Source of the DNA: Streptomyces camelliae
GTDB taxonomy: Bacteria; Actinomycetota; Actinomycetes; Streptomycetales; Streptomycetaceae
Assembly (NCBI RefSeq): GCF_027625935.1
Contig: NZ_CP115300.1
Location: 7,688,001-7,752,000 of the forward strand
Direction of reading: 5' to 3'
Length of the DNA stretch: 64,000 nt
In this document: piece after piece, positions 1 through 64,000 of the stretch
Numbering within the stretch: position 1 is the stretch's first letter
How the letters are laid out: each line of letters opens with the position of its first letter
Translations under genes and position numbers: made by a program
The notes under the pieces: generated by a model
Told to the model about the DNA's origin: nothing
Seen by the model: only the letters and a program-made list of their open reading frames with translations
Database searches by the model: none

Positions 1-841
1 CGCTGATCGTCAACTCGACCTGGACACCGGCCCGTCGGGTCTGTTCGAGGAGCGTGTTGAGGTCGTCCAGGCCGCCGGGCAGCCATTCGGCACCGTCGTG
101 ATCGCGCAGGACACCCAGCAGTGAACGCAGCTCTCCCAGGGCTGCCCTGCTCGTCGTCTCGATCGCGGAGAGGGATTTCGCGGCCTCGTCAGGTCGGTTG
201 CCGATGACGTGGTGGCCGACGCCCGCCTGGACCGCGACGATGCTCAGGCTGTGCGCGACGACGTCGTGCAACTCCCGGGCGATGCGCATGCGTTCCTCGA
301 CGAGGAGGAGCTGTGCCCGCTCTTCGGCCTGCTCGACCAGACCTCGGGTGTAGGCGCGACCCTGTCTGGTGGACCATCCGATCGCCCAGGCAGCGGCCTC
401 GACGATGAGGACTTGGATCATCCCCGGCAACCCCCAGGAGTGCCCTGTCATGCCCTGCAGAGGGATCATCAAGGCGAGTTGCGCGGCGCCTGCCACCGCG
501 CCCGCGTACGCCGCGACACGCGCGGGCCGGGTGACCGCCACCTCGTACACCAGCAAGGCAGTCGCCACGATCCCCGACAGGCCGACCGCGGCCTCGGTGG
601 CCATCGTCACCGACGCCACCGCCAGTGCCGGCAGTGGCAGCAGCCGCCGGACGGCGACAGCCAAGACCAACGAGCACGTCAGCACGGCCTGCCATGCCGG
701 CCAGCCCGTGCGGTGCGTGCCAAGCGTCCACCACAAGACGTTCCATGCCATCAGGGCCATGGACAACAGCACATCCAGCCCGATCAGCTGATTCGGAGTC
801 AGCCCCCTGGCGGAGGACACCGCTTCATGTCTCACCATCAT
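1..841 (-). CDS. Two-component sensor histidine kinase (HisKA_3 type), C-terminus beyond window edge
   Basis: Partial gene: it runs off the left edge, so the ATPase domain is not seen. Reading from ATG at 841 (a second in-frame ATG lies at 838), the protein has an N-terminal membrane sensor of several hydrophobic segments (about residues 18-150), a charged linker, and the dimerisation/phosphoacceptor box RIARELHDVVAHSLS, with the phosphorylated His at about residue 192. That box is typical of NarL-partner kinases, which autophosphorylate and pass the phosphate to a LuxR-type regulator. The regulator would be expected just outside the window. No good ribosome binding site is seen at either ATG, so the start is uncertain. 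It is divergent from the rhomboid-like gene. Confidence 0.85.
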   Translation of the reverse strand, partial: MMVRHEAVSSARGLTPNQLIGLDVLLSMALMAWNVLWWTLGTHRTGWPAWQAVLTCSLVLAVAVRRLLPLPALAVASVTMATEAAVGLSGIVATALLVYEVAVTRPARVAAYAGAVAGAAQLALMIPLQGMTGHSWGLPGMIQVLIVEAAAWAIGWSTRQGRAYTRGLVEQAEERAQLLLVEERMRIARELHDVVAHSLSIVAVQAGVGHHVIGNRPDEAAKSLSAIETTSRAALGELRSLLGVLRDHDGAEWLPGGLDDLNTLLEQTRRAGVQVELTIS

Positions 842-963
842 GCGTCGCACACATCCGACCGTAGCCGGGAGGGCGATCATCCGCCTCTGTCCAGAGACAG
901 AGATCAGCCGGTCAGTCCGTGGCCAGATCCGCGGGGCGGGCACCCTCTGCCAGGGTCGGCCAC

Positions 964-1746
964 ATGGATCTCTCCCGGACCCCCGCCCGCCGATGGCTTT
1001 CCCCTGTGCCCTGCGGCTTCGCCCTGCTCGCCGCCGCAACGTCCCTGATGTACGGCGGTGATCACGCGGTGAACGCCTGGGCCTCGACCAACCTGGCCAA
1101 TATGGGAGATCACCCTGTGGAGGCGCTCATCGCCTCCGCCTTCCTGTTCGGCGCCGATCCCTGGGCGTGTCTGCGCAGCATCGCCCTGGCCGGGGCCATG
1201 CTGGCGTTTCTCGTCATCCGCTTCGGCAGCATGCGGGCGGTCGCGCTGATCGCGGCCGGCCAAGTCCTCGGCACACTGGTGAGCGAAGGGCTGCTGGCAG
1301 CGCGGATCGCGGCGGGCCAAGCCGACCCGGCGCTGCGTGCGACGCTGGACGTCGGCCCGTCCTATGTGATCGTCTCGGCCCTGGCCGCTGTGGTGGCAGC
1401 GGGAGCCCGGCGGTGGCACCGGTGGACCGCCCTCGCCGCGCTCGCGGTGCGCGCACCGCACATCACGAGCGGCCTGACCACGCTGGGAGTCACTCCCGTC
1501 GGCCACGTGACAGCACTGTCCACCGGCATGCTGCTGACATGGGCTCTGCGGTCGTCCGACGCCCGCCACCTGCACCGACTGACGTCACGCGCAGCACCGC
1601 TTCAGACCGAGGGGGGTACCAATGGTCGTGTACCTTCTGTGATCCGGCCACCAGCACAGCGTCGGTTCACACCCCACGACAGGCTGGATGGGACGGGGGC
1701 GAGCCAAGTACCCCCTTCGAAACGCACTGGGGCGCTTCCTCCCTGA
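964..1746 (+). CDS. Rhomboid-like integral membrane protein
   Basis: About 260 residues. The first 215 carry six or so hydrophobic segments and a short motif set (MYGGDHAVNAWASTN near the N-terminus, DVGPSY in the middle, GHVTAL near the end) that I recognise from the actinobacterial rhomboid-like family. I cannot see a convincing Ser-His catalytic dyad (no GxSG), so this may be a non-proteolytic member. The last 45 residues are unlike a membrane domain and look like read-through into weakly coding sequence. ATG at 964 is preferred over the longer GTG at 919 because the hydrophobic domain begins soon after it and AGGG lies about 12 bases upstream. Confidence 0.6.
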   Translation: MDLSRTPARRWLSPVPCGFALLAAATSLMYGGDHAVNAWASTNLANMGDHPVEALIASAFLFGADPWACLRSIALAGAMLAFLVIRFGSMRAVALIAAGQVLGTLVSEGLLAARIAAGQADPALRATLDVGPSYVIVSALAAVVAAGARRWHRWTALAALAVRAPHITSGLTTLGVTPVGHVTALSTGMLLTWALRSSDARHLHRLTSRAAPLQTEGGTNGRVPSVIRPPAQRRFTPHDRLDGTGASQVPPSKRTGALPP

Positions 1747-1826
1747 CCGGCACCGCGCCTGTTCCCAGCAAGGACGAGGGCTGCCATGAGGCCCTGTTGT
1801 TCCAGCCTTGCTATGGCCGGGCCCGC

Positions 1827-2789
1827 TCAGGCGGCCCGGTACCGCTCGCCGTCGCCGGCCGCGCCCTCCTCCAGGCCGGCCACGAACTCCCTGAGCCAGC
1901 GCCGGAATTCGGGGCCCAGGTCGGGCCGGTCGCAGGCCAGCCGGACCACTGTGCGCAGGTAGTCCGCCTTGTCGCCGGTGTCGTAGCGCAGACCGCCGAA
2001 GACGACCCCGTGCACGGTGCCGCCCGCCGCGAGGTCCTGGAGGGCGTCGGTCAGCTGGATCTCGCCGCCGCGCCCCGGCGGGGTGCGCTCCAGGACGTCG
2101 AACACGGCCGGGTCCAGGACATAGCGGCCGATGACCGCGTACCGGCTGGGCGCGGTGCCCGGCGCCGGCTTCTCCACCAGCCCGCTCACCCGTACGACAC
2201 CGTCTTCGCCGGTCGGCTCCACCGCCGCGCAGCCGTAGAGATGGCTCTGCTCCGGATCGACCTCCATCAGCGCGACCACACTGCCCTCGTGCCGCTCCCG
2301 CACCTCCAGCATCCGGCTGAGCAGGGTCTCGCGCGGATCGATGAGGTCGTCGCCGAGCAGCACGGCGAAGGGCTGGTCGCCCACGTGATGGCGGGCGCAC
2401 AGCACGGCGTGGCCGAGGCCGAGCGGGTCGCCCTGGCGGATGTGGTGGATGTCGGCGAGCCGCGCGGGATCGCGTACGGCGTCCAGGCGCACGGTGTCGC
2501 CCTTCGCGGCCAGCGCCTGCTCCAGCTCGAAGGCGTGGTCGAAGTGGTCCTCGATGGCCCGTTTGTGTCGCCCGGTCACCATCAGGATGTCGTCGAGACC
2601 GGCCGCGGCGGCCTCTTCGACCACGTACTGGATGGCCGGCTTGTCGACGACCGGCAGCATCTCCTTCGGTGTGGCCTTGGTCGCGGGCAGGAACCGGGTG
2701 CCGAGCCCGGCGGCGGGTACGACGGCCTTGCGGACCGTGCGGGGCGAGGCAGGGGTCGCGGTGGGGGTGGGGGCGATCATGCGGCCCAT
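1827..2789 (-). CDS. galU: UTP--glucose-1-phosphate uridylyltransferase
   Basis: Makes UDP-glucose from UTP and glucose-1-phosphate, the cytoplasmic entry to UDP-sugar, glycolipid and envelope polysaccharide synthesis. The 320-residue protein begins with the nucleotidyltransferase signature AVVPAAGLGTRFLPATKATP, then KEMLPVVDKPAIQYVVEEA, GLGHAVLCA, GDD and VEKP, in the order and length normal for GalU. ATG at 2789 gives MGRMIAP; an internal ATG at 2780 is an equally possible start. No clear ribosome binding site precedes it. It converges on the rhomboid-like gene and is divergent from the lectin-tailed sigma-like gene. Confidence 0.93.
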   Translation of the reverse strand: MGRMIAPTPTATPASPRTVRKAVVPAAGLGTRFLPATKATPKEMLPVVDKPAIQYVVEEAAAAGLDDILMVTGRHKRAIEDHFDHAFELEQALAAKGDTVRLDAVRDPARLADIHHIRQGDPLGLGHAVLCARHHVGDQPFAVLLGDDLIDPRETLLSRMLEVRERHEGSVVALMEVDPEQSHLYGCAAVEPTGEDGVVRVSGLVEKPAPGTAPSRYAVIGRYVLDPAVFDVLERTPPGRGGEIQLTDALQDLAAGGTVHGVVFGGLRYDTGDKADYLRTVVRLACDRPDLGPEFRRWLREFVAGLEEGAAGDGERYRAA

Positions 2790-3017
2790 GTTGGGGCACC
2801 CGGATGAGAGTGCACCCGGAGAAACATGGGAACCGGCTGTGGATGCGATACCGGCGGTAACTCTTGTGTTGTCCGCCGAATGTGAAAGCCGGTCAATCCA
2901 GCTTCTTGTTTCCTGTGAGACGCGTGTGCGAAGGTGAGCCTCCCCGCGGGCACTTTCACTGCTTTCCGACAGAACGGCATTTCGCATGCTGTTCTGCGGC
3001 TGGAAGGAAATGGTTCC

Positions 3018-4985
3018 GTGCAGTCCCCTTACCCCCCACGCCCGCCGTATCCGCCCCTGCCCGGTCCGAGCGGGGAGTCCGACCGTGAGCTCGTCGCCCG
3101 GCTGACCGGCCCCGACAGCGCCCGCCACCACTCCGTCGCCCTGCTGCTCGCCCGCCACTGGCGGGCCGCCCGCGACTACGCCATCGTCTGCCTGGCCGCC
3201 GCCGGACCCGCCGCACCGCTCGTGGCCACCGCCGCCTTCCACCAGGTCCTCGCCCGCATGGCGGGCGGAGCCGTCGGCGGCGCCCTGCGCCCGCAGCTGC
3301 TCGTCGCCGTCCGCGACACCGTCCGCGCCTGGGCGGCGGACGACGGAACGTGCGCGACTCTGCCGGAACTGCGCCGACCCACCGGCGGTCGCGGACTGCG
3401 CGCCACAAAGCCCGGAACGCCGGAAAGGCGACAGCTCGCCGAACGCGCATTCCGGGCCCTTCCCAGCGCCTCGCAATGCCTTCTGTGGCACACCGAGGTG
3501 GAAGCGGAGCCGATAAACATACCAGCTGGTCTGCTGGGCATCGCCCCGGCCACCGCGACGGCCGCCCTGGAACAGGCACGCGAACAATTCCGCGCGGGTT
3601 GCGTACGCGCCCACAGAGAACTCGCGCCGACGAAGGAATGCCGCTTCTACAACCGGCTCCTCGACATCCCCATGCGCCGTGGCGGCGCCCTGCTGCCGGA
3701 TGTGCGGCACCATCTGACGCTCTGCCCCTACTGCCGGCGCGCCGCCGACACCATCGGCCGGTTCGAGGGCGGGCTGGACCTGCTGCTCGCCGAGACCGTG
3801 CTCGGCTGGGGCGCCCGCCGCTATCTCGACTCGCGCCCCGGGCGCGGCGCCGTCGAGGAGTGGCCACTCGCACCGGTGCCGGAGGCGGTACGGGCGAGAG
3901 CCGGCGGCCGTCATCGCACCGGCCCCGTGGGCCGCCGCCGTACGGCCGTCCTCGTCGGCGCCGGACTGGCCTCGCTCGCGCTGCTCGCCACCGTCCTGGT
4001 GGTCAGAAGCTGGTCCGATGACAACGGTGTCCCGACGCCCGGCGCCACATGGGGTGCCCCCGCGGGGCACACGGCCCGTCCGAGCGGCACGGGCACCTCG
4101 ACGTCCGCCGTGTCGGCCGCCTCGGCGGGCCCGGGCGGCTCGGGCGACGCCCCCGGCCCGGATGGCTCGGGGGGCTTGGGCGGCTCGGGCGGCGGTCCCG
4201 TCGAGATCGCTCACGGCAGCCTGCGCGCACTCGCCTCCGGGCGCTGCCTGGACGTGCGCGGGGGCCGCGCCGAGGCGGGCGTCGGACTACGGCTCGCGCC
4301 GTGCTCGTCCGCCGTCTCGCAGCAGTGGTCGTACCAGGACGACGGACTGCTGCGCAGCGCCGCCGACCCGTCCCTGTGCCTGGCCGCCGACCCCGGGACG
4401 AGGAGCGTGGTGCTGGCCGGATGTCTCGTGCACGCCGGAGAGGTGGCCTACGACATCACCGTGCGCGGCGAGATCCTGCTCCGCCGCACCGAGGGGCTCG
4501 CACTCGCTCCGGGGGCGGGTGGAGCGGCGGACGGGGTGGGGCTGGCGCCCAGGGACGGGTCGACGGGGCAGCGGTGGGTGCTGGAGCCGGGCGGGGATGC
4601 GTCGGGACGGCCGGACGGGTCGTCGGTGGCGCCGGGCGCGGCGGGCTCGCCAGGGGTGCCCGATGCTGCGGGGGCCGGGCAGCCGGGGCGGCCGCAGGGG
4701 GAGGGCGAGGTCGGCCGACCGGGGGTGCCTGAGGTGCCAGGGCGGACAGGGCCGTTGGGGCAGCCGGGGCAGCCGGGGCAGCCGGGGCCGTCCGGGGGCG
4801 GGGACGAGGGCGGGGGTCGGGACGGGTACGAGCCCCGGATCGCCCAGGTCCGAAGCGACCCCGGGCAGGGCCGCACCGGGGTCGTGTCGCCCGGCGGTGC
4901 GGTGCCCGCGGTGGGCGAGGTCCTTCAGCAGGTCACCGACCGGATCGCGCCCGCACCGGCGGCCGAGGGGGTGCTGCTCGGCTGA
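3018..4985 (+). CDS. Membrane-anchored ECF-type sigma factor-like protein with ricin B lectin domain
   Basis: A 655-residue composite protein. Residues 15-90 resemble a degenerate sigma region 2. Residues about 140-196 look like sigma region 4 (QCLLWHTEVEAEP followed by a helix-turn-helix). A zinc-finger of the anti-sigma HC2 type follows, with His231/His232, Cys236 and Cys239 (HHLTLCPYC). One transmembrane helix lies at about 309-331, then a Gly/Ser linker. A ricin-type beta-trefoil (about 398-525) has QxW-like motifs (SQQWSY, GQRWVL). The tail is collagen-like, with repeated GQP triplets. GTG at 3018 is chosen because GGAAGGA lies just upstream. The layout matches the actinobacterial ECF sigma group with long C-terminal membrane/carbohydrate-binding extensions; the function in transcription is inferred. 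It lies 400 bases upstream of the lipid PKS operon. Confidence 0.7.
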   Translation: MQSPYPPRPPYPPLPGPSGESDRELVARLTGPDSARHHSVALLLARHWRAARDYAIVCLAAAGPAAPLVATAAFHQVLARMAGGAVGGALRPQLLVAVRDTVRAWAADDGTCATLPELRRPTGGRGLRATKPGTPERRQLAERAFRALPSASQCLLWHTEVEAEPINIPAGLLGIAPATATAALEQAREQFRAGCVRAHRELAPTKECRFYNRLLDIPMRRGGALLPDVRHHLTLCPYCRRAADTIGRFEGGLDLLLAETVLGWGARRYLDSRPGRGAVEEWPLAPVPEAVRARAGGRHRTGPVGRRRTAVLVGAGLASLALLATVLVVRSWSDDNGVPTPGATWGAPAGHTARPSGTGTSTSAVSAASAGPGGSGDAPGPDGSGGLGGSGGGPVEIAHGSLRALASGRCLDVRGGRAEAGVGLRLAPCSSAVSQQWSYQDDGLLRSAADPSLCLAADPGTRSVVLAGCLVHAGEVAYDITVRGEILLRRTEGLALAPGAGGAADGVGLAPRDGSTGQRWVLEPGGDASGRPDGSSVAPGAAGSPGVPDAAGAGQPGRPQGEGEVGRPGVPEVPGRTGPLGQPGQPGQPGPSGGGDEGGGRDGYEPRIAQVRSDPGQGRTGVVSPGGAVPAVGEVLQQVTDRIAPAPAAEGVLLG

Positions 4986-5393
4986 TGCGCCGGGGCCGGC
5001 CGGGGGGGGGGGCTGACGCCGGGGGGCCGGGCCGCTGAAGCGGGTTCGAGCCACCGGCGTGAAGTCATGCGGAATTTACAGACTTCGTGCGGATGTCCGA
5101 GCGCGTTGCGTGTGGGTGAGCGCGCGGTGAAGCGGGCGGTGCTTTGCCGGGGTTGAGGGGGTGTGGCGCGTGGGCCGGGGAGCTCACGCGTCCGTGCCCG
5201 TGACGGAATTCGCCGCGTTTTCGGCGCTTGCGGGTAATTCGATCGCCTGGCCGAATCGGCGTCACCGGTCGCGCAATGGGCGCGACGTTATTGACCCGTG
5301 AGTAACACCTCGCTAGGTTCCGGTGCCCTCGCACCAGAGAGTTCCGCCGCACACCCCCCACCGTGCTGTCCCCGCCGATCGTGCCGGAGCATC
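4986..5393 (+). other. Intergenic region with long G run and leader of the PKS operon
   Basis: A gap of 408 bases between the lectin-tailed gene and the first megasynthase. It opens with an uninterrupted run of 11 G (5002-5012) followed by further G6 and G3 tracts, which could form a G-quadruplex or slow polymerase, and ends with a strong promoter (5291-5319). I see no gene in it. Confidence 0.7.
5291..5319 (+). promoter_or_regulatory. Consensus vegetative promoter of the PKS operon
   Basis: TTGACC at 5291-5296 and TAGGTT at 5314-5319 are separated by exactly 17 bases, matching the HrdB-type Streptomyces consensus (TTGACN-N17-TAGNNT). Transcription would start near 5326, giving a leader of about 68 bases before the ATG at 5394. 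Confidence 0.7.
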
Positions 5394-8300
5394 ATGACCT
5401 CCCCAGTGCGCGCCCAAGACCTGATCCTGTGTCTCACCCCCTTCGGTGAGCCCGACGCCGGACTCGCCGCTGCCGCCAGTGCCGCCGGCGCGCTCGGCGT
5501 CCTCGACCTCGGCACCGGCGACCGAAGATGCCGCGAGGAACTGTCCCGGCTGAGACGGGCCGCGCCGGGCCCCTTCGGCATACGGGTGACCGGGCGCTGC
5601 ACCCTGACCCCGGCCGACGTCGGCGATGGCCCCGACACCGTGGTCCTCACCTCGGACGCGCCCTGGCAGGCGACCCAACTCCCGCCACACTGGCGGGTGT
5701 TGGCGGAGATCACCGACATCGACCAGGCCCGGACAGCCGTCCGCGCCGGTGCCCGAGGTCTGATCGCCCGGGGTGCCGAGAGCGGCGGCCGGGTCGGCGA
5801 GCTGAGCACCTTCGTACTGCTCCAACAGCTGCTGTCCGACGGCGAGTTGAACGACGTTCCGGTCTGGGCGTGCGGCGGCATCGGACCGCGTACGGCGGCG
5901 GCCGCCGTGGCCGGCGGGGCCGCCGGTGTCGTGCTCGACAGCCAACTGGCCCTGCTGGCCGAGTCGGGACAGCCCGAGACGGTACGGGCAGCTCTGCGGT
6001 CCCTGGACGGCTCGGAGACCGTACTGCTGGGCGGCCACCGGGTGCTGCGCCGCCGCGGGCCCGACGCCCCGCGCATCTCCGCCGACGACCCTGAGACGAT
6101 CGCGGCCCTCCTGGGCACCGCCGACCCACGCACCCACCTCCTCCCCGTGGGCCAGGACGGCTTCCTCGCCGCCCGGTTCGCCGAACGGTGGGGGCATGTG
6201 CGGGGGGTGGTGCGGGAGCTGTCGGCGGTCATCCAGGGGGTGGCCGTCGGCGATCCGGTGCGGGTCGACGGCGTGGCCGACGCCGGTCCGGCAGGCAGGG
6301 CCGGGACGGCGGGCGCTGGACCTGAGGCGGACCTTGGCGCGGAGGGTGCTGGGGCTGCGGTGGCCTTGGGCGAGGCGGATGCCGGGGCTGAGGCCTCCCA
6401 TGCCGTGTCCGATGCCCGGTCGGCGGCCTCGCAGGCCGTGTCCGATGCCGGCCCGGCGGGTGCCGCCGGCGTTTCGGACGTCGCGTCGGACATTGCGTCG
6501 GACATCGTGACGGACGCGCGGCACACCCAAGCCGAGCCTGCTGCCGTCGCCGCTCTGCGGCCCGGCTCTGCCATGAGCCGGGCGCTCGGGACCCGGCTTC
6601 CGGTGGCGCAGGGACCCATGACGCGGGTCAGCGATCAGGCCGGGTTCGCCGCCGCTGTCGCCGAGGGCGGGGCGCTGCCGTTTCTGGCGCTGGCCCTCGC
6701 CGACGGGGAGCGGACGCGGGCGATGCTGACCGAGGCGCGGGCCGTGCTGGACGGGCGGCCCTGGGGTGTGGGTGTCCTCGGCTTCGCGCCGGAGGAGATC
6801 AGGAACGCCCAGTTGGACGCCGTACGGGAGCTGCGGCCCACGCACGCGGTCATCGCGGGCGGACGGCCCGCCCAGGCCGAGGCGCTGGAGCGGGCCGGGA
6901 TCCGGACCTTCCTGCACGTGCCGTCGCCTGGGCTGCTGCGGCAGTTCGTCGATGCCGGTGCGCGCAGGTTCGTGTTCGAGGGGTCCGAGTGCGGCGGGCA
7001 TGTGGGGCCCCGGGCGTCCTTCCCGCTGTGGGAGGCCCAACTCGGGGTACTTGAGGACTACTTGGCCGACGCCGATGACGAGAGGGCCCGGCAGCTGGAG
7101 GTCCTCTTCGCGGGCGGTGTGCACGACGAGCGGTCGGCCGCCATGGTCGCCGCCCTCGCCGCGCCGCTCACCGCCCGCGGTGCCGCCGTCGGCCTCCTCA
7201 TGGGCACCGCCTACCTGTTCACCGAGGAAGCCGTCGCGCACGGCGCCATCCAGCCCCTCTTCCAGCGGCAGGTCCTCGCCGCCACCGCGACCGACCTGCT
7301 GGAGACCGCCCCGGGTCACGCGACCCGCTGTGTGCCGAGCCCCTTCACCGGCGACTACCGGGACCGGGAGGCCGCACTGCGGGCGCAGGGGCTGAGCGAC
7401 CGCGAGGTCTGGGAGGGATTGGAACGACTCAACGTGGGGCGGCTGCGCATCGCGAGCAAGGGCGTGGAGCGGTGCACCGACGGCGAGTTGGCCGCTGTCG
7501 GAGAGGAACGGCAGCTCAGCGACGGGATGTTCATGGCGGGCGAGGTCGCCGTCCTGCGCTCGGCGACCACCACCGTGGCCGAACTGCACCGTGCGGTGAC
7601 CGACGGCGCCGCCGACTTCCTGACCCGACGGGCCGCGCGCCCGGCACCGCTGCCCCCGGCCGAACCGGCCCCGCCCGCACCGCTCGACATCGCGATCGTC
7701 GGCATGGCCTGCATGTTCCCGCAGGCCGCCGACCTCGCCGCCTTCTGGAGCACCGTCGTCACGGGACGCGACGCCGTCACCGAGGTGCCGCCCGAGCGCT
7801 GGGACCCGGCCGTGCACCACGCGTCCGCCAGCACCGCGTCCAAATGGGGCGGCTTCCTGCCCCGCATCCCGTTCGACCCGCTGCGCTACGGCATCCCGCC
7901 CGCCTCGCTCGGCAGCATCGAACCCGTGCAGCTGCTGTCCCTGGAGGCGGCCTGGCGGGCCCTTGAGGACGCCGGATACGGGGATCGGGGGCGGGCGTTC
8001 GACCGCGCGCGGACCTCCGTCGTCTTCGGCGCCGAGGCGGGCAGCGATCTGTCCAACGCCGTCACCCTGCGCGCCGTACTCCCCGCCTACTACGGCAAGG
8101 TCCCGGACGGGATCGAGGAGCAGCTGCCCCGGCTGACCGAGGACTCCTTCCCCGGCATGCTGGCCAACGTCATCTCCGGCCGGATCGCCAACCGGCTGGA
8201 CCTCGGCGGGGCCAACTTCACCGTCGACGCCGCCTGCGCCTCCTCCCTCGCCGCCCTCGACGTGGCCTGCAAGGAACTCGTCTCCGGCACCAGCGACATG

Positions 8301-11300
8301 GTGCTGTGCGGCGGCGCCGACCTGCACAACGGCATCAACGACTACGTCCTGTTCTCCTCCGTCCACGCGCTCTCGCCGACCGGCCGCTCCCGCGCCTTCG
8401 ACGCCTCCGCCGACGGCATCGCGCTCGGCGAGGGCGTGGCCTGCCTGGTCCTCAAACGGCTCGCGGACGCCGAACGCGCCGGCGACCGGATCTACGGCGT
8501 GGTCAAGGGCCTCGGCTCCGCCAGCGACGGCCGCTCCCTGGGCCTGACCGCACCCCGCCCCGAAGGCCAGCGGGCGGCACTGGAGCGCGCCTACCGCAAC
8601 GCCGGGGTCTCACCGGCGGACGTCGGCCTCGTCGAGGCCCACGGCACCGGCACGGTCGTCGGTGACCGCACCGAACTCACCGTACTCAGCGACGTGTTCA
8701 CCGAAGCCGGTGCGGAGCTGGGCAGTTGTGCGCTCGGCTCGGTCAAGTCGCAGATCGGGCACACCAAGTGCGCCGCCGGACTCGCCGGCCTCATCAAGAC
8801 CACCCTCGCCCTCTACACCGGTGTCACCCCGCCCACCCTGCACGTGGAGCACCCCAACCCGGCCTGGGCACAGGACAGCAGCCCCTTCGTCTTCCACACC
8901 CGGGCCCGGCCCTGGAGCGCACCGGCCGCCGAACGCTTCGCCGGGGTCAGCGCGTTCGGCTTCGGCGGGACCAACTTCCACGCGGTGCTCGCCGGTCACA
9001 GCGACGCCGTACCACCGGCGCAGACCCTGGACGAGTGGCCGTGCGAGCTGTTCCTCTTCCGGGGCCGGGACACGGTGGCGGCCCACCGCACGGTCGAGGA
9101 GCTCCTGCGGGCCGCCGAGGCCGACGGCCGGCCCTGGCGGCTGCGGGACCTCGCCCTCGCCGCGGCCCGCCGCGCCGACACCGCGCACGAACCGGTACGC
9201 GCCGCCGTCGTGGCCCGCGACATCGAGGAACTGACCGCACAGCTACGGCGGATACTCGCCGGGGAGCACGACCCGGCCGCCGGAATCCACGCGGCGGACC
9301 CGGTGGACGGCCAGATCGCCTTCCTCTTCCCCGGCCAGGGCAGCCAGCGCACCGGCATGCTCGCCGACCTCCTGGTCACCCTTCCCGCGCTGCGCCACTA
9401 TCTGTACCTGGGCCGCGCCCACGCCGACGTCGTCCATCCGCCGGCCGCCTTCGACGACACCGCCCGCGAGCGTCTCCGGGCCGACCTCACCGACACCCGG
9501 TCCGCCCAGCCCGCCCTCGGCATCGCGGGCCTCGCCGCCCACGCCTTCCTCACCTCCGCGGGCGTCCACCCCGACCAGGCCGCCGGTCACAGCTACGGCG
9601 AACTGGTCGCCCTCGCCGCGGCCGGCGCCCTCGACCCCGAGACCCTGCTGGAACTGAGCGGCGAACGCGCCGCCGCGATCCTGGCGGCGGCCGGCGACGA
9701 CCCCGGCACGATGGCCGCCGTCGCCGCCCCCGCCGAGACGGTCACCGACGCCCTGCGCACGGCCGGGGCCCCCGCGACCGTAGTCGTCGCCAACCTCAAC
9801 TCACCCGAGCAGACGGTGATTTCTGGACCGACCGAGGACATCGGCACGGCCGTACGACTGCTGCGCGCGGTCGGGCTCGGCGCCCGGCGCATCCCCGTGG
9901 CCTGCGCCTTCCACAGCCCGCTCGTGGCCTCTGCGGGTGAGCGTTTCGCCAAGGTCCTCGCGGACAAGACCGTACGGGCACCCGAGTTCCCCGTCTGGGC
10001 CAACCGCACCGCCGCGCCCTACCCCCGCGATCCCGACGCGGTGCGTGCCGGACTCGCCGCGCAGATCGGCGCCCCGGTCGCCTTCGTCGCCCAGATCGAG
10101 GCGATGTACGAGGCGGGCGCGCGGCTCTTCGTCGAGGCGGGCCCCGGTAGCGTGCTCACCCGGCTCGTGCGGCAGATCCTCGGCGACCGCCCGCACCGCA
10201 CCGTCGTCTGTGAACCGTCGGGGGACAGCGGGCTGCGCGGCTGGCTGGACGCACTCGCCCAACTCGCCGTCGCCGGACGGCCGGTGCGCACCGCCTGGCT
10301 CCTGCGCGGCCGCGACGCCGTCGACGCGCTGCGCGCCCCGGCACCGAAACGGCCCGGCTGGACGGTCGACGGACACCTCGTCCGCACCGCCGACGGGGCA
10401 CTCCTGCCCGGTGCCCTCGCACCGGCCCGACGAGTCATGGAGACGACCGTGACCACCGACCAGCCGCACGGCGCCCCCACCGACCGGGACGCGCTGATCT
10501 CCGAGTTCCTGCGCACCAGCAGGGAGATGATCGCCGCCCAGCGCGATGTGCTGCTCACCTACTTCGGGGCGGCACCGGGCGCGACACCGCCGGCCCCGGT
10601 CGCCGCCGTGCCCGCACCGGATCCCGTGGCGCAGCACGAACTGCCGTCCGCCGAGCCGCCGTTGTCCTCCCTCGTTGCCGAAGAGCCGGTGGCCGACGTG
10701 GAGCGGATCGTCCTGGAGATCATCAGCGAACGGACCGGCTATCCCGTCGACATGATCGAGCCCGACCTCGACCTGGAGGCGGACCTGAGCATCGACTCCA
10801 TCAAGCGTGCCGAGATCGCGGGTGAACTCGCCAAGCGCCTGGGCATCGCAGGCGGCGCCGAGGTCCTGGACGACGCCGAACTGGAGGAACTGGCCAAGGC
10901 GCGCACGGCGGCGGCGGTGACCGGATGGCTCACGGCGCGTGTCGGGGCCGGATCCGGGGGCGAGGGCGAGCGGGTGGAGGCGGCCCATGCCCGCGAACCG
11001 GTCGAGGAGCGGGCCGAGGTGTCGTACGGTCGCGAACCGATCGAGGCGCAGGCGGAGGTGTCATACGCCCGGGAACCGGCCGGGGAGCCGGCGGAGGCGG
11101 CGCACATCGGTACGCGAGCTCCGGCGGAACCTCTCGTTCCCGGGGTGCCGCCCCGGCGCTGTGAGCTGCGACCCGTGGCCCTTCCGGAGCCCGGCCCGGT
11201 CGGTCTCGACCTGTCCGGGCGGCGCTTCGTCCTTCTCGGCGGCGGAGCGGGCACGGCGGGCGAGCTCGCGGCGCGGCTCGCCGCGCACGGTGCCGATCCC

Positions 11301-12617
11301 GTGGTCCTCGACCAGGCGCACCACCTCACCTCGGCCGACGGCCCGGTCGACGGTGTCGTGTACCTCGGCGCGCTGCCCGGCTCCGACCTTCCAGTGCTGC
11401 CGGACGCCTTCCCGGTGCTGAGGGCGGCGCTGGCGTGCGGCCCGCGGACGCTGCTCGCCGTGCGGGGCGCCGACCGCGCGCAGGCGCTGCGGGCGGCCGG
11501 GCTGGACGGGCTGTTCCGCAGCGTCGGCCGGGAGTACCCCGGCCTCCTCGCCCGGGTCGTCGCCGTGCCGGACACCGCCCCGGCGGCCGTCGCCGAGGCC
11601 CTGCTCGCCGAGCTGCGTGCCCCGGAGCCGGTGGCCCCGGTCGTCCTGCGTACGGCGGCCGGAGCCCGGCAGGGATTCGAGCTGCTGCCCGCGCCCCTCG
11701 GCCTGCTCGGCACCACCGGCGCCGGGCCCGCCGCCGACGGCGCCGCCGAGGCGGCCGCGCTCGGTCTCGACCGGGACTCCGTCGTCCTGCTGGCCGGCGG
11801 CGCCCGGGGCATCACCGCGCGGTTCGCCGCCACCCTGGCCCGCGCCTGCCGGTGCCGGGTCGAACTGCTGGGCCGTACCCCCGCGCCCACCGCACCCGAG
11901 GACCCCCGTACCGCGGCCGCCCGCACCCCCGTCGAACTGCGGGCGGCGCTGGCCGCCGGACCCGGTGCGCCGAAGCCCGCCGAGATCAACCGGACCGCCG
12001 AACTCCTCCTCGCCCAGCGGGAGATCGCCACGACCCTCGCCGAACTCGGCACGCTCGGCAGCGAGGCCCGCTACCGCTCGGTCGACTTCCGGGAGCGGGA
12101 CGCCGTCCTGCAGGCGGTCAAGGAGATCCACGCCGAACACGGCAGGCTCGACGGTGTCGTCTTCGCCGCCGGAGTCATCGAGGACCGGCTGATCGCCGAC
12201 AAGACGCCCGAGTCCTTCCAGCGGGTCTACGGCACGAAGATCGCCGGTGCCGCGGCGCTGTTCGCCGCCCTGGACGAACTGCCCGCCGCGCCCGCGTTCA
12301 CCGTACTGTTCGGCAGCATCGCCGCCCTCCTCGGCAACCGCGGCCAGGCCGACTACGCCGCCGCCAACGACGCCCTGGAGGCGCTCGGCGCGGACTGGGC
12401 CGAGCGCACCGGCCACCGCGCACTGACCGTGCACTGGGGACCCTGGGCACCCTCCGGCGCACACACCGGCATGGTCGGGGCGGAACTCGGCCGCGAGTAC
12501 GCCAGGCGCGGGGTCGACCTGATCGACCCGGACGAGGGCACCGCGGCCCTGCTCCGGGAGCTCGCCTGGGGCGACCCGGCGGCCCGTGCCGTCGTCCACA
12601 CCGCATCGGGCTGGTGA
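5394..12617 (+). CDS. PUFA-synthase-like type I polyketide synthase: FMN barrel x2-KS-AT-ACP-KR
   Basis: 2407 residues. Two nitronate-monooxygenase/PfaD-like FMN barrels come first: barrel 1 (about 1-235, GAESGGRVG near residue 127, ACGGIG) and barrel 2 (about 396-735, PVAQGPMTRVSD, GSECGGHVG near 530), joined by a low-complexity Ala/Asp/Val linker. In PUFA systems this family is the enoyl reductase. Next is a ketosynthase (from about 763; Cys948 in DAACASS, His1083 in EAHGTGT, His1123 in IGHTK), an acyltransferase (from about 1309; Ser1400 in GHSYGE), one ACP (Ser1802 in LSIDSIKR, the hallmark PUFA-type carrier motif) and a ketoreductase (GGARGIT near 2135, Tyr2321 and Asn2325). ATG 5394 is chosen over GTG 5298 because GGAG precedes it and 5298 falls inside the promoter. 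A dehydratase is lacking here and is supplied by the next gene, one base away. The family resembles the S. coelicolor SCO0124-0129 lipid cluster. Confidence 0.9.
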   Translation: MTSPVRAQDLILCLTPFGEPDAGLAAAASAAGALGVLDLGTGDRRCREELSRLRRAAPGPFGIRVTGRCTLTPADVGDGPDTVVLTSDAPWQATQLPPHWRVLAEITDIDQARTAVRAGARGLIARGAESGGRVGELSTFVLLQQLLSDGELNDVPVWACGGIGPRTAAAAVAGGAAGVVLDSQLALLAESGQPETVRAALRSLDGSETVLLGGHRVLRRRGPDAPRISADDPETIAALLGTADPRTHLLPVGQDGFLAARFAERWGHVRGVVRELSAVIQGVAVGDPVRVDGVADAGPAGRAGTAGAGPEADLGAEGAGAAVALGEADAGAEASHAVSDARSAASQAVSDAGPAGAAGVSDVASDIASDIVTDARHTQAEPAAVAALRPGSAMSRALGTRLPVAQGPMTRVSDQAGFAAAVAEGGALPFLALALADGERTRAMLTEARAVLDGRPWGVGVLGFAPEEIRNAQLDAVRELRPTHAVIAGGRPAQAEALERAGIRTFLHVPSPGLLRQFVDAGARRFVFEGSECGGHVGPRASFPLWEAQLGVLEDYLADADDERARQLEVLFAGGVHDERSAAMVAALAAPLTARGAAVGLLMGTAYLFTEEAVAHGAIQPLFQRQVLAATATDLLETAPGHATRCVPSPFTGDYRDREAALRAQGLSDREVWEGLERLNVGRLRIASKGVERCTDGELAAVGEERQLSDGMFMAGEVAVLRSATTTVAELHRAVTDGAADFLTRRAARPAPLPPAEPAPPAPLDIAIVGMACMFPQAADLAAFWSTVVTGRDAVTEVPPERWDPAVHHASASTASKWGGFLPRIPFDPLRYGIPPASLGSIEPVQLLSLEAAWRALEDAGYGDRGRAFDRARTSVVFGAEAGSDLSNAVTLRAVLPAYYGKVPDGIEEQLPRLTEDSFPGMLANVISGRIANRLDLGGANFTVDAACASSLAALDVACKELVSGTSDMVLCGGADLHNGINDYVLFSSVHALSPTGRSRAFDASADGIALGEGVACLVLKRLADAERAGDRIYGVVKGLGSASDGRSLGLTAPRPEGQRAALERAYRNAGVSPADVGLVEAHGTGTVVGDRTELTVLSDVFTEAGAELGSCALGSVKSQIGHTKCAAGLAGLIKTTLALYTGVTPPTLHVEHPNPAWAQDSSPFVFHTRARPWSAPAAERFAGVSAFGFGGTNFHAVLAGHSDAVPPAQTLDEWPCELFLFRGRDTVAAHRTVEELLRAAEADGRPWRLRDLALAAARRADTAHEPVRAAVVARDIEELTAQLRRILAGEHDPAAGIHAADPVDGQIAFLFPGQGSQRTGMLADLLVTLPALRHYLYLGRAHADVVHPPAAFDDTARERLRADLTDTRSAQPALGIAGLAAHAFLTSAGVHPDQAAGHSYGELVALAAAGALDPETLLELSGERAAAILAAAGDDPGTMAAVAAPAETVTDALRTAGAPATVVVANLNSPEQTVISGPTEDIGTAVRLLRAVGLGARRIPVACAFHSPLVASAGERFAKVLADKTVRAPEFPVWANRTAAPYPRDPDAVRAGLAAQIGAPVAFVAQIEAMYEAGARLFVEAGPGSVLTRLVRQILGDRPHRTVVCEPSGDSGLRGWLDALAQLAVAGRPVRTAWLLRGRDAVDALRAPAPKRPGWTVDGHLVRTADGALLPGALAPARRVMETTVTTDQPHGAPTDRDALISEFLRTSREMIAAQRDVLLTYFGAAPGATPPAPVAAVPAPDPVAQHELPSAEPPLSSLVAEEPVADVERIVLEIISERTGYPVDMIEPDLDLEADLSIDSIKRAEIAGELAKRLGIAGGAEVLDDAELEELAKARTAAAVTGWLTARVGAGSGGEGERVEAAHAREPVEERAEVSYGREPIEAQAEVSYAREPAGEPAEAAHIGTRAPAEPLVPGVPPRRCELRPVALPEPGPVGLDLSGRRFVLLGGGAGTAGELAARLAAHGADPVVLDQAHHLTSADGPVDGVVYLGALPGSDLPVLPDAFPVLRAALACGPRTLLAVRGADRAQALRAAGLDGLFRSVGREYPGLLARVVAVPDTAPAAVAEALLAELRAPEPVAPVVLRTAAGARQGFELLPAPLGLLGTTGAGPAADGAAEAAALGLDRDSVVLLAGGARGITARFAATLARACRCRVELLGRTPAPTAPEDPRTAAARTPVELRAALAAGPGAPKPAEINRTAELLLAQREIATTLAELGTLGSEARYRSVDFRERDAVLQAVKEIHAEHGRLDGVVFAAGVIEDRLIADKTPESFQRVYGTKIAGAAALFAALDELPAAPAFTVLFGSIAALLGNRGQADYAAANDALEALGADWAERTGHRALTVHWGPWAPSGAHTGMVGAELGREYARRGVDLIDPDEGTAALLRELAWGDPAARAVVHTASGW

Positions 12618-12618
12618 C

Positions 12619-15600
12619 ATGACGTCACGTCAGCTACCCGTCGCCATCGTCGGGATGGCGGTGCTGCTGCCCGGCGCCCCCGGCCTCGACGCCTACTGGC
12701 GCAATCTGCGCGACGGCGTCGACGCGGTCCGCGAGGTCCCCGCCGACCGCTGGGACGCCGACTACTACCGGCCCGGTACGGCGGCCGGGCCGGCCGCCGC
12801 CGACCAGGTGTACTGCCGGCGCGGCGGCTTCGTGGACGGCCTGGCCGAGGTGGAGGTCACGCGCTACGGCATCATGCCCGCCTCGGTGTCCGGCACCGAG
12901 CCGGACCAGCTGATCGCCCTCGACGTGGCCGCCGCCGCGCTCGCCGACGCGGGCGGCACGGACCGGCTGCCCGACCGGCACCGGATCGGGGTGGCGCTGG
13001 GCCGCGGCGGCTATCTCACGCCCGGCCTGGTCCGGCTCGACCAGCGGGTCCGGACGGCTCACCAACTCGTGCGCACGCTGGGCGAGTTGCTACCCGGACT
13101 GGAATCGGACCAACTCGACCGGATCCGCGCCGCGTTCACCGAACGGCTCGGCCCCGACCGCCCGGAGTCCGCGATCGGCCTGGTCCCCAACCTGGCCGCG
13201 TCCCGCATCGCCAACCGGCTCGACCTGCGCGGCCCCGCCTACACCCTGGACGCGGCCTGCGCCTCCTCGCTCGTCGCCGTCGACCAGGCGGTCACCGAAC
13301 TCACCACCGGCCGCTGCGACATGATGCTCGCCGGGGGAGTGCATCACTGCCACGACATCACCCTCTGGAGCGTCTTCTCCCAACTGCGCGCCCTGTCCCC
13401 GACCGAGCGCATCCGTCCCTTCCACCGTGACGCGGACGGCATCCTCATCGGCGAGGGCACGGGCGTCGTCGTCCTGAAGCGGCTCGCGGACGCCGAGCGC
13501 GACGGCGACCGCGTGTACGCGGTGATCCGGGGCACGGGCGTGGCCGGAGACGGCCGTACGGCGGGGCTCGTCACCCCCGACCCGGGCGGCCAGGCCCGCG
13601 CCGTACGACAGGCCTGGCACACCGCCGGCCTCGATCCGGCCGCACCGGACTCCATCGGCCTGCTGGAGGCGCACGGCACCGCGACGCCCGCCGGTGATAC
13701 GGCCGAACTCACCACCCTGGCAGAGGTGTTCGGGCCACGGCAGCGGGGCGGTGACATCCTCCACCCGGTCCTCGGCTCGGTGAAGTCGATGATCGGCCAC
13801 ACCATGCCGGCCGCCGGAGTCGCGGGCCTGGTGAAAGCCGCCCTCGCGCTCCACCACGGCACCCTCCTGCCCACCCTGCACTGCGAGGACCCCCACCCCG
13901 CCCTCGCCGCCACGCGCTTTCGCACCCTGGACCGGGCCCGCCCCTGGGAGACCGACGCCCGGCAGCCGGTCCGCCGGGCCGCCGTGAACGCCTTCGGGTT
14001 CGGCGGGATCAACGCCCACGTGGTGCTGGAGGAGGCCCCCGGCCGTCCGCCGATCCACGCCCCCTCCGGACCCACCCCCGCCGCCGCCCAGGTGACCGGG
14101 CCCGTTCCGGCTGCCGCTCGGATCGCCGAGCCCGGTTCGGTTCCCGCCCACGTGACCGAGGCCGGTTCCATCGCCGCTCATGTCGCCGAGCCCGCTCCTG
14201 CTGCCGACCATGTGAACGAACCCGCCCCCGCCCAGGTCACCGAGTCCGAGCCGGTCCTGCTTCTCGCCGCCGACAGTGTGGCCGGTCTCGGTGCCCTCCT
14301 CGACGCCGAGGACTCCGCCGTACTCGCCGCAGGGCTCGACCCCGCCCGGCCGCACCCCGGTGCCGGTCCCGTGCGGCTCGGTGTCGTCGCGCCGAACGCC
14401 AAGCGGCTCGCCCTGGCCCGTCGTGCGGTCGCCAAGGGCCGGGCCTGGCAGGGGCGCGGCGACGTGTGGTTCCGGCCGGGGCCGCTGCTCGGCCGGGCCG
14501 GTGGCGGGCTGGCGTTCGTCTTCCCCGGGCTGGAGGGCGACTTCACCCCCCGCACCGACGACATCGCGGCCCACTTCGGGCTGCCGCCACTGCCCGGCGC
14601 GGACGTGGAGGTCGGGGACGTGGGACGGCACGGCTTCGGTGTCGTCGGCGTGGGCCGTCTGCTGGACCGGGTGCTGCGCCGGATGGGTGTCGTACCGGAC
14701 GCGGTCGCCGGGCACAGCGTCGGCGAGTGGACGGCGATGGCGGTGGCCGGACTCTACTCGGCCGCCCAAGTGGACGCCTTCATGGCCGAGTTCGACCCCG
14801 ACACGGTCACCGTCCCCGGCCTCGCATTCGCCGCCCTCGGCACTTCCGCCGAGCACGTCCGCACCGCCCTCGCCGAGGACTGGCCGGACTCCGGCATCGT
14901 GCTCTCCCACGACAACGCGCCCCGCCAGTCCATGGTCTGCGGCCCCGGCGCGGCGGTCGAGGCGTTCGTACGGGCCCTGCGCGCCCAGGGCGTGATCTGC
15001 CAGGTGCTGCCCTTCCGCTCCGGCTTCCACACCCCGATGCTCGGACCGTACCTCGCCCCCATCAAGGAAGCCGCCGACCGCTTCCGGCTCCATCCGCCGG
15101 CCGTGCCGGTGTGGTCCGGGACCACCGCGGCGCCCTTCCCGCCGGGCGAGGCGGAGGTGCGTGAGCTGTTCGTACGGCATCTGCTGGAGCCCGTCCGCTT
15201 CCGCGAGCTGACCGAGGCGATGTACGCCGCCGGGCACCGCGTCTTCGTCCAGACCGGCCCCGGCCACCTCACCTCACTGATCGACGACACCCTCGGCGAC
15301 CGCGACCACCTGACCGTTGCCGCCAACGCCCGGCAGCGCAGTGGGATGTCCCAACTCCGGTGTGTGGCGACCGCGTTGTGGGCGGCGGGTGCGTCCGTGG
15401 CCCCGGCGCTGCCGCACCGGGCCACCCCAGCCGCTGCTGAGCGCCCACCCGTCCGCCTCGACCTCTCCGGCGCCCTCGTCTCCCTGGCCGGCCCGGAACT
15501 CGACGCCCTACGGGCCGAACTGCGCCCCGCCGCGCACCCGGCGCCGCCCCGCTCCGGCGCGCTGGACTCCCTGGCCACCCGCTTCCCGGCCGCGGCCGAG

Positions 15601-17496
15601 CTGAGCGCCCTGCTGCGGGACACCGCGGACACGGCGGCGGAGCTGATCACCGCGCGCCGCCGCCCCACCCCGGCCTCTGCCGCGCCCGCCCTCGACAGAT
15701 CCGGCACCCCGGCCTCTGCCGCGCCCGCCCTGGACAGATCCGGCACCCCGGCCTCTGCCGCGCCCGCTCTCGACAGATCCGGTACCTCGGCCTCTGCCGC
15801 GCCCGCCCTCGACAGATCCGGCACCTCGGCCTCTGCCGCGCCCACCCCCGACAGATCCGGCACCCCGGCCCCTGCCCTGCCCGCCCTCGACAGACCCGCC
15901 CCGATCACCACCACACTCCACGTCTCCCCCCGCACCATGCCCCACCTCCTGGACCACTGCTTCTTCCCGCAGCGGCCCAACTGGCCGGATGTGGAAGACC
16001 GTTGGCCGGTGGTGCCGGCCACCACGATCGTGCGGCACATGATGGACGCGGCGGAGGCCGCGGCCCCCGGTCTGCGGGCCGTCACCGTGCGCGGGGCCCG
16101 CTTCGACCGTTGGCTCACCGCCACACCGCCCGTCGACGTGCCGGTCACCGTCACCCCCGACCCGCTTCCCGGCCGTCCCGACCGCGTCACCGTCGCCTTC
16201 GGCCCCACGGCCCGCGCCGTCGTCGAACTCGCCCCGCACCACCCCGCACCGCCCCCGCCCGGTCCGCTCCCGGACGCGCCGGAACGCCGGCCCGAGCACA
16301 CCGCCGCCCAGATCTACCGGGAGCGCTGGATGTTCCACGGCCCCGGCTTCCAGGGCCTCACCGACCTCACCGCGATCGGTGAGCGGCACATCCGCGGAAG
16401 GATCACCGCACCCTCCGCCCCCGGTGCCCTGCTCGACAACGTCGGCCAGCTCCTCGGCTACTGGATCATGGCGACCCGCACCGAGCGGACCGTTGTCTTC
16501 CCCGTGCAGATAGGGCAGTTGAGCTTCCATGGGCCGCACCCGGCCCCCGGCACCGAGGTCGCCTGCCTCCTGCGGATCACGGCCCTCACGGACACCCTTC
16601 TGGAGGCGGACGCGGAGCTGACCGTCGGCGGCCGGGTGTGGGCCCGGATCACCGGCTGGCAGGACCGCCGCTTCGACAACGACCCGACGACCCGCCCCGT
16701 CGAGCGCTTCCCCGAACGCCACACCCTCTCCGTCGCCCGGCCCGGCGGCTGGGTACTGGTGCACGAGCGGTGGCCGGACCTCGCCTCACGCGAGCTGATC
16801 ATGCGCAACTCGCTGGGCGGTGCCGAGCGCGCCGCATACGCCGAACGCCCGCCGCGCGGCCGCCGGCAGTGGCTGCTCGGCCGGATCGCGGTCAAGGACG
16901 CCGTACGGCAATGGCTCTGGCAGCACGGCGAAGGCCCCGTCTTTCCCGCCGAACTCCGGGTTCACAATGATGAGTTGGGAAGTCCGTACGTCACCGGTAC
17001 GCATGGGCGCACCCTGCCCCCGCTGGACGTCTCGCTCGCCCACCGGGGCGAGGCGGGCGTGGCGATCGTACGGACGCACCGCCCCCAGCCGGGCCCCGGC
17101 ATCGACATCGAAGAGGTCGCCGAGCGGGACCCGGCGACCCTCGCCACCGCGCTCGGCACGCCCGAACTGCGGCTGCTGCGGGGCCTGCCGGAGGACGGCC
17201 CCGATCCGCAGGCGCGGTGGTTCACCCGTTTCTGGGCCGCCAAGGAGGCGGTCGCCAAGGCCGAGGGCGTCGGATTCGGCGGCCGGCCACGGGACTTCGA
17301 GGTGCTGGAGGCCGCCCCGGACGGCAGCCGGCTGCTGGTCTCCGGCCGTCTGGAGCGCGCCTACACCGTGCACTGCGCGCCGGTGAGTAATCCACCCGCT
17401 CTGCCCGGGCGGGAGTACGTGGTGGCCTGGACGACCGGGCCCGGAGCCGACGACGCACGGGGCGACGACACACCGCCCGACGCCGGACACCCCTGA
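12619..17496 (+). CDS. PUFA-synthase-like megasynthase: KS-AT-DH-phosphopantetheinyl transferase
   Basis: 1625 residues, starting one base after the previous stop, so the two are probably translationally coupled. Domains: ketosynthase (5-480; Cys214 in DAACASS, His352 in EAHGTAT, His394 in IGHTM), a repeat-rich Pro/Ala linker, an acyltransferase (about 635-930; Ser700 in AGHSVGEW), six 13-residue repeats, a hot-dog dehydratase (about 1096-1355), and a complete 4'-phosphopantetheinyl transferase at the C-terminus (about 1430-1605; Asp1496 and Glu1498 in GIDIEEV, Lys1542 and Glu1543 in WAAKEAVAKA). The fused transferase would load the phosphopantetheine arm on the ACP of the first synthase and on the free ACP downstream. 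Both KS and AT keep their catalytic residues, unlike the inactive chain-length factor of classic PfaC. Confidence 0.88.
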   Translation: MTSRQLPVAIVGMAVLLPGAPGLDAYWRNLRDGVDAVREVPADRWDADYYRPGTAAGPAAADQVYCRRGGFVDGLAEVEVTRYGIMPASVSGTEPDQLIALDVAAAALADAGGTDRLPDRHRIGVALGRGGYLTPGLVRLDQRVRTAHQLVRTLGELLPGLESDQLDRIRAAFTERLGPDRPESAIGLVPNLAASRIANRLDLRGPAYTLDAACASSLVAVDQAVTELTTGRCDMMLAGGVHHCHDITLWSVFSQLRALSPTERIRPFHRDADGILIGEGTGVVVLKRLADAERDGDRVYAVIRGTGVAGDGRTAGLVTPDPGGQARAVRQAWHTAGLDPAAPDSIGLLEAHGTATPAGDTAELTTLAEVFGPRQRGGDILHPVLGSVKSMIGHTMPAAGVAGLVKAALALHHGTLLPTLHCEDPHPALAATRFRTLDRARPWETDARQPVRRAAVNAFGFGGINAHVVLEEAPGRPPIHAPSGPTPAAAQVTGPVPAAARIAEPGSVPAHVTEAGSIAAHVAEPAPAADHVNEPAPAQVTESEPVLLLAADSVAGLGALLDAEDSAVLAAGLDPARPHPGAGPVRLGVVAPNAKRLALARRAVAKGRAWQGRGDVWFRPGPLLGRAGGGLAFVFPGLEGDFTPRTDDIAAHFGLPPLPGADVEVGDVGRHGFGVVGVGRLLDRVLRRMGVVPDAVAGHSVGEWTAMAVAGLYSAAQVDAFMAEFDPDTVTVPGLAFAALGTSAEHVRTALAEDWPDSGIVLSHDNAPRQSMVCGPGAAVEAFVRALRAQGVICQVLPFRSGFHTPMLGPYLAPIKEAADRFRLHPPAVPVWSGTTAAPFPPGEAEVRELFVRHLLEPVRFRELTEAMYAAGHRVFVQTGPGHLTSLIDDTLGDRDHLTVAANARQRSGMSQLRCVATALWAAGASVAPALPHRATPAAAERPPVRLDLSGALVSLAGPELDALRAELRPAAHPAPPRSGALDSLATRFPAAAELSALLRDTADTAAELITARRRPTPASAAPALDRSGTPASAAPALDRSGTPASAAPALDRSGTSASAAPALDRSGTSASAAPTPDRSGTPAPALPALDRPAPITTTLHVSPRTMPHLLDHCFFPQRPNWPDVEDRWPVVPATTIVRHMMDAAEAAAPGLRAVTVRGARFDRWLTATPPVDVPVTVTPDPLPGRPDRVTVAFGPTARAVVELAPHHPAPPPPGPLPDAPERRPEHTAAQIYRERWMFHGPGFQGLTDLTAIGERHIRGRITAPSAPGALLDNVGQLLGYWIMATRTERTVVFPVQIGQLSFHGPHPAPGTEVACLLRITALTDTLLEADAELTVGGRVWARITGWQDRRFDNDPTTRPVERFPERHTLSVARPGGWVLVHERWPDLASRELIMRNSLGGAERAAYAERPPRGRRQWLLGRIAVKDAVRQWLWQHGEGPVFPAELRVHNDELGSPYVTGTHGRTLPPLDVSLAHRGEAGVAIVRTHRPQPGPGIDIEEVAERDPATLATALGTPELRLLRGLPEDGPDPQARWFTRFWAAKEAVAKAEGVGFGGRPRDFEVLEAAPDGSRLLVSGRLERAYTVHCAPVSNPPALPGREYVVAWTTGPGADDARGDDTPPDAGHP
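15672..15905 (+). repeat. Six tandem 39-bp repeats inside the second megasynthase
   Basis: Units start at 15672, 15711, 15750, 15789, 15828 and 15867, exactly 39 bases apart. Each encodes a 13-residue unit close to ASAAPALDRSGTP. The first five are nearly identical in DNA and the last is diverged. They lengthen the flexible linker between the AT and DH domains without breaking the frame. Confidence 0.93.
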
Positions 17497-17529
17497 ACAC
17501 GAAGACGAAGCAGCCGAGGAGCACCCCCG

Positions 17530-17883
17530 ATGAACCCCACCCAGCCGGTTCCGACGAACTCCCTCCCGCCGGCCCCCGCGCCGCCCACCGTGCCCACCGC
17601 GGACCGTGTGCTCGCCGACGTCACCGGCATGCTCCGCACCGTCCTCGCGGAGTACGGCGACGACGATGTGGTGATCGGCATGTCCACCACCTTCAACCGC
17701 GATCTGGAGCTGGAGAGCATCGACCTCGTCACCCTGGCCGGGCTGCTGGAGGAGCGGTACGGGCGGCGGGCCAACCTCGCCGAGTTCCTGGCCGGCATGG
17801 AGTTCGACGAGATCATCGAGCTGACCGTGGGCCGGCTGGTGGAGTACGTGGTGTGGAGCCTGAAGACCACGCAGGCGGGCTGA
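17530..17883 (+). CDS. Free-standing acyl carrier protein
   Basis: 117 residues. A proline-rich N-terminal tail of about 23 residues is followed by one carrier-protein fold. The phosphopantetheine attachment site is Ser63 in DLELESIDLV, where the usual GxDS is LES. GAGGAG precedes the ATG. In the operon it sits between the megasynthase carrying the transferase domain and the hydrolase, so it probably carries a starter, an extender or the finished chain for hand-off; which of these is not visible. Confidence 0.9.
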   Translation: MNPTQPVPTNSLPPAPAPPTVPTADRVLADVTGMLRTVLAEYGDDDVVIGMSTTFNRDLELESIDLVTLAGLLEERYGRRANLAEFLAGMEFDEIIELTVGRLVEYVVWSLKTTQAG

Positions 17884-17886
17884 GCC

Positions 17887-18687
17887 GTGGCGATGGTCGA
17901 CGCCGGCGGGATCCGGCTGCACGTCCAGCGCACGGGGCCCACCGGCGACCGGTCCCCGCACGCCACGGTCGTCCTGGTGCACGGGCTGCTCACCGACAGC
18001 CTGGCCAGCTACTACTTCACCGTCGCCCCCGCCTTCGCCGCGTCCGGACTCGACGTCGTCATGTACGACCTGCGCGGACACGGCCGCAGCGAGCGCCCGT
18101 CGCGGGGCTACACCCTCGACCACAACATCGACGACCTGGAGGCCCTCCTCGACCGGCTTGCCGTCACCGGGCCCGTCCACCTGGTCGGCAACTCCTACGG
18201 CGGCACCATCGCCTTCGGCTGGGCGGCCCGGCACCCGGACCGCGTCACCAGCCTCACCCTGATCGAGTCCGAGCCCCCGACCCCCGCCTGGGCGGCGAAA
18301 CTCGGCCGCATCCTCGACCGGGTCGTCACCCAGCTCGCCCACAACGAGCCCGACGCCCTCGCCTGGATCACCGCGAACCGGGGCCACAACACCGCCCGGC
18401 TGGCCAAGGGCGCGGCCCGGCTCGCCCGCGAGACCACCCTCGGCCGGGACATCCCCGCCAGCCGCGTGCTCACCGAGGCCGAGATCAGGGCCGTACACTG
18501 CCCGGTCCTCGGGGTGTACGGCGGCGATTCGGACCTGGTCGACCTGGTGCCGCTGAAGCGGACGCTGCTGACCGGCTTCCGGGCGGTCGTGCTCCCCGGG
18601 CACGAGCACTCGGTGCTGGTGGAGGCGCCCACGGTCGTCGGCGGGCACATCCTGGACCTGATCCACGCGGGGGCGGGGGTCCGGTGA
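17887..18687 (+). CDS. Alpha/beta hydrolase, probable thioesterase or esterase of the PKS operon
   Basis: 266 residues from GTG at 17887 (an alternative ATG at 17893). The oxyanion stretch VLVHGLL, DLRGHGRS, the nucleophile elbow GNSYGG and a late GHEHS histidine make a complete Ser-Asp-His alpha/beta-hydrolase fold. The stop overlaps the GTG of the glycosyltransferase by three bases. Because neither megasynthase has a terminal thioesterase or reductase, this is the best candidate for releasing the chain from an ACP; an ester hydrolase acting on the finished product is the alternative. Confidence 0.85.
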   Translation: MAMVDAGGIRLHVQRTGPTGDRSPHATVVLVHGLLTDSLASYYFTVAPAFAASGLDVVMYDLRGHGRSERPSRGYTLDHNIDDLEALLDRLAVTGPVHLVGNSYGGTIAFGWAARHPDRVTSLTLIESEPPTPAWAAKLGRILDRVVTQLAHNEPDALAWITANRGHNTARLAKGAARLARETTLGRDIPASRVLTEAEIRAVHCPVLGVYGGDSDLVDLVPLKRTLLTGFRAVVLPGHEHSVLVEAPTVVGGHILDLIHAGAGVR

Positions 18688-19892
18688 GCGCCTTCCTCTT
18701 CGTCGTACCGCCGCTGACCGGGCACATCAACCCGGCCGTCGGCGTCGCCGCCCGGCTGACCGAGCGCGGCCACCGGGTCGCCTGGGCGTGTGCCGACCCC
18801 GCGCTGGTACGGCGGCTCGCGGGCCCGGACGCCGAGGTGCACGGGTGCGCGGGCCCGGTGCCGGGCGCCGACGGTGCCGTACGGCCGCCGGAGCTGCGGG
18901 GCGCGGAGGCGCTGAAGTTCCTCTGGGAGCGGTATCTGCTCCCGCTCGCCGATGCCATGGCTCCGGGCGTGCGGGGGGCGGTCGAGGCGGTCCGCCCGGA
19001 CGTGGTCGTGGCCGACCAACAGGCCTTCGCCGGCGCCCTGGTGGCCGAGCGGGCCGGGCTGCCGTGGGCCACCTCCGCGACCACCTCGGCCGAGTTCAGC
19101 GGCGCGTACGACGGTCTGCCGAAGGTCGCCGCGTGGCTGGACCGGAGCCTGGCCGGGCTCCGGACGCGGATCGGCGACCCGGCCGGCACCGCCGACCCGC
19201 GTTTCTCCCCGCACCTGCTGCTGATCTTCAGCACCCCCGAACTCATCGGTCCCCAGGCGCCGTTGGCCCCGCACATCCACTACGTCGGCCCGTCGCTCGC
19301 CGGCCGCCCGGCCGGGCCCGGCTTCCCCTGGGAGCGGCTCGACCCGGGCCGGGCGAAGGTCCTGGTGACCCTCGGCACGGCCAACGCGGACGCGGGCGTC
19401 CGGTTCCTCACCGAGTGCCTCACCGCGCTGCGCGAACGCGCCGACCGGGTGCAGGCCGTGATCGCCGACCCGGGTGGCGTCCTCCCGGTGCCGCCCGGCG
19501 ACAAGGACGTCCTGGTGCTGCCGTCCGTGCCCCAGCTCCCCTTGCTGGAGCGGATGGACGCCGTCGTCTGCCACGCGGGCCACAACACCGTGTGCGAGGC
19601 CCTGTGGCACGGCGTCCCGCTCGTCGTCGCCCCGATCCGCGACGATCAGCCGGTGGTGGCCGGGCAGGTCGTGGACGCGGGTGCCGGCGTCCGGGTCCGC
19701 TTCGGCCGGGTCACCGCGGACCGGCTGGGCGCGGCCCTCGACACGGTCCTCACCGACCGCTCCCTGCGGGCTGCCGCGGCCCGGATCCGCACCGCGTTCC
19801 GCGCGGCGGGCGGCGCCCGGGCCGCGGCGGCCCACCTCGAACACCTCGCGGACTTCACAGACTTCGCCGACTCCGAAGCGGAGACCCGATGA
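18684..19892 (+). CDS. Macrolide-type (GT1, MGT family) glycosyltransferase
   Basis: 402 residues. N-terminal acceptor half with PPLTGHINPAVGVAARL. C-terminal donor half with VLVTLGTAN and the nucleotide-sugar binding signature HAGHNTVCEALWHGVP followed by PIRDDQ. The family transfers a sugar from a UDP- or dTDP-sugar to a small lipophilic acceptor in the cytoplasm. Coupling to the PKS genes argues that the acceptor is the lipid/polyketide made here. Start GTG 18684 overlaps the hydrolase stop, and its own stop overlaps the methyltransferase ATG (ATGA). The sugar cannot be predicted: no deoxysugar genes are present, and galU is the only nearby sugar-nucleotide gene. Confidence 0.9.
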   Translation: MSAFLFVVPPLTGHINPAVGVAARLTERGHRVAWACADPALVRRLAGPDAEVHGCAGPVPGADGAVRPPELRGAEALKFLWERYLLPLADAMAPGVRGAVEAVRPDVVVADQQAFAGALVAERAGLPWATSATTSAEFSGAYDGLPKVAAWLDRSLAGLRTRIGDPAGTADPRFSPHLLLIFSTPELIGPQAPLAPHIHYVGPSLAGRPAGPGFPWERLDPGRAKVLVTLGTANADAGVRFLTECLTALRERADRVQAVIADPGGVLPVPPGDKDVLVLPSVPQLPLLERMDAVVCHAGHNTVCEALWHGVPLVVAPIRDDQPVVAGQVVDAGAGVRVRFGRVTADRLGAALDTVLTDRSLRAAAARIRTAFRAAGGARAAAAHLEHLADFTDFADSEAETR

Positions 19893-20992
19893 CCGAGCAA
19901 GAAGACAAGGGCGACACGGGCCGTGAGGCCGGCAAGGGTGACAAGGCGGCGCGCGTCGCCGCCCTGCGCCCCGCCTACCAGGACGACCTGGCCGCCGGCA
20001 CGGACCGCTTCTTCACCGCCCGCCGCACCGACTGCCCCTGGTGCGGCGCGGACCGGCTCACCCCGCGGCTGCGCACCCCCGACCTGCTCCAGCACAAGCC
20101 GGGCCACTTCACCCTCGACCGCTGCGCCGACTGCGGCCACACGTTCCAGAACCCCCAACTCACCGAGGAAGGGCTGGAGTTCTACTACCGGGACTTCTAC
20201 GACGGCCTCGGCGAGCAGCGCATGAGCGGCACCTTCGGCGGCCGGACCGCCATGTACGAGGGCCGCGCCGAGGCGATGCTGCCGTACGACCCCACCCCGA
20301 AGACCTGGCTGGACGTCGGCACCGGCCACGGCCACTTCTGCGCGGCCGCCCGCAGCGTCCTGCCCGGCACCTCCTTCGACGGGCTGGACTTCACCGACGG
20401 TGTCGAACTCGCCGCCCGCGAGGGCCGCGTGGACCACGCCTACCGCGGCGCCTTCCCCGCCCTCGCCCCCGAACTCGCCGCCCGCTACGACGTGGTGAGC
20501 ATGTTCCACTACCTGGAGCACAGCACCGACCCGGACCGCGAACTGCGCGCCGCCCACGAGGCCGTACGCCCCGGCGGCCACCTCCTCATCGAGGTGCCTG
20601 ACCCGGAGAGCCGCTACGCCCGGCTGCTCGGCCGCTGGTGGCTGCCCTGGCTCCAGCCGCAGCACCTGCACTTCATGCCGGTGGCCAACCTCCGGCGGCG
20701 ACTGACCGAGCTGGGCTTCACGGTGGTCGCGGAGCAGCACGCCGAGCCGCACGACCCGGTCGACCTGCTGGCCGCCGTCTGGCTGGCCCTGGACCACACC
20801 GCCCCGCGCGAGGACGCCCCCTGGCTGCCCGAACGACCCGGCCCCCTGAGCCGAGGCCTGCGTGCCACGCTCCTCCTCGCCGGCGTCCCCGCCCTCATCA
20901 CCGCCACACTCCTGGACCGCTTCGCACTACGTCCCCTGTCCCACCGCCTGGGCCTGTCCAACGCGTACCGTCTGGTGGCCCGCCGCGACTGA
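19889..20992 (+). CDS. SAM-dependent methyltransferase with N-terminal zinc ribbon
   Basis: 367 residues, ATG overlapping the glycosyltransferase stop. The N-terminus has two CxxC pairs (CPWCGA and CADCGH, about residues 50-80) that form a zinc ribbon as in sugar C-methyltransferase-like proteins. Motif I, WLDVGTGHGHF, then FDGLDF and a later FHYLEH form a class I Rossmann methyltransferase (Methyltransf_11/23). The last 60 residues contain a hydrophobic stretch (LLLAGVPALITATLL) that could bind the membrane. As last gene of the operon it probably methylates the sugar or the lipid; the target atom is not deducible. Confidence 0.85.
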   Translation: MTEQEDKGDTGREAGKGDKAARVAALRPAYQDDLAAGTDRFFTARRTDCPWCGADRLTPRLRTPDLLQHKPGHFTLDRCADCGHTFQNPQLTEEGLEFYYRDFYDGLGEQRMSGTFGGRTAMYEGRAEAMLPYDPTPKTWLDVGTGHGHFCAAARSVLPGTSFDGLDFTDGVELAAREGRVDHAYRGAFPALAPELAARYDVVSMFHYLEHSTDPDRELRAAHEAVRPGGHLLIEVPDPESRYARLLGRWWLPWLQPQHLHFMPVANLRRRLTELGFTVVAEQHAEPHDPVDLLAAVWLALDHTAPREDAPWLPERPGPLSRGLRATLLLAGVPALITATLLDRFALRPLSHRLGLSNAYRLVARRD

Positions 20993-20999
20993 CCAGCAC

Positions 21000-22043
21000 T
21001 CACAGGATCTTGGCCCGGATCAGCGCGGACAACACCACGGCGCCCGGCGCCAGTGGCGCCCAGTCCGTCAGCACCCGGTATCCGATGACGGTCGCGGTGG
21101 CCACCGAGGGGGCCGAGCCGAAGGCGATCAGCGTCCACACCAGCGCCGCGTCGACCGCGAGTCCGCCCGGCGCCGGCACCGCGCCGACGGCCGTGCCCGC
21201 CGCGAGATGGGCGAGCATCACCTGCTCCCACGGCAGCTCCAGTCCGAGCGAGGTACCGACACAGGCGAGGGCGGCCGCCTGCAGCAGCGGCATCGCGACC
21301 GCCCCGCCCCACAGCGCGGCCACCCGGCAGGGCCGCGTGTGCACCTCCCGCGCGTCGGCGAGGGCACAGCGCAGCATCCCGGTCACCGGCCGCCTGAGCG
21401 GCCGTACGACCGTGAGCAGCACCCCGGCGACCGCGAGGGCCCCGCCCACGACGGCGGCGACCGGCACCAGCAGCCGCCCGTCCGGTACCAGCCCGCCGAG
21501 GTCCCGCCAGGCCGGAGACACGGCCAGGAACACGACGAGCACCACCGTCTTCGCGGAGGACTTCGCCAGTGAGTACAACCCGACCGACGCCGCCGCACGG
21601 GCCGGCGGCACCCCGCGCGCCCGCAGGAACCGCACCGTGACGGCATGGGCGCCGAGCCCGCCGGGAAGCGCGTGATTGGCCGCACCGGCGGCGAACTGCG
21701 AGGCCAGCAACTGTCCTGCCGGCAGCCGGTCGGGCAGCGCGCCCTGCCGGACGCAGGCGGCCGCCACCCAGTTCAGGCAGGTGAAACCGCCCCCGGCCAG
21801 CAGCCACCAGGGATCGGCCGCGACGAGCCGCCGGACCCCCTCGTACACCAGGGGCCGGTTGGCCATCGCCCAGCCGCCGGCCAGCAGCAGCGGAGCGAGG
21901 CACAGGGCCAGCCGCACGGGCCGGCCCGCCAGGAAAGACGCGGGCCGGGGCGAAGGGGTTGCCTCGGCGAGCGAGGAGAGGGCCCCCTCCCGCACGGGCG
22001 GGGCCGCAGGGAGCGAGAGCGGGGACGGAGACGGTGCGGACAC
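21000..22043 (-). CDS. Flippase-like membrane protein (lysylphosphatidylglycerol synthase TM / UPF0104 family)
   Basis: 347 residues with about eight transmembrane helices and the family features NWVAAACVRQ, LPGGLGAHAV and AVPAPGGLAVDAALV. The family is the transmembrane half of MprF without its lysyl-transferase domain, and members are proposed to flip or move (glyco)lipids. Start GTG 22043. It is convergent with the methyltransferase with only seven bases between stops, so it is not in the same transcript, but its lipid-handling fold makes it a plausible partner of the lipid operon (inference). Confidence 0.8.
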   Translation of the reverse strand: MSAPSPSPLSLPAAPPVREGALSSLAEATPSPRPASFLAGRPVRLALCLAPLLLAGGWAMANRPLVYEGVRRLVAADPWWLLAGGGFTCLNWVAAACVRQGALPDRLPAGQLLASQFAAGAANHALPGGLGAHAVTVRFLRARGVPPARAAASVGLYSLAKSSAKTVVLVVFLAVSPAWRDLGGLVPDGRLLVPVAAVVGGALAVAGVLLTVVRPLRRPVTGMLRCALADAREVHTRPCRVAALWGGAVAMPLLQAAALACVGTSLGLELPWEQVMLAHLAAGTAVGAVPAPGGLAVDAALVWTLIAFGSAPSVATATVIGYRVLTDWAPLAPGAVVLSALIRAKIL

Positions 22044-22303
22044 GGGCGTCGTCCTTCCGCGGCGGGTCCCGGGGGCGGGACCTGGGGGAGGCGGGTCGGG
22101 CGATACCGGGGGAGCCTGCCCCGCCCGCGTGACACCACGGTGTCCGAAAACCCAAGGGCCGAGGGCGGGGCGGTGCCACCGGGGAGCCGGGGGGGAAGCG
22201 TGCGCTTAACCGCCGTTCACCGCCGACCAGGTAGCCTTCCCTTGGGACGCCCTTTACATGCGGCGCCCGGGAGGCAAGGACAGCGACAGGGGAGGAACCC
22301 GCG

Positions 22304-22951
22304 GTGCACGTCCAGGAATGGCTCGACTCGGTGCCCGCGGCCGCCGTCTACGCCGTGGTGGCCCTGGTGATCGGTGTGGAGAGCCTGGGCATTCCGCTGC
22401 CGGGTGAGATCGTCCTGGTCTCGGCGGCGCTGATGTCCTCGCAGCATTCCGGCATCAACCCGATCGTCCTCGGCGCCTGCGCGACCGCCGGTGCGGTGAT
22501 CGGCGACTCCATCGGTTACGCCATCGGTCGCAAGGGCGGCCGCCCGCTGCTGGCCTGGCTGGGCAAGAAATTCCCGAAGCACTTCAGCGAAGGCCATGTG
22601 GCCACCGCCGAGCGGTCCTTCGAGAAGTGGGGCATGTGGGCCGTCTTCGTCGGCCGCTTCATCGCCCTCCTGCGCATCTTCGCCGGCCCCCTCGCCGGCG
22701 TCCTGCACATGCCGTACTGGAAGTTCCTGATCGCCAACGTCCTCGGCGGCATCTGCTGGGCGGGCGGCACTACGGCCGTCATCTACTACGTGGGCGTCGT
22801 CGCCGAGGGCTGGCTGAAGAAGTTCTCCTACGTGGGCCTGGCGGCAGCGGTCCTCGTCGGCCTGGCCTCGATGCTGCTGGTCAAGCGCAAGGCGAAGAAG
22901 GCCCAGCTGCAGGGCGAGCGGGAAGCGGAACCGGTAAGCGCCGGGGAGTGA
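22304..22951 (+). CDS. DedA family membrane protein
   Basis: 215 residues from GTG 22304 with GGGGAGGA just upstream. It has the DedA signature: GIPLPGEIVL near residue 30, GDSIGYAIGR, then FVGRFIALLRIFAG with the conserved Arg residues, and a C-terminal TM plus a basic tail. DedA proteins are envelope membrane proteins linked to proton-motive force and to undecaprenyl-phosphate or phospholipid recycling. The 260 bases upstream hold a TAGCCT box (22232-22237) but no convincing -35 element. Confidence 0.88.
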   Translation: MHVQEWLDSVPAAAVYAVVALVIGVESLGIPLPGEIVLVSAALMSSQHSGINPIVLGACATAGAVIGDSIGYAIGRKGGRPLLAWLGKKFPKHFSEGHVATAERSFEKWGMWAVFVGRFIALLRIFAGPLAGVLHMPYWKFLIANVLGGICWAGGTTAVIYYVGVVAEGWLKKFSYVGLAAAVLVGLASMLLVKRKAKKAQLQGEREAEPVSAGE

Positions 22952-22964
22952 AAGCGCGCTCCAG

Positions 22965-23045
22965 AGGGGCGCGGGGCTGTATCGATGTGCGGCTCCGCCG
23001 CGATGGGGGTCCCCCCGGGTTCGAGCGAAGTCGAGAACCTGGGGG
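22965..23045. repeat. Streptomyces-type intergenic repeat with hairpin, likely bidirectional terminator
   Basis: The block begins GAGGGGCGCGGGGCTG and continues with GCGGCTCCGCCGC, a 4-bp stem. A second copy of this part is at 55091-55129. It is followed by a strong hairpin at 23012-23045 (CCCCCGGGTTC pairing with GAACCTGGGGG, ten pairs plus one G-U). It lies between convergent dedA and the carbonic anhydrase gene, where a bidirectional terminator is expected. Confidence 0.7.
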
Positions 23046-23083
23046 AGCGACAAACCACGGACAACCGGTACTCGCCAGACGGC

Positions 23084-23611
23084 CTATTCATGCACCTCGC
23101 GATGCGCCTTCGCCAACTCCGCATACATGGTGCCGTTGAGGGTGACCCCCTGCCGCTCTTCCTCAGTCAGTTCGCGCCGCACCTTCGCCGGCACCCCCGC
23201 CACCAGCGACCCGGGCGGCACCACCATCCCCTGCGGCACCAGCGCCTGAGCGGCAACAAGTGACCCAGCGCCGATGACGGCCCCATTCAGCACGGTCGCC
23301 CCCATCCCGATGAGGCAGTCGTCCTCCACCGTCGCCCCGTGCACCACCGCGTTGTGCCCGATGGAAACCCGCTCACCCACGCTCACGGGAAACCCGGGAT
23401 CCGCATGCAATGTGCAGTTGTCCTGCACATTGCTGCTCGCACCGATCTCGATACGCTCGACATCGCCCCGCACCACCGCGCCGTACCAGACACTCGCCCC
23501 GGAGCGGAGCGAAACGTCCCCGATCACGGAAGCCGTAGGCGCCACGAACGCCCCGGGATCGACCCGGGGCTCCCTGCCGCCGATGCCCACGATCAGCGCC
23601 TGCTGCGTCAT
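23084..23611 (-). CDS. Gamma-carbonic anhydrase family protein
   Basis: 175 residues of left-handed beta-helix hexapeptide repeats (for example GDVSLRSGASVWYGAVVRGD). The three metal-ligand histidines of the gamma class are present in CTLHAD and IGHNAVVHGA. The family either hydrates CO2 with Zn/Fe or, as in YrdA/CaiE-like members, has another or unknown activity. ATG 23611 is chosen over longer frames because GAGGAG lies seven bases upstream. It is divergent from another beta-helix protein. Confidence 0.85.
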   Translation of the reverse strand: MTQQALIVGIGGREPRVDPGAFVAPTASVIGDVSLRSGASVWYGAVVRGDVERIEIGASSNVQDNCTLHADPGFPVSVGERVSIGHNAVVHGATVEDDCLIGMGATVLNGAVIGAGSLVAAQALVPQGMVVPPGSLVAGVPAKVRRELTEEERQGVTLNGTMYAELAKAHREVHE

Positions 23612-23719
23612 CACCGTTCTCCTCGTGTCGTCGTCCTCCGCACCGTACGACACGGGCTGGGGCAAAGATCACAGCAGGCAGGTCTCTCGCCGAAAGCGTC
23701 CGCTTAGTAACGTGACCCC

Positions 23720-24484
23720 GTGCCCCAGCGGAAGAACACGTTCTCATCCTGGCGTCACCGCGCGGCGCAGCGCGCGGTGCACGCGGTCTGGGCCTGGGCG
23801 CAGCGCACGGGTTCGGTCAGCGCGGACCACCCCGGCCGCTTCCGGTTCGGCTCGATCGGCGAAGCCACCAGGCTGGCCTTCCCGCTCGGCACCGTCTTCG
23901 GCGAGCCCTGGATCCACCTCGGCTCCCACTGCATCATCGCCGAGCAGGTCACGCTGACCGCCGGTCTGATGCCGGACCTCGACCTCGGCCCGGACCCGAT
24001 CCTGCGCATCGGCGACGGAGTCGTCCTCGGCCGGGGCAGCCATGTCATCGCGGACACGACGGTCACCATCGGCCGTGACTGCTACTTCGGCCCGTACGTC
24101 TACGTCACCTCCACCAACCACTCCTACGACGACCCGCACGAGCCCATCGGCAGGCAGTGGCCGCGGATGGAGCCGGTGGAGATCGGCCCGGGCTGCTGGA
24201 TCGGCACCGGCGCGGTGATCCTGCCCGGCGCGCGGATCGGCCGGAACGTGGTCGTCGCGGCCGGTGCCGTGGTGCGCGGCACGGTGCCCGATCACGCCGT
24301 GGTGGCCGGGGCACCGGCCCGGGTGGTACGGCGCTGGACGGCCGAGGACGGCTGGCAGCCCCCGCTGCGGACCCCGGCGCCGGTGCCGATACCGGACGGC
24401 ATGACGCCGGAGCAGCTGCGGGCGCTGGCGGAGCTGGACGAGGAGGCCGTGGCGCAGCTGGCCCGGCTGGAGCCCGAGGGCTGA
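23720..24484 (+). CDS. Hexapeptide-repeat acyltransferase (LbH family)
   Basis: 254 residues from GTG 23720. The centre is a left-handed beta-helix of hexapeptide repeats (IRIGDGVVLGRGSHV, VEIGPGCWIGTGAVIL). TSTNHSYDDP has the catalytic-type histidine of CoA-dependent O-acetyltransferases, and a final VVAGAPARVV is typical of sugar or virginiamycin-type acetyltransferases. The C-terminal 45 residues form a Pro-rich and then helical extension. The substrate is unknown; an envelope sugar is plausible. Confidence 0.8.
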   Translation: MPQRKNTFSSWRHRAAQRAVHAVWAWAQRTGSVSADHPGRFRFGSIGEATRLAFPLGTVFGEPWIHLGSHCIIAEQVTLTAGLMPDLDLGPDPILRIGDGVVLGRGSHVIADTTVTIGRDCYFGPYVYVTSTNHSYDDPHEPIGRQWPRMEPVEIGPGCWIGTGAVILPGARIGRNVVVAAGAVVRGTVPDHAVVAGAPARVVRRWTAEDGWQPPLRTPAPVPIPDGMTPEQLRALAELDEEAVAQLARLEPEG

Positions 24485-24675
24485 GCCACGGCGCCGGCGC
24501 ATGCTCGCCGGAGATCAGCCGGCCGGGACGTCGCCGCGGACGCCGCCCTCGCCGGGGAGCATCACGCCGACGCGGTCAGCGTCGGCCGGTGGCGGCCGAG
24601 AACCTGGTGCCCGATCGGCCCGCCCGCGGCTGTCCGGCCGGGGCGGCTTCGGCGGCGCGGGTCGCGGCGGAGGTG

Positions 24676-25533
24676 TCAGCCGGTCGCCAGCAGCAGCGTG
24701 CCGAGCAGGGCGAGCCCCGCGCCCGCCGCCTGGATCGCGCGCAGCCGCTCGCTGAGGAAGCCGCGCGCGGCCAGCGCGGTCACCACCGGGTACAGCGAGG
24801 CGAGGACGGCGGCCACGGTGACCGGTCCGTGCTGGGCGGCGATCGCGTAGGTGCCGTTGGCTGCCACGTCGGCCAGTCCGACGAAGGCCAGCGCGGGCAG
24901 CGAGGCCCAGGGGAAACCGCCCTCCGGTACGGCCCGGCCGCCCCGCCGGACGGAGACCGCGAGCGCGGCCCCGCCGACCGCGACATTGGTCAGCCGCTGT
25001 ACGAACAGGGCGAGGAACAGGCCGGTCACCGTGGTCGACGCCTCCGTGATCAGGGCGAAGACCGTGCCGAAGCCGAGCGCGGCGATCAGGGTGAGCAGGA
25101 TCGTCTGCCGCTGGACGGGCGCGCCGCGCAGCTGCGGGCCGCCCGCGAGGACGACACCGGTGACGGCGACCGCGATGCCCGCGACCTGGAGCAGCCCCGG
25201 GCGCTCGCCGAGGACCAGACCGACGCCGACCGGGACGGCCACGCTGAGGGTGGCGAGCGGCGAGACGACTCCCATGGGGCCGAGCGCCAGCGCCTTGTAG
25301 AAGGAGAGCAGGGCGACCGGGCCGACCAGACCCGCGGCGAACGCGAACCACAGCCGGGGTCCGGCCTCGCTCCAGCCGCCCGTCGCGACGACGATCGCGC
25401 CGAGCACGGCCGCCGCGATGGCCTGCGAGACGACCACGACCGTCAGCGCGGGGCTGCGCCGGGTCAGCAGTCCGCCGCCGAAGTCGGCCAGCCCCCACAG
25501 GAGACTGGTGGTGAGGGCGAAGAATGCTGTCAC
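24676..25533 (-). CDS. EamA/DMT-family exporter
   Basis: 285 residues, ten transmembrane helices arranged as two EamA repeats of five (the first ending near LVLAGGPQLRG, the second ending LALLGTLLLATG). Proteins of this family export amino acids, nucleosides or drugs. The start is GTG 25533. It is divergent from the XRE-cupin regulator across a 107-bp region with repeated GTTCA/TGAAC half-sites, so it is the probable target of that regulator. The 190 bases beyond its stop (24485-24675) hold no gene. Confidence 0.85.
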   Translation of the reverse strand: MTAFFALTTSLLWGLADFGGGLLTRRSPALTVVVVSQAIAAAVLGAIVVATGGWSEAGPRLWFAFAAGLVGPVALLSFYKALALGPMGVVSPLATLSVAVPVGVGLVLGERPGLLQVAGIAVAVTGVVLAGGPQLRGAPVQRQTILLTLIAALGFGTVFALITEASTTVTGLFLALFVQRLTNVAVGGAALAVSVRRGGRAVPEGGFPWASLPALAFVGLADVAANGTYAIAAQHGPVTVAAVLASLYPVVTALAARGFLSERLRAIQAAGAGLALLGTLLLATG

Positions 25534-25583
25534 GGCTGGCCTCGCAGTACAGTTTGCTGAACGATCGTGTGCATCCCACCGTA

Positions 25584-25599
25584 GTTCAGCACATTGAAC
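25584..25599. promoter_or_regulatory. Inverted repeat operator between exporter and XRE-cupin genes
   Basis: GTTCAGCACATTGAAC is a GTTCA-N6-TGAAC inverted repeat. Related half-sites flank it: GTTTGCTGAAC near 25552-25562 and AGTGAAC near 25616-25622, the latter overlapping the TATAGT box (25612-25617) of the regulator gene. Three spaced sites in one divergent promoter fit cooperative control by the XRE-cupin protein. Confidence 0.6.
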
Positions 25600-25640
25600 C
25601 CTGTCATCCCTTATAGTGAACTCTCCTCGATGGACGTGAT

Positions 25641-26213
25641 GTGTCGGACCTCGACCTGCTGACCCAGTCCCTGGCCCGCAACGTCAAGCACTGGCGCACG
25701 GTGCGCGGCTTCACCCTGGACGTGCTCGCGGCCCGGGCCGGAGTCAGCCGCGGCATGCTCATCCAGATCGAGCAGGCCCGGACGAACCCCAGCATCGGCA
25801 CCGTCGTCAAGATCGGCGACGCGCTCGGCATCAGCATCACCACCCTGCTCGACTACGAGCAGGGCCCCAAGGTCCGCATCGTCGCCCCCGAGCAGGCCGT
25901 ACGGCTGTGGCACACCGACGCCGGCAGCTACAACCGCCTGCTGGCGGGCACGGAGGCCCCCGGCCCGGTGGAGATGTGGGACTGGCGGCTGATGCCGGGC
26001 GAGTCCAGCCCCTCCGAGCCGCACCCGGTGGGCACCGTGGAACTCGTCCACGTCACCGCCGGCGAACTGACCCTCACCGTCGACGGCGTGGCCCATCGGG
26101 TGCCGACCGGCGCGAGCGCCACGTTCGAGGCCAGTACCCAGCACGCGTACGGCAACGAGGGTGAGGTACCGATGGAGATGATCATGGCCGTCTCGGTGCC
26201 ACCCGTGCGCTGA
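25641..26213 (+). CDS. XRE-family regulator with C-terminal cupin domain
   Basis: 190 residues. HTH_3 domain at about 10-65 (LDVLAARAGVSRGMLIQIEQ), then a cupin ligand-binding domain (about 95-185; PHPVGTVELVHVTAGEL). These repressors usually sense a small metabolite and control a neighbouring exporter or catabolic gene. GTG 25641 is the first in-frame start behind the TATAGT box. Divergent from the EamA exporter, and likely autoregulated. Confidence 0.88.
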   Translation: MSDLDLLTQSLARNVKHWRTVRGFTLDVLAARAGVSRGMLIQIEQARTNPSIGTVVKIGDALGISITTLLDYEQGPKVRIVAPEQAVRLWHTDAGSYNRLLAGTEAPGPVEMWDWRLMPGESSPSEPHPVGTVELVHVTAGELTLTVDGVAHRVPTGASATFEASTQHAYGNEGEVPMEMIMAVSVPPVR

Positions 26214-26239
26214 ACCGCGCGAGGGCGGGCTGTTAGCGT
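26211..26239 (+). promoter_or_regulatory. Leaderless-type promoter of the YbaK gene
   Basis: TGAACC (26211-26216) and TAGCGT (26234-26239) are spaced 17 bases apart. The -10 box ends six bases before the ATG at 26246, so the message should be leaderless. The -35 element overlaps the stop codon of the XRE gene. Confidence 0.5.
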
Positions 26240-26245
26240 GCGGCC

Positions 26246-26806
26246 ATGCGCGCACCCATCGGAGACTTCGACACCGCCACCCCGGTTCCGGACTGCCTGG
26301 ACGAACTGACCGCGCCGGTCGCCGACGCCGTACGCACCTGGCAGGGCACGGTCCCCGCCGACCGCGTCCTCTACGTCGACACCGACCCGCGCTGGGCGGA
26401 CACCGCCGTCTTCGTCGAGCACTACGGCCGCGAGCTGCTGGAGCAGTCGGCGAACTGCGTGGTGGTCGCGGGCAAGCGGGGCGGCGAGACCACGCTGGCC
26501 GCGTGTCTGGTGCTCTCCACCACCCGGGTCGACGTCAACGGCGTCGTCCGCCGCCATCTCGGCGCCCGCAAGGCCTCGTTCGCCTCGATGGACACGGCGA
26601 CCGGTGAGACCGGCATGGAGTACGGCGGCATCACCCCGGTCGGACTGCCCGCCGGCTGGCCGCTGCTGGTGGACGCGGCCGTCGCCGACCTGCCCTACGT
26701 CCTCGTCGGCAGCGGCCGCCGGCGCGGCAAACTGCTGGTCCCCGGCAAAGCCCTCGCCGAACTGCCCGGCGCCGTGGTGCTGGAGGGCCTCGGCATCGGC
26801 GTCTGA
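26246..26806 (+). CDS. YbaK/EbsC-type aminoacyl-tRNA deacylase family protein
   Basis: 186 residues with the YbaK/ProX fold. Features are VVAGKRGGETTLAACLV, the conserved lysine region GARKASFAS, and the active-site glycine segment ETGMEYGGITPVGLP. Members hydrolyse mischarged aminoacyl-tRNA (Ala-, Cys- or other-tRNA) in trans. The stop is two bases from the convergent CDF transporter stop. The tRNA specificity cannot be read from the sequence. Confidence 0.82.
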   Translation: MRAPIGDFDTATPVPDCLDELTAPVADAVRTWQGTVPADRVLYVDTDPRWADTAVFVEHYGRELLEQSANCVVVAGKRGGETTLAACLVLSTTRVDVNGVVRRHLGARKASFASMDTATGETGMEYGGITPVGLPAGWPLLVDAAVADLPYVLVGSGRRRGKLLVPGKALAELPGAVVLEGLGIGV

Positions 26807-26808
26807 CC

Positions 26809-27927
26809 TCAGGCCGTCACGTGATGGGCCAGCGCCAGGTGCGGGTCCGTCTCGCCCGGCGCCGGTGCCGGATCGGCGTGCACCAGGGCGGCCGTCAGCC
26901 GCGGTACCGCGTGCAGCAGTGCGTGTTCGGCCTCGACGGCGATGCCGTGGGCCTGTCGTACCGTCGCGTCGCCGTCCACCACCACCGCGAGTTCGGCCCG
27001 CAGCCGGTGTCCGATCCAGCGCAGCCGCAGCTCGCCCACCTCGCGCACACCCGGCACCGACCGCACCGCCCGCTCGGCCCGGTCCACCAGTGCCGGGTCC
27101 ACGGCGTCCATCACCCGCCGGAACACCTCGCGCGCCGCGTCCCGCAGCACCAGCGCGATCGCCGCCGTGATCGCCAACCCCACGACCGGGTCGGCCAGTT
27201 GCCAGCCGAGCGCGGACCCGCCGGCCCCCACCAGTACGGCCAGCGAGGTGAAGCCGTCGGTGCGGGCGTGCAGTCCGTCGGCGACCAGCGCCGCCGAACC
27301 GATCTCGCGGCCCACCCGGATCCGGTACCGGGCCACCCACTCGTTGCCGGCGAAGCCGACCAGCGCGGCCACCGCGACCGCCGGCACCTGCGCGACCGGG
27401 CGCGGATCGAGCAGCCGGTCCACGGCCGCCCACGCGGCGAAGGCCGCCGAGGCCGCGATCGTCAGCACGATCACCAGCCCCGCGAGGTCCTCGGCCCGGC
27501 CGTAGCCGTAGGTGAACCGGCGGTTCGCCGCCCGACGCCCCAGCACGAAGGCGATGCCGAGGGGGACGGCGGTCAGGGCGTCGGCGGCGTTGTGCACGGT
27601 GTCCCCGAGCAGCGCCACCGACCCGGAGACGGCCACCACGACCGCCTGCGCCAGCGCGGTCACCCCGAGGACGCCCAGCGACACCCACAGCGCCCGCATC
27701 CCGCGCGCCGATGACTCCAGGGCGGAGTCCAGCTTGTCGGCGGTCTCGTGGGAGTGCGGGGTGAGCAGATGCGCGAGGCGGTGCCGGAGGGCGGCGGCGC
27801 GGGAGCGGGGGCGGGTGGGGTGGTGGTCGTGCTGGTGGTCGCGGGCATGTCCGTGCCCGTGGTCATGCCCGTGCCCGTCCCCGTGCCCGTGCTCATGTGC
27901 GTCCTGGTGAGGGTGCCGGTCGCTCAC
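26809..27927 (-). CDS. Cation diffusion facilitator (CDF) metal exporter
   Basis: 372 residues with a very His-rich cytoplasmic N-terminus (residues 5-35, alternating His-Gly-Asp), six transmembrane helices and a C-terminal regulatory ferredoxin-like domain. Metal-site motifs are DTVHNAADALT in TM2 and HARTDGFTS in TM5 (H/D-x3-D pairs), as in zinc or cobalt/nickel exporters. Start GTG 27927. It is divergent from an ArsR/SmtB regulator whose operator-like inverted repeat lies just upstream of both, so it is probably induced by excess metal. Confidence 0.9.
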   Translation of the reverse strand: MSDRHPHQDAHEHGHGDGHGHDHGHGHARDHQHDHHPTRPRSRAAALRHRLAHLLTPHSHETADKLDSALESSARGMRALWVSLGVLGVTALAQAVVVAVSGSVALLGDTVHNAADALTAVPLGIAFVLGRRAANRRFTYGYGRAEDLAGLVIVLTIAASAAFAAWAAVDRLLDPRPVAQVPAVAVAALVGFAGNEWVARYRIRVGREIGSAALVADGLHARTDGFTSLAVLVGAGGSALGWQLADPVVGLAITAAIALVLRDAAREVFRRVMDAVDPALVDRAERAVRSVPGVREVGELRLRWIGHRLRAELAVVVDGDATVRQAHGIAVEAEHALLHAVPRLTAALVHADPAPAPGETDPHLALAHHVTA

Positions 27928-27981
27928 GTGGGTCCCCTTCCGGTGTGCGGGAGTGGACGGGTGGCGCCCACGGGACCATTA

Positions 27982-28001
27982 TGTGCGTATGAGCGCACGC
28001 A
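27982..28001. promoter_or_regulatory. ArsR/SmtB operator-like inverted repeats over the regulator start
   Basis: TGCGT (27984-27988) pairs with ACGCA (27997-28001), and GTGCG (27983-27987) pairs with CGCAC (27994-27998), in an overlapping imperfect palindrome covering the ATG at 27989. A CATTAT box (27977-27982) ends seven bases before that ATG. Position and type suit autorepression of the regulator and control of the CDF gene. Confidence 0.45.
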
Positions 28002-28342
28002 TGCACCTATCACCTGCGCACCATGCGCACCCGCGCACCCCGGGCGAGGAACAGTTCACGCTGGCCGCCGAGCTGCTGTCCCTGCTCGGCGACCGCACCC
28101 GCCTCACCCTGCTGCACGCGCTGACGGCGGGGGAGGCCGATGTCACCACGCTCACGGAGACCTGCGGTGCGGCCCGCCCCGCGGTCAGCCAGCATCTGGC
28201 CCGGTTGCGGCTCGCGGGCCTGGTGCGGACCCGCAAGGAGGGCCGCCGGGTGGTCTACTCCCTCGCGCACGGGCACCTGCGCCGGCTGGTGGACGAGGCG
28301 CTGAAGACCGCCGACCACCACCTCGACGAGCGCGCTCAGTAG
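27989..28342 (+). CDS. ArsR/SmtB-family metal-sensing repressor
   Basis: 117 residues. The winged helix has AELLSLLGDRTRLTLLHAL, recognition helix CGAARPAVSQHLARLRLAGL and wing RTRKEGRRVVYSL. The C-terminal helix is His-rich (AHGH and DHHLDE), consistent with an alpha-5 metal site as in CzrA/NmtR-type sensors. Without metal it would bind the operator at its own start; metal binding would release the CDF exporter gene. ATG 27989 is preferred to 27953 because it lies behind the -10 box. The stop overlaps the convergent pobA stop by seven bases. Confidence 0.87.
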   Translation: MSARMHLSPAHHAHPRTPGEEQFTLAAELLSLLGDRTRLTLLHALTAGEADVTTLTETCGAARPAVSQHLARLRLAGLVRTRKEGRRVVYSLAHGHLRRLVDEALKTADHHLDERAQ

Positions 28343-29580
28343 GCGGCGGCCGTACCGAGGTACTGCTCGGCGAAGGCCGCTGCGGCCGCGGGCGAGGAGA
28401 ACAGCCGGCGCAGCCGGGCCAGCGTGGTACCGGCGCGGAACGGATCACCCGACGCGACGCCGTGGTAGATGTCCGACAGCCACTGGGAGAACTCCTGGTA
28501 GTCCCACACCCGGCGCAGACATGCGTCGGAGTAGCCGTCCAGGCCGGTGCCGTCGCCCGTCGTGACGTACGAGGCGAGCGCGTCGCCGAGCAGGAAGGCG
28601 TCGTGCAGGGCCAGGTTCATGCCCTTCGCGGCGATCGGCGCGACCAGGTGGCCGGCGTCACCGGCCAGGAACAGCCGCCCGTGGGCCAGGGGCTCGACGA
28701 CGTAGTGGTGCATGTCCAGCACACGCTTCTCGATCAGCCAGCCCTCGGTGAGCGGGGGCGCGCCGGCCGCGCCGAGCCGTTCGCGCAGCTCGGTCCAGAC
28801 TCGCTCGTGCGGCCAGTTCGCCGGATCGTCACCCGGCGGGCACTGGAGGTAGAACCGGGTCACCTCCGGGCTGCGCGGCATCTGCCCGGCGAAGCCGCGC
28901 GGATGGACGCCGAACAGTACGCAGTCCGTGGACGGCGGGACCTCGGCGAGCAGCGCCAGCCAGCCGATGCCGTCGTCCTGCCGTGCCGTTCGGCGCCGCT
29001 GCTCGGGTATCGCGTCCCGGGACACCCCGCGCGCGCCGTCGCAGCCCGCGATGAAGTCGCAGCGCAGCAGCCGCCGTTCACCTGTGTCCGGGCACCGGTA
29101 CGACACCGTCGGCCGGTCCGTGTCCAGGTCGTGCAGGGTGACGTCCCGTACCCCGAAGCGGATGTCGCCGCCGCGCACATCGGCGTACTCCCGCACGAGG
29201 TCGGTCACCAGCAACGGCTGGGGGTAGACGTAGTGGTGACGGTCAGTCAGTTCGGCGTAGGGGAAGCGGTGGCGCTCGCCGGCGAAGCGGAACTCGCAGG
29301 CGCTGTGCAGCTCGGCCCGCTGTGGCAGGTGTCCGGCCAGGCCCCGGCGGTCGAGTTCGCGCACGGCCCATTCCTCGATGACGCCGGCCCGGGGCCGGGT
29401 CTCGATGAACTGCCTGCTCTCGGTCTCCAGGACGACACAGTCGACCGAGGCGGCCCGCAGGATGTTGCCGACGGTGAGGCCGGCGGGTCCGGCGCCCAGG
29501 ACGACGACCGTACGGCGTTCGTCCGTACGGCCTTCCCCGGGCGCGGAGTCGGAGTGGGGGGAGAGGGAGGGGGAGATCAC
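28336..29580 (-). CDS. pobA: 4-hydroxybenzoate 3-monooxygenase (PobA-like flavin hydroxylase)
   Basis: About 414 residues. FAD-binding GxGxxG in VVVLGAGPAGLTVGN, a substrate-region signature ETRPRAGVIEEWAVREL, a GCDGARGVSR motif (DG segment) and the second FAD motif FLAGDAGHLVAPIAAKGMN are all present. The enzyme converts 4-hydroxybenzoate to protocatechuate with NAD(P)H and O2, the entry to the beta-ketoadipate pathway. Starting at GTG 29580 gives a 20-residue extension ahead of the FAD motif. No other protocatechuate genes are nearby, so it stands alone here. Confidence 0.85.
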   Translation of the reverse strand: MISPSLSPHSDSAPGEGRTDERRTVVVLGAGPAGLTVGNILRAASVDCVVLETESRQFIETRPRAGVIEEWAVRELDRRGLAGHLPQRAELHSACEFRFAGERHRFPYAELTDRHHYVYPQPLLVTDLVREYADVRGGDIRFGVRDVTLHDLDTDRPTVSYRCPDTGERRLLRCDFIAGCDGARGVSRDAIPEQRRRTARQDDGIGWLALLAEVPPSTDCVLFGVHPRGFAGQMPRSPEVTRFYLQCPPGDDPANWPHERVWTELRERLGAAGAPPLTEGWLIEKRVLDMHHYVVEPLAHGRLFLAGDAGHLVAPIAAKGMNLALHDAFLLGDALASYVTTGDGTGLDGYSDACLRRVWDYQEFSQWLSDIYHGVASGDPFRAGTTLARLRRLFSSPAAAAAFAEQYLGTAAAY

Positions 29581-29593
29581 CCCCGCATTATGA

Positions 29594-29632
29594 CGGTGTC
29601 CCGTCAGCCACGGTTCTGCTGACGGGACACCG
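29594..29632. terminator. 15-bp perfect hairpin between amino acid permease and pobA
   Basis: CGGTGTCCCGTCAGC (29594-29608) and GCTGACGGGACACCG (29618-29632) form a perfect 15-bp stem with a nine-base loop. It begins 13 bases after the permease stop on the minus strand and ends 14 bases before the pobA GTG. A terminator of the permease transcript is the simplest reading; no T tract follows, as is usual in Streptomyces. An operator for pobA is the alternative. Confidence 0.75.
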
Positions 29633-29644
29633 GGAGGGGGTGGT

Positions 29645-31285
29645 TCAGTGGGCGGGGGCGTCGGTGACGACGACCTCCTCGATGCTGCGCTCGATCGCCT
29701 GAGGCTCGGAGGCGGTCGCCTTGGCCCAGTAGTAGATGACGAGCGAGAACACCGTGACGACCAGCATGTCCCACCACAGCGGCAGGTCACCGTTGCCGCC
29801 GAAGGTGCTCAGGTAGGAGATCACGCCGATGCCCAGCAGGTAGGGGACCAGCCACTGCGCGGCCTTGAAGTCCAGCCGGGGAGCGTTGGGCAGGTTCTTG
29901 CTGATCGCGTAGGCGGCGTAGGAGCCGAGCAGCACGTAGCCGATCAGGATCGCGAAGCCCAGGCGCCACAGGGTGTCCCAGCCGGACCAGAAGATGATCA
30001 GGTTGGCGACCACGAAGGACAGCGGCGAGAGGATGTTGCCGGCGGGCAGCTTGTACGGACGGTCGTGGTTCGGCAGCCGGTCCTTGAAGACGCCGTACGC
30101 CAGCGGAGCGCCCGCGTACATCAGCACGCTCGCCGAGGTGATGAAGCCGACCAGGGTCTGCCAGCTCGGGAACGGCAGGAAGCAGATCACACCGGTCACG
30201 AACGACATCGCCAGGCCGAACCACGGCACACCACGCGAGTCGGTCTTGGCGAAGATCTTCGGCGCGTAGCCGTTCTTGGCCAGGCCGAAGGAGATGCGGG
30301 AGGTGGCGGTGGTGTAGATCAGGCCGGTGCCGCCGGGGGAGATGATCGCGTCGGCGTACAGGACACCGGCCAGCCAGCCCACGCCGACGACCGTGGCGAG
30401 ACCCGCCCAGGGACCGCTGATGCCGACGTAGTCCAGCTTTGCCCAGCCCTTCGCGAAGGAGGCGTGCGGCAGGGCGGCGATGAACACGACCTGGAGGAGC
30501 AGGTAGATCGTGGCGCCGATGGCGACCGAGCCGAGCGTCGCGCGCGGCAGGTCGCGCTTCGGGTTGCGGCTCTCGCCGGCCAGCTGGATCGCCTGCTCGA
30601 AGCCGAGCAGGGCGAAGATGATGCCGCTGGAGCTGATCGCGGTGAGGACACCCTTGGCGCCGAACGGCGCGAAGCCCTCGGAGGTGAAGTTGGACGGGTG
30701 GAAGTTGCCGATGGCGATGACGAAGATCGCGACGAGCGGGACGGCGATCTTCCACCAGGTGGCGGCGCTGTTGGTGTGCGCCAGGACCCGGACGCCGAAG
30801 AAGTTCACCGCGACGAAGACCGCCATGAGGAGCACCGCGACGACGATGCCGCTGGTCGTGAGGGTGCCGTTGGCGTTCTGGAAGCCGTCGGCCCAGTGCC
30901 AGTGCTTGGCGTAGCCGATCATGGCCTCGACCTCGATCGGGGCCACGGTCGCGGCCTGGAGCCAGGAGAACCAGCCGAAGGACATGCCGGCCAGGCCGCC
31001 GAAGGCGTAGTGCGGGTAGCGCGCGGTACCGCCCGCCACCGGGAACATGCCGCCCAGTTCGGCATGCACGAGGGCGAGCAGCACGATGGCCACGGCGCCG
31101 ATCACCCACGAGATGATCGCCGCGGGTCCGGCCGCGACGACGGCCTTCTCAGCCCCGAAGAGCCAGCCGGAGCCGATGATGGAACCCACCGATGCCCACA
31201 TCAGACCGATGAGTCCGACGTCGCGGCGCAGACCACCACCGGTGTCGCTTGTGGCTACCGGTGGAGCCTGGTCGACATTCGCCAT
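29645..31285 (-). CDS. APC-superfamily amino acid permease
   Basis: 546 residues with 12 or more transmembrane helices. The N-terminal APC signature is GLIGLMWASVGSIIGSGWLF, followed by GGTARYPHYAFG and, in TM6, GFEQAIQLAGESRNPKRD. It imports amino acids or polyamines by proton symport; the substrate is not deducible. ATG 31285 has GAGAGG eight bases upstream. A promoter with TTTAAC and TAGCCT (31367 to 31339 on the minus strand) lies about 55 bases upstream. It probably ends at the hairpin at 29594-29632. Confidence 0.85.
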   Translation of the reverse strand: MANVDQAPPVATSDTGGGLRRDVGLIGLMWASVGSIIGSGWLFGAEKAVVAAGPAAIISWVIGAVAIVLLALVHAELGGMFPVAGGTARYPHYAFGGLAGMSFGWFSWLQAATVAPIEVEAMIGYAKHWHWADGFQNANGTLTTSGIVVAVLLMAVFVAVNFFGVRVLAHTNSAATWWKIAVPLVAIFVIAIGNFHPSNFTSEGFAPFGAKGVLTAISSSGIIFALLGFEQAIQLAGESRNPKRDLPRATLGSVAIGATIYLLLQVVFIAALPHASFAKGWAKLDYVGISGPWAGLATVVGVGWLAGVLYADAIISPGGTGLIYTTATSRISFGLAKNGYAPKIFAKTDSRGVPWFGLAMSFVTGVICFLPFPSWQTLVGFITSASVLMYAGAPLAYGVFKDRLPNHDRPYKLPAGNILSPLSFVVANLIIFWSGWDTLWRLGFAILIGYVLLGSYAAYAISKNLPNAPRLDFKAAQWLVPYLLGIGVISYLSTFGGNGDLPLWWDMLVVTVFSLVIYYWAKATASEPQAIERSIEEVVVTDAPAH

Positions 31286-31338
31286 GTCAAGTGGCCTCTC
31301 AGATCGTAAACGCAGTAATGACGAGCAAGTGGGGCCAT

Positions 31339-31367
31339 AGGCTAGGGGTGGGTTCCGGGCCGTTAAA
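31339..31367 (-). promoter_or_regulatory. Predicted promoter of the amino acid permease
   Basis: On the minus strand TTTAAC (31367-31362) and TAGCCT (31344-31339) are 17 bases apart, 54 bases upstream of the ATG at 31285. The surrounding 31286-31501 region is unusually A/T-rich for this genome (for example GTCAATATTCAG) and holds no gene. Confidence 0.5.
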
Positions 31368-31501
31368 AGACCGTTAACCAAATTTTGACCCTGGATCTTA
31401 GTTGTCTTGGGCCCACGCTCGGTCACGGCCTTGTCACAGCTCAGATGCCCGGTATGAATGTCAATATTCAGAGGCGAATTGTGAGTAGAAGGAGAGATTC
31501 G

Positions 31502-31960
31502 CTAGCGCAGGCGGGGAATTTCGATCGCCGGGCAGCGGTCCATGACCATGTCCAGACCAGCCTCCCGAGTCCGCCGGCCGGCGGCCGGGTCGACCACACC
31601 CAACTGGAACCACACCGCCCGCGCGCCCTTCGCCACGGCCTCGTCGGCCACCGCACCGGCCAGCTCGCTGTTCACGAAGACATCGACCACGTCGACGTCG
31701 AAGGGGATGTCCGCGAGGGAGGCGTACCCCTGCTCGCCGTGCACCGTCTCGGCCTTCGGATGCACCGGCACGATCCGCTTGCCGAACCGCTGGAGCACCT
31801 GCGCCACGCCGTAGGCCGCCCGGTTCCGGTTGCTCGACAGGCCGACCACGGCCCAGGTGTCGCCCAGCTCGGTCAGGATCCTGCGGACGGTCGCGTCGTC
31901 GCCGTACGCATCGGCGCCGTCTTCATCACCGTTCATGTCGTCGTGGTGCGTGGCCGTCAT
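31502..31960 (-). CDS. CoA-binding domain protein (YccU family)
   Basis: 152 residues. After an acidic 20-residue N-terminus comes a Rossmann CoA-binding domain: TWAVVGLSSNRNRAAYGVAQ, then IVPVHPKAE and VDVVDVFVNSE, and the terminal GLDMVMDRCPAIE. The family binds CoA and resembles the N-terminal domain of acyl-CoA synthetases and succinyl-CoA synthetase alpha. Its cellular job is not established. Confidence 0.85.
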   Translation of the reverse strand: MTATHHDDMNGDEDGADAYGDDATVRRILTELGDTWAVVGLSSNRNRAAYGVAQVLQRFGKRIVPVHPKAETVHGEQGYASLADIPFDVDVVDVFVNSELAGAVADEAVAKGARAVWFQLGVVDPAAGRRTREAGLDMVMDRCPAIEIPRLR

Positions 31961-32125
31961 GGCCGCCTCCTCGGGGCGCGGGAACTCTTCGCCGGGCCAA
32001 CAGCGCCGCGGGGTTCCGGATTCCCGTCCCGTTCCCGTCCCGCCGCCTCGTCATCATGTCCGGAATCGACACAAGATGCCTGCAAGATGCCTGCGCACGG
32101 CCGTCGGCCCGCCTACGCTCGCCCC

Positions 32126-33022
32126 GTGCTGCGCATCCTCGACGACCGAACCGGTGAGCCCGTTCCCGCCGCGCCCGCCCGCCGTGGCCTGACCCGTATC
32201 GAGGCCTACGCCTCCGGCCTGGACCCGACGGCTCTGCGGGTGCTCCTGACCGCGGACCTCCTGTCCCGCGCCCTGGAACTCTCCGGCACCCCGGTCTGGA
32301 CGATCCTCACCGCCCCCCGCCGGCACGCCGAGCTCCGCACAGCCGCCACCACCCTCGCCATCCGCCCCTTCGAACACGACCGGGACCTGGCCTCGGGCCT
32401 GGGCGAGGCCCAGGCGATCCATGTGACGGCGGAGCCGGCGACCGCGTTCGGGGGCGGGCCGGTGCTGCGGGTGGCGCCGGTGGAGTGGGCGGGGGGACCG
32501 GGGGAGTGGGCGAGGGAGCCGACGGCTGAGGGGGCCGGTACGCCGGGCGCATCGGGCCGGCCTGCCCCCGGCGAGGGCTCCGGGCGGGGTTCCGGACAGA
32601 GTGGCGAGGATGCGCCCGGCCGGGTGTCCGGGGCCACCGCCCGCCCCACCCCGCACCCCGCGCTCCCGCCCCTTCTCCTTGCCGATCCGGAGGCCCTGCG
32701 GCTCGCCTTGCTGGCTGTCCCGCGGGGTGAAGCCGTGCGGCTGGACCCGGGTCGGCTGGACGATGCGGCCGGGTGGCTGGGGCGGTGGCGGGGGGCGGTG
32801 GCCGGGTGGGCTCGGCGGCCGTCCAGGCCTGTGCCCGAGGGGGTGCGGGGGCGATTGCGGTCCGCGTGGGAGGACGATCTCGATCTGCCCGGCGTTCTCG
32901 AAGTGCTGCGGGACGTCGAGAACGATCCGGAGCTGCCGGACGGTGCCCGGTTCGAGACGTTCGTCTACGCCGACCGGCTGCTCGCCCTCGACCTCGCCCG
33001 TGACCTCGGGAAGCTCGCATGA
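32126..33022 (+). CDS. Conserved actinobacterial protein of unknown function, weakly cysteinyl-tRNA synthetase/MshC-like
   Basis: 298 residues from GTG 32126. The N-terminal 110 residues (RIEAYASGLDPTALRVLL, then LLSRALELSGTPVW) recall the Rossmann half of cysteinyl-tRNA synthetase and MshC, and the C-terminus FVYADRLLALDLARDL recalls their helical part. The HIGH and KMSKS signatures are absent, and a Gly/Pro/Ala-rich spacer of about 70 residues (about 115-185) interrupts the middle. I therefore do not assign an activity. TACGCT just before GTG suggests a leaderless message. The stop overlaps the next start (ATGA). Confidence 0.5.
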   Translation: MLRILDDRTGEPVPAAPARRGLTRIEAYASGLDPTALRVLLTADLLSRALELSGTPVWTILTAPRRHAELRTAATTLAIRPFEHDRDLASGLGEAQAIHVTAEPATAFGGGPVLRVAPVEWAGGPGEWAREPTAEGAGTPGASGRPAPGEGSGRGSGQSGEDAPGRVSGATARPTPHPALPPLLLADPEALRLALLAVPRGEAVRLDPGRLDDAAGWLGRWRGAVAGWARRPSRPVPEGVRGRLRSAWEDDLDLPGVLEVLRDVENDPELPDGARFETFVYADRLLALDLARDLGKLA

Positions 33023-33564
33023 TCGCGCGGGCGGGTGCGGCGGGCCCGTTGCGTCGGCTGGTGGTGCTGCGGCACGCCAAGTCCGCCTGGCCCGAGGGCG
33101 TCGAGGACCACCGCAGACCGCTCGCACAGCGTGGCCTGCGGGACGCCCCGGCCGCCGGACGTGCCCTCGCCGAGGCCGACTGCCTGCCCGACCTCGCCCT
33201 GTGCTCCACGGCCGTACGCGCCCGCCGTACCTGGGAGCTGGCCTCCGCCGAATGGGGCACCCCGCCGCCGGTGCGCTACGACCGGCGGCTGTACGCGGCC
33301 GACGTGGCCGACCTGCTGGACGTGGTCCGCGAGGTGCCGTCCGAGGTGGAGACCCTGCTGCTCGTCGGGCACAACCCCGGGTTGGAGGAGCTCGTCCTGG
33401 AGCTCGCCGGGGACGGTCTCGACGACACGCTGGAGCGGGTGCGGACGAAGTTCCCGACGTCCGCGATCGCCGTCCTCACCTGGCGCGGCACCGGCTGGTC
33501 CGCCCTCACGCCCGGCGCGGCCCTGCTGACCTGGTTCACGGTGCCGCGCGGGCCGAAGGGATAG
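33019..33564 (+). CDS. SixA-type histidine phosphatase
   Basis: 181 residues of the histidine phosphatase superfamily. Catalytic motif RRLVVLRHAKSAWPEG (RH near residue 18), an Arg in STAVRARRTWEL, the second His in LLLVGHNPGLEELVLEL. SixA-like enzymes remove phosphate from phosphohistidine, but in actinobacteria the substrate is usually unknown. Its ATG overlaps the stop of the preceding gene by four bases, so the two are co-expressed. Confidence 0.85.
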   Translation: MIARAGAAGPLRRLVVLRHAKSAWPEGVEDHRRPLAQRGLRDAPAAGRALAEADCLPDLALCSTAVRARRTWELASAEWGTPPPVRYDRRLYAADVADLLDVVREVPSEVETLLLVGHNPGLEELVLELAGDGLDDTLERVRTKFPTSAIAVLTWRGTGWSALTPGAALLTWFTVPRGPKG

Positions 33565-33638
33565 CGCCACCCAGGGGCGCGGGCTGGTCGTGGCACTTCA
33601 CGTCTCGGCGCAACCGGCGGAGCGCATAGGCTGGCGGG

Positions 33639-34268
33639 ATGCAGGACGAGTACCGCACAGTCGCCCGCGCGGGCGTGCACGAGACCGAGATCAACCGTTC
33701 CCGCTTCCTGTGCGCCCTCGCCCCGGCCGCCACCGAGCAGGAGGCGCAGGACTTCATCGCCTCCGTCCGCAAGGAGCACGCCGACGCGACCCACAACTGC
33801 TGGGCGTACGTCATCGGCGCCGACGCCTCCGTGCAGAAGGCCAGCGACGACGGTGAACCGGGCGGCACCGCCGGCGTCCCCATGCTCCAGATGCTGCTGC
33901 GCCGTGAGATGCGCTACGTCGCCGCGGTCGTCACCCGCTACTACGGCGGCGTCAAGCTCGGCGCCGGCGGACTCATCCGCGCCTACGGCGGTGCCGTGGG
34001 CGAGGCTCTCGACACGCTCGGCACGCTCACCCGGCGCCGCTTCCGGCTGGCCACCGTGACCGTCGACCACCAGCGCGCGGGCAAGGTCCAGAACGATCTG
34101 CGGGCCACCGGACGGGAGGTGCGGGACATCCGTTACGGCGCGGCCGCCGTCACCATCGAGATCGGGCTGCCCGACGCCGACGTGGACGCCTTCCGCGCCT
34201 GGCTCGCCGACGTGACCGCGGGCACGGCGGGGTTCGAATTGGGCGGCGAAGCCTACGGAGATGCCTGA
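33639..34268 (+). CDS. YigZ/IMPACT family protein
   Basis: 209 residues. The UPF0029/IMPACT N-domain has SRFLCALAP, THNCWAYVIG, SDDGEPGGTAGVPM and TRYYGGVKLGAGGLIRAYGG, followed by a DUF1949 C-domain. Members are linked to translation control and stress, and the biochemical role is unsettled. A TAGGCT box (33627-33632) six bases before the ATG suggests a leaderless transcript. The stop codon forms part of a hairpin (34261-34290). Confidence 0.88.
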   Translation: MQDEYRTVARAGVHETEINRSRFLCALAPAATEQEAQDFIASVRKEHADATHNCWAYVIGADASVQKASDDGEPGGTAGVPMLQMLLRREMRYVAAVVTRYYGGVKLGAGGLIRAYGGAVGEALDTLGTLTRRRFRLATVTVDHQRAGKVQNDLRATGREVRDIRYGAAAVTIEIGLPDADVDAFRAWLADVTAGTAGFELGGEAYGDA

Positions 34269-34290
34269 TAGTTCGGTACTAATCGGGCAT
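34261..34290 (+). terminator. Hairpin at the end of the YigZ gene
   Basis: ATGCCTGAT (34261-34269) pairs with ATCGGGCAT (34282-34290), nine pairs including one G-U, loop 12. It overlaps the stop codon and is followed by a non-coding gap before sbcD. Confidence 0.5.
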
Positions 34291-34372
34291 ATGGAATGAA
34301 GGTGTCAGTCGTGGCGGCCGATACGGGAGTAACCGCCCGTGATGTCAGTCCCGGCCGTTAATCTCGGGGATC

Positions 34373-35536
34373 ATGAAACTGCTGCACACGTCCGACTGGC
34401 ATCTCGGCCGGGCCTTCCACCGGGTGAACATGCTCGGGGCCCAGGCCGAGTTCATCGGCCACCTCGTCACCACCGTGCGCGAGCACGCCGTGGACGCGGT
34501 GGTCGTGTCCGGTGACGTGTACGACCGCGCGGTGCCCCCGCTCGCCGCGGTCGAGCTGTTCGACGACGCGCTGCACCGCCTCGCGGACCTCGGCGTGCCC
34601 ACGGTGATGATCTCCGGCAACCACGACTCGGCCCGCCGCCTCGGCGTCGGCGCCGGACTCATCCGGCGCGCAGGCATCCACCTGCGTACCGACCCGGCCG
34701 CCGCCGGCACCCCGGTCGTGCTGAGCGACGCCCACGGGGACGTCGCCTTCTACGGGCTTCCCTATCTCGAACCCGCCCTGGTGAAGGACGAGTTCGCGGT
34801 GGACAAGGCCGGGCACGAGGCCGTGCTCGGCGCCGCCATGGACCGCGTCCGCGCCGACCTCGCCACACGCGCGCGGGGCACCCGCTCCGTCGTCCTCGCC
34901 CACGCCTTCGTCACCGGCGGCCAGGTCAGCGACAGCGAGCGTGACATCACCGTCGGCGGGGTGGCCGCCGTACCGGCCGGCGTCTTCGACGGCGTCGACT
35001 ACGTCGCCCTGGGCCATCTGCACGGCTGCCAGACCATCACCGAACGCGTGCGCTACTCCGGCTCCCCGCTCGCCTACTCCTTCTCCGAGACCGACCACCG
35101 CAAGACCATGTGGCTGATCGACCTGGCCGCCGACGGCTCCGTCACCGCCGAGCGCCTCGACTGCCCGGTGCCGCGCCCGCTGGCCCGCGTCAAGGGCATG
35201 CTGGAGGACCTGCTCGCCGACCCCGCCCTGGCCCGGCACACGGACGCGTGGGTCGAGGCCACCCTCACCGACCCGGTCCGCCCCGCCGACCCCATGGCCC
35301 GGCTCACCGAGCGCTTCCCGCACACCCTCAGCCTCGTCTTCGCCCCCGAGCGGGCCCCGGACGACCCCGGGGTGTCGTACGCCCGCCGGCTCGCCGGCCG
35401 CAGCGACCAGCAGGTCGCCCAGGACTTCGTCGCCCATGTGCGCGGCGCCGGGCCGGACGACCGGGAGCTGGACGTGCTGCGCGAGGCGTTCGACGCCGTG
35501 CGCGCCGACGACGCCGTACGGGAGGTGGCCCGGTGA
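34373..35536 (+). CDS. sbcD: Exonuclease SbcCD subunit D (Mre11-type nuclease)
   Basis: 387 residues with every calcineurin-like phosphoesterase motif in order: TSDWHLG at the N-terminus, SGDVYDR, MISGNHD, LAHAFVTGG and LGHLHGCQ, which bind the two manganese ions. With SbcC it cleaves hairpins and protein-blocked DNA ends in a Mn- and ATP-dependent way. The stop overlaps the sbcC GTG (GTGA), the standard coupled arrangement. Confidence 0.97.
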   Translation: MKLLHTSDWHLGRAFHRVNMLGAQAEFIGHLVTTVREHAVDAVVVSGDVYDRAVPPLAAVELFDDALHRLADLGVPTVMISGNHDSARRLGVGAGLIRRAGIHLRTDPAAAGTPVVLSDAHGDVAFYGLPYLEPALVKDEFAVDKAGHEAVLGAAMDRVRADLATRARGTRSVVLAHAFVTGGQVSDSERDITVGGVAAVPAGVFDGVDYVALGHLHGCQTITERVRYSGSPLAYSFSETDHRKTMWLIDLAADGSVTAERLDCPVPRPLARVKGMLEDLLADPALARHTDAWVEATLTDPVRPADPMARLTERFPHTLSLVFAPERAPDDPGVSYARRLAGRSDQQVAQDFVAHVRGAGPDDRELDVLREAFDAVRADDAVREVAR

Positions 35537-38529
35537 GGCTCCACCGGCTCGACATCACCGCCTTCGGACCCTTCGGCGGCTCCCAGAGCGTCGACTTCGA
35601 CGCCCTCTCGGCCGCCGGCCTCTTCCTGCTGCACGGCCCCACCGGCGCCGGCAAGACCTCCGTCCTGGACGCCGTCTGCTATGCCCTGTACGGCACTGTC
35701 CCCGGCGCCCGGCAGAGCGGCAGCGGCAAGGGCATGAACCTGCGCAGCGATCACGCGGAGCCGGGCACCCGCGCCGAGATCCGCCTCGACCTCACCGTCG
35801 CCGGACGCCGGCTGGAGGTCACCCGGCAGCCCGCGTGGGAGCGGCCCAAGCTGCGCGGCAAGGGCACCACGGTCGACAAGGCCCAGACCTGGCTGCGCGA
35901 GTACGACAGCACGACCGGCACCTGGAAGGACCTCAGCCGCTCCCACGACGAGGTCGGCAGGGAGTTCGAGCAGCTCCTCGGCATGAGCCGCGAGCAGTTC
36001 TGCCAGGTCGTGCTGCTGCCCCAGGGGGACTTCGCCCGCTTCCTGCGCGCCGACGCCGAGGCCCGCGGCCGGCTCCTCGGCCGGCTCTTCGACACCCAGC
36101 GCTTCGCCGACGTCGAAAAGCGCCTCGCCGACCGCCGCCGCGCCACCGAGGCACGCGTGCGTGAAGGCGACGCTGCGCTGCTCGCCGACGCCCACCGCAT
36201 GCAGCAGGAGTCCGGCGACGCCATGGAGCTGCCCGAGCTGGCGCCCGGCGACCCGGGCCTGGCCGAGGCGGTCCTCGGTGCCGCCGCCGTCGCCCGCGCC
36301 ACCGCCCGCGAGCGCCTCACCATCGCCCACCTCCGGCTCGGCGCCGCCGAGTCCGCCCACACCGAAGCCCGCCGCGCCCTGGACGCCGTACGCGAACTCG
36401 CCCGGCTGCAGAGCAGGTTCGCCGAGGCCCGGCAGCGCGCCGAGCGGCTCCAGCAGCACTCCGGGGCCCATCGCGAGGCCCAGGAGCGCATGGAGCGGTC
36501 CCGCAAGGCGGAGGCGGTCGCGCCCGCGCTGGAGCTGCGCGAGGTCGCCGAGGAGGAGCACCGCCGGGCCGCCGCCGCCGAGGCACGTGCGCGCGGGACG
36601 CTCCCCGACTCCCACGCCGACGCGGGCGCGAGCGGGCTGGCCGCCGCCGCCCGCCGGGCCGCCGAGGAACTGGGCGGTCTGGACGCCGCCCGCCGCGCCG
36701 AGCAGAAGCTCGTCCAACTGGCTGAGGAGCGCGACGGGCTCGACCGGCAGGAGCGTGCCGACGAGGAGGTGCTGCGCGAGGCCGAAGCCTGGCTCGACGG
36801 CTGGGACGGCGCCCGCGCCGCGCTCCAGGCCCGCGTCGACTCCGCCCAGGAAGCGGCCACCCGCGCCGAACAGCTCGCCGTGCGGCGGGAGCCGATGGGC
36901 AAGCGGCTCACCGCGGCCCGCACCCGGGACGCGCTGGCCGCCGACCTGGAGGACGCGCAGCGCCGGGCCCGCGCCTGCGAGCAGCAGGCCCTCGCCGCCC
37001 GCGCCCACTGGCTCGACCTCAAGGAACAGCGCCTGACCGGCATCGCCGCCGAACTGGCCGCCCACCTCACCGACGGCGAGCCCTGCACCGTCTGCGGAGC
37101 CACCGAACACCCCGCCCCGGCCCGCAAGATCGCCGGACACGTCGACCGCGAGACCGAGGAACGGGCACACCGGACCTCCCAGGAGGCCGACCGGCGGCAC
37201 GCCGAGGCGGAGCGGCGGCTCGGCGTCGTCCGCGAGGCCCTGGCCGCCGCCACCGCCGAGGCCGGTGACACCCCCACCGCCCAACTGGAAGCGCAGGCGG
37301 AGGAGTTGGATCAGGAGTACGCCCGCGCCCGCCGCGAGGCCTCCGCCCTGCACGCCGCCCACGAGGAGCTGCGCCGCGCCGAGCGCGAGCGCGAGCAGCG
37401 CCTGGCCGACCGCCAGCAGGCCGCCGTACGAGCCGCTTCCCGGCTCACCCGGCGCGACACCCTGGAGCGCGAACAGGCCCAGCTGGAAGCGGAGTTGACG
37501 CAGGCGCGCGGCACCGCCGGCAGCGTGGCCGCGCGGGCCGCGCAGCTGGAGCGGCGCGTCGCGCTGCTCACCGACGCCGCCGACGCCGCCCGCACCGCCG
37601 AGGACACCGCCCAGCGCCTGAAGGACGCCGACGCCCGCCTCGCCGACGCCGCCTACCGGGCCGGCTTCGACACCCCGCAGGCCGCGGCCGCCGCCCTCCT
37701 GGACCCCGCCGCCCATCGCGAGCTGCAACACCGCCTGGACGCCTGGCAGTCGGAGGAAGCGGCCGTACGCACCGTGCTGGCCGAGGGGGACACCGCGGCC
37801 GCCGCCCAGCAGCCGCCCGCCGACCTCGCGACGGCGGAGCGCACTGCGGCCGAGGCGGAGCGGCGGCTCCGGGCGGCCGCCTCCGCGCGCGACGCGGCCG
37901 CCCGCTGCTGCACCGAGCTGGACCGCCTCTCCGCGCGCGCCACCGCAGCCGTACGGCGGCTCGCCCCGCTGCGCGAGGAGTACGACCGGGTCGCCCGCCT
38001 CGCCGCTCTCACCGCGGGCACCTCCGCCGACAACGAACGCAAGATGCGCCTGGAGTCGTACGTCCTGGCGGCCCGCCTGGAGCAGGTCGCCGCCGCCGCG
38101 ACCGCCCGGCTGCAGCGCATGTCGTCCGGCCGCTACACCCTCGTCCACTCCGACGACCGCTCCGGACGCGGCCGCAGCGGGCTCGGCCTGCACGTGGTCG
38201 ACGCCTGGACCGGCCGCGAACGCGACACCGCGACCCTCTCCGGCGGCGAGACCTTCTTCGCCTCCCTCGCCCTCGCCCTCGGCCTCGCGGACGTCGTCAC
38301 CGACGAGGCGGGCGGCGTCCGCCTCGACACCCTCTTCATCGACGAGGGCTTCGGCAGCCTCGACGACCAGACCCTCGACGAGGTGTTGGACGTCCTCGAC
38401 TCACTCCGGGAGCGGGACCGCAGCGTCGGCATCGTCAGCCATGTCCCTGACCTGCGGCGCCGCATCCACGCCCAGCTGGAGGTCGTGAAGGGCAGGACGG
38501 GGTCGGTGCTGCGGCAGCGGGGGGTGTGA
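35533..38529 (+). CDS. sbcC: Exonuclease SbcCD subunit C (Rad50-type ATPase)
   Basis: 998 residues. Walker A GPTGAGKTS with Lys41, the Q-loop region, two long Ala/Arg/Glu-rich coiled coils (about 180-500 and 560-830), a zinc hook CTVCG with Cys518 in the middle, then the ABC signature LSGGETFFASLALALGLADV, Walker B LFIDEGFGSLD with Asp937 and an H-loop SHV. It drives the SbcD nuclease in DNA-end processing. Start GTG 35533 overlaps the sbcD stop. Confidence 0.97.
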   Translation: MRLHRLDITAFGPFGGSQSVDFDALSAAGLFLLHGPTGAGKTSVLDAVCYALYGTVPGARQSGSGKGMNLRSDHAEPGTRAEIRLDLTVAGRRLEVTRQPAWERPKLRGKGTTVDKAQTWLREYDSTTGTWKDLSRSHDEVGREFEQLLGMSREQFCQVVLLPQGDFARFLRADAEARGRLLGRLFDTQRFADVEKRLADRRRATEARVREGDAALLADAHRMQQESGDAMELPELAPGDPGLAEAVLGAAAVARATARERLTIAHLRLGAAESAHTEARRALDAVRELARLQSRFAEARQRAERLQQHSGAHREAQERMERSRKAEAVAPALELREVAEEEHRRAAAAEARARGTLPDSHADAGASGLAAAARRAAEELGGLDAARRAEQKLVQLAEERDGLDRQERADEEVLREAEAWLDGWDGARAALQARVDSAQEAATRAEQLAVRREPMGKRLTAARTRDALAADLEDAQRRARACEQQALAARAHWLDLKEQRLTGIAAELAAHLTDGEPCTVCGATEHPAPARKIAGHVDRETEERAHRTSQEADRRHAEAERRLGVVREALAAATAEAGDTPTAQLEAQAEELDQEYARARREASALHAAHEELRRAEREREQRLADRQQAAVRAASRLTRRDTLEREQAQLEAELTQARGTAGSVAARAAQLERRVALLTDAADAARTAEDTAQRLKDADARLADAAYRAGFDTPQAAAAALLDPAAHRELQHRLDAWQSEEAAVRTVLAEGDTAAAAQQPPADLATAERTAAEAERRLRAAASARDAAARCCTELDRLSARATAAVRRLAPLREEYDRVARLAALTAGTSADNERKMRLESYVLAARLEQVAAAATARLQRMSSGRYTLVHSDDRSGRGRSGLGLHVVDAWTGRERDTATLSGGETFFASLALALGLADVVTDEAGGVRLDTLFIDEGFGSLDDQTLDEVLDVLDSLRERDRSVGIVSHVPDLRRRIHAQLEVVKGRTGSVLRQRGV

Positions 38530-38535
38530 CGGCGG

Positions 38536-38982
38536 TCAGCGGCCCAGTGCCCGCCGGGGCAGGGGCGAGGAGTACACGACGCTGGTGGTCACCGAGCCCA
38601 GCGCCCCGATCCTGCCGGAGATCTCCTCCAGATGGGCCATGGACCGCGCGGCGACCTTGATGACGAAGCAGTCGTCGCCCGTCACATGGTGCGCCTCCAG
38701 GATCTCGGGCGTGGCGGCCACCAGATCGTGGAACGGCTTGTAGTTGCCGTTCGGATAGCGCAGCCGCACGAACGCCAGGATCGGCAGCCCGAGCCGCTCC
38801 GGGTCGACCACGGCCGCGTACCCCTGGATCACACCCGCCTCCTCCAGCCGCCGCACCCGTTCGGTGACGGCGCTCGGCGACATCGAGACGGCCCGCGCCA
38901 GCTCGGCGTAGCTGGCCCGGCCCTCCCGCTGGAGGACCTCAAGGATGCGCCAGTCGGTGGCGTCCGGGGAATACACGGTCAT
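38536..38982 (-). CDS. Lrp/AsnC-family regulator
   Basis: 148 residues. AsnC-type HTH (ILEVLQREGRASYAELARAVSMSPS) followed by the RAM ligand-binding domain with the conserved HHVTGDDCFVIKV. These proteins respond to amino acids or other metabolites and usually control a divergent neighbour, here the rhodanese gene. ATG 38982 is preferred to 39027, whose extra N-terminus is unlike the family. It ends six bases from the convergent sbcC stop. Confidence 0.9.
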   Translation of the reverse strand: MTVYSPDATDWRILEVLQREGRASYAELARAVSMSPSAVTERVRRLEEAGVIQGYAAVVDPERLGLPILAFVRLRYPNGNYKPFHDLVAATPEILEAHHVTGDDCFVIKVAARSMAHLEEISGRIGALGSVTTSVVYSSPLPRRALGR

Positions 38983-39040
38983 CCCGGATGGATAGCAGGG
39001 GAATCCCCGGCCCGGCAAGGGGAACACCGTGGATCACCGC

Positions 39041-39069
39041 TTCAGGGAGAACGCCCCGCGCCGTAGATT
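39041..39069 (+). promoter_or_regulatory. Leaderless-type promoter of the rhodanese gene
   Basis: TTCAGG (39041-39046) and TAGATT (39064-39069) are spaced 17 bases. The -10 box ends seven bases before ATG 39077, predicting a leaderless mRNA and supporting that start. Confidence 0.55.
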
Positions 39070-39076
39070 TTCGGTC

Positions 39077-39553
39077 ATGATCAACACGACTTCCGTGAAC
39101 CCCGTACTGCGCGTCGCGCCCGCCGCCCCCGCCGAGGCCGCCGCCTACTTCCGGGCGAGCCTCGCCTTCCACGCCGACGTCTCCGACGTGGCCGCCGCGC
39201 TCGCGGCCGGCGGCGACCCCGGCTTCGTCGTCGTGGACTCCCGCTCGACCGAGTCCTGGGACCAGGGCCACCTACCCGGCGCGATCCACCTGCCCACCGC
39301 GCTCATCCCCGAGCAGGCCGGGCAGCTCCTCGACCCGTCCGTGCCCGTGGTGACGTACTGCTGGGGACCCGGCTGCAACGGCGCCACCCGCGCCGCCCTC
39401 GCCCTCGCCGAACTCGGCTACCAGGTCAAGGAGATGCTCGGCGGCTTCGAGTACTGGGCGCGGGAGGGCTTCGCCTACGAGACCTGGCAGGGACCGGCGC
39501 GCCGCGACGCCGACCCGCTGACCGCACCGGTCGAAGGCGATTGCGGCTGCTGA
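39077..39553 (+). CDS. Rhodanese-like sulfurtransferase domain protein
   Basis: 158 residues, a single rhodanese domain: FVVVDSRSTESWDQGHLPGAIHLP, then the active-site loop VTYCWGPGCNGATRAALAL with the likely catalytic Cys in YCWGPGC, then MLGGFEYWAREG and a Cys-containing tail (GDCGC). It would carry persulfide sulfur in the cytosol. It is divergent from an Lrp regulator, which is the likely controller. Confidence 0.88.
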   Translation: MINTTSVNPVLRVAPAAPAEAAAYFRASLAFHADVSDVAAALAAGGDPGFVVVDSRSTESWDQGHLPGAIHLPTALIPEQAGQLLDPSVPVVTYCWGPGCNGATRAALALAELGYQVKEMLGGFEYWAREGFAYETWQGPARRDADPLTAPVEGDCGC

Positions 39554-39579
39554 CGGCGGCCCGTGTAGGTTCTTGGCCC

Positions 39580-40095
39580 ATGGCTCGATACGCGGAACCA
39601 GGCGCGCTGGAGTGGGTGGAATCGGGCGGCGGCCCCTTGATAGCCGTACCCGAGACGGTGCTGCCGTTCTGGGCGGGTGCCGACAGCGAGGACCTCGCCA
39701 CGGACTACGACCGGGCGTGCGAGGTCGACGGCTACGTCGGCCTGCTCCCCGTCGGCGACAGCGCGGCGCTGGTGTTCGGTGACGAACCCGCCTCCACCTC
39801 CTTCCTGCCGGAACACGCCGCCTTCGTACGGTGGTCCGCCGCGAACTCCGAGGCGGAGCTGCTCGCCGGAGTCCCGGCCGCACTCGACGCGGCGGTGTGG
39901 GGGAGCGAGGTCCACTGGCGGGTGCCCGGCCCGGTGCTCCTGTTCGACTCGGCCTGGCCCGGCCAGGCCGCCGGCCGCATCGAGCACCTCCGGGTGCCGC
40001 TGGAGGCGGGCACGTACGCGGTGCGCGCCGCCTATGCGCAGCCGGGGCCGGAGACCTGGGTCGGTCTGGTGCAGCTCAGCCGGCTCGGTCACTGA
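39580..40095 (+). CDS. Imm21-family immunity-like protein, no cognate toxin in window
   Basis: 171 residues. The opening LEWVESGGGPLIAVPETVLP with the following FWAG and the acidic, Trp-rich body match what I recall of the Imm21 family (immunity proteins of polymorphic toxin systems, also common as stand-alone genes in Streptomyces). No toxin gene, Rhs or WXG100 gene is visible around it. TAGGTT (39566-39571) lies eight bases before the ATG, suggesting a separate leaderless message rather than read-through from the rhodanese gene. Confidence 0.65.
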   Translation: MARYAEPGALEWVESGGGPLIAVPETVLPFWAGADSEDLATDYDRACEVDGYVGLLPVGDSAALVFGDEPASTSFLPEHAAFVRWSAANSEAELLAGVPAALDAAVWGSEVHWRVPGPVLLFDSAWPGQAAGRIEHLRVPLEAGTYAVRAAYAQPGPETWVGLVQLSRLGH

Positions 40096-40113
40096 CCGGA
40101 CCGCCGGCGACGG

Positions 40114-41340
40114 TCAACGCAGCCCGTCGAAGGCGATGTTCAGATGCCGGGGCCCGCGCAGCACGGCGTTCTGCCGGTACGGCGGCGGGTCCTCGACGAG
40201 GCGGGGATTCTCCAGCCGCCGGGCCAGTTCGGACAGGGCGATCTGGGCTTCCAGCCGGGCCAGCGGAGCGCCGAAGCAGCTGTGGATGCCGCTGCCGAAC
40301 CCGAGGTGCTGGATGTCCTCGCGGTCCGGGTCGAAGCGCTCGGGGTCCTTGAAGCGCTCGGGGTCACGGTTGCCCGCGGCCAGCATCAGCCAGATGCGCG
40401 AGCCCTTGGGGATGGTGACCCCGCGCAGCTCGATGTCGGCGATACAGGTGCGCTGCGGCACGATCTGCACGGGCGGCTCGTAGCGCAGCAGCTCCTCCAC
40501 GATCCGCACCGACAGGCCCGGGTCGTTGCGCAGCCGCGCCAGGACCTCCGGATGGCGCAACAGCGTGAGCATGCCGTTGGTGATGAGGTTGACGGTCGTC
40601 TCGTGGCCCGCGATGAGGAGCAGCACCGATGTGCTGAGTACTTCCATCGTCGTCATCGCGCCGTCCGGACCGCGACTGTTCACCAGGTCGGAGAGCATGT
40701 CGTCGCGAGGTTCCCTGGCGCGCTGCTCCACCAGTCCGTTCAGGTACATGCCGAGCTGCAACCGTGCCTCCTGCGCGGTCCGCTCGGATTCGGCGCTCGT
40801 GCGGGTGTCGGGGTCCAGGCCGGCGACGATCGGGTCCACCCAGGCACGGAAGCGGGGCTCGTCCTCGCGCGGCACGCCGAGCAGCCTGCAGATGACGGTC
40901 ACCGGGAAGGGGTACGCGAACTCGTCGACCAGGTCGATCTGCCGTGCGTCCCCGAAGCCGTCGATCAGCCCGGTGACGATCTCACCCAGCTCGCCCCGCA
41001 TGTTCTCGATCCGGCGCGGCCGGTGCGGGGGCCCGAAGGAGCTGTTGGCGATCCTCCGCAGCCGGTCGTGCTCCGGCGGGTCGAGTCGGATGAAGCTGGG
41101 AGGCAGCCCTGTCGCCTCCGGCCCGGACAGCTCGTCGTCCCCGGCGGCGGCCACGTTGGTGGCGTCGGAGCTGATCCGCGGATCGTGGAGCAGCGCCTCG
41201 ATGTCGTAGTACGAGCTGATGACGTAGGGGCCGTCCTCCTCGTGGAGCACCGGCGTCTTGCGGAGTTCCTCGTACAGCGGATACGGGTCGGCGCGGTTGG
41301 CGAAGTCGGTGATCTGACGGAACAGCGAGGCTTGCGGCAT
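40114..41340 (-). CDS. Cytochrome P450, third gene of a self-contained P450 operon
   Basis: 408 residues, soluble bacterial type. I-helix oxygen-activation motif LLIAGHETTVNL, K-helix EELLRYEPP (ExxR) and heme loop GFGSGIHSCFGAPLARLE with the thiolate ligand Cys355. ATG 41340 has AAGGA six bases upstream and is preferred over 41358. It follows genes for its own ferredoxin and ferredoxin reductase, an arrangement like the CYP147 operon of S. avermitilis; the CYP family assignment is a guess from context. The substrate is unknown. Confidence 0.92.
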   Translation of the reverse strand: MPQASLFRQITDFANRADPYPLYEELRKTPVLHEEDGPYVISSYYDIEALLHDPRISSDATNVAAAGDDELSGPEATGLPPSFIRLDPPEHDRLRRIANSSFGPPHRPRRIENMRGELGEIVTGLIDGFGDARQIDLVDEFAYPFPVTVICRLLGVPREDEPRFRAWVDPIVAGLDPDTRTSAESERTAQEARLQLGMYLNGLVEQRAREPRDDMLSDLVNSRGPDGAMTTMEVLSTSVLLLIAGHETTVNLITNGMLTLLRHPEVLARLRNDPGLSVRIVEELLRYEPPVQIVPQRTCIADIELRGVTIPKGSRIWLMLAAGNRDPERFKDPERFDPDREDIQHLGFGSGIHSCFGAPLARLEAQIALSELARRLENPRLVEDPPPYRQNAVLRGPRHLNIAFDGLR

Positions 41341-41374
41341 GACAAGTCCTTGGAGCATCGGCGCCGGTCGGCGG

Positions 41375-42766
41375 TCAGTGGCGGGCAGGGTGGAAGACCA
41401 GCTGCTGGTCGGCCGGTGAGTAGCCGCTGAGGGTCACGGTCGGGCCGTGGGTCGGCAGGGACGGGTCGGGGAAGTCGGCCGCCACCGGCTGCCGGTTCTC
41501 GGGCCGCCGGTCGACCGTCGGGTACTCCACCGGGAACGGCGCGCCCCGCTCGATCTGCCGTGCGTAGAACTCCAGCCAGCGGGTGTTGTCGAAGCTCACG
41601 GCGGCGATGACGCGGCCCTGGTAGCCGTACACGCCGACGAACCGGCGCTCGGCCGGCGAACCCTGCGTGATCATGAGCTGGTCGCCCATGGGCGGGACGC
41701 CGACCGACTTGATGTTCACGCCGAACATCGACGACCAGAACGCCGGCATCCACAGGTGCGGGCGCCGGTCGGCGCCCCGGCAGATCATGTTGTGCGCGGC
41801 CGTCTCCGCCTGCGCGACGGCGTTGCCCCAGTGTTCCAGCGACAGGAACTGGTACCCGAACAGCGCGTGCGGGGAACGGGCCACGTCACCGGCGACGAAC
41901 ACGTCGTCGGTGACGATGCCCCGGAAGTCGAAGGCCCGGCAGCCCGCGTCGCACGCGATCCCCCGCGGCCCGGCGCCGAGCCCCGACCCGGTCAGCCACT
42001 CGGTGTTGCGCTGCGAGCCCAGCGAGACCACCACCACGTCCGCCTCGACGACGCTCTCGTCGGACAGATGGACCGCCCGGACCCGGCCGACCGAGTCACC
42101 CTCCAGCGAGGTCACCGTGACATGGGTGCGCAGGTCCACGCCGTGCTCGGTCTGCAGGTCGGCGGCGACCGCGCCGATCACTCCGCCGAGCGCGCCCACC
42201 AGCGGCGCCCCGGCGCGCTCCGCCACGGTGACCGGGATGCCCATCTCCCGGCAGGCCGAGGCGATCTCCGAACCGGCGAATCCGGCGCCGATGACGAACA
42301 CCCGGCGCGGTCCCGCCTTCAGCCGCTGGTACAGATCGGCCGCGTCGTCCCGCGTCCGCAGCACGCAGACCCCGGTCAGCCGGGCCTCGTCCTCCTTCGG
42401 CCAGGGCCGGGCGCGCACTCCGGTCGCGATCAGCAGCCGGTCGTACTGCACCTCGTCCCCGTCGGCCAGCTTGACCCGCTTGGCCGTCAGGTCGAGACCG
42501 GTCGCCGGGACGCCGAGCCGCCACTTGGCGTCGATGTCCAGGCGGTGCGGCAGCTCGGTGCGGTGCGGGGAGGCCATGCCCAGCAGGACGGACTTCGACA
42601 GCGGCGGCCGGTCGTACGGCTCGTAGGGCTCGTCGCCGATCAGGGTCAGCTCACCGGCGAAGCCCTCGGCGCGCAGCGTCTCCGCCGCGCGCAGGCCCGC
42701 GAGGGAGGCGCCGACGATCACGATCCGCCCTTCGCGCCTGAGCCAGTCCATGTAGTCAGCGGCCAT
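41375..42766 (-). CDS. FAD/NAD(P)H-dependent ferredoxin reductase
   Basis: 463 residues. FAD motif IVIVGASLAGLRAAETLR near the N-terminus, PYDRPPLSKSVL, a second Rossmann NAD(P)H motif VFVIGAGFAGSEIASACR, and VFVAGDVARSP before a C-terminal reductase domain. It resembles rubredoxin/putidaredoxin reductases that shuttle electrons to P450 ferredoxins. ATG 42766 has GGGAGG six bases upstream and overlaps the ferredoxin gene by 11 bases, so the three genes form one transcript. Confidence 0.9.
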   Translation of the reverse strand: MAADYMDWLRREGRIVIVGASLAGLRAAETLRAEGFAGELTLIGDEPYEPYDRPPLSKSVLLGMASPHRTELPHRLDIDAKWRLGVPATGLDLTAKRVKLADGDEVQYDRLLIATGVRARPWPKEDEARLTGVCVLRTRDDAADLYQRLKAGPRRVFVIGAGFAGSEIASACREMGIPVTVAERAGAPLVGALGGVIGAVAADLQTEHGVDLRTHVTVTSLEGDSVGRVRAVHLSDESVVEADVVVVSLGSQRNTEWLTGSGLGAGPRGIACDAGCRAFDFRGIVTDDVFVAGDVARSPHALFGYQFLSLEHWGNAVAQAETAAHNMICRGADRRPHLWMPAFWSSMFGVNIKSVGVPPMGDQLMITQGSPAERRFVGVYGYQGRVIAAVSFDNTRWLEFYARQIERGAPFPVEYPTVDRRPENRQPVAADFPDPSLPTHGPTVTLSGYSPADQQLVFHPARH

Positions 42767-43004
42767 CGGACGCCTCCCGGCCGGATCCGCTCCCCGGTTC
42801 ACCCGCCAGGTCGTCGAGCCCGTCGGCCAGGATCGCCTGCACCGGGCAGGCGGCCACGGCGCGGGCGAGCCGCTCCCGCTGCTCCTCGGGTGCGTTCGGG
42901 TTGTAGACCAGCGACTCCTCGCCGTGCAGGGCGAAGACGTCGGGGGCGAGGAACGCGCACTGGGCGTACCCCTGACATTTGTTGAGATCCACGACGAGCC
43001 TCAT
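42756..43004 (-). CDS. [3Fe-4S]-type ferredoxin of the P450 operon
   Basis: 82 residues. Cluster ligands Cys10 and Cys16 in KCQGYAQC and Cys53 in AACPVQAI. The residue at position 13, where a fourth Cys or a His often sits, is Tyr, so a [3Fe-4S] cluster is expected. The C-terminal 20 residues are a Gly/Ser-rich tail. First gene of the P450 operon. ATG 43004 is used because the longer in-frame extension does not resemble a ferredoxin. Confidence 0.9.
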   Translation of the reverse strand: MRLVVDLNKCQGYAQCAFLAPDVFALHGEESLVYNPNAPEEQRERLARAVAACPVQAILADGLDDLAGEPGSGSGREASDGR

Positions 43005-43113
43005 CGACGCTCCGCTCTTCCCGCGGCCAGGTCCGGTGGGCGCCCCGCGGTGGGTGCGGCCGTCCCGGACGGTGGTCATGTCCCGCTCGCCAGCATGAGA
43101 GCCGTACAGGGAA

Positions 43114-43152
43114 CGCGCCCGTCTTGAGACCCCATCCGGGTCAACGGGCGCG
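43114..43152. terminator. Hairpin between membrane protein gene and P450 operon
   Basis: CGCGCCCGT (43114-43122) and ACGGGCGCG (43144-43152) are perfect inverted repeats with a 21-base loop that includes the TGA of the membrane protein gene on the minus strand. It probably ends that transcript ahead of the ferredoxin gene. Confidence 0.5.
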
Positions 43153-43797
43153 ACCGCTCACGGCCAGGATGTATCCGCTGAGCACCAGTGACCACGCGGG
43201 AAACACCAGTTCCGCCCAGGGCACGTTCGAGGCGGTGACGAGCAGGGTGAGGGCGGTGAGGAAGCCGAGCACGGTGAGCGGGCGGGGCAGCACGCCGAGG
43301 CGCCGGCCCATCACCGACAGGGAGCACACGAAGACGGCCGCCATCCGCATGGCGTACTCGGTCAGCAGGAGGTACGCGAGGTGGCGGCCGAAGTCCCAGG
43401 ACACGAGGCCCGGCGCGGTGCCACTGGGGTGCGTGACGGCGAGTACGGCACCGGCCGCGGCGGCGGCGCCGAACAGCGTGGCGGTGAAGACGAGCCCGCT
43501 GCCGAGGAAGACGGTGGCGAGGAACTTGTCCTCGACCGCGCCGACGTGCGCCCGTACGGCGCCGATGAACCAGAGGAAGAAGATCCCGGCGAACGGCACC
43601 AGTGCGAGGGCCGTGCGCACCGCATTCCGCCGGGTGGAGTCCGTGAACCCCTGTGCGGTCATGGCGTCGGCCCCCTGCGGAATGCCCAGCCGTACGAGGA
43701 CGATGGCCGCCGCCAGCAACAACGCGAAGGCGACTCCCGCCAGCCCCGCGGCCCGAGGCGTCCGCAACGCCCCCCGCTCCACCGACCACTCCTCCAT
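43141..43797 (-). CDS. Hypothetical multi-pass membrane protein
   Basis: 218 residues with five or six transmembrane helices (for example AGVAFALLLAAAIVLVRLGI and ALALVPFAGIFFLWFIGAV) and no motif I recognise. ATG 43797 has GGAGGAGG upstream. It precedes the P450 operon on the same strand but a hairpin separates them. No function proposed. Confidence 0.75.
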   Translation of the reverse strand: MEEWSVERGALRTPRAAGLAGVAFALLLAAAIVLVRLGIPQGADAMTAQGFTDSTRRNAVRTALALVPFAGIFFLWFIGAVRAHVGAVEDKFLATVFLGSGLVFTATLFGAAAAAGAVLAVTHPSGTAPGLVSWDFGRHLAYLLLTEYAMRMAAVFVCSLSVMGRRLGVLPRPLTVLGFLTALTLLVTASNVPWAELVFPAWSLVLSGYILAVSGRAR

Positions 43798-43934
43798 GCG
43801 GCCCCACCTCCTCCGCCACCAGCTAGCGACCCGCACGTCGGCGACGCCACCGGGGGTGGGCCGGCCGGCGGAGCGGCGGGGGCCGGGAGGCCGGGGTGAG
43901 GCTGGGGGCGCGGCCCCGGCCCCACCGCGATTCG

Positions 43935-44470
43935 CTCGCGTGGTCGTACCGCGCTGGTCACCAGGGCCGGCGGGCCGGGATCGGGCGTGCTGCGGCCCGG
44001 TGGTCGGCCGCGTGGACCGACGCCGCGCTGCTGGACACGCACGGGGCCGTCGGGACCCGGTCGGTGCTGTTGCTCGTCCAGGCCTGTGCCCGCTCGCGCG
44101 CCGTACCGCCGGCGGGCGCTCCCGGCGGGCGGGTCGTGCTGATGACCGCCGGCAGGACATCGCCGACGGGATGCCGGGGGATCTCGCCCACACCCTGCGG
44201 AAGGGCGCGCTCGCCTCGATCCCCCGGTCCCTGGCCGGGACGCTCAGCGACCGGGGGATCACTGCCGACGCCGTCCGCCCCGGCCCCGTGGACACCGGTC
44301 ACGCCACCGGCGAGGCGCACGCGCCCGGCACTGCCCGGTTCCCCGCCGGGCGCCGTGGCCTCCCCGACGGCCCCGCCCGCCTCATCGTCCGGCCACCACC
44401 GACGAGGCGCGCTGGATCACCGGGGAGGTCATCGACTCCGAGGGGGACTCCGGCGTCGACGCGGGGCGTC
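43935..44470 (+). pseudogene. Decayed short-chain dehydrogenase/reductase gene
   Basis: Pieces of a classical SDR reductase are found in order but in three reading frames: DAALLDTHGAVGTRSVLLL and GRVVLMTAG in the first, then after about 44150 the segment KGALASIPRSLAGTLSDRG and VRPGPVDTG in the second, then after about 44390 TDEARWITGEVIDSEG in the third. The N-terminal NAD-binding motif and the catalytic Tyr of YxxxK are missing (the text reads TLRKGALAS). Two frameshifts plus truncation make it non-functional. Its end abuts the stop of the DUF885 gene. Confidence 0.8.
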
Positions 44471-46163
44471 AGAGCTGGGACAGCTCGTCCACCAGGTCGT
44501 CCAGGCCCAGCGAGCCCTGCGACAGCGCGGCCATGTGCCAGGCCTTGAGATCGAAGGCGTCGCCGTGCCGCTCGCTCGCCTTCTGCCGGCCCAGCAGCCA
44601 CGCCCGCTCACCGAGCTTGTAGCCGATCGCCTGGCCCGGGATCGTCAGATACCGGGTCACCTCGCTCTCCACGAAGTCCGCCGGCCGGCTGCTGTGCGAA
44701 CCGAAGAACTCCTGCGCCAGCTCCGGCGTCCAGCGCTCACCGGGGTGGAACGGCGAATCCGCAGGGATCTCCAGCTCCAGGTGCATGCCGATGTCCACGA
44801 TCACCCGGACCGCCCGCATCATCTGCGCGTCCAGATAGCCGAGCCGCTCCTCGGGGCCCTTCAGATAGCCCAGCTCGTCCATCAGCCGCTCCGCGTACAG
44901 CGCCCAGCCCTCCGCGTTGGCGCTGACGATGCCGATCGTGGCCTGGTAGCGCGAGAGGTTCTCGGCCACGTGCGCCCACTGCGCGAGCTGGAGGTGATGT
45001 CCGGGCACGCCCTCGTGGTACCAGGTGGACACCAGGTCGTAGACCGGGAAGCGGGTCTGGCCCATGGTCGGCAGCCAGGTGCGGCCGGGGCGTGAGAAGT
45101 CCTCCGAGGGGGCCGTGTAGTACGGCGCCGCGGCGCCACCGGGCGGCGCGATGCGGGACTCCACCCTCCGTACCCGCTCGGCGAGTTCGAAGTGTGTGCC
45201 GTCCAGGTCCGCGATGGCCTGGTCCATCAGCCCCTGGAGCCAGTCGCGGACCTCGTCCACGCCCTCGATGTGCCGGCCGTGCTCGTCCAGGTGCGCGAGC
45301 GCCACCCACGGCGTCTCGGCGCCGGGCAGGATCTTCGCCGCCTCCTGCTTCATCTCGCCGAGCAGCCGGTGGAACTCCGCCCAGCCGTACGCGTACGCCT
45401 CGTCCAGGTCCAGGTCGGTGCCGTTGAAGTAGCGCGACCAGCGGGCGTACCGCTCACGGCCCACCGTGTCCGGCGTGCCCTCGATCGCCGGCGCGTACAC
45501 GTCCCGCAGCCAGTCCCGCAGCTCCACCAGAGCGGCGGTCGCGGCGCGGGCCGCCTCGTCCAGCTCGGCGCGCAGCGCGTCCGGGCCGGCGGCGGCGAAG
45601 TCCTCGTACCAGCCGCGGCCCGAGCCGTCGGTGTCGATCCACTCGGTGAGCTGCTCGATGAAGGTGGCGGTCGGCCGCGGCGCCGCGAACAGCTTGCGGT
45701 CCAGGCCCAGTTGGAGTGAGGCACGGTAGCCCGCGAGCGCGCCGGGCACCGCGCGCAGCCGCTCGGTGATCGCCGCCCAGTCCTCCTCGGTCTCGGACGG
45801 GGTGACCGTGAAGACGTCCCGCACCGAGTGGCCGGGGGTGCTCATGTTGCCGATCGCGCGCAGATGCTCGTCGGCCTCGTGGACCGCGAGTTCGGCGGTC
45901 AGCCGCTCGCGCAGCAGCCGTCCGCAGCGGCGTTCCACGTCACTGTCCGCGCCGGGCTGCCGCTCCGCCTCGTCGAGCCGGGCGAGCGTGGTCCGCGCCA
46001 GTTCCGCGAGCGCCTCCTGGCCCGTGGGCGAGTAGTCGGGCAGTCGGCTCGAACTCTCCTTCACACCGAGATAGGTACCGGTGACCGGGTCGAGGGCGAT
46101 GAGGGCGTCCACATACGCGTCGGCCACCTGGCGGGGCAGCAGCGGGCTCTTGGTCTCAGACAT
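44469..46163 (-). CDS. DUF885-family protein, probable zinc metallopeptidase
   Basis: 564 residues, largely helical. The key motif is a HExxH-like YHEGVPGHHLQ, followed by the Glu-containing EGWALYAERLMDELG, matching gluzincin-type DUF885 proteins proposed to be carboxypeptidases. No signal peptide, so it is cytosolic. ATG 46163 is used; an alternative start lies three codons upstream at 46172. A perfect 14-bp palindrome (46172-46185) covers that upstream region. Confidence 0.83.
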   Translation of the reverse strand: MSETKSPLLPRQVADAYVDALIALDPVTGTYLGVKESSSRLPDYSPTGQEALAELARTTLARLDEAERQPGADSDVERRCGRLLRERLTAELAVHEADEHLRAIGNMSTPGHSVRDVFTVTPSETEEDWAAITERLRAVPGALAGYRASLQLGLDRKLFAAPRPTATFIEQLTEWIDTDGSGRGWYEDFAAAGPDALRAELDEAARAATAALVELRDWLRDVYAPAIEGTPDTVGRERYARWSRYFNGTDLDLDEAYAYGWAEFHRLLGEMKQEAAKILPGAETPWVALAHLDEHGRHIEGVDEVRDWLQGLMDQAIADLDGTHFELAERVRRVESRIAPPGGAAAPYYTAPSEDFSRPGRTWLPTMGQTRFPVYDLVSTWYHEGVPGHHLQLAQWAHVAENLSRYQATIGIVSANAEGWALYAERLMDELGYLKGPEERLGYLDAQMMRAVRVIVDIGMHLELEIPADSPFHPGERWTPELAQEFFGSHSSRPADFVESEVTRYLTIPGQAIGYKLGERAWLLGRQKASERHGDAFDLKAWHMAALSQGSLGLDDLVDELSQL

Positions 46164-46171
46164 GCCGCCCA

Positions 46172-46185
46172 TCCTCGTACGAGGA
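46172..46185. promoter_or_regulatory. Perfect palindrome upstream of the DUF885 gene
   Basis: TCCTCGTACGAGGA is a perfect 14-bp palindrome eight bases upstream of the ATG at 46163. It could be an operator or part of a terminator for the Lrp gene that ends at 46217. Confidence 0.4.
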
Positions 46186-46216
46186 CGATCTCCGCGTCAC
46201 CCACGTTCGAGGGGAT

Positions 46217-46702
46217 TCAGCTCTGGGCGTGGCCGGGCGGCAGCAGCGGCCCGCACTCCCACTGCTGGAAGATCAACCGGGTCTCCACCCGGGCCACTTC
46301 CCGCCGTGCCGTGAACTCGTCCAGCACCAGCCGCTGCAGATCGGCCATGTCCGCGACGGCCACATGGACCAGATAGTCGTCCGGCCCGGTCAGATGGAAC
46401 ACCGTGCGCGCCTCCGGCAGCGCCCGGATCCGCTCCACGAACGGCCCGACCAGCTCCCGCCGGTGCGGCCGTACCTGCACGGACAGCAACGCCTGGAGCC
46501 CGCGGCCCAGCCTGGCCGGATCGAGCTGGAGCCGGTGGCCGAGGATCACGCCCGAGCGGCGCAGCCGGGTCACCCGGTCCAGACAGGTCGACGGCGCGAC
46601 CCCCACCTGCTCGGCGAGGTCGCGGTAGGTCGTCCGGGCGTCGTTCTGCAGCAGCCGCAGCAGATGGAGGTCCACCGGATCCAGTACGACAGATTCGGCC
46701 AT
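46217..46702 (-). CDS. Lrp/AsnC-family regulator, probable controller of the methionine gamma-lyase-like gene
   Basis: 161 residues. N-terminal AsnC HTH (LLRLLQNDARTTYRDLAEQVGVAPST) and RAM domain (VFHLTGPDDYLVHVAV). It is divergent, across only 60 bases, from a PLP sulfur amino acid lyase. In several bacteria an Lrp-type protein activates such lyase genes in response to methionine or cysteine, so the same is inferred here. The gap contains a GTTCACTGTTCAC direct repeat close to the lyase start. Confidence 0.9.
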   Translation of the reverse strand: MAESVVLDPVDLHLLRLLQNDARTTYRDLAEQVGVAPSTCLDRVTRLRRSGVILGHRLQLDPARLGRGLQALLSVQVRPHRRELVGPFVERIRALPEARTVFHLTGPDDYLVHVAVADMADLQRLVLDEFTARREVARVETRLIFQQWECGPLLPPGHAQS

Positions 46703-46762
46703 TGGCCGAACGTAACACGGCGTATCGTCCCGCGAAACCGTTCACTGTTCACCCTTCCGCGC

Positions 46763-48004
46763 ATGGACACAGCGAGCACCGGTGCCTACGACGACGTACG
46801 CACCGCACCAAGAGCGTCGGCCGCAGCGCGAGCCCTGGCCACCGAGGCCGTGCACGCCGGCCGCGACGATCTCGCCCGCCAGGGCCTGCATGCCCCGCCG
46901 ATCGACCTGTCCACCACCTACCCCTCCTACGACAGCCGCGCCGAGGCCGCCCGCATCGACGCCTTCGCGACCGACGGCGCCGACCCGGTCGGACCGCCCG
47001 TCTACGGCCGTCTCGGCAATCCGACCGTCGCCCGCTTCGAGACCGCCCTGGCCCGCCTGGAGGGCACCGAGTCCGCGGTCGCCTTCGCCAGCGGTATGGC
47101 CGCGCTCAGCGCCGTCCTCCTCGCCCGGTCGGCCATGGGCCTGCGGCACGTCGTCGCCGTACGGCCGCTGTACGGCTGCAGCGACCATCTGCTGACCGCC
47201 GGGCTTCTCGGTACGGAGGTCACCTGGACCGACCCGGCCGGGATCAGCGACGCGCTGCGCCCGGACACCGGTCTGGTGCTGGTCGAGTCCCCGGCGAACC
47301 CGACCCTCGCCGAACTCGACCTGCGGGCCGTGGCCCACGCCTGCGGCTCGGTGCCGCTGCTCGCCGACAACACCTTCGCCACGCCCGTCCTGCAACGCCC
47401 GGCCGAGCAGGGCGCCCGGCTGGTGCTGCACAGCGCCACCAAGTACCTCGGCGGCCATGGGGATGTGCTGGCCGGAGTGGTCGCCTGCGACGAGGAGTTC
47501 GCGGGCCGGCTCCGGCAGATACGATTCGCCACCGGCGGCGTCCTGCATCCGCTGGCGGGCTATCTCCTGCTCCGGGGACTGTCCACGCTCCCCGTGCGGG
47601 TACGGGCGGCCTCCGCGAACGCCGCCGGACTCGTCCGCCGGCTCGCCGACGACCCGCGCGTGGCCCGCGTCCACTACCCGCGGCTCGGCGGCGCGATGAT
47701 CGCCTTCGAGGTGTACGGCGACCCGCACGACGTCATCTCCCGGGTCCGGCTCGTCACCCCGGCGGTGAGCCTCGGCAGCGTCGACACCCTCATCCAGCAC
47801 CCCGCGTCCATCAGCCACCGCATCGTCGACGCCGACGACCGGCGCGGCGCGGGCGTGAGCGACCGGCTGCTACGGCTGTCGGTGGGCCTGGAGGACGTGG
47901 ACGACCTGTGGACGGACCTGGACCAGGCGCTGGGCGCTCCGCCGCGGCGGCCGGCGGTGGGGAACGCCGGGCTGGACACCGCCGGACAGCGCGTTCGTGG
48001 CTGA
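46763..48004 (+). CDS. PLP-dependent trans-sulfuration enzyme, likely methionine gamma-lyase
   Basis: 413 residues of the Cys/Met metabolism PLP family: PPVYGRLGNPTVARFE (cofactor phosphate site), SGMAALSAVLL, and the Schiff-base lysine in LHSATKYLGGHGD. Cys139 sits in PLYGCSDHL, matching the LYGC position where methionine gamma-lyases carry their signature Cys (cystathionine gamma-synthases have Gly). I therefore favour conversion of methionine to methanethiol, ammonia and 2-oxobutyrate; cystathionine gamma-lyase activity is the alternative. The C-terminus (SVGLEDVDDLWTDL) is complete. Confidence 0.85.
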   Translation: MDTASTGAYDDVRTAPRASAAARALATEAVHAGRDDLARQGLHAPPIDLSTTYPSYDSRAEAARIDAFATDGADPVGPPVYGRLGNPTVARFETALARLEGTESAVAFASGMAALSAVLLARSAMGLRHVVAVRPLYGCSDHLLTAGLLGTEVTWTDPAGISDALRPDTGLVLVESPANPTLAELDLRAVAHACGSVPLLADNTFATPVLQRPAEQGARLVLHSATKYLGGHGDVLAGVVACDEEFAGRLRQIRFATGGVLHPLAGYLLLRGLSTLPVRVRAASANAAGLVRRLADDPRVARVHYPRLGGAMIAFEVYGDPHDVISRVRLVTPAVSLGSVDTLIQHPASISHRIVDADDRRGAGVSDRLLRLSVGLEDVDDLWTDLDQALGAPPRRPAVGNAGLDTAGQRVRG

Positions 48005-48041
48005 GCGCCGTCGCGGCGGATTCGGCTGAGCGGATCGTCGG

Positions 48042-49469
48042 TCAGTCGCGGTGGGCCCGCTCACCGAGCTGTGCGGAAGAGACCGCCGGGGCCGTGTCCA
48101 GGCGGGCCGTGATGACGAGCGTGCCCTCCTCGATCTGGTAGTCGAGGGGCAGCCCGAGGCCGCGCATCGCGGCGACCATGCCGGTGTTGGACGCCTGCGT
48201 GACGGCATAGACGCTCGCGCAGCCGGCCTCCACGGCCATCGCCACGAGCCGGCCGAGCAGTTCGGCGCCGATGCCGCGCTGCTGCCAGTCGTCCTCGACC
48301 AGCAGCGCGACCTCGGTCTCGTCGCCGTCCCACAGCAGATGCCCGAGGCCGACGATGCGGCCGGAGGCGCTCTGCGCGGCCAGCGTCCGTCCGAAGCGCG
48401 GGCTGAGCAGGTGGTTCAGATAGCGGTCCGCGTCGCCGACCGGGCCGTGGTAGCGCATGCCGAGGGTGCGCGGCGAGCACCGCTCGTGCATCGCCTTCGC
48501 CGCCGCCAGGTCACCGGTGTCGACCCGGCGGACGGTGATGTCGGACCCCTCGGGGAGCGTCAGCACGTCCTCACCGCGCGGGATGCGCGGGCCGAGCCGG
48601 TTGTCCAGCTCCACCAGCGCCCGGGCCCGTGCGAACTCGGTCGGCGTGAACGGCAGATACGGCCGCTCCACGGTGAGCACGCCGCCCTCCGGAGCGCGCA
48701 GCCGCATCACGGTGTCCTCCAGCACCCCCTCGACCGGCACCGGCGCCGGCCCACGGCCTCCGCCGGCCGGCGTCCCGGGCAGCGAGCGGATCGTGCAGCG
48801 GCCCAGCAACTGGCGTAGCGTCAAAGGGAGTTCGGCCGCGTCCAGCGCGGTACGGGTGGCGAGCCCCAGCACCCGGGTGGGGGCGTCGACCAGGTCATGG
48901 GCGTCGGCCCGCTCGATCCAGGTGGACCTGCCCCCGGCCAGCGTGACGGCCCGGGTGATCCCGGCCGCCTCCAGCGTGCCCGGCGCCCGCAGCAGGAACT
49001 CGTCCACGGTGCCCTCGGCCAGCGGGTGGGTCTGCAGGCTGAGAATGTCGACGTGCCGTACGGCGAGCGCCGTGCACAGCGCCGCCAGCGAGCCCGGCTC
49101 GTCCTTGACGGTGGTCCGCATCCGCCACAGCGCGGTGGCGCCGGCCAGGTCGTCCGCGGCGGTGCCGGGCTGCTCGGCGGGCCCGGCCGACCGCGTCTCG
49201 GCGGCCGGCCGGGCACCGGTATCGTCGGCCGGCGGCGCGTGGCCGTGGCGCCGTGCCCACCAGGTGTGGAAGCCCGCCGTCGCGGCCAGCACGAGCGCCG
49301 AGATCACCAGCAGGCCGGGGCCGCCGGGCCCGTGCCCGATCAGGTTCGCCACCCCGTCGGCGACCGCGACGGCCGTGAAGAGGGCGGCGAGTTCGACGAC
49401 GTCGCGCCGCCAGTGGTGCACGGGGCGTCCGTGCCTCGCCCGGGTCACATCGGACATCTCTGGAGTCAT
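48042..49469 (-). CDS. Membrane-anchored ACT-GNAT acetyltransferase fusion
   Basis: 475 residues. Two N-terminal transmembrane helices (about 20-70), then an ACT-type ligand domain (about 115-160; KDEPGSLAALCTALAVRHVD), then a C-terminal GNAT domain (about 310-450) with the acetyl-CoA loop ending DDWQQRGIGAELLG. A regulatory amino acid-binding domain fused to an acetyltransferase suggests protein-lysine or metabolite acetylation controlled by an amino acid, as in some mycobacterial and Micromonospora GNATs; the target is unknown. It is convergent with the lyase gene. Confidence 0.8.
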   Translation of the reverse strand: MTPEMSDVTRARHGRPVHHWRRDVVELAALFTAVAVADGVANLIGHGPGGPGLLVISALVLAATAGFHTWWARRHGHAPPADDTGARPAAETRSAGPAEQPGTAADDLAGATALWRMRTTVKDEPGSLAALCTALAVRHVDILSLQTHPLAEGTVDEFLLRAPGTLEAAGITRAVTLAGGRSTWIERADAHDLVDAPTRVLGLATRTALDAAELPLTLRQLLGRCTIRSLPGTPAGGGRGPAPVPVEGVLEDTVMRLRAPEGGVLTVERPYLPFTPTEFARARALVELDNRLGPRIPRGEDVLTLPEGSDITVRRVDTGDLAAAKAMHERCSPRTLGMRYHGPVGDADRYLNHLLSPRFGRTLAAQSASGRIVGLGHLLWDGDETEVALLVEDDWQQRGIGAELLGRLVAMAVEAGCASVYAVTQASNTGMVAAMRGLGLPLDYQIEEGTLVITARLDTAPAVSSAQLGERAHRD

Positions 49470-49599
49470 GGACCCACTGTGAAGGAAGGGTGTTGCGTGA
49501 TCACGAACGCTTTGTGACCGATGGGTAAAGCATGCTCCGCCCCGATTGTTCCGTTTTCTACGGTCCCACCGTCAACCGAACCTCGGCGCAGCGGGACCC

Positions 49600-49634
49600 T
49601 GCCGCGCTCCGGGGGATGACGCCGTAGCGCGGCA
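49600..49634. terminator. Hairpin downstream of phoD
   Basis: TGCCGCGCT (49600-49608) and AGCGCGGCA (49626-49634) are perfect inverted repeats, loop 17, beginning 30 bases past the phoD stop on the minus strand. Confidence 0.6.
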
Positions 49635-49664
49635 CGGTGTGAAGTGAAGCGTACCCGCCGCTGC

Positions 49665-51248
49665 CTACTGGCCGACGCGGCCCGGCTGGAGGGTCTGCGT
49701 GAACAGCACGGTGCCGTCGTACTCGCGCAGCCGGACCGTCAGCTCGCCGCTGTCGCCGTCGATGTCGACCTCGCCGAAGAACTGGTAGCCCTGGGCAGGC
49801 GAGACGTTGGCCGTCGTCGGCGCCTTCACGAACACCCGGTCCGGGCCGAACGTGCCGTCCAGCGCGTTGGCCGGGAAGGCACCGGCGTTGAGCGGGCCGG
49901 AGACGAACTCCCAGAACGGCTCGAAGTCCTTGAACGCGGCCCGCGACGGGTCGTAGTGCTGGGCGGAGGTGTGGTGCACATCGGCCGTCAGCCACACCGT
50001 GCCGGTGATCTTCCGGTGCTTGATGAACCGCAGCAGCTCGGCGATCTGCAGCTCCCGGCCCAGCGGCCGGCCCGGGTCGCCCTGCGAGACCGCCTCGAAG
50101 TTCGGCTTGCCCTCGACCGGGTCGGGCACGACCAGGCCGAGGGGCATGTCGTTGGCGATCACCTTCCACACCGCGCGGGACTTGGCCAGCTCCCGCTTGA
50201 GCCACTCCAGCTGCTCGCGGCCGAGGATGCCGACCGGGTCCGTGGTCTGGTTGTCGGGGGAGTTGGCGTTGCGGTAGGTGCGCATGTCGAGCACGAACAC
50301 GTCCAGCAGCGGACCGTGGTTGACGACGCGGTAGATCCGGCCGTCCGGGCGGCCGCTGATCGTGGAGATCGGGAAGTACTCGGAGAAGGCCTGCCGGGAG
50401 CGCAGCGCCAGGTCGTCGAGCTTCGTGCCCGCCGGGTAGGGGGTGCCGGTGCCGATCACCTCGCCCGGGTACCAGTTGTTGCGGACCTCGTGGTCGTCCC
50501 ACTGGATGATGTTGGGTACCTGGGCGTTGAACCGGCGCAGCGCCTTGTCCAGCAGGTTGTAGCGGAAGTTGCCCCGGTAGTCGGCGAGGGTGGTCGCGAC
50601 GTGCGACTTCTCCTCGGTGGTGACGTTCCGGTAGACGCTGCCGTCGGGCAGGGTGGCGGTGGCCGAGATCGGGCCGTCGGCATAGATGTTGTCGCCGCTG
50701 CACAGGAAGAAGTCCGGGTCGACCTTGGCCATCGCGTCGAAGATCCGGTAGCCGCCGATGGACTCGTTGATGCCCCAGCCCTGTCCGGCGAGGTCGCCCG
50801 ACCACACGAACCGCACCCCGTGGCGCCGCTTCACGGGCGCCGTGCGGAAGGTGCCGGTCACCGGCTCGCCGGTGCGGCTCGGGTCGTCCGGGTCGGCGAG
50901 CAGCACGCGGTAGTGGATCTGCTCGCCCGCGGGCAGCCCGTGCAGCCGCGTGGTGCCGGTGAAGTCCGTGCCGGCGCCGAGCAGCGGTCCGTGCCATCTG
51001 CGCGGGTTGCGGAACGACTCGGTGGCCGCGGTCTCCACGATCATGCGGGCCGGCCGGTCCGAGCGCACCCACACCAGACCGGAGCCGGTGGTCACGTCGC
51101 CGGCCTGCACGCCCCAGTTCGCCTGGGGGCGTCCGGAGCGGGCGAACGCCGGGGCCGTACCGAGGCCCATGGGCAGGGTCAGGGCCGCCGATGTGGCGAG
51201 GGAGCCGCGCAGCACGCTGCGGCGGCCGGGGAACGGACGGTGGGACAT
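49665..51248 (-). CDS. phoD: Secreted PhoD-type alkaline phosphatase
   Basis: 527 residues. Twin-arginine signal peptide (GRRSVLRGSLATSAALTLPM, then an AFA cleavage-like site near residue 36), so export by Tat is expected. A PhoD N-domain precedes the metallophosphatase core with SGDLAGQG, CSGDNIYADG, QWDDHEVRNNW, DMRTYR and TADVHHTSA, the Ca/Fe ligands of the family. It releases phosphate from phosphodiesters or phosphomonoesters outside the cell. A PHO box 70 bases upstream (51314-51335) predicts induction by PhoP under phosphate starvation. Confidence 0.93.
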   Translation of the reverse strand: MSHRPFPGRRSVLRGSLATSAALTLPMGLGTAPAFARSGRPQANWGVQAGDVTTGSGLVWVRSDRPARMIVETAATESFRNPRRWHGPLLGAGTDFTGTTRLHGLPAGEQIHYRVLLADPDDPSRTGEPVTGTFRTAPVKRRHGVRFVWSGDLAGQGWGINESIGGYRIFDAMAKVDPDFFLCSGDNIYADGPISATATLPDGSVYRNVTTEEKSHVATTLADYRGNFRYNLLDKALRRFNAQVPNIIQWDDHEVRNNWYPGEVIGTGTPYPAGTKLDDLALRSRQAFSEYFPISTISGRPDGRIYRVVNHGPLLDVFVLDMRTYRNANSPDNQTTDPVGILGREQLEWLKRELAKSRAVWKVIANDMPLGLVVPDPVEGKPNFEAVSQGDPGRPLGRELQIAELLRFIKHRKITGTVWLTADVHHTSAQHYDPSRAAFKDFEPFWEFVSGPLNAGAFPANALDGTFGPDRVFVKAPTTANVSPAQGYQFFGEVDIDGDSGELTVRLREYDGTVLFTQTLQPGRVGQ

Positions 51249-51313
51249 GGCTGTGCCTCCAGGGGCGGGATCCGGCCAGTGTGCACAGCCACACCTACTG
51301 GGGCGTCGCGGCG

Positions 51314-51335
51314 CGCACGCGAACCCGAAGTGAAC
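51314..51335 (-). promoter_or_regulatory. PHO box (PhoP direct repeat unit) upstream of phoD
   Basis: On the minus strand two adjacent 11-base repeats read GTTCACTTCGG and GTTCGCGTGCG, matching the Streptomyces PhoP consensus GTTCACC with 11-bp spacing. They end about 65 bases before the phoD start, the usual distance for PhoP activation. Confidence 0.7.
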
Positions 51336-51396
51336 AACCGGCCGCGGGCCGGAGGTTCACCCGGGGTTTCCGTGCGCGCCGATCACCTGGCCCTGG

Positions 51397-52227
51397 TCAG
51401 CGGCTGCCGTCCAGGATGACCCGGGCTACCAGTGCCGGATCGTCGTTCATCGGGCAGTGGCCGCAGCCGGGCAGCCGCACCAGGCGGGCGTGCGGGATCA
51501 TCTGCTTGGCGCGCACGCCCTGCCGGCGCACGAGGATCCGGTCCCGGGTGCCCCAGCCCACCGTGACGGGCAGGCCCGACAGCTCGTCGGTGAACCGGAC
51601 CGCCCGGCCCGCCCGCAGCGTCGCGTCGAACCCGGTGGCGCCCACGAGCGCGAGCGTCTCGGCCACCACGGCCTCGGGCGCGCGGCGCGCGGGCCGGGCG
51701 TAGATCGTGCTCGTCAGCGCCGTACGCCCGGCCGCCGTACGCGACAGCCGCTCCACCAGCGGCACCGGCATCCGCTGGGCGACGGCCCGCATCGTGAGCA
51801 GCACCGTGAAGGCGTACCGGCGCTCGGCCTCGGTCCAGAATCCGGCGGGGGACAGGGCCGTGACGGACCGTACGAGCTTCTCCCGGCCCAGCTCCAGGGC
51901 GAGCAGACCGCCCAGCGAGTTGCCCGCGACGTGTGGGCGGTCCAGCTCCAGCACCTCGAACAGGGTGCCGAGCACGGTGTTGGTGGCGGGCAGGGTGTAG
52001 CCGAGGCCGTCCGGCAGGCCCGGCGAGGCGCCGAAGCCCGGCAGGTCCACGGCGATCACCTCCCGCTCGGTGGCGAGGATGTCCACGACCGGGTCCCAGG
52101 CCTGCCGGTGGTGGCCGATTCCGTGCAGCAGGACCAGCGGTTCGCCGCGCCCCACGCGCGTGTAGGACACGGTCACGTCCTTCGGGCCGTGCGGACCGGG
52201 GACCGGGAAGGAGACGGTGGTGGACAT
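51397..52227 (-). CDS. Alpha/beta hydrolase
   Basis: 276 residues. Oxyanion strand VLLHGIGHHRQAWD, DLPGFGAS, nucleophile elbow AGNSLGG and a late LPGCGHCPMND histidine give a full catalytic triad. Similar to meta-cleavage product hydrolases and esterases; no aromatic catabolism genes adjoin. ATG 52227 has GAGGAG upstream. A perfect inverted repeat (52325-52338) upstream may be its operator. Confidence 0.85.
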   Translation of the reverse strand: MSTTVSFPVPGPHGPKDVTVSYTRVGRGEPLVLLHGIGHHRQAWDPVVDILATEREVIAVDLPGFGASPGLPDGLGYTLPATNTVLGTLFEVLELDRPHVAGNSLGGLLALELGREKLVRSVTALSPAGFWTEAERRYAFTVLLTMRAVAQRMPVPLVERLSRTAAGRTALTSTIYARPARRAPEAVVAETLALVGATGFDATLRAGRAVRFTDELSGLPVTVGWGTRDRILVRRQGVRAKQMIPHARLVRLPGCGHCPMNDDPALVARVILDGSR

Positions 52228-52324
52228 GGGGGTGCTCCTCGTCTGGGTGCTGACGGACGGTCGGGCTGCTGTCGACGGTCTGGGCGGATACCGGCGGACG
52301 CCGTAGACAGCTTGTCAGCAATTA

Positions 52325-52338
52325 CTACCGCCCGGTAG
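52325..52338. promoter_or_regulatory. TetR-type operator-like inverted repeat
   Basis: CTACCGCCCGGTAG is a 6-2-6 perfect inverted repeat of the TACCG-N2-CGGTA kind bound by many TetR regulators. It lies 98 bases upstream of the hydrolase start and 21 bases after the F420 reductase-like gene stop. No TetR gene is in the window. Confidence 0.5.
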
Positions 52339-52358
52339 CCCCTGGTGACCCCGAGCGA

Positions 52359-53012
52359 TCAACCCGCCCGGCGCACCTCGATGTTGAAGTCCGCACTGCC
52401 GGAGTTCCGGAACAGCGTCAGCCACAGCGGCAGATACATCTCCACCGCCCGCGCCGACCGGATCCCGCCCAGGTCCAGCACCCGCGCCGCCGGCCAGCCG
52501 AACTCTCCGAGCAGCGCCGTCACCTGCGCCTTGGCCCCGGCGTCGTCACCGCTCACGAAGACGTTGTGCGCGCCCGGCACCCGCCCGGGATCCACCATCA
52601 CCTGACAGTTGACCGTGTTCAGCGACTTCACCACGCGCGCGTGCGGGAACGCCCGCTGGATCTGCTCGCCCACGCTGTCCGACTCCACCGGGTCCAGGCG
52701 AGGCTGCCCGTCCTCGAAGGCCAGCGGATTGGACACGTCCACCAGGACCTTGCCGTCGAGGTGCTCCGCGCCGGCCGCCCGCAGGGCGTCGAGCGCCACC
52801 CGGCCGCTCACCGCGTTGATGATCAGCTCGCCCGCCGCGGCCGCCTCCGCGAACGTACCCGCATGGGCCCGGCCCGCCGCAGCGGTGGCCCACTCCTGCG
52901 CGACCGGATTGTCCTTGGTGCGCGATCCGAGGGTCACCTCGTGCCCCAGCTCCACCAGCCGGCCCGCCAGCGTACGGCCCACCTCGCCCGTGCCCAGCAC
53001 CCCGTACCGCAT
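52359..53012 (-). CDS. NADPH-dependent F420 reductase family protein
   Basis: 217 residues. N-terminal Rossmann motif RYGVLGTGEVGRTLAGRL, then GSRTKDN, AVSGRVALDAL and VDVSNPLAF, as in NADPH:F420 oxidoreductase and related 6PGDH-like proteins. It would transfer hydride between NADPH and coenzyme F420 or act as an orphan NADP-binding reductase. ATG 53012 starts directly before the Rossmann strand. Confidence 0.8.
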   Translation of the reverse strand: MRYGVLGTGEVGRTLAGRLVELGHEVTLGSRTKDNPVAQEWATAAAGRAHAGTFAEAAAAGELIINAVSGRVALDALRAAGAEHLDGKVLVDVSNPLAFEDGQPRLDPVESDSVGEQIQRAFPHARVVKSLNTVNCQVMVDPGRVPGAHNVFVSGDDAGAKAQVTALLGEFGWPAARVLDLGGIRSARAVEMYLPLWLTLFRNSGSADFNIEVRRAG

Positions 53013-53215
53013 CGGCCACCTCCCGCACACCGGCCGCCGACCCCCGGCGGTCCGCGGTCATTGTGATCCGCACGGGCGCCGGACGGGCCGATTACGGCCG
53101 GACGCGCCGCGCGCGTGTCGGCGGGCCGACCGGACGCTCGGGGCGCTCGGGAGGGGGTGCCGCGAGAGGGAGGGGCGGAACCGGCCCCGTGCGGTGCGTG
53201 CCCGATGATGGTCCC

Positions 53216-54100
53216 GTGAGCGCCGACACCGCGACCGACGTCTTCGAAGAACACCGGCCCCTGCTCATGGGGGTCGCCTACCGCATGCTCGGCCGGATCG
53301 CCGACGCCGAGGACGTGGTCCAGGACGCCTGGCTGCGCTGGTCCGGCGCCGACCGCGCGGCGGTCCGCGAACCGGCCGCCTACCTCGTGCGCATCGCCAC
53401 CCGCCTGTCGATCGACCGCCTCCACCAGGTGCGGGCGCGCGGCGAGGCGTACGTCGGTCCATGGCTGCCGGAGCCCTATGTCACCGAGTTCGGCGACACC
53501 GCCCCGGACGCCGCCGACCGCGCCCTGCTCGCCGACAGCGTCTCCTTCGCCGTCCTGGTCGTCCTGGAGTCGCTGTCCCCGCTGGAGCGGGCCGTCTTCG
53601 TGCTCAGAGAGGCGTTCGGCTACCCGTACGCCGAGATCGCCACGCTGCTCGACCGCGGCGAGCCGGCCGTACGACAGCTCGCCGGGCGGGCGCGCCGGCA
53701 CGTCGAGGAACGCCGGCCGCGCTACGAGGTCGACCCCGCCCAGCGGCGCGAGATGACCGAGCGTTTCCTGGTTGCGGCCTCGGAGGGCGACCTGGACGGG
53801 CTCATGGCGCTGCTCGCCCCCGACGTGCGCCTGGTCGGCGACAGCGGCGGCAAGGCCAAGACACCGAGCCGGATCATGCACACCGCCGACAAGGTCGGCC
53901 GTTTCCTGGCCGCCACCGTACCGACGGCCCCGGCGGAGATGTCGTACCGCTTCGTGGAGGCCAACGGCGGCCCGGCCGTCCTGGTCATGCACGGCGACCA
54001 GCCCGACAACCTCTTCCAACTGGAGATCGCCGACGGCCGCGTCACGACCGTGTACATCGTCCGCAACCCGGACAAGCTCCGGCACCTCACCGCCCGCTGA
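53216..54100 (+). CDS. sigJ: ECF RNA polymerase sigma factor SigJ (ECF41 group) with SnoaL-like tail
   Basis: 294 residues from GTG 53216. Sigma region 2 (HRPLLMGVAYRMLGRIADAEDVVQDAWL), region 4 (LSPLERAVFVLREAFGYPYAEI) and a C-terminal SnoaL/NTF2-like domain. The two ECF41 hallmarks are present as variants: DSGGKAK (for DGGGK) in the tail and NPDKLRHL near the end. In this group the fused tail controls core RNA polymerase binding in place of a separate anti-sigma factor. ECF41 genes usually sit beside a carboxymuconolactone decarboxylase, oxidoreductase or epimerase; here the divergent F420 reductase-like gene is the candidate target. Confidence 0.9.
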   Translation: MSADTATDVFEEHRPLLMGVAYRMLGRIADAEDVVQDAWLRWSGADRAAVREPAAYLVRIATRLSIDRLHQVRARGEAYVGPWLPEPYVTEFGDTAPDAADRALLADSVSFAVLVVLESLSPLERAVFVLREAFGYPYAEIATLLDRGEPAVRQLAGRARRHVEERRPRYEVDPAQRREMTERFLVAASEGDLDGLMALLAPDVRLVGDSGGKAKTPSRIMHTADKVGRFLAATVPTAPAEMSYRFVEANGGPAVLVMHGDQPDNLFQLEIADGRVTTVYIVRNPDKLRHLTAR

Positions 54101-54132
54101 CACACGGCACCGTCCCCGTCCGAGCCCGTGGA

Positions 54133-54167
54133 TTGGTCTTGACCAAGGGTGACGGCCGCCCTATGGT
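54133..54167 (+). promoter_or_regulatory. Promoter with overlapping palindromic operator of the UTRA-GntR gene
   Basis: TTGACC (54139-54144) and TATGGT (54162-54167) are separated by 17 bases. The -35 element lies inside TTGGTCTTGACCAA (54133-54146), a 6-2-6 perfect inverted repeat resembling the DasR/HutC-type dre site (TGGTCTAGACCA). This predicts autorepression. The leader between the start site and GTG 54243 is A/T-rich. Confidence 0.72.
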
Positions 54168-54242
54168 CGCAGAGAAGTGCAACAACCTTTAATAAACAAG
54201 GGCGCTAAAAACCGCCGGACCACGGCTCTTGCGGAGGACAGG

Positions 54243-55004
54243 GTGGGGACCACGCAGCTGGAATCGGTGCCGGAACCGAAGTACTGGCATCTCAAGACCG
54301 TGCTCAGCGAGGCACTGGACTCCGAGTTCTCGGTCGGCGAGATCCTGCCCAACGAGCGTGACCTCGCCGCCCGCTTCGGCGTGGCCCGCGCCACGCTCCG
54401 CCAGGCACTCGAACAACTGGAGCTGGAGGGCCGGTTGCAGCGCCGCCGCGGGGTCGGTACGACCGTGGCGCCGCCGCGCGTCGGCGTGGCCGTCGGGACC
54501 GAGCAGCACGCCTGGCCGGGCGCCGCCGGGGACGCCTGGCAGACCGTCGACATCGAACGGTCGGCCCCGCCCGCGGCTGTCGCCACGGCCCTGGAGACCG
54601 GTGCGGACGAGCCCGTCCACACGGTGCGCCGGACCCGGATGTCCCACGGCCAGCGGGTCGCCACCGAACTGCTCTACATCCCGGCGGCGTCGGTACCCGA
54701 CCTCACCGCGATCGACACCCCGTCCGGCCCGGCACGCGCGCGTGCGGTGCTGCGCGAACTCCAGCACCTGGCCCTGGAGGGGCAGGACCGCTCCGTCGAA
54801 CTGGGCTCCGCCCGTGCGGACGACGCCAAGGAACTCGACCGCCTCCCCGGCTCACCCGTCCTGGTCGTCACCACCCGCTTCGTCGCCGAGGGCCGCACCG
54901 CCGCCCTGTCCGTCGCGACCTACCGCGCCGACACCTGCCGGCTGACCTTCGGGGACGCGGCGGGCGTGGAGATACACCACGACCCGGAGCGCAGGGCTTC
55001 CTGA
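54243..55004 (+). CDS. GntR-family regulator with UTRA domain (HutC/DasR type)
   Basis: 253 residues. Winged HTH with EPKYWHLKTVLSEALDSEF, ERDLAARFGVARATLRQALE and GRLQRRRGVGTTV, then a UTRA effector domain (about 95-245). HutC/DasR-type proteins sense amino sugars, sugars or histidine derivatives. GTG 54243 is chosen because GGAGGA precedes it. The next three genes do not reveal the ligand. Confidence 0.9.
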   Translation: MGTTQLESVPEPKYWHLKTVLSEALDSEFSVGEILPNERDLAARFGVARATLRQALEQLELEGRLQRRRGVGTTVAPPRVGVAVGTEQHAWPGAAGDAWQTVDIERSAPPAAVATALETGADEPVHTVRRTRMSHGQRVATELLYIPAASVPDLTAIDTPSGPARARAVLRELQHLALEGQDRSVELGSARADDAKELDRLPGSPVLVVTTRFVAEGRTAALSVATYRADTCRLTFGDAAGVEIHHDPERRAS

Positions 55005-55011
55005 CCACCCG

Positions 55012-55037
55012 CGCGCCCCAGTTCCGGCTGGGGCGCG
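55012..55037. terminator. Terminator hairpin after the GntR gene
   Basis: CGCGCCCCAG (55012-55021) and CTGGGGCGCG (55028-55037) pair perfectly over ten bases with a six-base loop, directly after the GntR stop and between convergent genes. Confidence 0.8.
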
Positions 55038-55090
55038 GGGATTGCCTCAGCCCGGGCATCTCGGAAGCGCCGGGCGCGGCCAACTCCCCA

Positions 55091-55129
55091 AGGGGCGCGG
55101 GGCTGCATCTGATATGCGGCTCCGCCGCG
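55091..55129. repeat. Second copy of the Streptomyces-type intergenic repeat
   Basis: AGGGGCGCGGGGCTGCATC followed by ATGCGGCTCCGCCGCG is nearly identical to the block at 22965-23002 and likewise lies between convergent genes (GntR and ROK). Confidence 0.7.
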
Positions 55130-55191
55130 TGGGCGCGAACGGCCACGACGGCGCCGCGCCGGCACGACGACCCGCACCACCACGGCGAAGC

Positions 55192-56445
55192 TCAACGCCG
55201 CGTCACCGAGCCGTCCACAGCAAACAGCTGCTCCTCCACATGCGCCAAAGCCAAGCGCAGCGCCCCCGTCGCCACAGCAGCCTCGCCCAGCAAGGACAAG
55301 GCCACCTGAGGCGGCCGCAGGCAATAGCGGGCCAGTTCGCGGCGCAGCGGCTCCAGGACGCCGTCCAGACCGGCCGCCCAGCCGCCGATCACGACCAGCT
55401 CGGGATCGAGCGCCAGCACCAGCGCGGCCACGTCGTGCACAAGCCGCTGGATGAACCGCTCGACAGCCGCCCGCGCCCGCTGGTCGCCCTTGCGGGCCAG
55501 CGCGAACACCTCGGCGACCGCCTGCTCGTCCAGCGGGTGCAACGGCTCGTCGGTGGTGGACAGCAGCGTCTCCGGGGTCGCCTCCCGGCCCAGCAGATGC
55601 AGCGCGCCGATCTCCCCGGCCGCCCCGCCGTACCCCCGGTGCAGCCGCCCGCCGATCAGCGAACCCGCGCCCGGACTCAGCCCCGCCAGCACGAACACCA
55701 CGTCGTCGGAGCCGGTCGCCACGCCCTTCCAGTGCTCGGCGACGGCCGCCGCGTTGGCGTCGTTCTCCACCAGCACCGGGCACTTGAAGGATCGGCTCAG
55801 CCGCTCGCCCAATTTCAGCCCGGTCCACTCGGGCAGCGCCGTGCCCAGCCGTACCGTGCCGTCGGTCTCCACGATGCCCGGCGTGCCCACGCCGACCGCC
55901 CGCAGCGAGCCACGCGCGACGCCGGCCCGGCGCAGCAGTTCGGCGACCGTGCCGCGCAGCCGGTCCAGCCGCTCGTCCGCCGGAGCCGTCTCGTCGACCT
56001 CCTTGGCCTGCGCGCCCAGCACCCGCCCGTCCAGGTCGGACAGCAGCGCGGCGACCCGGTGCGGCCCGATCTCCAGGCCCAGCAGATGCCCCGCCTCGGC
56101 CCGGAACCGGAACCGGCGCGCGGGCCGCCCCTGACGGCGCGCGGTGCCCTCGTCGGCGGCCGTCTCCACGACCAGCCCGCCCTCGATGAGCCCTTCGACG
56201 ACGCCCTCGACGGTCGGCCGGGACAGTCCGGTGACCCGGGTGATCTCGGTGAGCGTCGCGCAGTCCGTGGCGCGCAGCGCGTGCAGCACCACCGCGGAAT
56301 TGATCCTTCGCAGCAGCGAGGGATCGCCGCCGGTCAGCTGCGCCACCGTCCGTCCTTCCAGCTCGCGGGGGGTGTTGGGCGGATCGTACTCGGCCGGACG
56401 CACCCCGGCGAGTGCCGGGGGTGCACGCACCAGGGCCGCCGGCAC
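55192..56445 (-). CDS. ROK-family transcriptional regulator
   Basis: About 417 residues. N-terminal winged HTH (RVTGLSRPTVEGVVEGLIEGG), then the ROK sugar-kinase-like fold with LGLEIGPHRVAAL, VGVGTPGIV, VLVENDANAAAVAE, GAGSLIGGRLHRGYGGAAGEIG. The canonical ROK zinc motif (CGCxGCxE) is absent, so the zinc site is probably lost. Such proteins repress sugar-use genes. GTG 56445 lies three bases after the response-regulator stop, so it may be read from the two-component operon; the first 40 residues are atypical and the true start may be further in. Confidence 0.85.
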   Translation of the reverse strand: MPAALVRAPPALAGVRPAEYDPPNTPRELEGRTVAQLTGGDPSLLRRINSAVVLHALRATDCATLTEITRVTGLSRPTVEGVVEGLIEGGLVVETAADEGTARRQGRPARRFRFRAEAGHLLGLEIGPHRVAALLSDLDGRVLGAQAKEVDETAPADERLDRLRGTVAELLRRAGVARGSLRAVGVGTPGIVETDGTVRLGTALPEWTGLKLGERLSRSFKCPVLVENDANAAAVAEHWKGVATGSDDVVFVLAGLSPGAGSLIGGRLHRGYGGAAGEIGALHLLGREATPETLLSTTDEPLHPLDEQAVAEVFALARKGDQRARAAVERFIQRLVHDVAALVLALDPELVVIGGWAAGLDGVLEPLRRELARYCLRPPQVALSLLGEAAVATGALRLALAHVEEQLFAVDGSVTRR

Positions 56446-56448
56446 GGC

Positions 56449-57105
56449 TCAGCCCGGTGCCACGAACCCCGATTCGTAGGCCGCGATTACCGCCTGGGTC
56501 CGGTCGCGCGCACCGAGCTTCGCCAGGACACCGCTCACATGCGACTTCACCGTCTCCGTGCCCACGACCAGCCGGGCGGCGATCTCCGCGTTCGACAGGC
56601 CGCGCGCCATCAGCCGCAGCACCTCCGCCTCCCGCTCCGTCAGCCGGGCCCGCTCCAGCGCGGCCCGCGCCGGGCGCCCGCCGTCGCCGTACCGGGCGGC
56701 GAGGCGCCGTACGGACGCCGGGAAGAGCAGGGACTCGCCCTCCGCCACCAGCCGTACCGCGTGCACGATCTCGGCCGGCCGGGCCCGTTTCAGCAGGAAC
56801 CCGTCGGCGCCCGCGCGCAGCGCCTCGTACACGTACTCGTCGTCCTCGAAGGTGGTCACCACGAGGATCTTCGGCGGATCGGCCACCGTGCGCAGCACCG
56901 CGCGCGTGGCCTCGATCCCGTCCAGCAGCGGCATCCGTACGTCCATGGCGACCACGTCCGGCCGCAGTTGCCGCACCAGCGGGATCACCGCGGCCCCGTC
57001 GGCCGCCTCACCCACCACCTCGATGTCGGGCTGCGCCGCCAGTACGGCCCGCAGCCCCGCGCGGACGAGCGGTTCGTCGTCGACGAGGAGTACGGTGACC
57101 GGCAT
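56449..57105 (-). CDS. NarL-family response regulator
   Basis: 218 residues. Receiver domain with acidic pocket VLLVDDEPLVRAG, phosphoacceptor Asp in VVAMDVRMPLLDG, Thr in VTTFEDDEYV and Lys in FLLKRA, then a LuxR HTH (LTEREAEVLRLMARGLSNAEIA). Partner of the kinase encoded 14 bases upstream. The likely target is the divergent ABC exporter operon beyond the kinase gene, a common Streptomyces arrangement. Confidence 0.95.
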   Translation of the reverse strand: MPVTVLLVDDEPLVRAGLRAVLAAQPDIEVVGEAADGAAVIPLVRQLRPDVVAMDVRMPLLDGIEATRAVLRTVADPPKILVVTTFEDDEYVYEALRAGADGFLLKRARPAEIVHAVRLVAEGESLLFPASVRRLAARYGDGGRPARAALERARLTEREAEVLRLMARGLSNAEIAARLVVGTETVKSHVSGVLAKLGARDRTQAVIAAYESGFVAPG

Positions 57106-57119
57106 CCGGCCAGCGTAGA

Positions 57120-58286
57120 TCACCTCAGCGGCAGCTCCGCCCGCACCTGCCAGTCGCCCTCGTCCGGGCCGGTACGGGCGCTGCCCCCGAGGAGGGCGGC
57201 CCGCTCGCGTATGCCGCGCAGGCCGCTGCCCCGGCCGGGGCCGGGTATCGGGGCCGGCAGCGGATTGCGGACCTCCAGGGCCAGCAGGCCGTCGCTCACC
57301 GCGACCCGGACCCGCACGGGCACGGCTCCCGCGTGCCGCAGCACATTGGTGAGCGCCTCCTGCAGGATGCGGTATCCCTCCCGGGACACCGGCCCCGGCA
57401 GGGCCGCGAGCGGACCGGTCACCTCGGCGTCGACCTTCGCCCCGGAGGCGCGCGCCGACTCCAGCAGCCGGCCGGCATCGGCCAGGGTCGGCCGGGCGCT
57501 CACCGGCCGCTCGCTCTCCCGCAGCACGCCCAGCACCCGCTCCAGGTCCTCCAGGGCCGCCCGGCCGGTCTCCTCGATGGCGTCCAGCGCGCGCTCGGTG
57601 AACCCCGGATCGCCCGCCGCCCGTGCCGCTCCGGCCTGCACCACCGCCACCGTCAGGGCGTGCCCGATCGAGTCGTGCAACTCCCGGGCGATACGCGTGC
57701 GTTCCAGCAGCTGCTCGGTGCGCTCCTCCAGCGCTGCCAGCCGCTCGGCCGCCGACGGCCCCAGCAGGCGGCGCGCGCAGGCCGTGATCAGCTCGCCGAG
57801 CCCGACGACCGCGCCGTACAGGGCAAGCAGAGGAAGCGGCGTGAGCAGGGCCCAGGCGGGGTGCGGCGGCAGGGCGTCCAGCAGCGGCAACTCGGGCGAC
57901 GGCGCATGACCCCAGGCGCAGCGGGCCAGTTCGAAGGCGGTGGCCGGCAGCCACACCGTGGCGAACATCGCCACCGCGCCCAGGAGCATCCGCAGTTCCA
58001 GCCACAGCACTGTGCGCAGCCGGTCCCGCCAGGTCGCCGACGGTGCCTCGGAGATGCCCGGCTCCGCCTCGCCCGGCGTGAGCAGCAGCCGCGCCTGCAC
58101 GCCCTCGCCGTGCCGCACCGCGGGCAGCAGGCCGACCGGGGCGAGGACCAGCGCGGGCACCCAGGGAGTCGACATGTCGATGAAGAGCCACACGCTGACG
58201 ATCAGCATCGGCACCCACAGATGCAGCAGGCGCGTGTACGTCGTCCCGCGCAGCAGCGGGCGCAGGAAGCGGACCATGTGGACCAT
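57120..58286 (-). CDS. Two-component sensor histidine kinase
   Basis: 388 residues. N-terminal pair of TM helices (LLHLWVPMLIVSVWLFID and VPALVLAPVGLLPAV), a loop, two further TM segments (about 120-205), then HisKA_3 with RIARELHDSIGHAL and a HATPase_c domain (YRILQEALTNVLRHAG, GSGLRGIRERAALLGG). ATG 58286 or 58277 are both possible. It is divergent from an ABC transporter across about 110 bases. Confidence 0.93.
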   Translation of the reverse strand: MVHMVRFLRPLLRGTTYTRLLHLWVPMLIVSVWLFIDMSTPWVPALVLAPVGLLPAVRHGEGVQARLLLTPGEAEPGISEAPSATWRDRLRTVLWLELRMLLGAVAMFATVWLPATAFELARCAWGHAPSPELPLLDALPPHPAWALLTPLPLLALYGAVVGLGELITACARRLLGPSAAERLAALEERTEQLLERTRIARELHDSIGHALTVAVVQAGAARAAGDPGFTERALDAIEETGRAALEDLERVLGVLRESERPVSARPTLADAGRLLESARASGAKVDAEVTGPLAALPGPVSREGYRILQEALTNVLRHAGAVPVRVRVAVSDGLLALEVRNPLPAPIPGPGRGSGLRGIRERAALLGGSARTGPDEGDWQVRAELPLR

Positions 58287-58394
58287 GCGGACATCGTCGC
58301 AGCCGGCACTGACAACGGGCCTCCCCCGCACGGGGGAGAGGATCTCCACCGGCGGGGGAGGCCCCGGCGTCCCCCGCACGGCAAGGCTGATGCC

Positions 58395-59315
58395 ATGACC
58401 AGCATCGACGTACGCGACCTCACCAAGGAGTACGGCGGACGGCGGGCCGTGGACCGGCTCGGCTTCAGCGTGCGCCCCGGCCGCGTGACCGGCTTCCTCG
58501 GCCCCAACGGCGCCGGCAAGTCCACCACCATGCGCCTCGTCCTCGGCCTCGACCGGCCCACCTCGGGCACCGCCACGATCGGCGGCCGGGCCTACGCCGG
58601 ACTGCGGGAACCCCTGCGCACGGTGGGCGCGTTGCTCGACGCACGCGCCGCGCACGGCTCCCGCACCGCCCGCGACCATCTGCGCGCCCTGGCCACGAGC
58701 AACCGCATCCCGGACCGCCGTGTCGACGCCGTGCTGGAGCAGACCGGGCTGGCCACGGTGGCGGGGCGCCGAGTACGGACGTACTCCCTCGGCATGCGCC
58801 AGCGGCTCGGCATCGCCGCCGCCCTGCTCGGGGATCCCGAGGTGATCCTGCTCGACGAGCCCGCCAACGGCCTGGACCCCGAGGGCATCGTGTGGATCCG
58901 GACGCTGCTGCGCCGACTCGCGGCCGAGGGCCGTACGATCCTGGTCTCCAGCCATCTGATGGGCGAGACCGCCGCCTTCGCCGACCACCTCGTGATCCTC
59001 GGCCGGGGCCGGCTGCTGGCCGACACACCGGTCCAGGACTTCATCCACGCGCGCGTACGGCCCCACGTCCGCGTCCGCACCACCGACCCCGCCGCGCTGG
59101 ACGACCTTCTCGCCCGCCACGGCCTCGACGCCGCCCGGGACGCGGACGGGACCCGGACCGTGCGGCACGCGCGCGTGGACGACCTCGGCCGGCTCCTGGC
59201 CGAGGCCGGCATCCCCGTCCTGGAACTCGCCGCACAGGAGGCCACCCTGGAGGAGGCCTACCTCGATCTGACCGCGGCCGAGGCCGAGTTCACCGCACTG
59301 TCCCAGGAGGCCTGA
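58395..59315 (+). CDS. ABC transporter ATP-binding protein
   Basis: 306 residues. Walker A FLGPNGAGKSTTMRLVLGL, signature YSLGMRQRLGIAAALLG, Walker B VILLDEPANGLDP and H-loop SSHLMGE, then an accessory C-terminal domain typical of DrrA/bacitracin (BcrA)-type exporters. With the next gene it forms an exporter or antibiotic-resistance type transporter under probable control of the divergent two-component system. Confidence 0.94.
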   Translation: MTSIDVRDLTKEYGGRRAVDRLGFSVRPGRVTGFLGPNGAGKSTTMRLVLGLDRPTSGTATIGGRAYAGLREPLRTVGALLDARAAHGSRTARDHLRALATSNRIPDRRVDAVLEQTGLATVAGRRVRTYSLGMRQRLGIAAALLGDPEVILLDEPANGLDPEGIVWIRTLLRRLAAEGRTILVSSHLMGETAAFADHLVILGRGRLLADTPVQDFIHARVRPHVRVRTTDPAALDDLLARHGLDAARDADGTRTVRHARVDDLGRLLAEAGIPVLELAAQEATLEEAYLDLTAAEAEFTALSQEA

Positions 59316-59317
59316 CC

Positions 59318-60028
59318 ATGCCGTTCGCACCCGTGCTGCACGCCGAGTGGATCAAGACCCGTACCCTGCCCTCGCTCCTCGGCGCTCTGGCCGCGATCCT
59401 CCTCGTCACCACCGCGTTCTCGGCCGTCGGAGCGGCAGGTGACGCCGACCCGGACCCGCTGTACTCGGTGTTCTTCGGCGTGAACCTCGGCCAGATCGCC
59501 GCGATCGCCTTCGGGACGACGGCCGTCGCGACGGAGTTCCGGGGCGGCGCGCTGCGGCTGACACTGTCGGCGGTGCCCGGCCGGCGGCGGTGGTTCGCCG
59601 CCAAGGCCACGGCGATCGCCATGCCCGTGCTGGCAGCAGGCCTCCTGACCGGGCTGGTCACCCTGCTCGTCGGCAAAGCGGTTCTCGGCGCCTCCGGGCC
59701 CTCGTGGACCGAGGGGCTGCGCGGCGCCGCCGGCTGCTGCCTCCAGCTGACGCTGATGGCGCTGTTCGCAGCCGGACTCGCGGCCCTGCTGCGCAGCGGT
59801 GTGGCCACGTTGTCCGTCCTGATCCCGTTCGTGCTGATCGTGTCCTTCGTCGTCGGCGACCTGTCCGCCGGCGTCGCCGACTTCCTGCCCGACCGCGCCG
59901 GTCAAGTGGCCCTGCACAGCACCTGGGACGGCGCCCTCGGCCCGTGGACCGGGCTCGCGGTGACCGCGCTGTGGGCGACGGCCGCGCTGCTCGCGGGCGC
60001 CTGGCGCCTCGACCGAGGGGACGCCTGA
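59318..60028 (+). CDS. ABC-2 type transporter permease
   Basis: 236 residues with six transmembrane segments. Opening HAEWIKTRTLPS and TTAVATEFRGGALRLTLS are typical of BcrB/NosY-type ABC-2 permeases. Starts two bases after the ATPase stop. The substrate is unknown. Confidence 0.9.
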   Translation: MPFAPVLHAEWIKTRTLPSLLGALAAILLVTTAFSAVGAAGDADPDPLYSVFFGVNLGQIAAIAFGTTAVATEFRGGALRLTLSAVPGRRRWFAAKATAIAMPVLAAGLLTGLVTLLVGKAVLGASGPSWTEGLRGAAGCCLQLTLMALFAAGLAALLRSGVATLSVLIPFVLIVSFVVGDLSAGVADFLPDRAGQVALHSTWDGALGPWTGLAVTALWATAALLAGAWRLDRGDA

Positions 60029-60069
60029 CGGCCCGCCAATTGTCAGTGCCGCCCGCTTTACTGGAGCAC

Positions 60070-60513
60070 ATGGACATCGCGGAGTGCCTGACCGTCATCG
60101 AGTCGCTGTGCGCGGGGGAGTCCCCGCCGCAGGACGGCCGCGCGGAGCCGGTTCCGGCAGGCGCCGGTCACCGGACCGTGGAGTTAGCGACGAGCCATGG
60201 GACAGCGCTGGGCGACGCGGGGGAGCGGCAGCGGGCCGCGGAGGACCTGCAGGCGTACCGGGAGGCCATAGCGGAGCGGCTGCACGAGCGCTGGGGCCGG
60301 CAGGCTCCCTGGGGTCAGCTGACGGTGCGGTTGCGCGCGGGCCGGGGCGAGGAGATACCGGAGCCCTGGGCCGGCCTCAGCCTGCTCACCGACGAACTGG
60401 ACGTGTGGCAGGCGACGGGGACCGGCCGCTGGGTCGCCCTCGGCGTCGCCGACCGGGACGACGCGGACGAGATTCGCCTCCTGGCCACGGTCACGGAGAC
60501 CCCTCCGCCGTGA
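60070..60513 (+). CDS. Hypothetical protein, probably soluble
   Basis: 147 residues, no membrane segment and no motif I recognise. A helical middle (ERQRAAEDLQAYREAIAERL) is followed by a beta-rich half ending in RWVALGVADRDDADEIRLLATV. Good Streptomyces codon usage and a start (GGAGCAC before ATG 60070) support it as real. A tandem-repeat block follows it. Confidence 0.6.
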   Translation: MDIAECLTVIESLCAGESPPQDGRAEPVPAGAGHRTVELATSHGTALGDAGERQRAAEDLQAYREAIAERLHERWGRQAPWGQLTVRLRAGRGEEIPEPWAGLSLLTDELDVWQATGTGRWVALGVADRDDADEIRLLATVTETPPP

Positions 60514-60580
60514 CCGCCGGCCGCGCGGTGCCGGCAGCGGGTCCGGCTCCTTCGCCCGGCCACCGTCGAGCAGTCCCCGA

Positions 60581-60916
60581 CCGTGACGCTGGGCCTGCGG
60601 CCGTGACACTGGGCCCGTGACCGTGACGCTGGGTATCCGGCCGTGACCTCTGGGTCCGCGGCTGTGGGGCTTGGCCTGCGCGGCCGTGATGCTGGGCCTG
60701 CGCGGCCGTGATGCTGGGCCTGGGGCCAGGACGCTGGGCGCGTGGCCGTGACGCTGGGTCTCCAGCCGTGACCGTTGGGCCCGTGACCGTGACGCTGGGT
60801 CTCCAGTCGTGACCTCTGGGTCCGCGGCTGTGGGGCTTGGCCTGCGCGGCCGTGATGCTGGGCCTGGGGCCAGGACGCTGGGCGCGTGGCCGTGACGCTG
60901 GGCCCGCGACCGTGAC
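60581..60916. repeat. Degenerate tandem repeat block (about 20-22 bp units)
   Basis: About 13 units close to CCGTGACGCTGGGCCTGCGG fill the gap between the hypothetical gene and mug. Two exact 22-bp units lie at 60679-60700 and 60701-60722. A higher-order copy is seen too: the stretch starting GACCTCTGGGTCCGCGGCTG at 60645 recurs at 60811, 166 bases later, lacking one unit. No open frame is preserved across it, so it looks like non-coding minisatellite sequence. Confidence 0.85.
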
Positions 60917-60918
60917 CG

Positions 60919-61416
60919 TCAGGCGCGTGCGGCGGCCCGCAGCCGGGCGAACTCCTCCGCCATGGTCTGCGCCGTCCAGTGCGCGTTCAGCCCGCTCGGA
61001 TTGGGCAGCACCCACACCCGGGTCTCCCCGAACGTCCGCTCCTGCGGTCCCACTTGAGCCGTGCGCTCACCGAAGGCCGCCCGGTACGCGGTCACCCCGA
61101 CCACGGCCAGCCACCTCGGCGCCAGCCGCGCCACCTTCGCGGTGAGCAGCCGCCCGCCCTCGACGTACTCCTCGGCGGTCAGCTCGTCTGCCCGCGCGGT
61201 CGCCCGCGCCACCACGTTCGTGATGCCCAGCCCGTACGACAGCAGCTCGCCCTGCTCCGCCGGCTTCAGCAGCCTCGGCGTGAAGCCGGACAGGTGCAGC
61301 ACCGGCCAGAAGCGGTTGCCCGGGCGGGCGAAATGGTGACCGGTCGCCGCCGTGAGCAAGCCTGGGTTGATGCCACAGAAGAGGATGTCGAGGCCGTCCG
61401 CGACGACGTCCGGCAC
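60919..61416 (-). CDS. mug: Mismatch-specific (G:T/U) DNA glycosylase
   Basis: 165 residues from GTG 61416. MUG/TDG family of the uracil-DNA glycosylase superfamily: catalytic-type loop FCGINPGLLTAATGHHFA near the N-terminus and NPSGLNAHW near the end. It removes uracil or thymine (or ethenocytosine) from mispairs. The reading frame stays open upstream to CTG 61464 (LTRFSREELEAARDRLV), whose CTGA overlaps the purB stop and which resembles the N-terminus of homologues, so the true protein may be 16 residues longer. Confidence 0.9.
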   Translation of the reverse strand: MPDVVADGLDILFCGINPGLLTAATGHHFARPGNRFWPVLHLSGFTPRLLKPAEQGELLSYGLGITNVVARATARADELTAEEYVEGGRLLTAKVARLAPRWLAVVGVTAYRAAFGERTAQVGPQERTFGETRVWVLPNPSGLNAHWTAQTMAEEFARLRAAARA

Positions 61417-61460
61417 GAGACGGTCGCGGGCGGCCTCCAGTTCCTCCCGGCTGAAGCGGG

Positions 61461-62906
61461 TCAGAGGATCGCCCCGGGGGTGTATCCGGCCGCCTCCGGG
61501 TGCTGCTTCACGATCTCCTCGATCCGGCCGACGACGACACCGACCTGGTCGGCGGCGGCACCGGTGAAGGACAGCTTGTCGGCCATCAGCGCCGAGAGCT
61601 GCTCACGGTCGAGCGGAAGACGGCCGTCGGCGGCGAGCTTGTCGAGCAGGTCGTTGCGCTCGGCGCCCTGCTCGCGCATCGCGAGCGCGGTGGCGACGGC
61701 GTTCTCCTTGATCGCCTCGTGCGCGACCTCACGACCGACCCCGGCGCGCACGGCGCCCATGAGCACCTTGGTGGTGGCGAGGAACGGCAGGTAGCGGTCC
61801 AGCTCACGGGCGATGACCGCCGGGAAGGCGCCGAACTCGTCCAGGACCGTCAGGAAGGTCTCCAGCAGGCCGTCGAGGGCGAAGAACGCGTCCGGCAGCG
61901 CGACCCGGCGCACCACCGAGCAGGACACGTCGCCCTCGTTCCACTGGTCGCCCGCCAGCTCGCCGGTCATCGAGGCGTAGCCGCGCAGGATGACCATCAG
62001 GCCGTTGACGCGCTCGCAGGAGCGGGTGTTCATCTTGTGCGGCATGGCCGAGGAGCCGACCTGGCCCGGCTTGAAGCCCTCGGTGACCAGCTCGTGCCCG
62101 GCCATCAGCCGGATCGTCTTGGCCAGCGAGGACGGCGCCGCCGCCAGCTGCACCAGGGCGGTGACGACCTCGTAGTCCAGCGAGCGCGGGTAGACCTGGC
62201 CGACCGAGGTGAACGCCTGCGCGAAGCCCAGGTGCCCGGCGATCCGGTTCTCCAGCTCGGCGAGCTTCGCCGCGTCGCCGCCCAGCAGGTCCAGCATGTC
62301 CTGCGCGGTGCCGACCGGGCCCTTGATGCCGCGCAGCGGGTAGCGGCCGAGCAGCTCCTCGACGCGGCCGTAGGCGACGAGCAGCTCGTCGGCGGCGGTG
62401 GCGAAACGCTTGCCGAGGGTGGTGGCCTGCGCGGCCACGTTGTGCGAGCGGCCGGCCATGACCAGCTCGGCGTACTCGCCGGCCAGCTTGCCGAGGCGCG
62501 CGAGGACCGCCACCGTACGGTCGCGCATCAGCTCCAGCGAGAGCCGGATCTGCAGCTGCTCCACGTTCTCGGTGAGGTCACGGGAGGTCATGCCCTTGTG
62601 CACGTGCTCGTGCCCGGCGAGGTCGTTGAACTCCTCGATCCGCGCCTTCACATCGTGCCGGGTGACTTTCTCGCGCTCGGAGATCGAGGCCAGGTCGACG
62701 GTGTCGAGGACGCGCTCGTAGTCGGCGATCGCCTCGTCCGGCACCTCGATGCCGAGGTCCTTCTGGGCCCGCAGCACGGCGAGCCAGAGCTGCCGCTCCA
62801 GCTTCACCTTCTGTTCGGGGGACCAGAGCGTGGCGAGCTCGGCGGAGGCGTAGCGTCCGGCGAGGACGTTCGGGATGCGGGGCTTGGCGGGCGCGGCAGA
62901 AGTCAC
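61461..62906 (-). CDS. purB: Adenylosuccinate lyase
   Basis: 481 residues of the fumarase/aspartase superfamily. Signature GSSAMPHKMNTRSCERVNGL, the catalytic-His stretch MTSRDLTENVEQLQ, and GRSHNVAAQATTLG. It cleaves SAICAR to AICAR and adenylosuccinate to AMP in purine synthesis. GTG 62906 has a TAGAAT -10 box (62920-62915 on the minus strand) eight bases upstream, suggesting a leaderless message. The mug gene follows immediately. Confidence 0.96.
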   Translation of the reverse strand: MTSAAPAKPRIPNVLAGRYASAELATLWSPEQKVKLERQLWLAVLRAQKDLGIEVPDEAIADYERVLDTVDLASISEREKVTRHDVKARIEEFNDLAGHEHVHKGMTSRDLTENVEQLQIRLSLELMRDRTVAVLARLGKLAGEYAELVMAGRSHNVAAQATTLGKRFATAADELLVAYGRVEELLGRYPLRGIKGPVGTAQDMLDLLGGDAAKLAELENRIAGHLGFAQAFTSVGQVYPRSLDYEVVTALVQLAAAPSSLAKTIRLMAGHELVTEGFKPGQVGSSAMPHKMNTRSCERVNGLMVILRGYASMTGELAGDQWNEGDVSCSVVRRVALPDAFFALDGLLETFLTVLDEFGAFPAVIARELDRYLPFLATTKVLMGAVRAGVGREVAHEAIKENAVATALAMREQGAERNDLLDKLAADGRLPLDREQLSALMADKLSFTGAAADQVGVVVGRIEEIVKQHPEAAGYTPGAIL

Positions 62907-63567
62907 GTGTATGGATTCTACTGGTGGTTTGTGCAGGCCAGCGCCAGGCCCCGGTTCGGCGGAAGCTACGAGAGGCCCGTCACGTCGTGCGCGGAGGCTA
63001 CGCCTGGCCCTCGTACGGCAGCAGCTTCGGGCGCTTGTCCGGGCGGCCATCGCCGGGTGGCACGATAGCGAACCGGCGAACGTCGTCGACCAGGCTCTTT
63101 TCGTGTGATGTTGCCGGCGTGTCGAATGGGCCTCGGTGTCAAGACGATCGAGGCTGTGCCGTTTCCCCAGGCACTCGTTCCGCGGCCCTTGGCGTTGCCT
63201 ACCGGCAGCAACCGGGACGGCATCGGGTCTCGCTCTCGCTCCTCCTGTCGTGTACGACGTCGAATGGACCGGAACCGGGCGGGATGCGTCGCGAGCCACC
63301 GTCCACCACGCCCCGATCCGCAACGGCTCGTGGGCCCGTAAGTGCAGCAGCCCCGGCGCACGTACAAGGGGTGGCAGCACGAGACGCCGATGCACCTACG
63401 GCCGCGGCGGCCCTGCCTCGCGGCACCGGCCGGCTGCCCACGCCACCTTGCGTACGCCATCTTCCCGAAACGTTTGACCCAACAGGATTTGAACATGTTC
63501 AAATGGCAGTCCGGGAGTCGAGAGGGAACTGCCGTCATCCGCGCGGCAGATCTCACGAGGAGGCACG
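62907..63567. other. Non-coding stretch between purB and the small membrane protein gene
   Basis: About 660 bases. Open frames exist on both strands but none has a ribosome binding site, recognisable motif or normal codon-position pattern. It holds the purB -10 box at its left end and a perfect 18-bp palindrome near its right end (63487-63504). Confidence 0.6.
63487..63504. promoter_or_regulatory. Perfect 18-bp palindrome upstream of the small membrane protein gene
   Basis: ATTTGAACATGTTCAAAT reads the same on both strands and is strikingly A/T-rich for this genome. It lies 63 bases upstream of GTG 63568, a position expected for an operator. Confidence 0.6.
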
Positions 63568-63741
63568 GTGGGTTCGGGCGCGGTGGTCATCGCATACGCC
63601 TTCCTGATCTACACAATCCTGATGGCGCTGTTCTGCGTCTTCATCGGGTCCAGGACCTCCTGGAGGATGGGCTGGCTCATATCAGTTCCAGTGATCTTCG
63701 CGCCCTGGGGTTTGGTGCTGATGGGGTTCGCCGTCTACTGA
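63568..63741 (+). CDS. Small two-helix membrane protein of unknown function
   Basis: 57 residues from GTG 63568 with GAGGAGG just upstream. Two hydrophobic helices (VVIAYAFLIYTILMALFCVF and LISVPVIFAPWGLVLMGFAV) are joined by a short basic loop (GSRTSWRMG). A hairpin follows the stop directly, supporting an independent gene. No family recognised. Confidence 0.7.
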   Translation: MGSGAVVIAYAFLIYTILMALFCVFIGSRTSWRMGWLISVPVIFAPWGLVLMGFAVY

Positions 63742-63744
63742 CCG

Positions 63745-63761
63745 GTCCCGGCGGCCGGGAC
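63745..63761 (+). terminator. Hairpin after the small membrane protein gene
   Basis: GTCCCGGC (63745-63752) and GCCGGGAC (63754-63761) are perfect inverted repeats, starting three bases after the stop codon. Confidence 0.6.
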
Positions 63762-64000
63762 TGGGACGGCGCCGACCTACGGTGGGGCAGTAGGTGTGTC
63801 ATCTCATCGCACGCCGCGCTCGGCGGCCGACCGCCCCTCGGCCGGATCGCCGGAAGCGACTACCGGATCGTCTCCGACCAGCCACCCGAACCACTCGCGG
63901 ACATCCCGCAGCGGCTCACCTGCGAGGACTTCGCGTAACCAAGGTCCCGAGACACCACATTTAGAGGTCATTCGGCATGCCAGGGCCGGTGCCCGGTGCA
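63762..64000. other. Right-end sequence with no supported gene
   Basis: No start with a ribosome binding site, no recognisable motif and no RNA gene is seen in the last 239 bases. A neighbouring gene may begin outside the window. Confidence 0.4.

Follow-up and report, generated by a model that had tools for sequence, protein, structure and literature searches.

Organization of the operon

What would a bacterium make with a multidomain lipid synthase whose genes run directly into those of a glycosyltransferase and a methyltransferase? The question is raised by a locus of Streptomyces camelliae lying in the 64,000-nucleotide stretch of DNA that we analysed (the window), for which a first-pass annotation had proposed a compact PUFA-like synthase operon glycosylating and methylating its own product. 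Our data indicate that it is probably a portable operon whose six genes make a secondary glycolipid or a glycosylated aliphatic polyketide. Gene content, gene order and domain make-up were all confirmed: the genes lie head-to-tail on the + strand from the ATG of PKS1 (5394) to the stop of the methyltransferase gene (20992), with a widest gap of 33 bases.

5291..5319, + strand: promoter-like site TTGACC-N17-TAGGTT, with GAGTAA shortly downstream of the -35 box
5394..12617, + strand: PKS1, 2407 aa; FabK-like barrel 1, FabK-like barrel 2, KS, malonyl-type AT, ACP, KR (Pfam/NCBIfam, PDB FabK matches, conserved start, active-site columns)
12619..17496, + strand: PKS2; KS (active Cys), AT, PS-DH dehydratase, phosphopantetheinyl transferase (PPTase) (Pfam, active-site columns, start codon context)
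17530..17883, + strand: free-standing acyl carrier protein (ACP) (PF00550, E 3.9e-05; carrier Ser)
17887..18687, + strand: alpha/beta serine hydrolase, predicted to release or transfer the chain (Abhydrolase_1, E 9.8e-27)
18684..19892, + strand: GT1/MGT-like glycosyltransferase (GT) (TIGR01426, E 1.2e-48; best solved chains)
19889..20992, + strand: SAM methyltransferase (MT) with N-terminal zinc ribbon (fold similar to deoxysugar C-methyltransferases)

Given the PKS2 start at ATG 12619, the PKS1/PKS2 spacing is +1 base; gaps of 33 and 3 bases separate PKS2 from the ACP and the ACP from the hydrolase, and the hydrolase/GT and GT/MT junctions both overlap (-4). All the features announced earlier were found (carrier motif LSIDSIKR, a reductase of the FMN-barrel type, KR, DH and a PPTase at the C-terminus), with one correction: the N-terminal part of PKS1 carries two barrels of the FabK/NMO type (E 1.6e-15 and 2.8e-17). 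Within the operon we saw no gene for sugar supply, for a thioester reductase or for a type III PKS, which counts against the proposed product; the block also holds no cyclase or modular PKS.

The consensus promoter claimed upstream stands as a recurring site, not as an E. coli-style one, for which the scan gave 0 matches to the consensus. TTGACC-N17-TAGGTT or a near variant is present in the aligned block of 17 of the 19 near relatives; of the other two, L067 has the motif farther upstream, and L055, counted as a miss, has its upstream region outside the available sequence. In the form TTGAC-N17..21-TANNNT, the site occurs in 48/85 upstream regions (3/85 on the opposite strand), against an expectation of 0.76 on average and 3 at most in 50 first-order resamples. 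The mechanical GTG start of PKS1 at 5298 falls within this site, and the conserved start is ATG 5394. A regulon of the motif was rejected, the full motif being single copy in its own genome.

Active sites of the synthase

The active sites of the synthase were observed to be intact, with one exception. Length filters kept 91/94 PKS1 and 87/88 PKS2 proteins for the active-site columns. The catalytic residues of the PKS1 KS, AT, ACP and KR and the His of barrel 2 (His536) are invariant in 91/91 relatives; barrel 1 has Arg133 at the catalytic His position and, judging from this residue, has lost its catalytic His. In PKS2, the KS and AT residues and DH His1101/Asp1261 are invariant in 87/87 relatives, and since the KS retains its Cys throughout (Cys/His/Lys/His in 87/87), it is no chain-length factor. 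The assignment of His1101 as the probable catalytic DH His is our own; His1097, tried as the alternative, is not conserved (Tyr in 62/87). The free ACP keeps its carrier Ser in 98/98 relatives, and the hydrolase Ser103 in 93/98 (Cys in 5), His241 in 98/98 and Glu127 in 95/98.

Searches of solved structures with the DH and PPTase stretches gave weak matches only (E 0.15 and 0.11). PS-DH was the only dehydratase match, no FabA-type dehydratase/isomerase matching in Pfam at E <= 0.01, and the domain search returned no cis-unsaturation domain; Pfam finds one ACP in PKS1. The earlier idea of a secondary-lipid-type synthase with dedicated glycosyl and methyl transfer is supported; the unsaturation of its product is weakened by the missing FabA-type match.

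Tailoring enzymes

The GT scores 166.2 bits against TIGR01426 (MGT), below the curated cut-off of 260, which places it, by sequence score, as a relative of MGT outside the curated subfamily; its best solved chains are the YjiC and oleandomycin glycosyltransferases. The MT fold is nearest to deoxysugar C-methyltransferases, a class taken here (TcaB9/MtmC) as zinc-ribbon, SAM core and C-terminal domain, and the match extends over the zinc and SAM domains but leaves the TcaB9 C-terminal domain uncovered. Thirteen MT proteins carry an N-terminal extension of ~270 residues in the alignment, with no Pfam match in L139, the sole protein examined for it. A galactokinase-like gene accompanies 10 of 97 loci; the structure predicted for it has low confidence (pLDDT 68.9), although most of the 50 matches listed for it, including the best 37, are galactokinases.

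Conservation and co-inheritance

The main set of relatives is the best 80 of at least 572 loci and is therefore biased to near relatives, distant loci being added by further searches; relatives' genes were called by a codon-score script tuned to the window, so their starts are approximate. For co-inheritance we used the 79 loci with PKS1, PKS2, ACP and hydrolase all present (complete cores). Relatives keeping the PKS genes without the GT would, according to the first-pass annotation, have spoken against it. When these were sought, the GT was found in 77/79 complete cores, and both exceptions (L087, L134) have a sulfotransferase in its place. The gene after the hydrolase, over 97 loci, is a GT in 93, a sulfotransferase in 3 and neither in 1 (L012); the sulfotransferases of L079 and L087 were assigned by similarity to that of L134, and relatives with this gene occur in Plantactinospora or Paractinoplanes. 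The MT is present in 57/79 complete cores and absent from 22/79, the methylation claimed for the product being therefore lineage-dependent. Taken together, the conserved core with its GT, the correlated protein distances, the sulfotransferase swap, the galactokinase-like gene and the MT fold strengthen the idea of a glycolipid; the cores without MT and the partial span of the MT fold match weigh against it.

Three details concern single loci: at L012 an earlier gene calling gave a 167-residue GT piece, at L135 no core genes were called despite PKS2 similarity, and an MFS gene in L040 was named by eye.

The order PKS1-PKS2-ACP-hydrolase-GT is observed across Actinomycetota, including genomes of another class (L136, L138). 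When the six proteins are compared by their pairwise distances, the correlation is r 0.91-0.98, whereas 200 permutations reach 0.30 at best. Williamsia (L083), a non-sporulating genus, has the core as well, which weakens the suggestion of a spore lipid. The PKS2 C-terminus was detected in 70/246 sampled genomes of the genus and 54/394 of the class. Carriage by viruses was rejected: in viral contigs, two stretches matched the search pattern and neither encodes a relative.

This patchy occurrence within the genus, the ABC exporter gene found immediately 3' of the GT at 12/97 loci of other lineages (Pfam for L144, similarity for the others; a gene that equally favours our main proposal) and the resemblance of the GT to macrolide-type enzymes would also suit a secreted bioactive glycosylated polyketide, not an envelope lipid, which the GT and MT would decorate or shield. 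We consider this unlikely, since near-invariant synthase sites and one phylum-wide gene set are less usual for variable antibiotics, and the block is without cyclase or modular PKS.

Block boundaries

The MT and flippase genes are convergent (stops at 20992 and 21000). Three sites where the block is missing or decayed align with the window again from 1 to 21 bases past the MT stop. Two genomes without the block (G870, G876) retain the lectin-flippase-DedA genes, and in G020 the flippase lies beside a broken hydrolase remnant. The flippase, previously counted as a member of the system, is thus a neighbour gene and was rejected as a pathway partner; among the best 80 of at least 572 loci, flippase and DedA occur together at 15, and a flippase of 55-57% without DedA at two more.

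These boundaries also bear on whether the hydrolase, GT and MT genes are passengers outside the pathway. The MT is not universal, as such a reading would allow, but the 4-base overlaps in the window, a GT or sulfotransferase 3' of the hydrolase at 96/97 loci, the high distance correlation and a block edge adjoining the MT stop make it very improbable.

Relationship to known synthases

Kinship with SCO0124-0129-type clusters had been assumed. We find that the nearest kin is most likely, on sequence grounds, the lineage named "Type M" by Shulse & Allen in 2011 (PMC3098273). According to the main text of that paper, Type M is known from Frankia, Actinosynnema, Renibacterium and S. avermitilis with an uncharacterised product, and the PPTase P1b' motif hShxH is common to Types M, N, O, P, R, S and T, that of Type L being (F/S)NxSH. 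The window motif VSLAH fits hShxH; the pattern [VI]S[LVI]xH is found in 69/88 relatives, the motif His is aligned in 83/87, and (F/S)NxSH is absent from the window and from all relatives (0/88). In the KS tree, of which only the PKS1-side placement was used because long branches separate the PKS1 group from the PKS2 group, the window KS1 falls in a 28-row clade with G465 and G507 (support 100/100), which we take to be Frankia (Frankia alni ACN14a and CcI3). In contrast to the block described here, the words "glycosyl" and "methyltransferase" appear 0 times in the PMC3098273 main text; the tailoring genes and the exchange of the GT for a sulfotransferase are reported here.

Type L, from S. coelicolor, has pfaD at its 5' end and a fused pfaBC [KS-CLF-DH2-AT] (PMC3098273, main text), whereas the operon has its reductase fused to PKS1 and lacks CLF, DH2 and the Type L motif. 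As a stand-in for the S. coelicolor sequence itself, we used PfaA-type clusters of Streptomyces; a match above the NCBI PfaA cut-off is present in 5/61 genomes. They share a homologous KS-AT (41-43% identity) and each has, by eye, its own small carrier-like ORF, but they form a KS clade separate from that of the window, and no relatives of the window ACP, hydrolase, GT or MT were found around 4/4 loci examined (tblastn, E <= 1e-5), the stretches having been extended to the downstream side before absence was scored. Kinship with PUFA/Type L synthases was therefore rejected. That the operon encodes a PUFA-type synthase proper (PfaA/Type L, SCO0126-0127-like) and yields a polyunsaturated acid can practically be dismissed: the PfaA model (TIGR02813) does match the KS-AT, and reductase, KR and PPTase are there, but the score is under the cut-off (855.9 against 1010.1 bits), no FabA-type DH is matched, PKS1 has a single ACP match, the PKS2 KS is not a chain-length factor, and the KS clade is apart.

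Synthases of heterocyst glycolipids (hgl, Type F; antiSMASH class hglE-KS) would resemble the operon in mode of action, as PUFA-like iterative synthases coupled to glycosylation of a long chain. Their domain fusion differs, however: Type F lacks DH/I domains (PMC3098273, main text), whereas the operon has PS-DH within PKS2. The Azotobacter Ars phenolic lipid synthase (Type P), with a chain of C23-C25 in the available text of PMC4824345, is likewise an iterative long-chain synthase feeding a second enzyme, but the operon has a GT and a methyltransferase instead of a type III PKS. The open-access literature, as far as its available text goes, yielded no product for this operon; what it offered was "Type M", which has no name of its own, and the "hglE-KS" class of antiSMASH. 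Streptomyces sp. NRRL F-525 carries an orthologue (L085), and heterologous expression of a "T1PKS, hglE-KS" cluster of this strain gave no new HPLC peak, according to the available text of PMC7896053. This result counts against the glycolipid or glycosylated polyketide proposed here, although the expressed cluster may not be L085.

Proposed pathway and significance

Gene set and order, conservation, intact active sites, co-inheritance and block edges are shown directly by the data; what the synthase takes up, how long and how far reduced the chain becomes, which sugar is used, in what order the steps run and what the biological role is are inferred. The carriers would be armed by the PPTase of PKS2 and extender units loaded by the malonyl-type AT of PKS1, the two active ketosynthases performing iterative condensation. 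The growing chain would be reduced by the KR of PKS1, the DH of PKS2 and the second FabK-type barrel of PKS1, so that the long chain ends up largely saturated or beta-hydroxylated. It would pass to the free ACP, perhaps via the PKS2 AT, from which the serine hydrolase would release or transfer it; the GT1 enzyme would then add a sugar at a chain hydroxyl or carboxyl, and the zinc-ribbon MT would methylate, most likely on the sugar.

More tentatively, the family could represent an actinobacterial lipid class with exchangeable head groups: on a conserved core (double-barrel PKS1, PKS2, ACP and hydrolase), the head group would mostly be a sugar and, in few lineages, sulfate, and the duplicated barrel, disarmed by the His to Arg change, may serve structure or programming.

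The block boundaries and the natural empty-site genomes can be used for comparison. The class of product now named, a glycosylated and elsewhere perhaps sulfated long-chain lipid, is one that might escape a detector that does not respond to saturated lipids. The operon is widespread across actinobacteria yet uncharacterised; if the head-group class is real, actinobacteria would have in it their counterpart to the heterocyst glycolipids, Frankia too if the identity that we assume for the two genomes is right.

Gene layout and promoter-like site

The window lies at 7.69-7.75 Mb on the largest contig of the 9.6 Mb genome. The six head-to-tail genes of the first-pass annotation, with gaps of at most 33 bases and a flippase converging on them, are all borne out by the coordinates:

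5394-12617, + strand, PKS1 (ATG 5394 is the conserved start among relatives)
12619 (ATG, most plausible start, one base past the PKS1 stop), + strand, PKS2
17530-17883, + strand, acyl carrier protein (ACP)
17887-18687, + strand, serine hydrolase
18684-19892, + strand, GT1 glycosyltransferase (GT)
19889-20992, + strand, zinc-ribbon methyltransferase (MT)
21000-22043, convergent to the operon, flippase-like gene (PF03706, E 2.2e-17)

The GTG at 5298, the PKS1 start in the first gene listing, was rejected in favor of the conserved ATG, as it falls inside a promoter-like site (5291-5319; TTGACC-N17-TAGGTT, whose -35 box is followed by GAGTAA). The scan for E. coli-type promoters gave zero matches, but the site is conserved in 17 of 19 near relatives. 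Its looser form was found in 48 of 85 upstream regions vs 3 of 85 on the opposite strand (resample mean 0.76), and the stricter form in 40 of 85 vs none on the opposite strand or in the resamples. Distant loci mostly lack the motif, and its full form is single-copy in the own genome. The site may contain an operator for a regulator. Elsewhere in the window (40114-42802, - strand), a cytochrome P450 gene adjoins a pyridine nucleotide-disulphide reductase gene, perhaps as a redox pair.

Synthase domains and family

PKS1 comprises two FabK/nitronate-monooxygenase-type barrels followed by KS, AT, ACP and KR domains, and PKS2 comprises KS, AT, PS-DH dehydratase and phosphopantetheinyl transferase (PPTase) domains; the domain search of both proteins gave no match to a FabA-type dehydratase/isomerase. 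In alignments of 91 PKS1 and 87 PKS2 relatives, KS Cys-His-Lys-His, AT Ser-His, ACP Ser, KR Tyr and Ser, and His1101 and Asp1261 of the PKS2 DH are invariant, and the PPTase Lys is retained in 82 of 87. The DH-motif His 1097, considered as an alternative catalytic residue, is Tyr in 62 of the 87 relatives. Both barrels match solved FabK-type enzymes, and the second-barrel His is invariant across the 91 relatives. Because the corresponding position of the first barrel (window 5394-6500, PKS1 N-terminus) is mostly Arg (70/91) or Pro (11/91), with His in 1/91, this barrel is probably a conserved, non-reducing copy, possibly a structural or regulatory pseudo-reductase.

The kinship with S. coelicolor-type clusters suggested earlier is not sustained. 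PKS1 scores 855.9 bits against the NCBI PfaA model, below the cut-off of 1010.1, which is exceeded in 5 of 61 genus genomes. The KS domains of these PfaA-type loci form a clade separate from that of the window KS1, which includes, with support of 100/100 in the KS tree, loci that we take to be Frankia; the SAM motif of MT is altered in loci taken as Frankia-like. Around four PfaA-type loci, covered by two overlapping 20 kb stretches each, no relative of ACP, hydrolase, GT or MT was found (tblastn, E <= 1e-5). The window PPTase motif is of the kind given for Types M-T. Shulse & Allen (PMC3098273) assign S. coelicolor to Type L of the secondary lipid synthases, and Frankia, Actinosynnema, Renibacterium and S. 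avermitilis to Type M, with unknown products.

Three further reports list 'hglE-KS' among the classes of an antiSMASH-based Streptomyces survey (PMC8510958), describe a cloned 'T1PKS, hglE-KS' cluster of NRRL F-525 giving no new HPLC peak (PMC7896053), and survey in 2026 hybrid PKS-NRPS-lipid clusters, which are different pathways (PMC13291983). NRRL F-525 carries an orthologue of the operon, which may or may not be the cloned cluster.

Conservation and variation of the block

The scan of named genome contigs yielded 80 loci, the best 80 of at least 572 relatives. With the PKS2 C-terminus as query (E <= 1e-20), 70 of 246 genus, 54 of 394 class and 9 of 396 phylum genomes were positive, and 27 stretches were added from these searches; in one of them (L135), custom gene calling recovered no core genes. 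The order PKS1-PKS2-ACP-hydrolase-GT recurs across this set. Among the 97 hydrolase-bearing loci, GT directly follows the hydrolase in 93 and a sulfotransferase does so in 3; in the remaining locus the next gene is unrecognised. MT comes after GT in 66 of the 97, either as a separate protein or forming the C-terminus of a larger one, and an ABC exporter gene in 12. A galactokinase-like gene stands beside GT/MT in 10 divergent loci; its product gave no gathering-level Pfam match in the three members scanned.

Variant tailoring genes in relatives' loci
L079 (Plantactinospora), 7694-8659, sulfotransferase replacing GT after the hydrolase, by similarity
L087 (Paractinoplanes), 15568-16512, the same, by similarity
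L134, 15608-16570, the same, by Pfam match
L157, 17110-18033, galactokinase-like protein; also in L136, L137, L139, L153, L154, L156, L158, L159 and L160

An N-terminal MT extension of about 270 residues was seen in L139, L156-L160, L141, L143, L145, L148, L062 and L136.

The 79 complete cores (PKS1, PKS2, ACP and hydrolase) include GT in 77 and MT in 57. This supports the predicted glycosylation of the product, with GT missing from 2 cores; the predicted methylation would be less constant, MT being absent from 22. Comparing the distance sets of the six proteins pair by pair gives correlations of r 0.91 to 0.98, against at most 0.30 in 200 permutations; the six genes were inherited together.

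In two genomes that probably belong to the genus set searched (G870, G876), neither among the 70 positives, 19 kb stretches hold the lectin gene, flippase, DedA and more neighbours in window order, and none of the six operon genes was found there. The ricin-type lectin gene (window 2934-4985) is the left flank of the block and is retained with the flippase at the empty site. In a third genome (G020), negative for the PKS2 C-terminus, the only trace at the otherwise empty site is a decayed piece of the hydrolase gene that carries a stop codon (L193, 11891-12265); the operon was probably lost in this genome. DNA similarity to the window stops at 4591-4699, inside the lectin gene, and restarts at 20993 (G876), 20999 (G020) and 21013 (G870), 1 to 21 bases past the MT stop. 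The six-gene block was therefore gained or lost as a unit. Since the flippase, with relatives in 50 of 121 genus genomes, is kept without the block, it is a neighbour of the site and not, as first annotated, a member of the system.

Proposed product

A spore role of the lipid is weakened because an operon relative occurs in Williamsia (L083), which is not known to sporulate. The product could be an envelope component or a secreted compound, the sequence being compatible with both. Most likely, an iterative reducing synthase would build a long chain, its release would proceed via the free ACP and the hydrolase, and the released chain would then be glycosylated and usually methylated.
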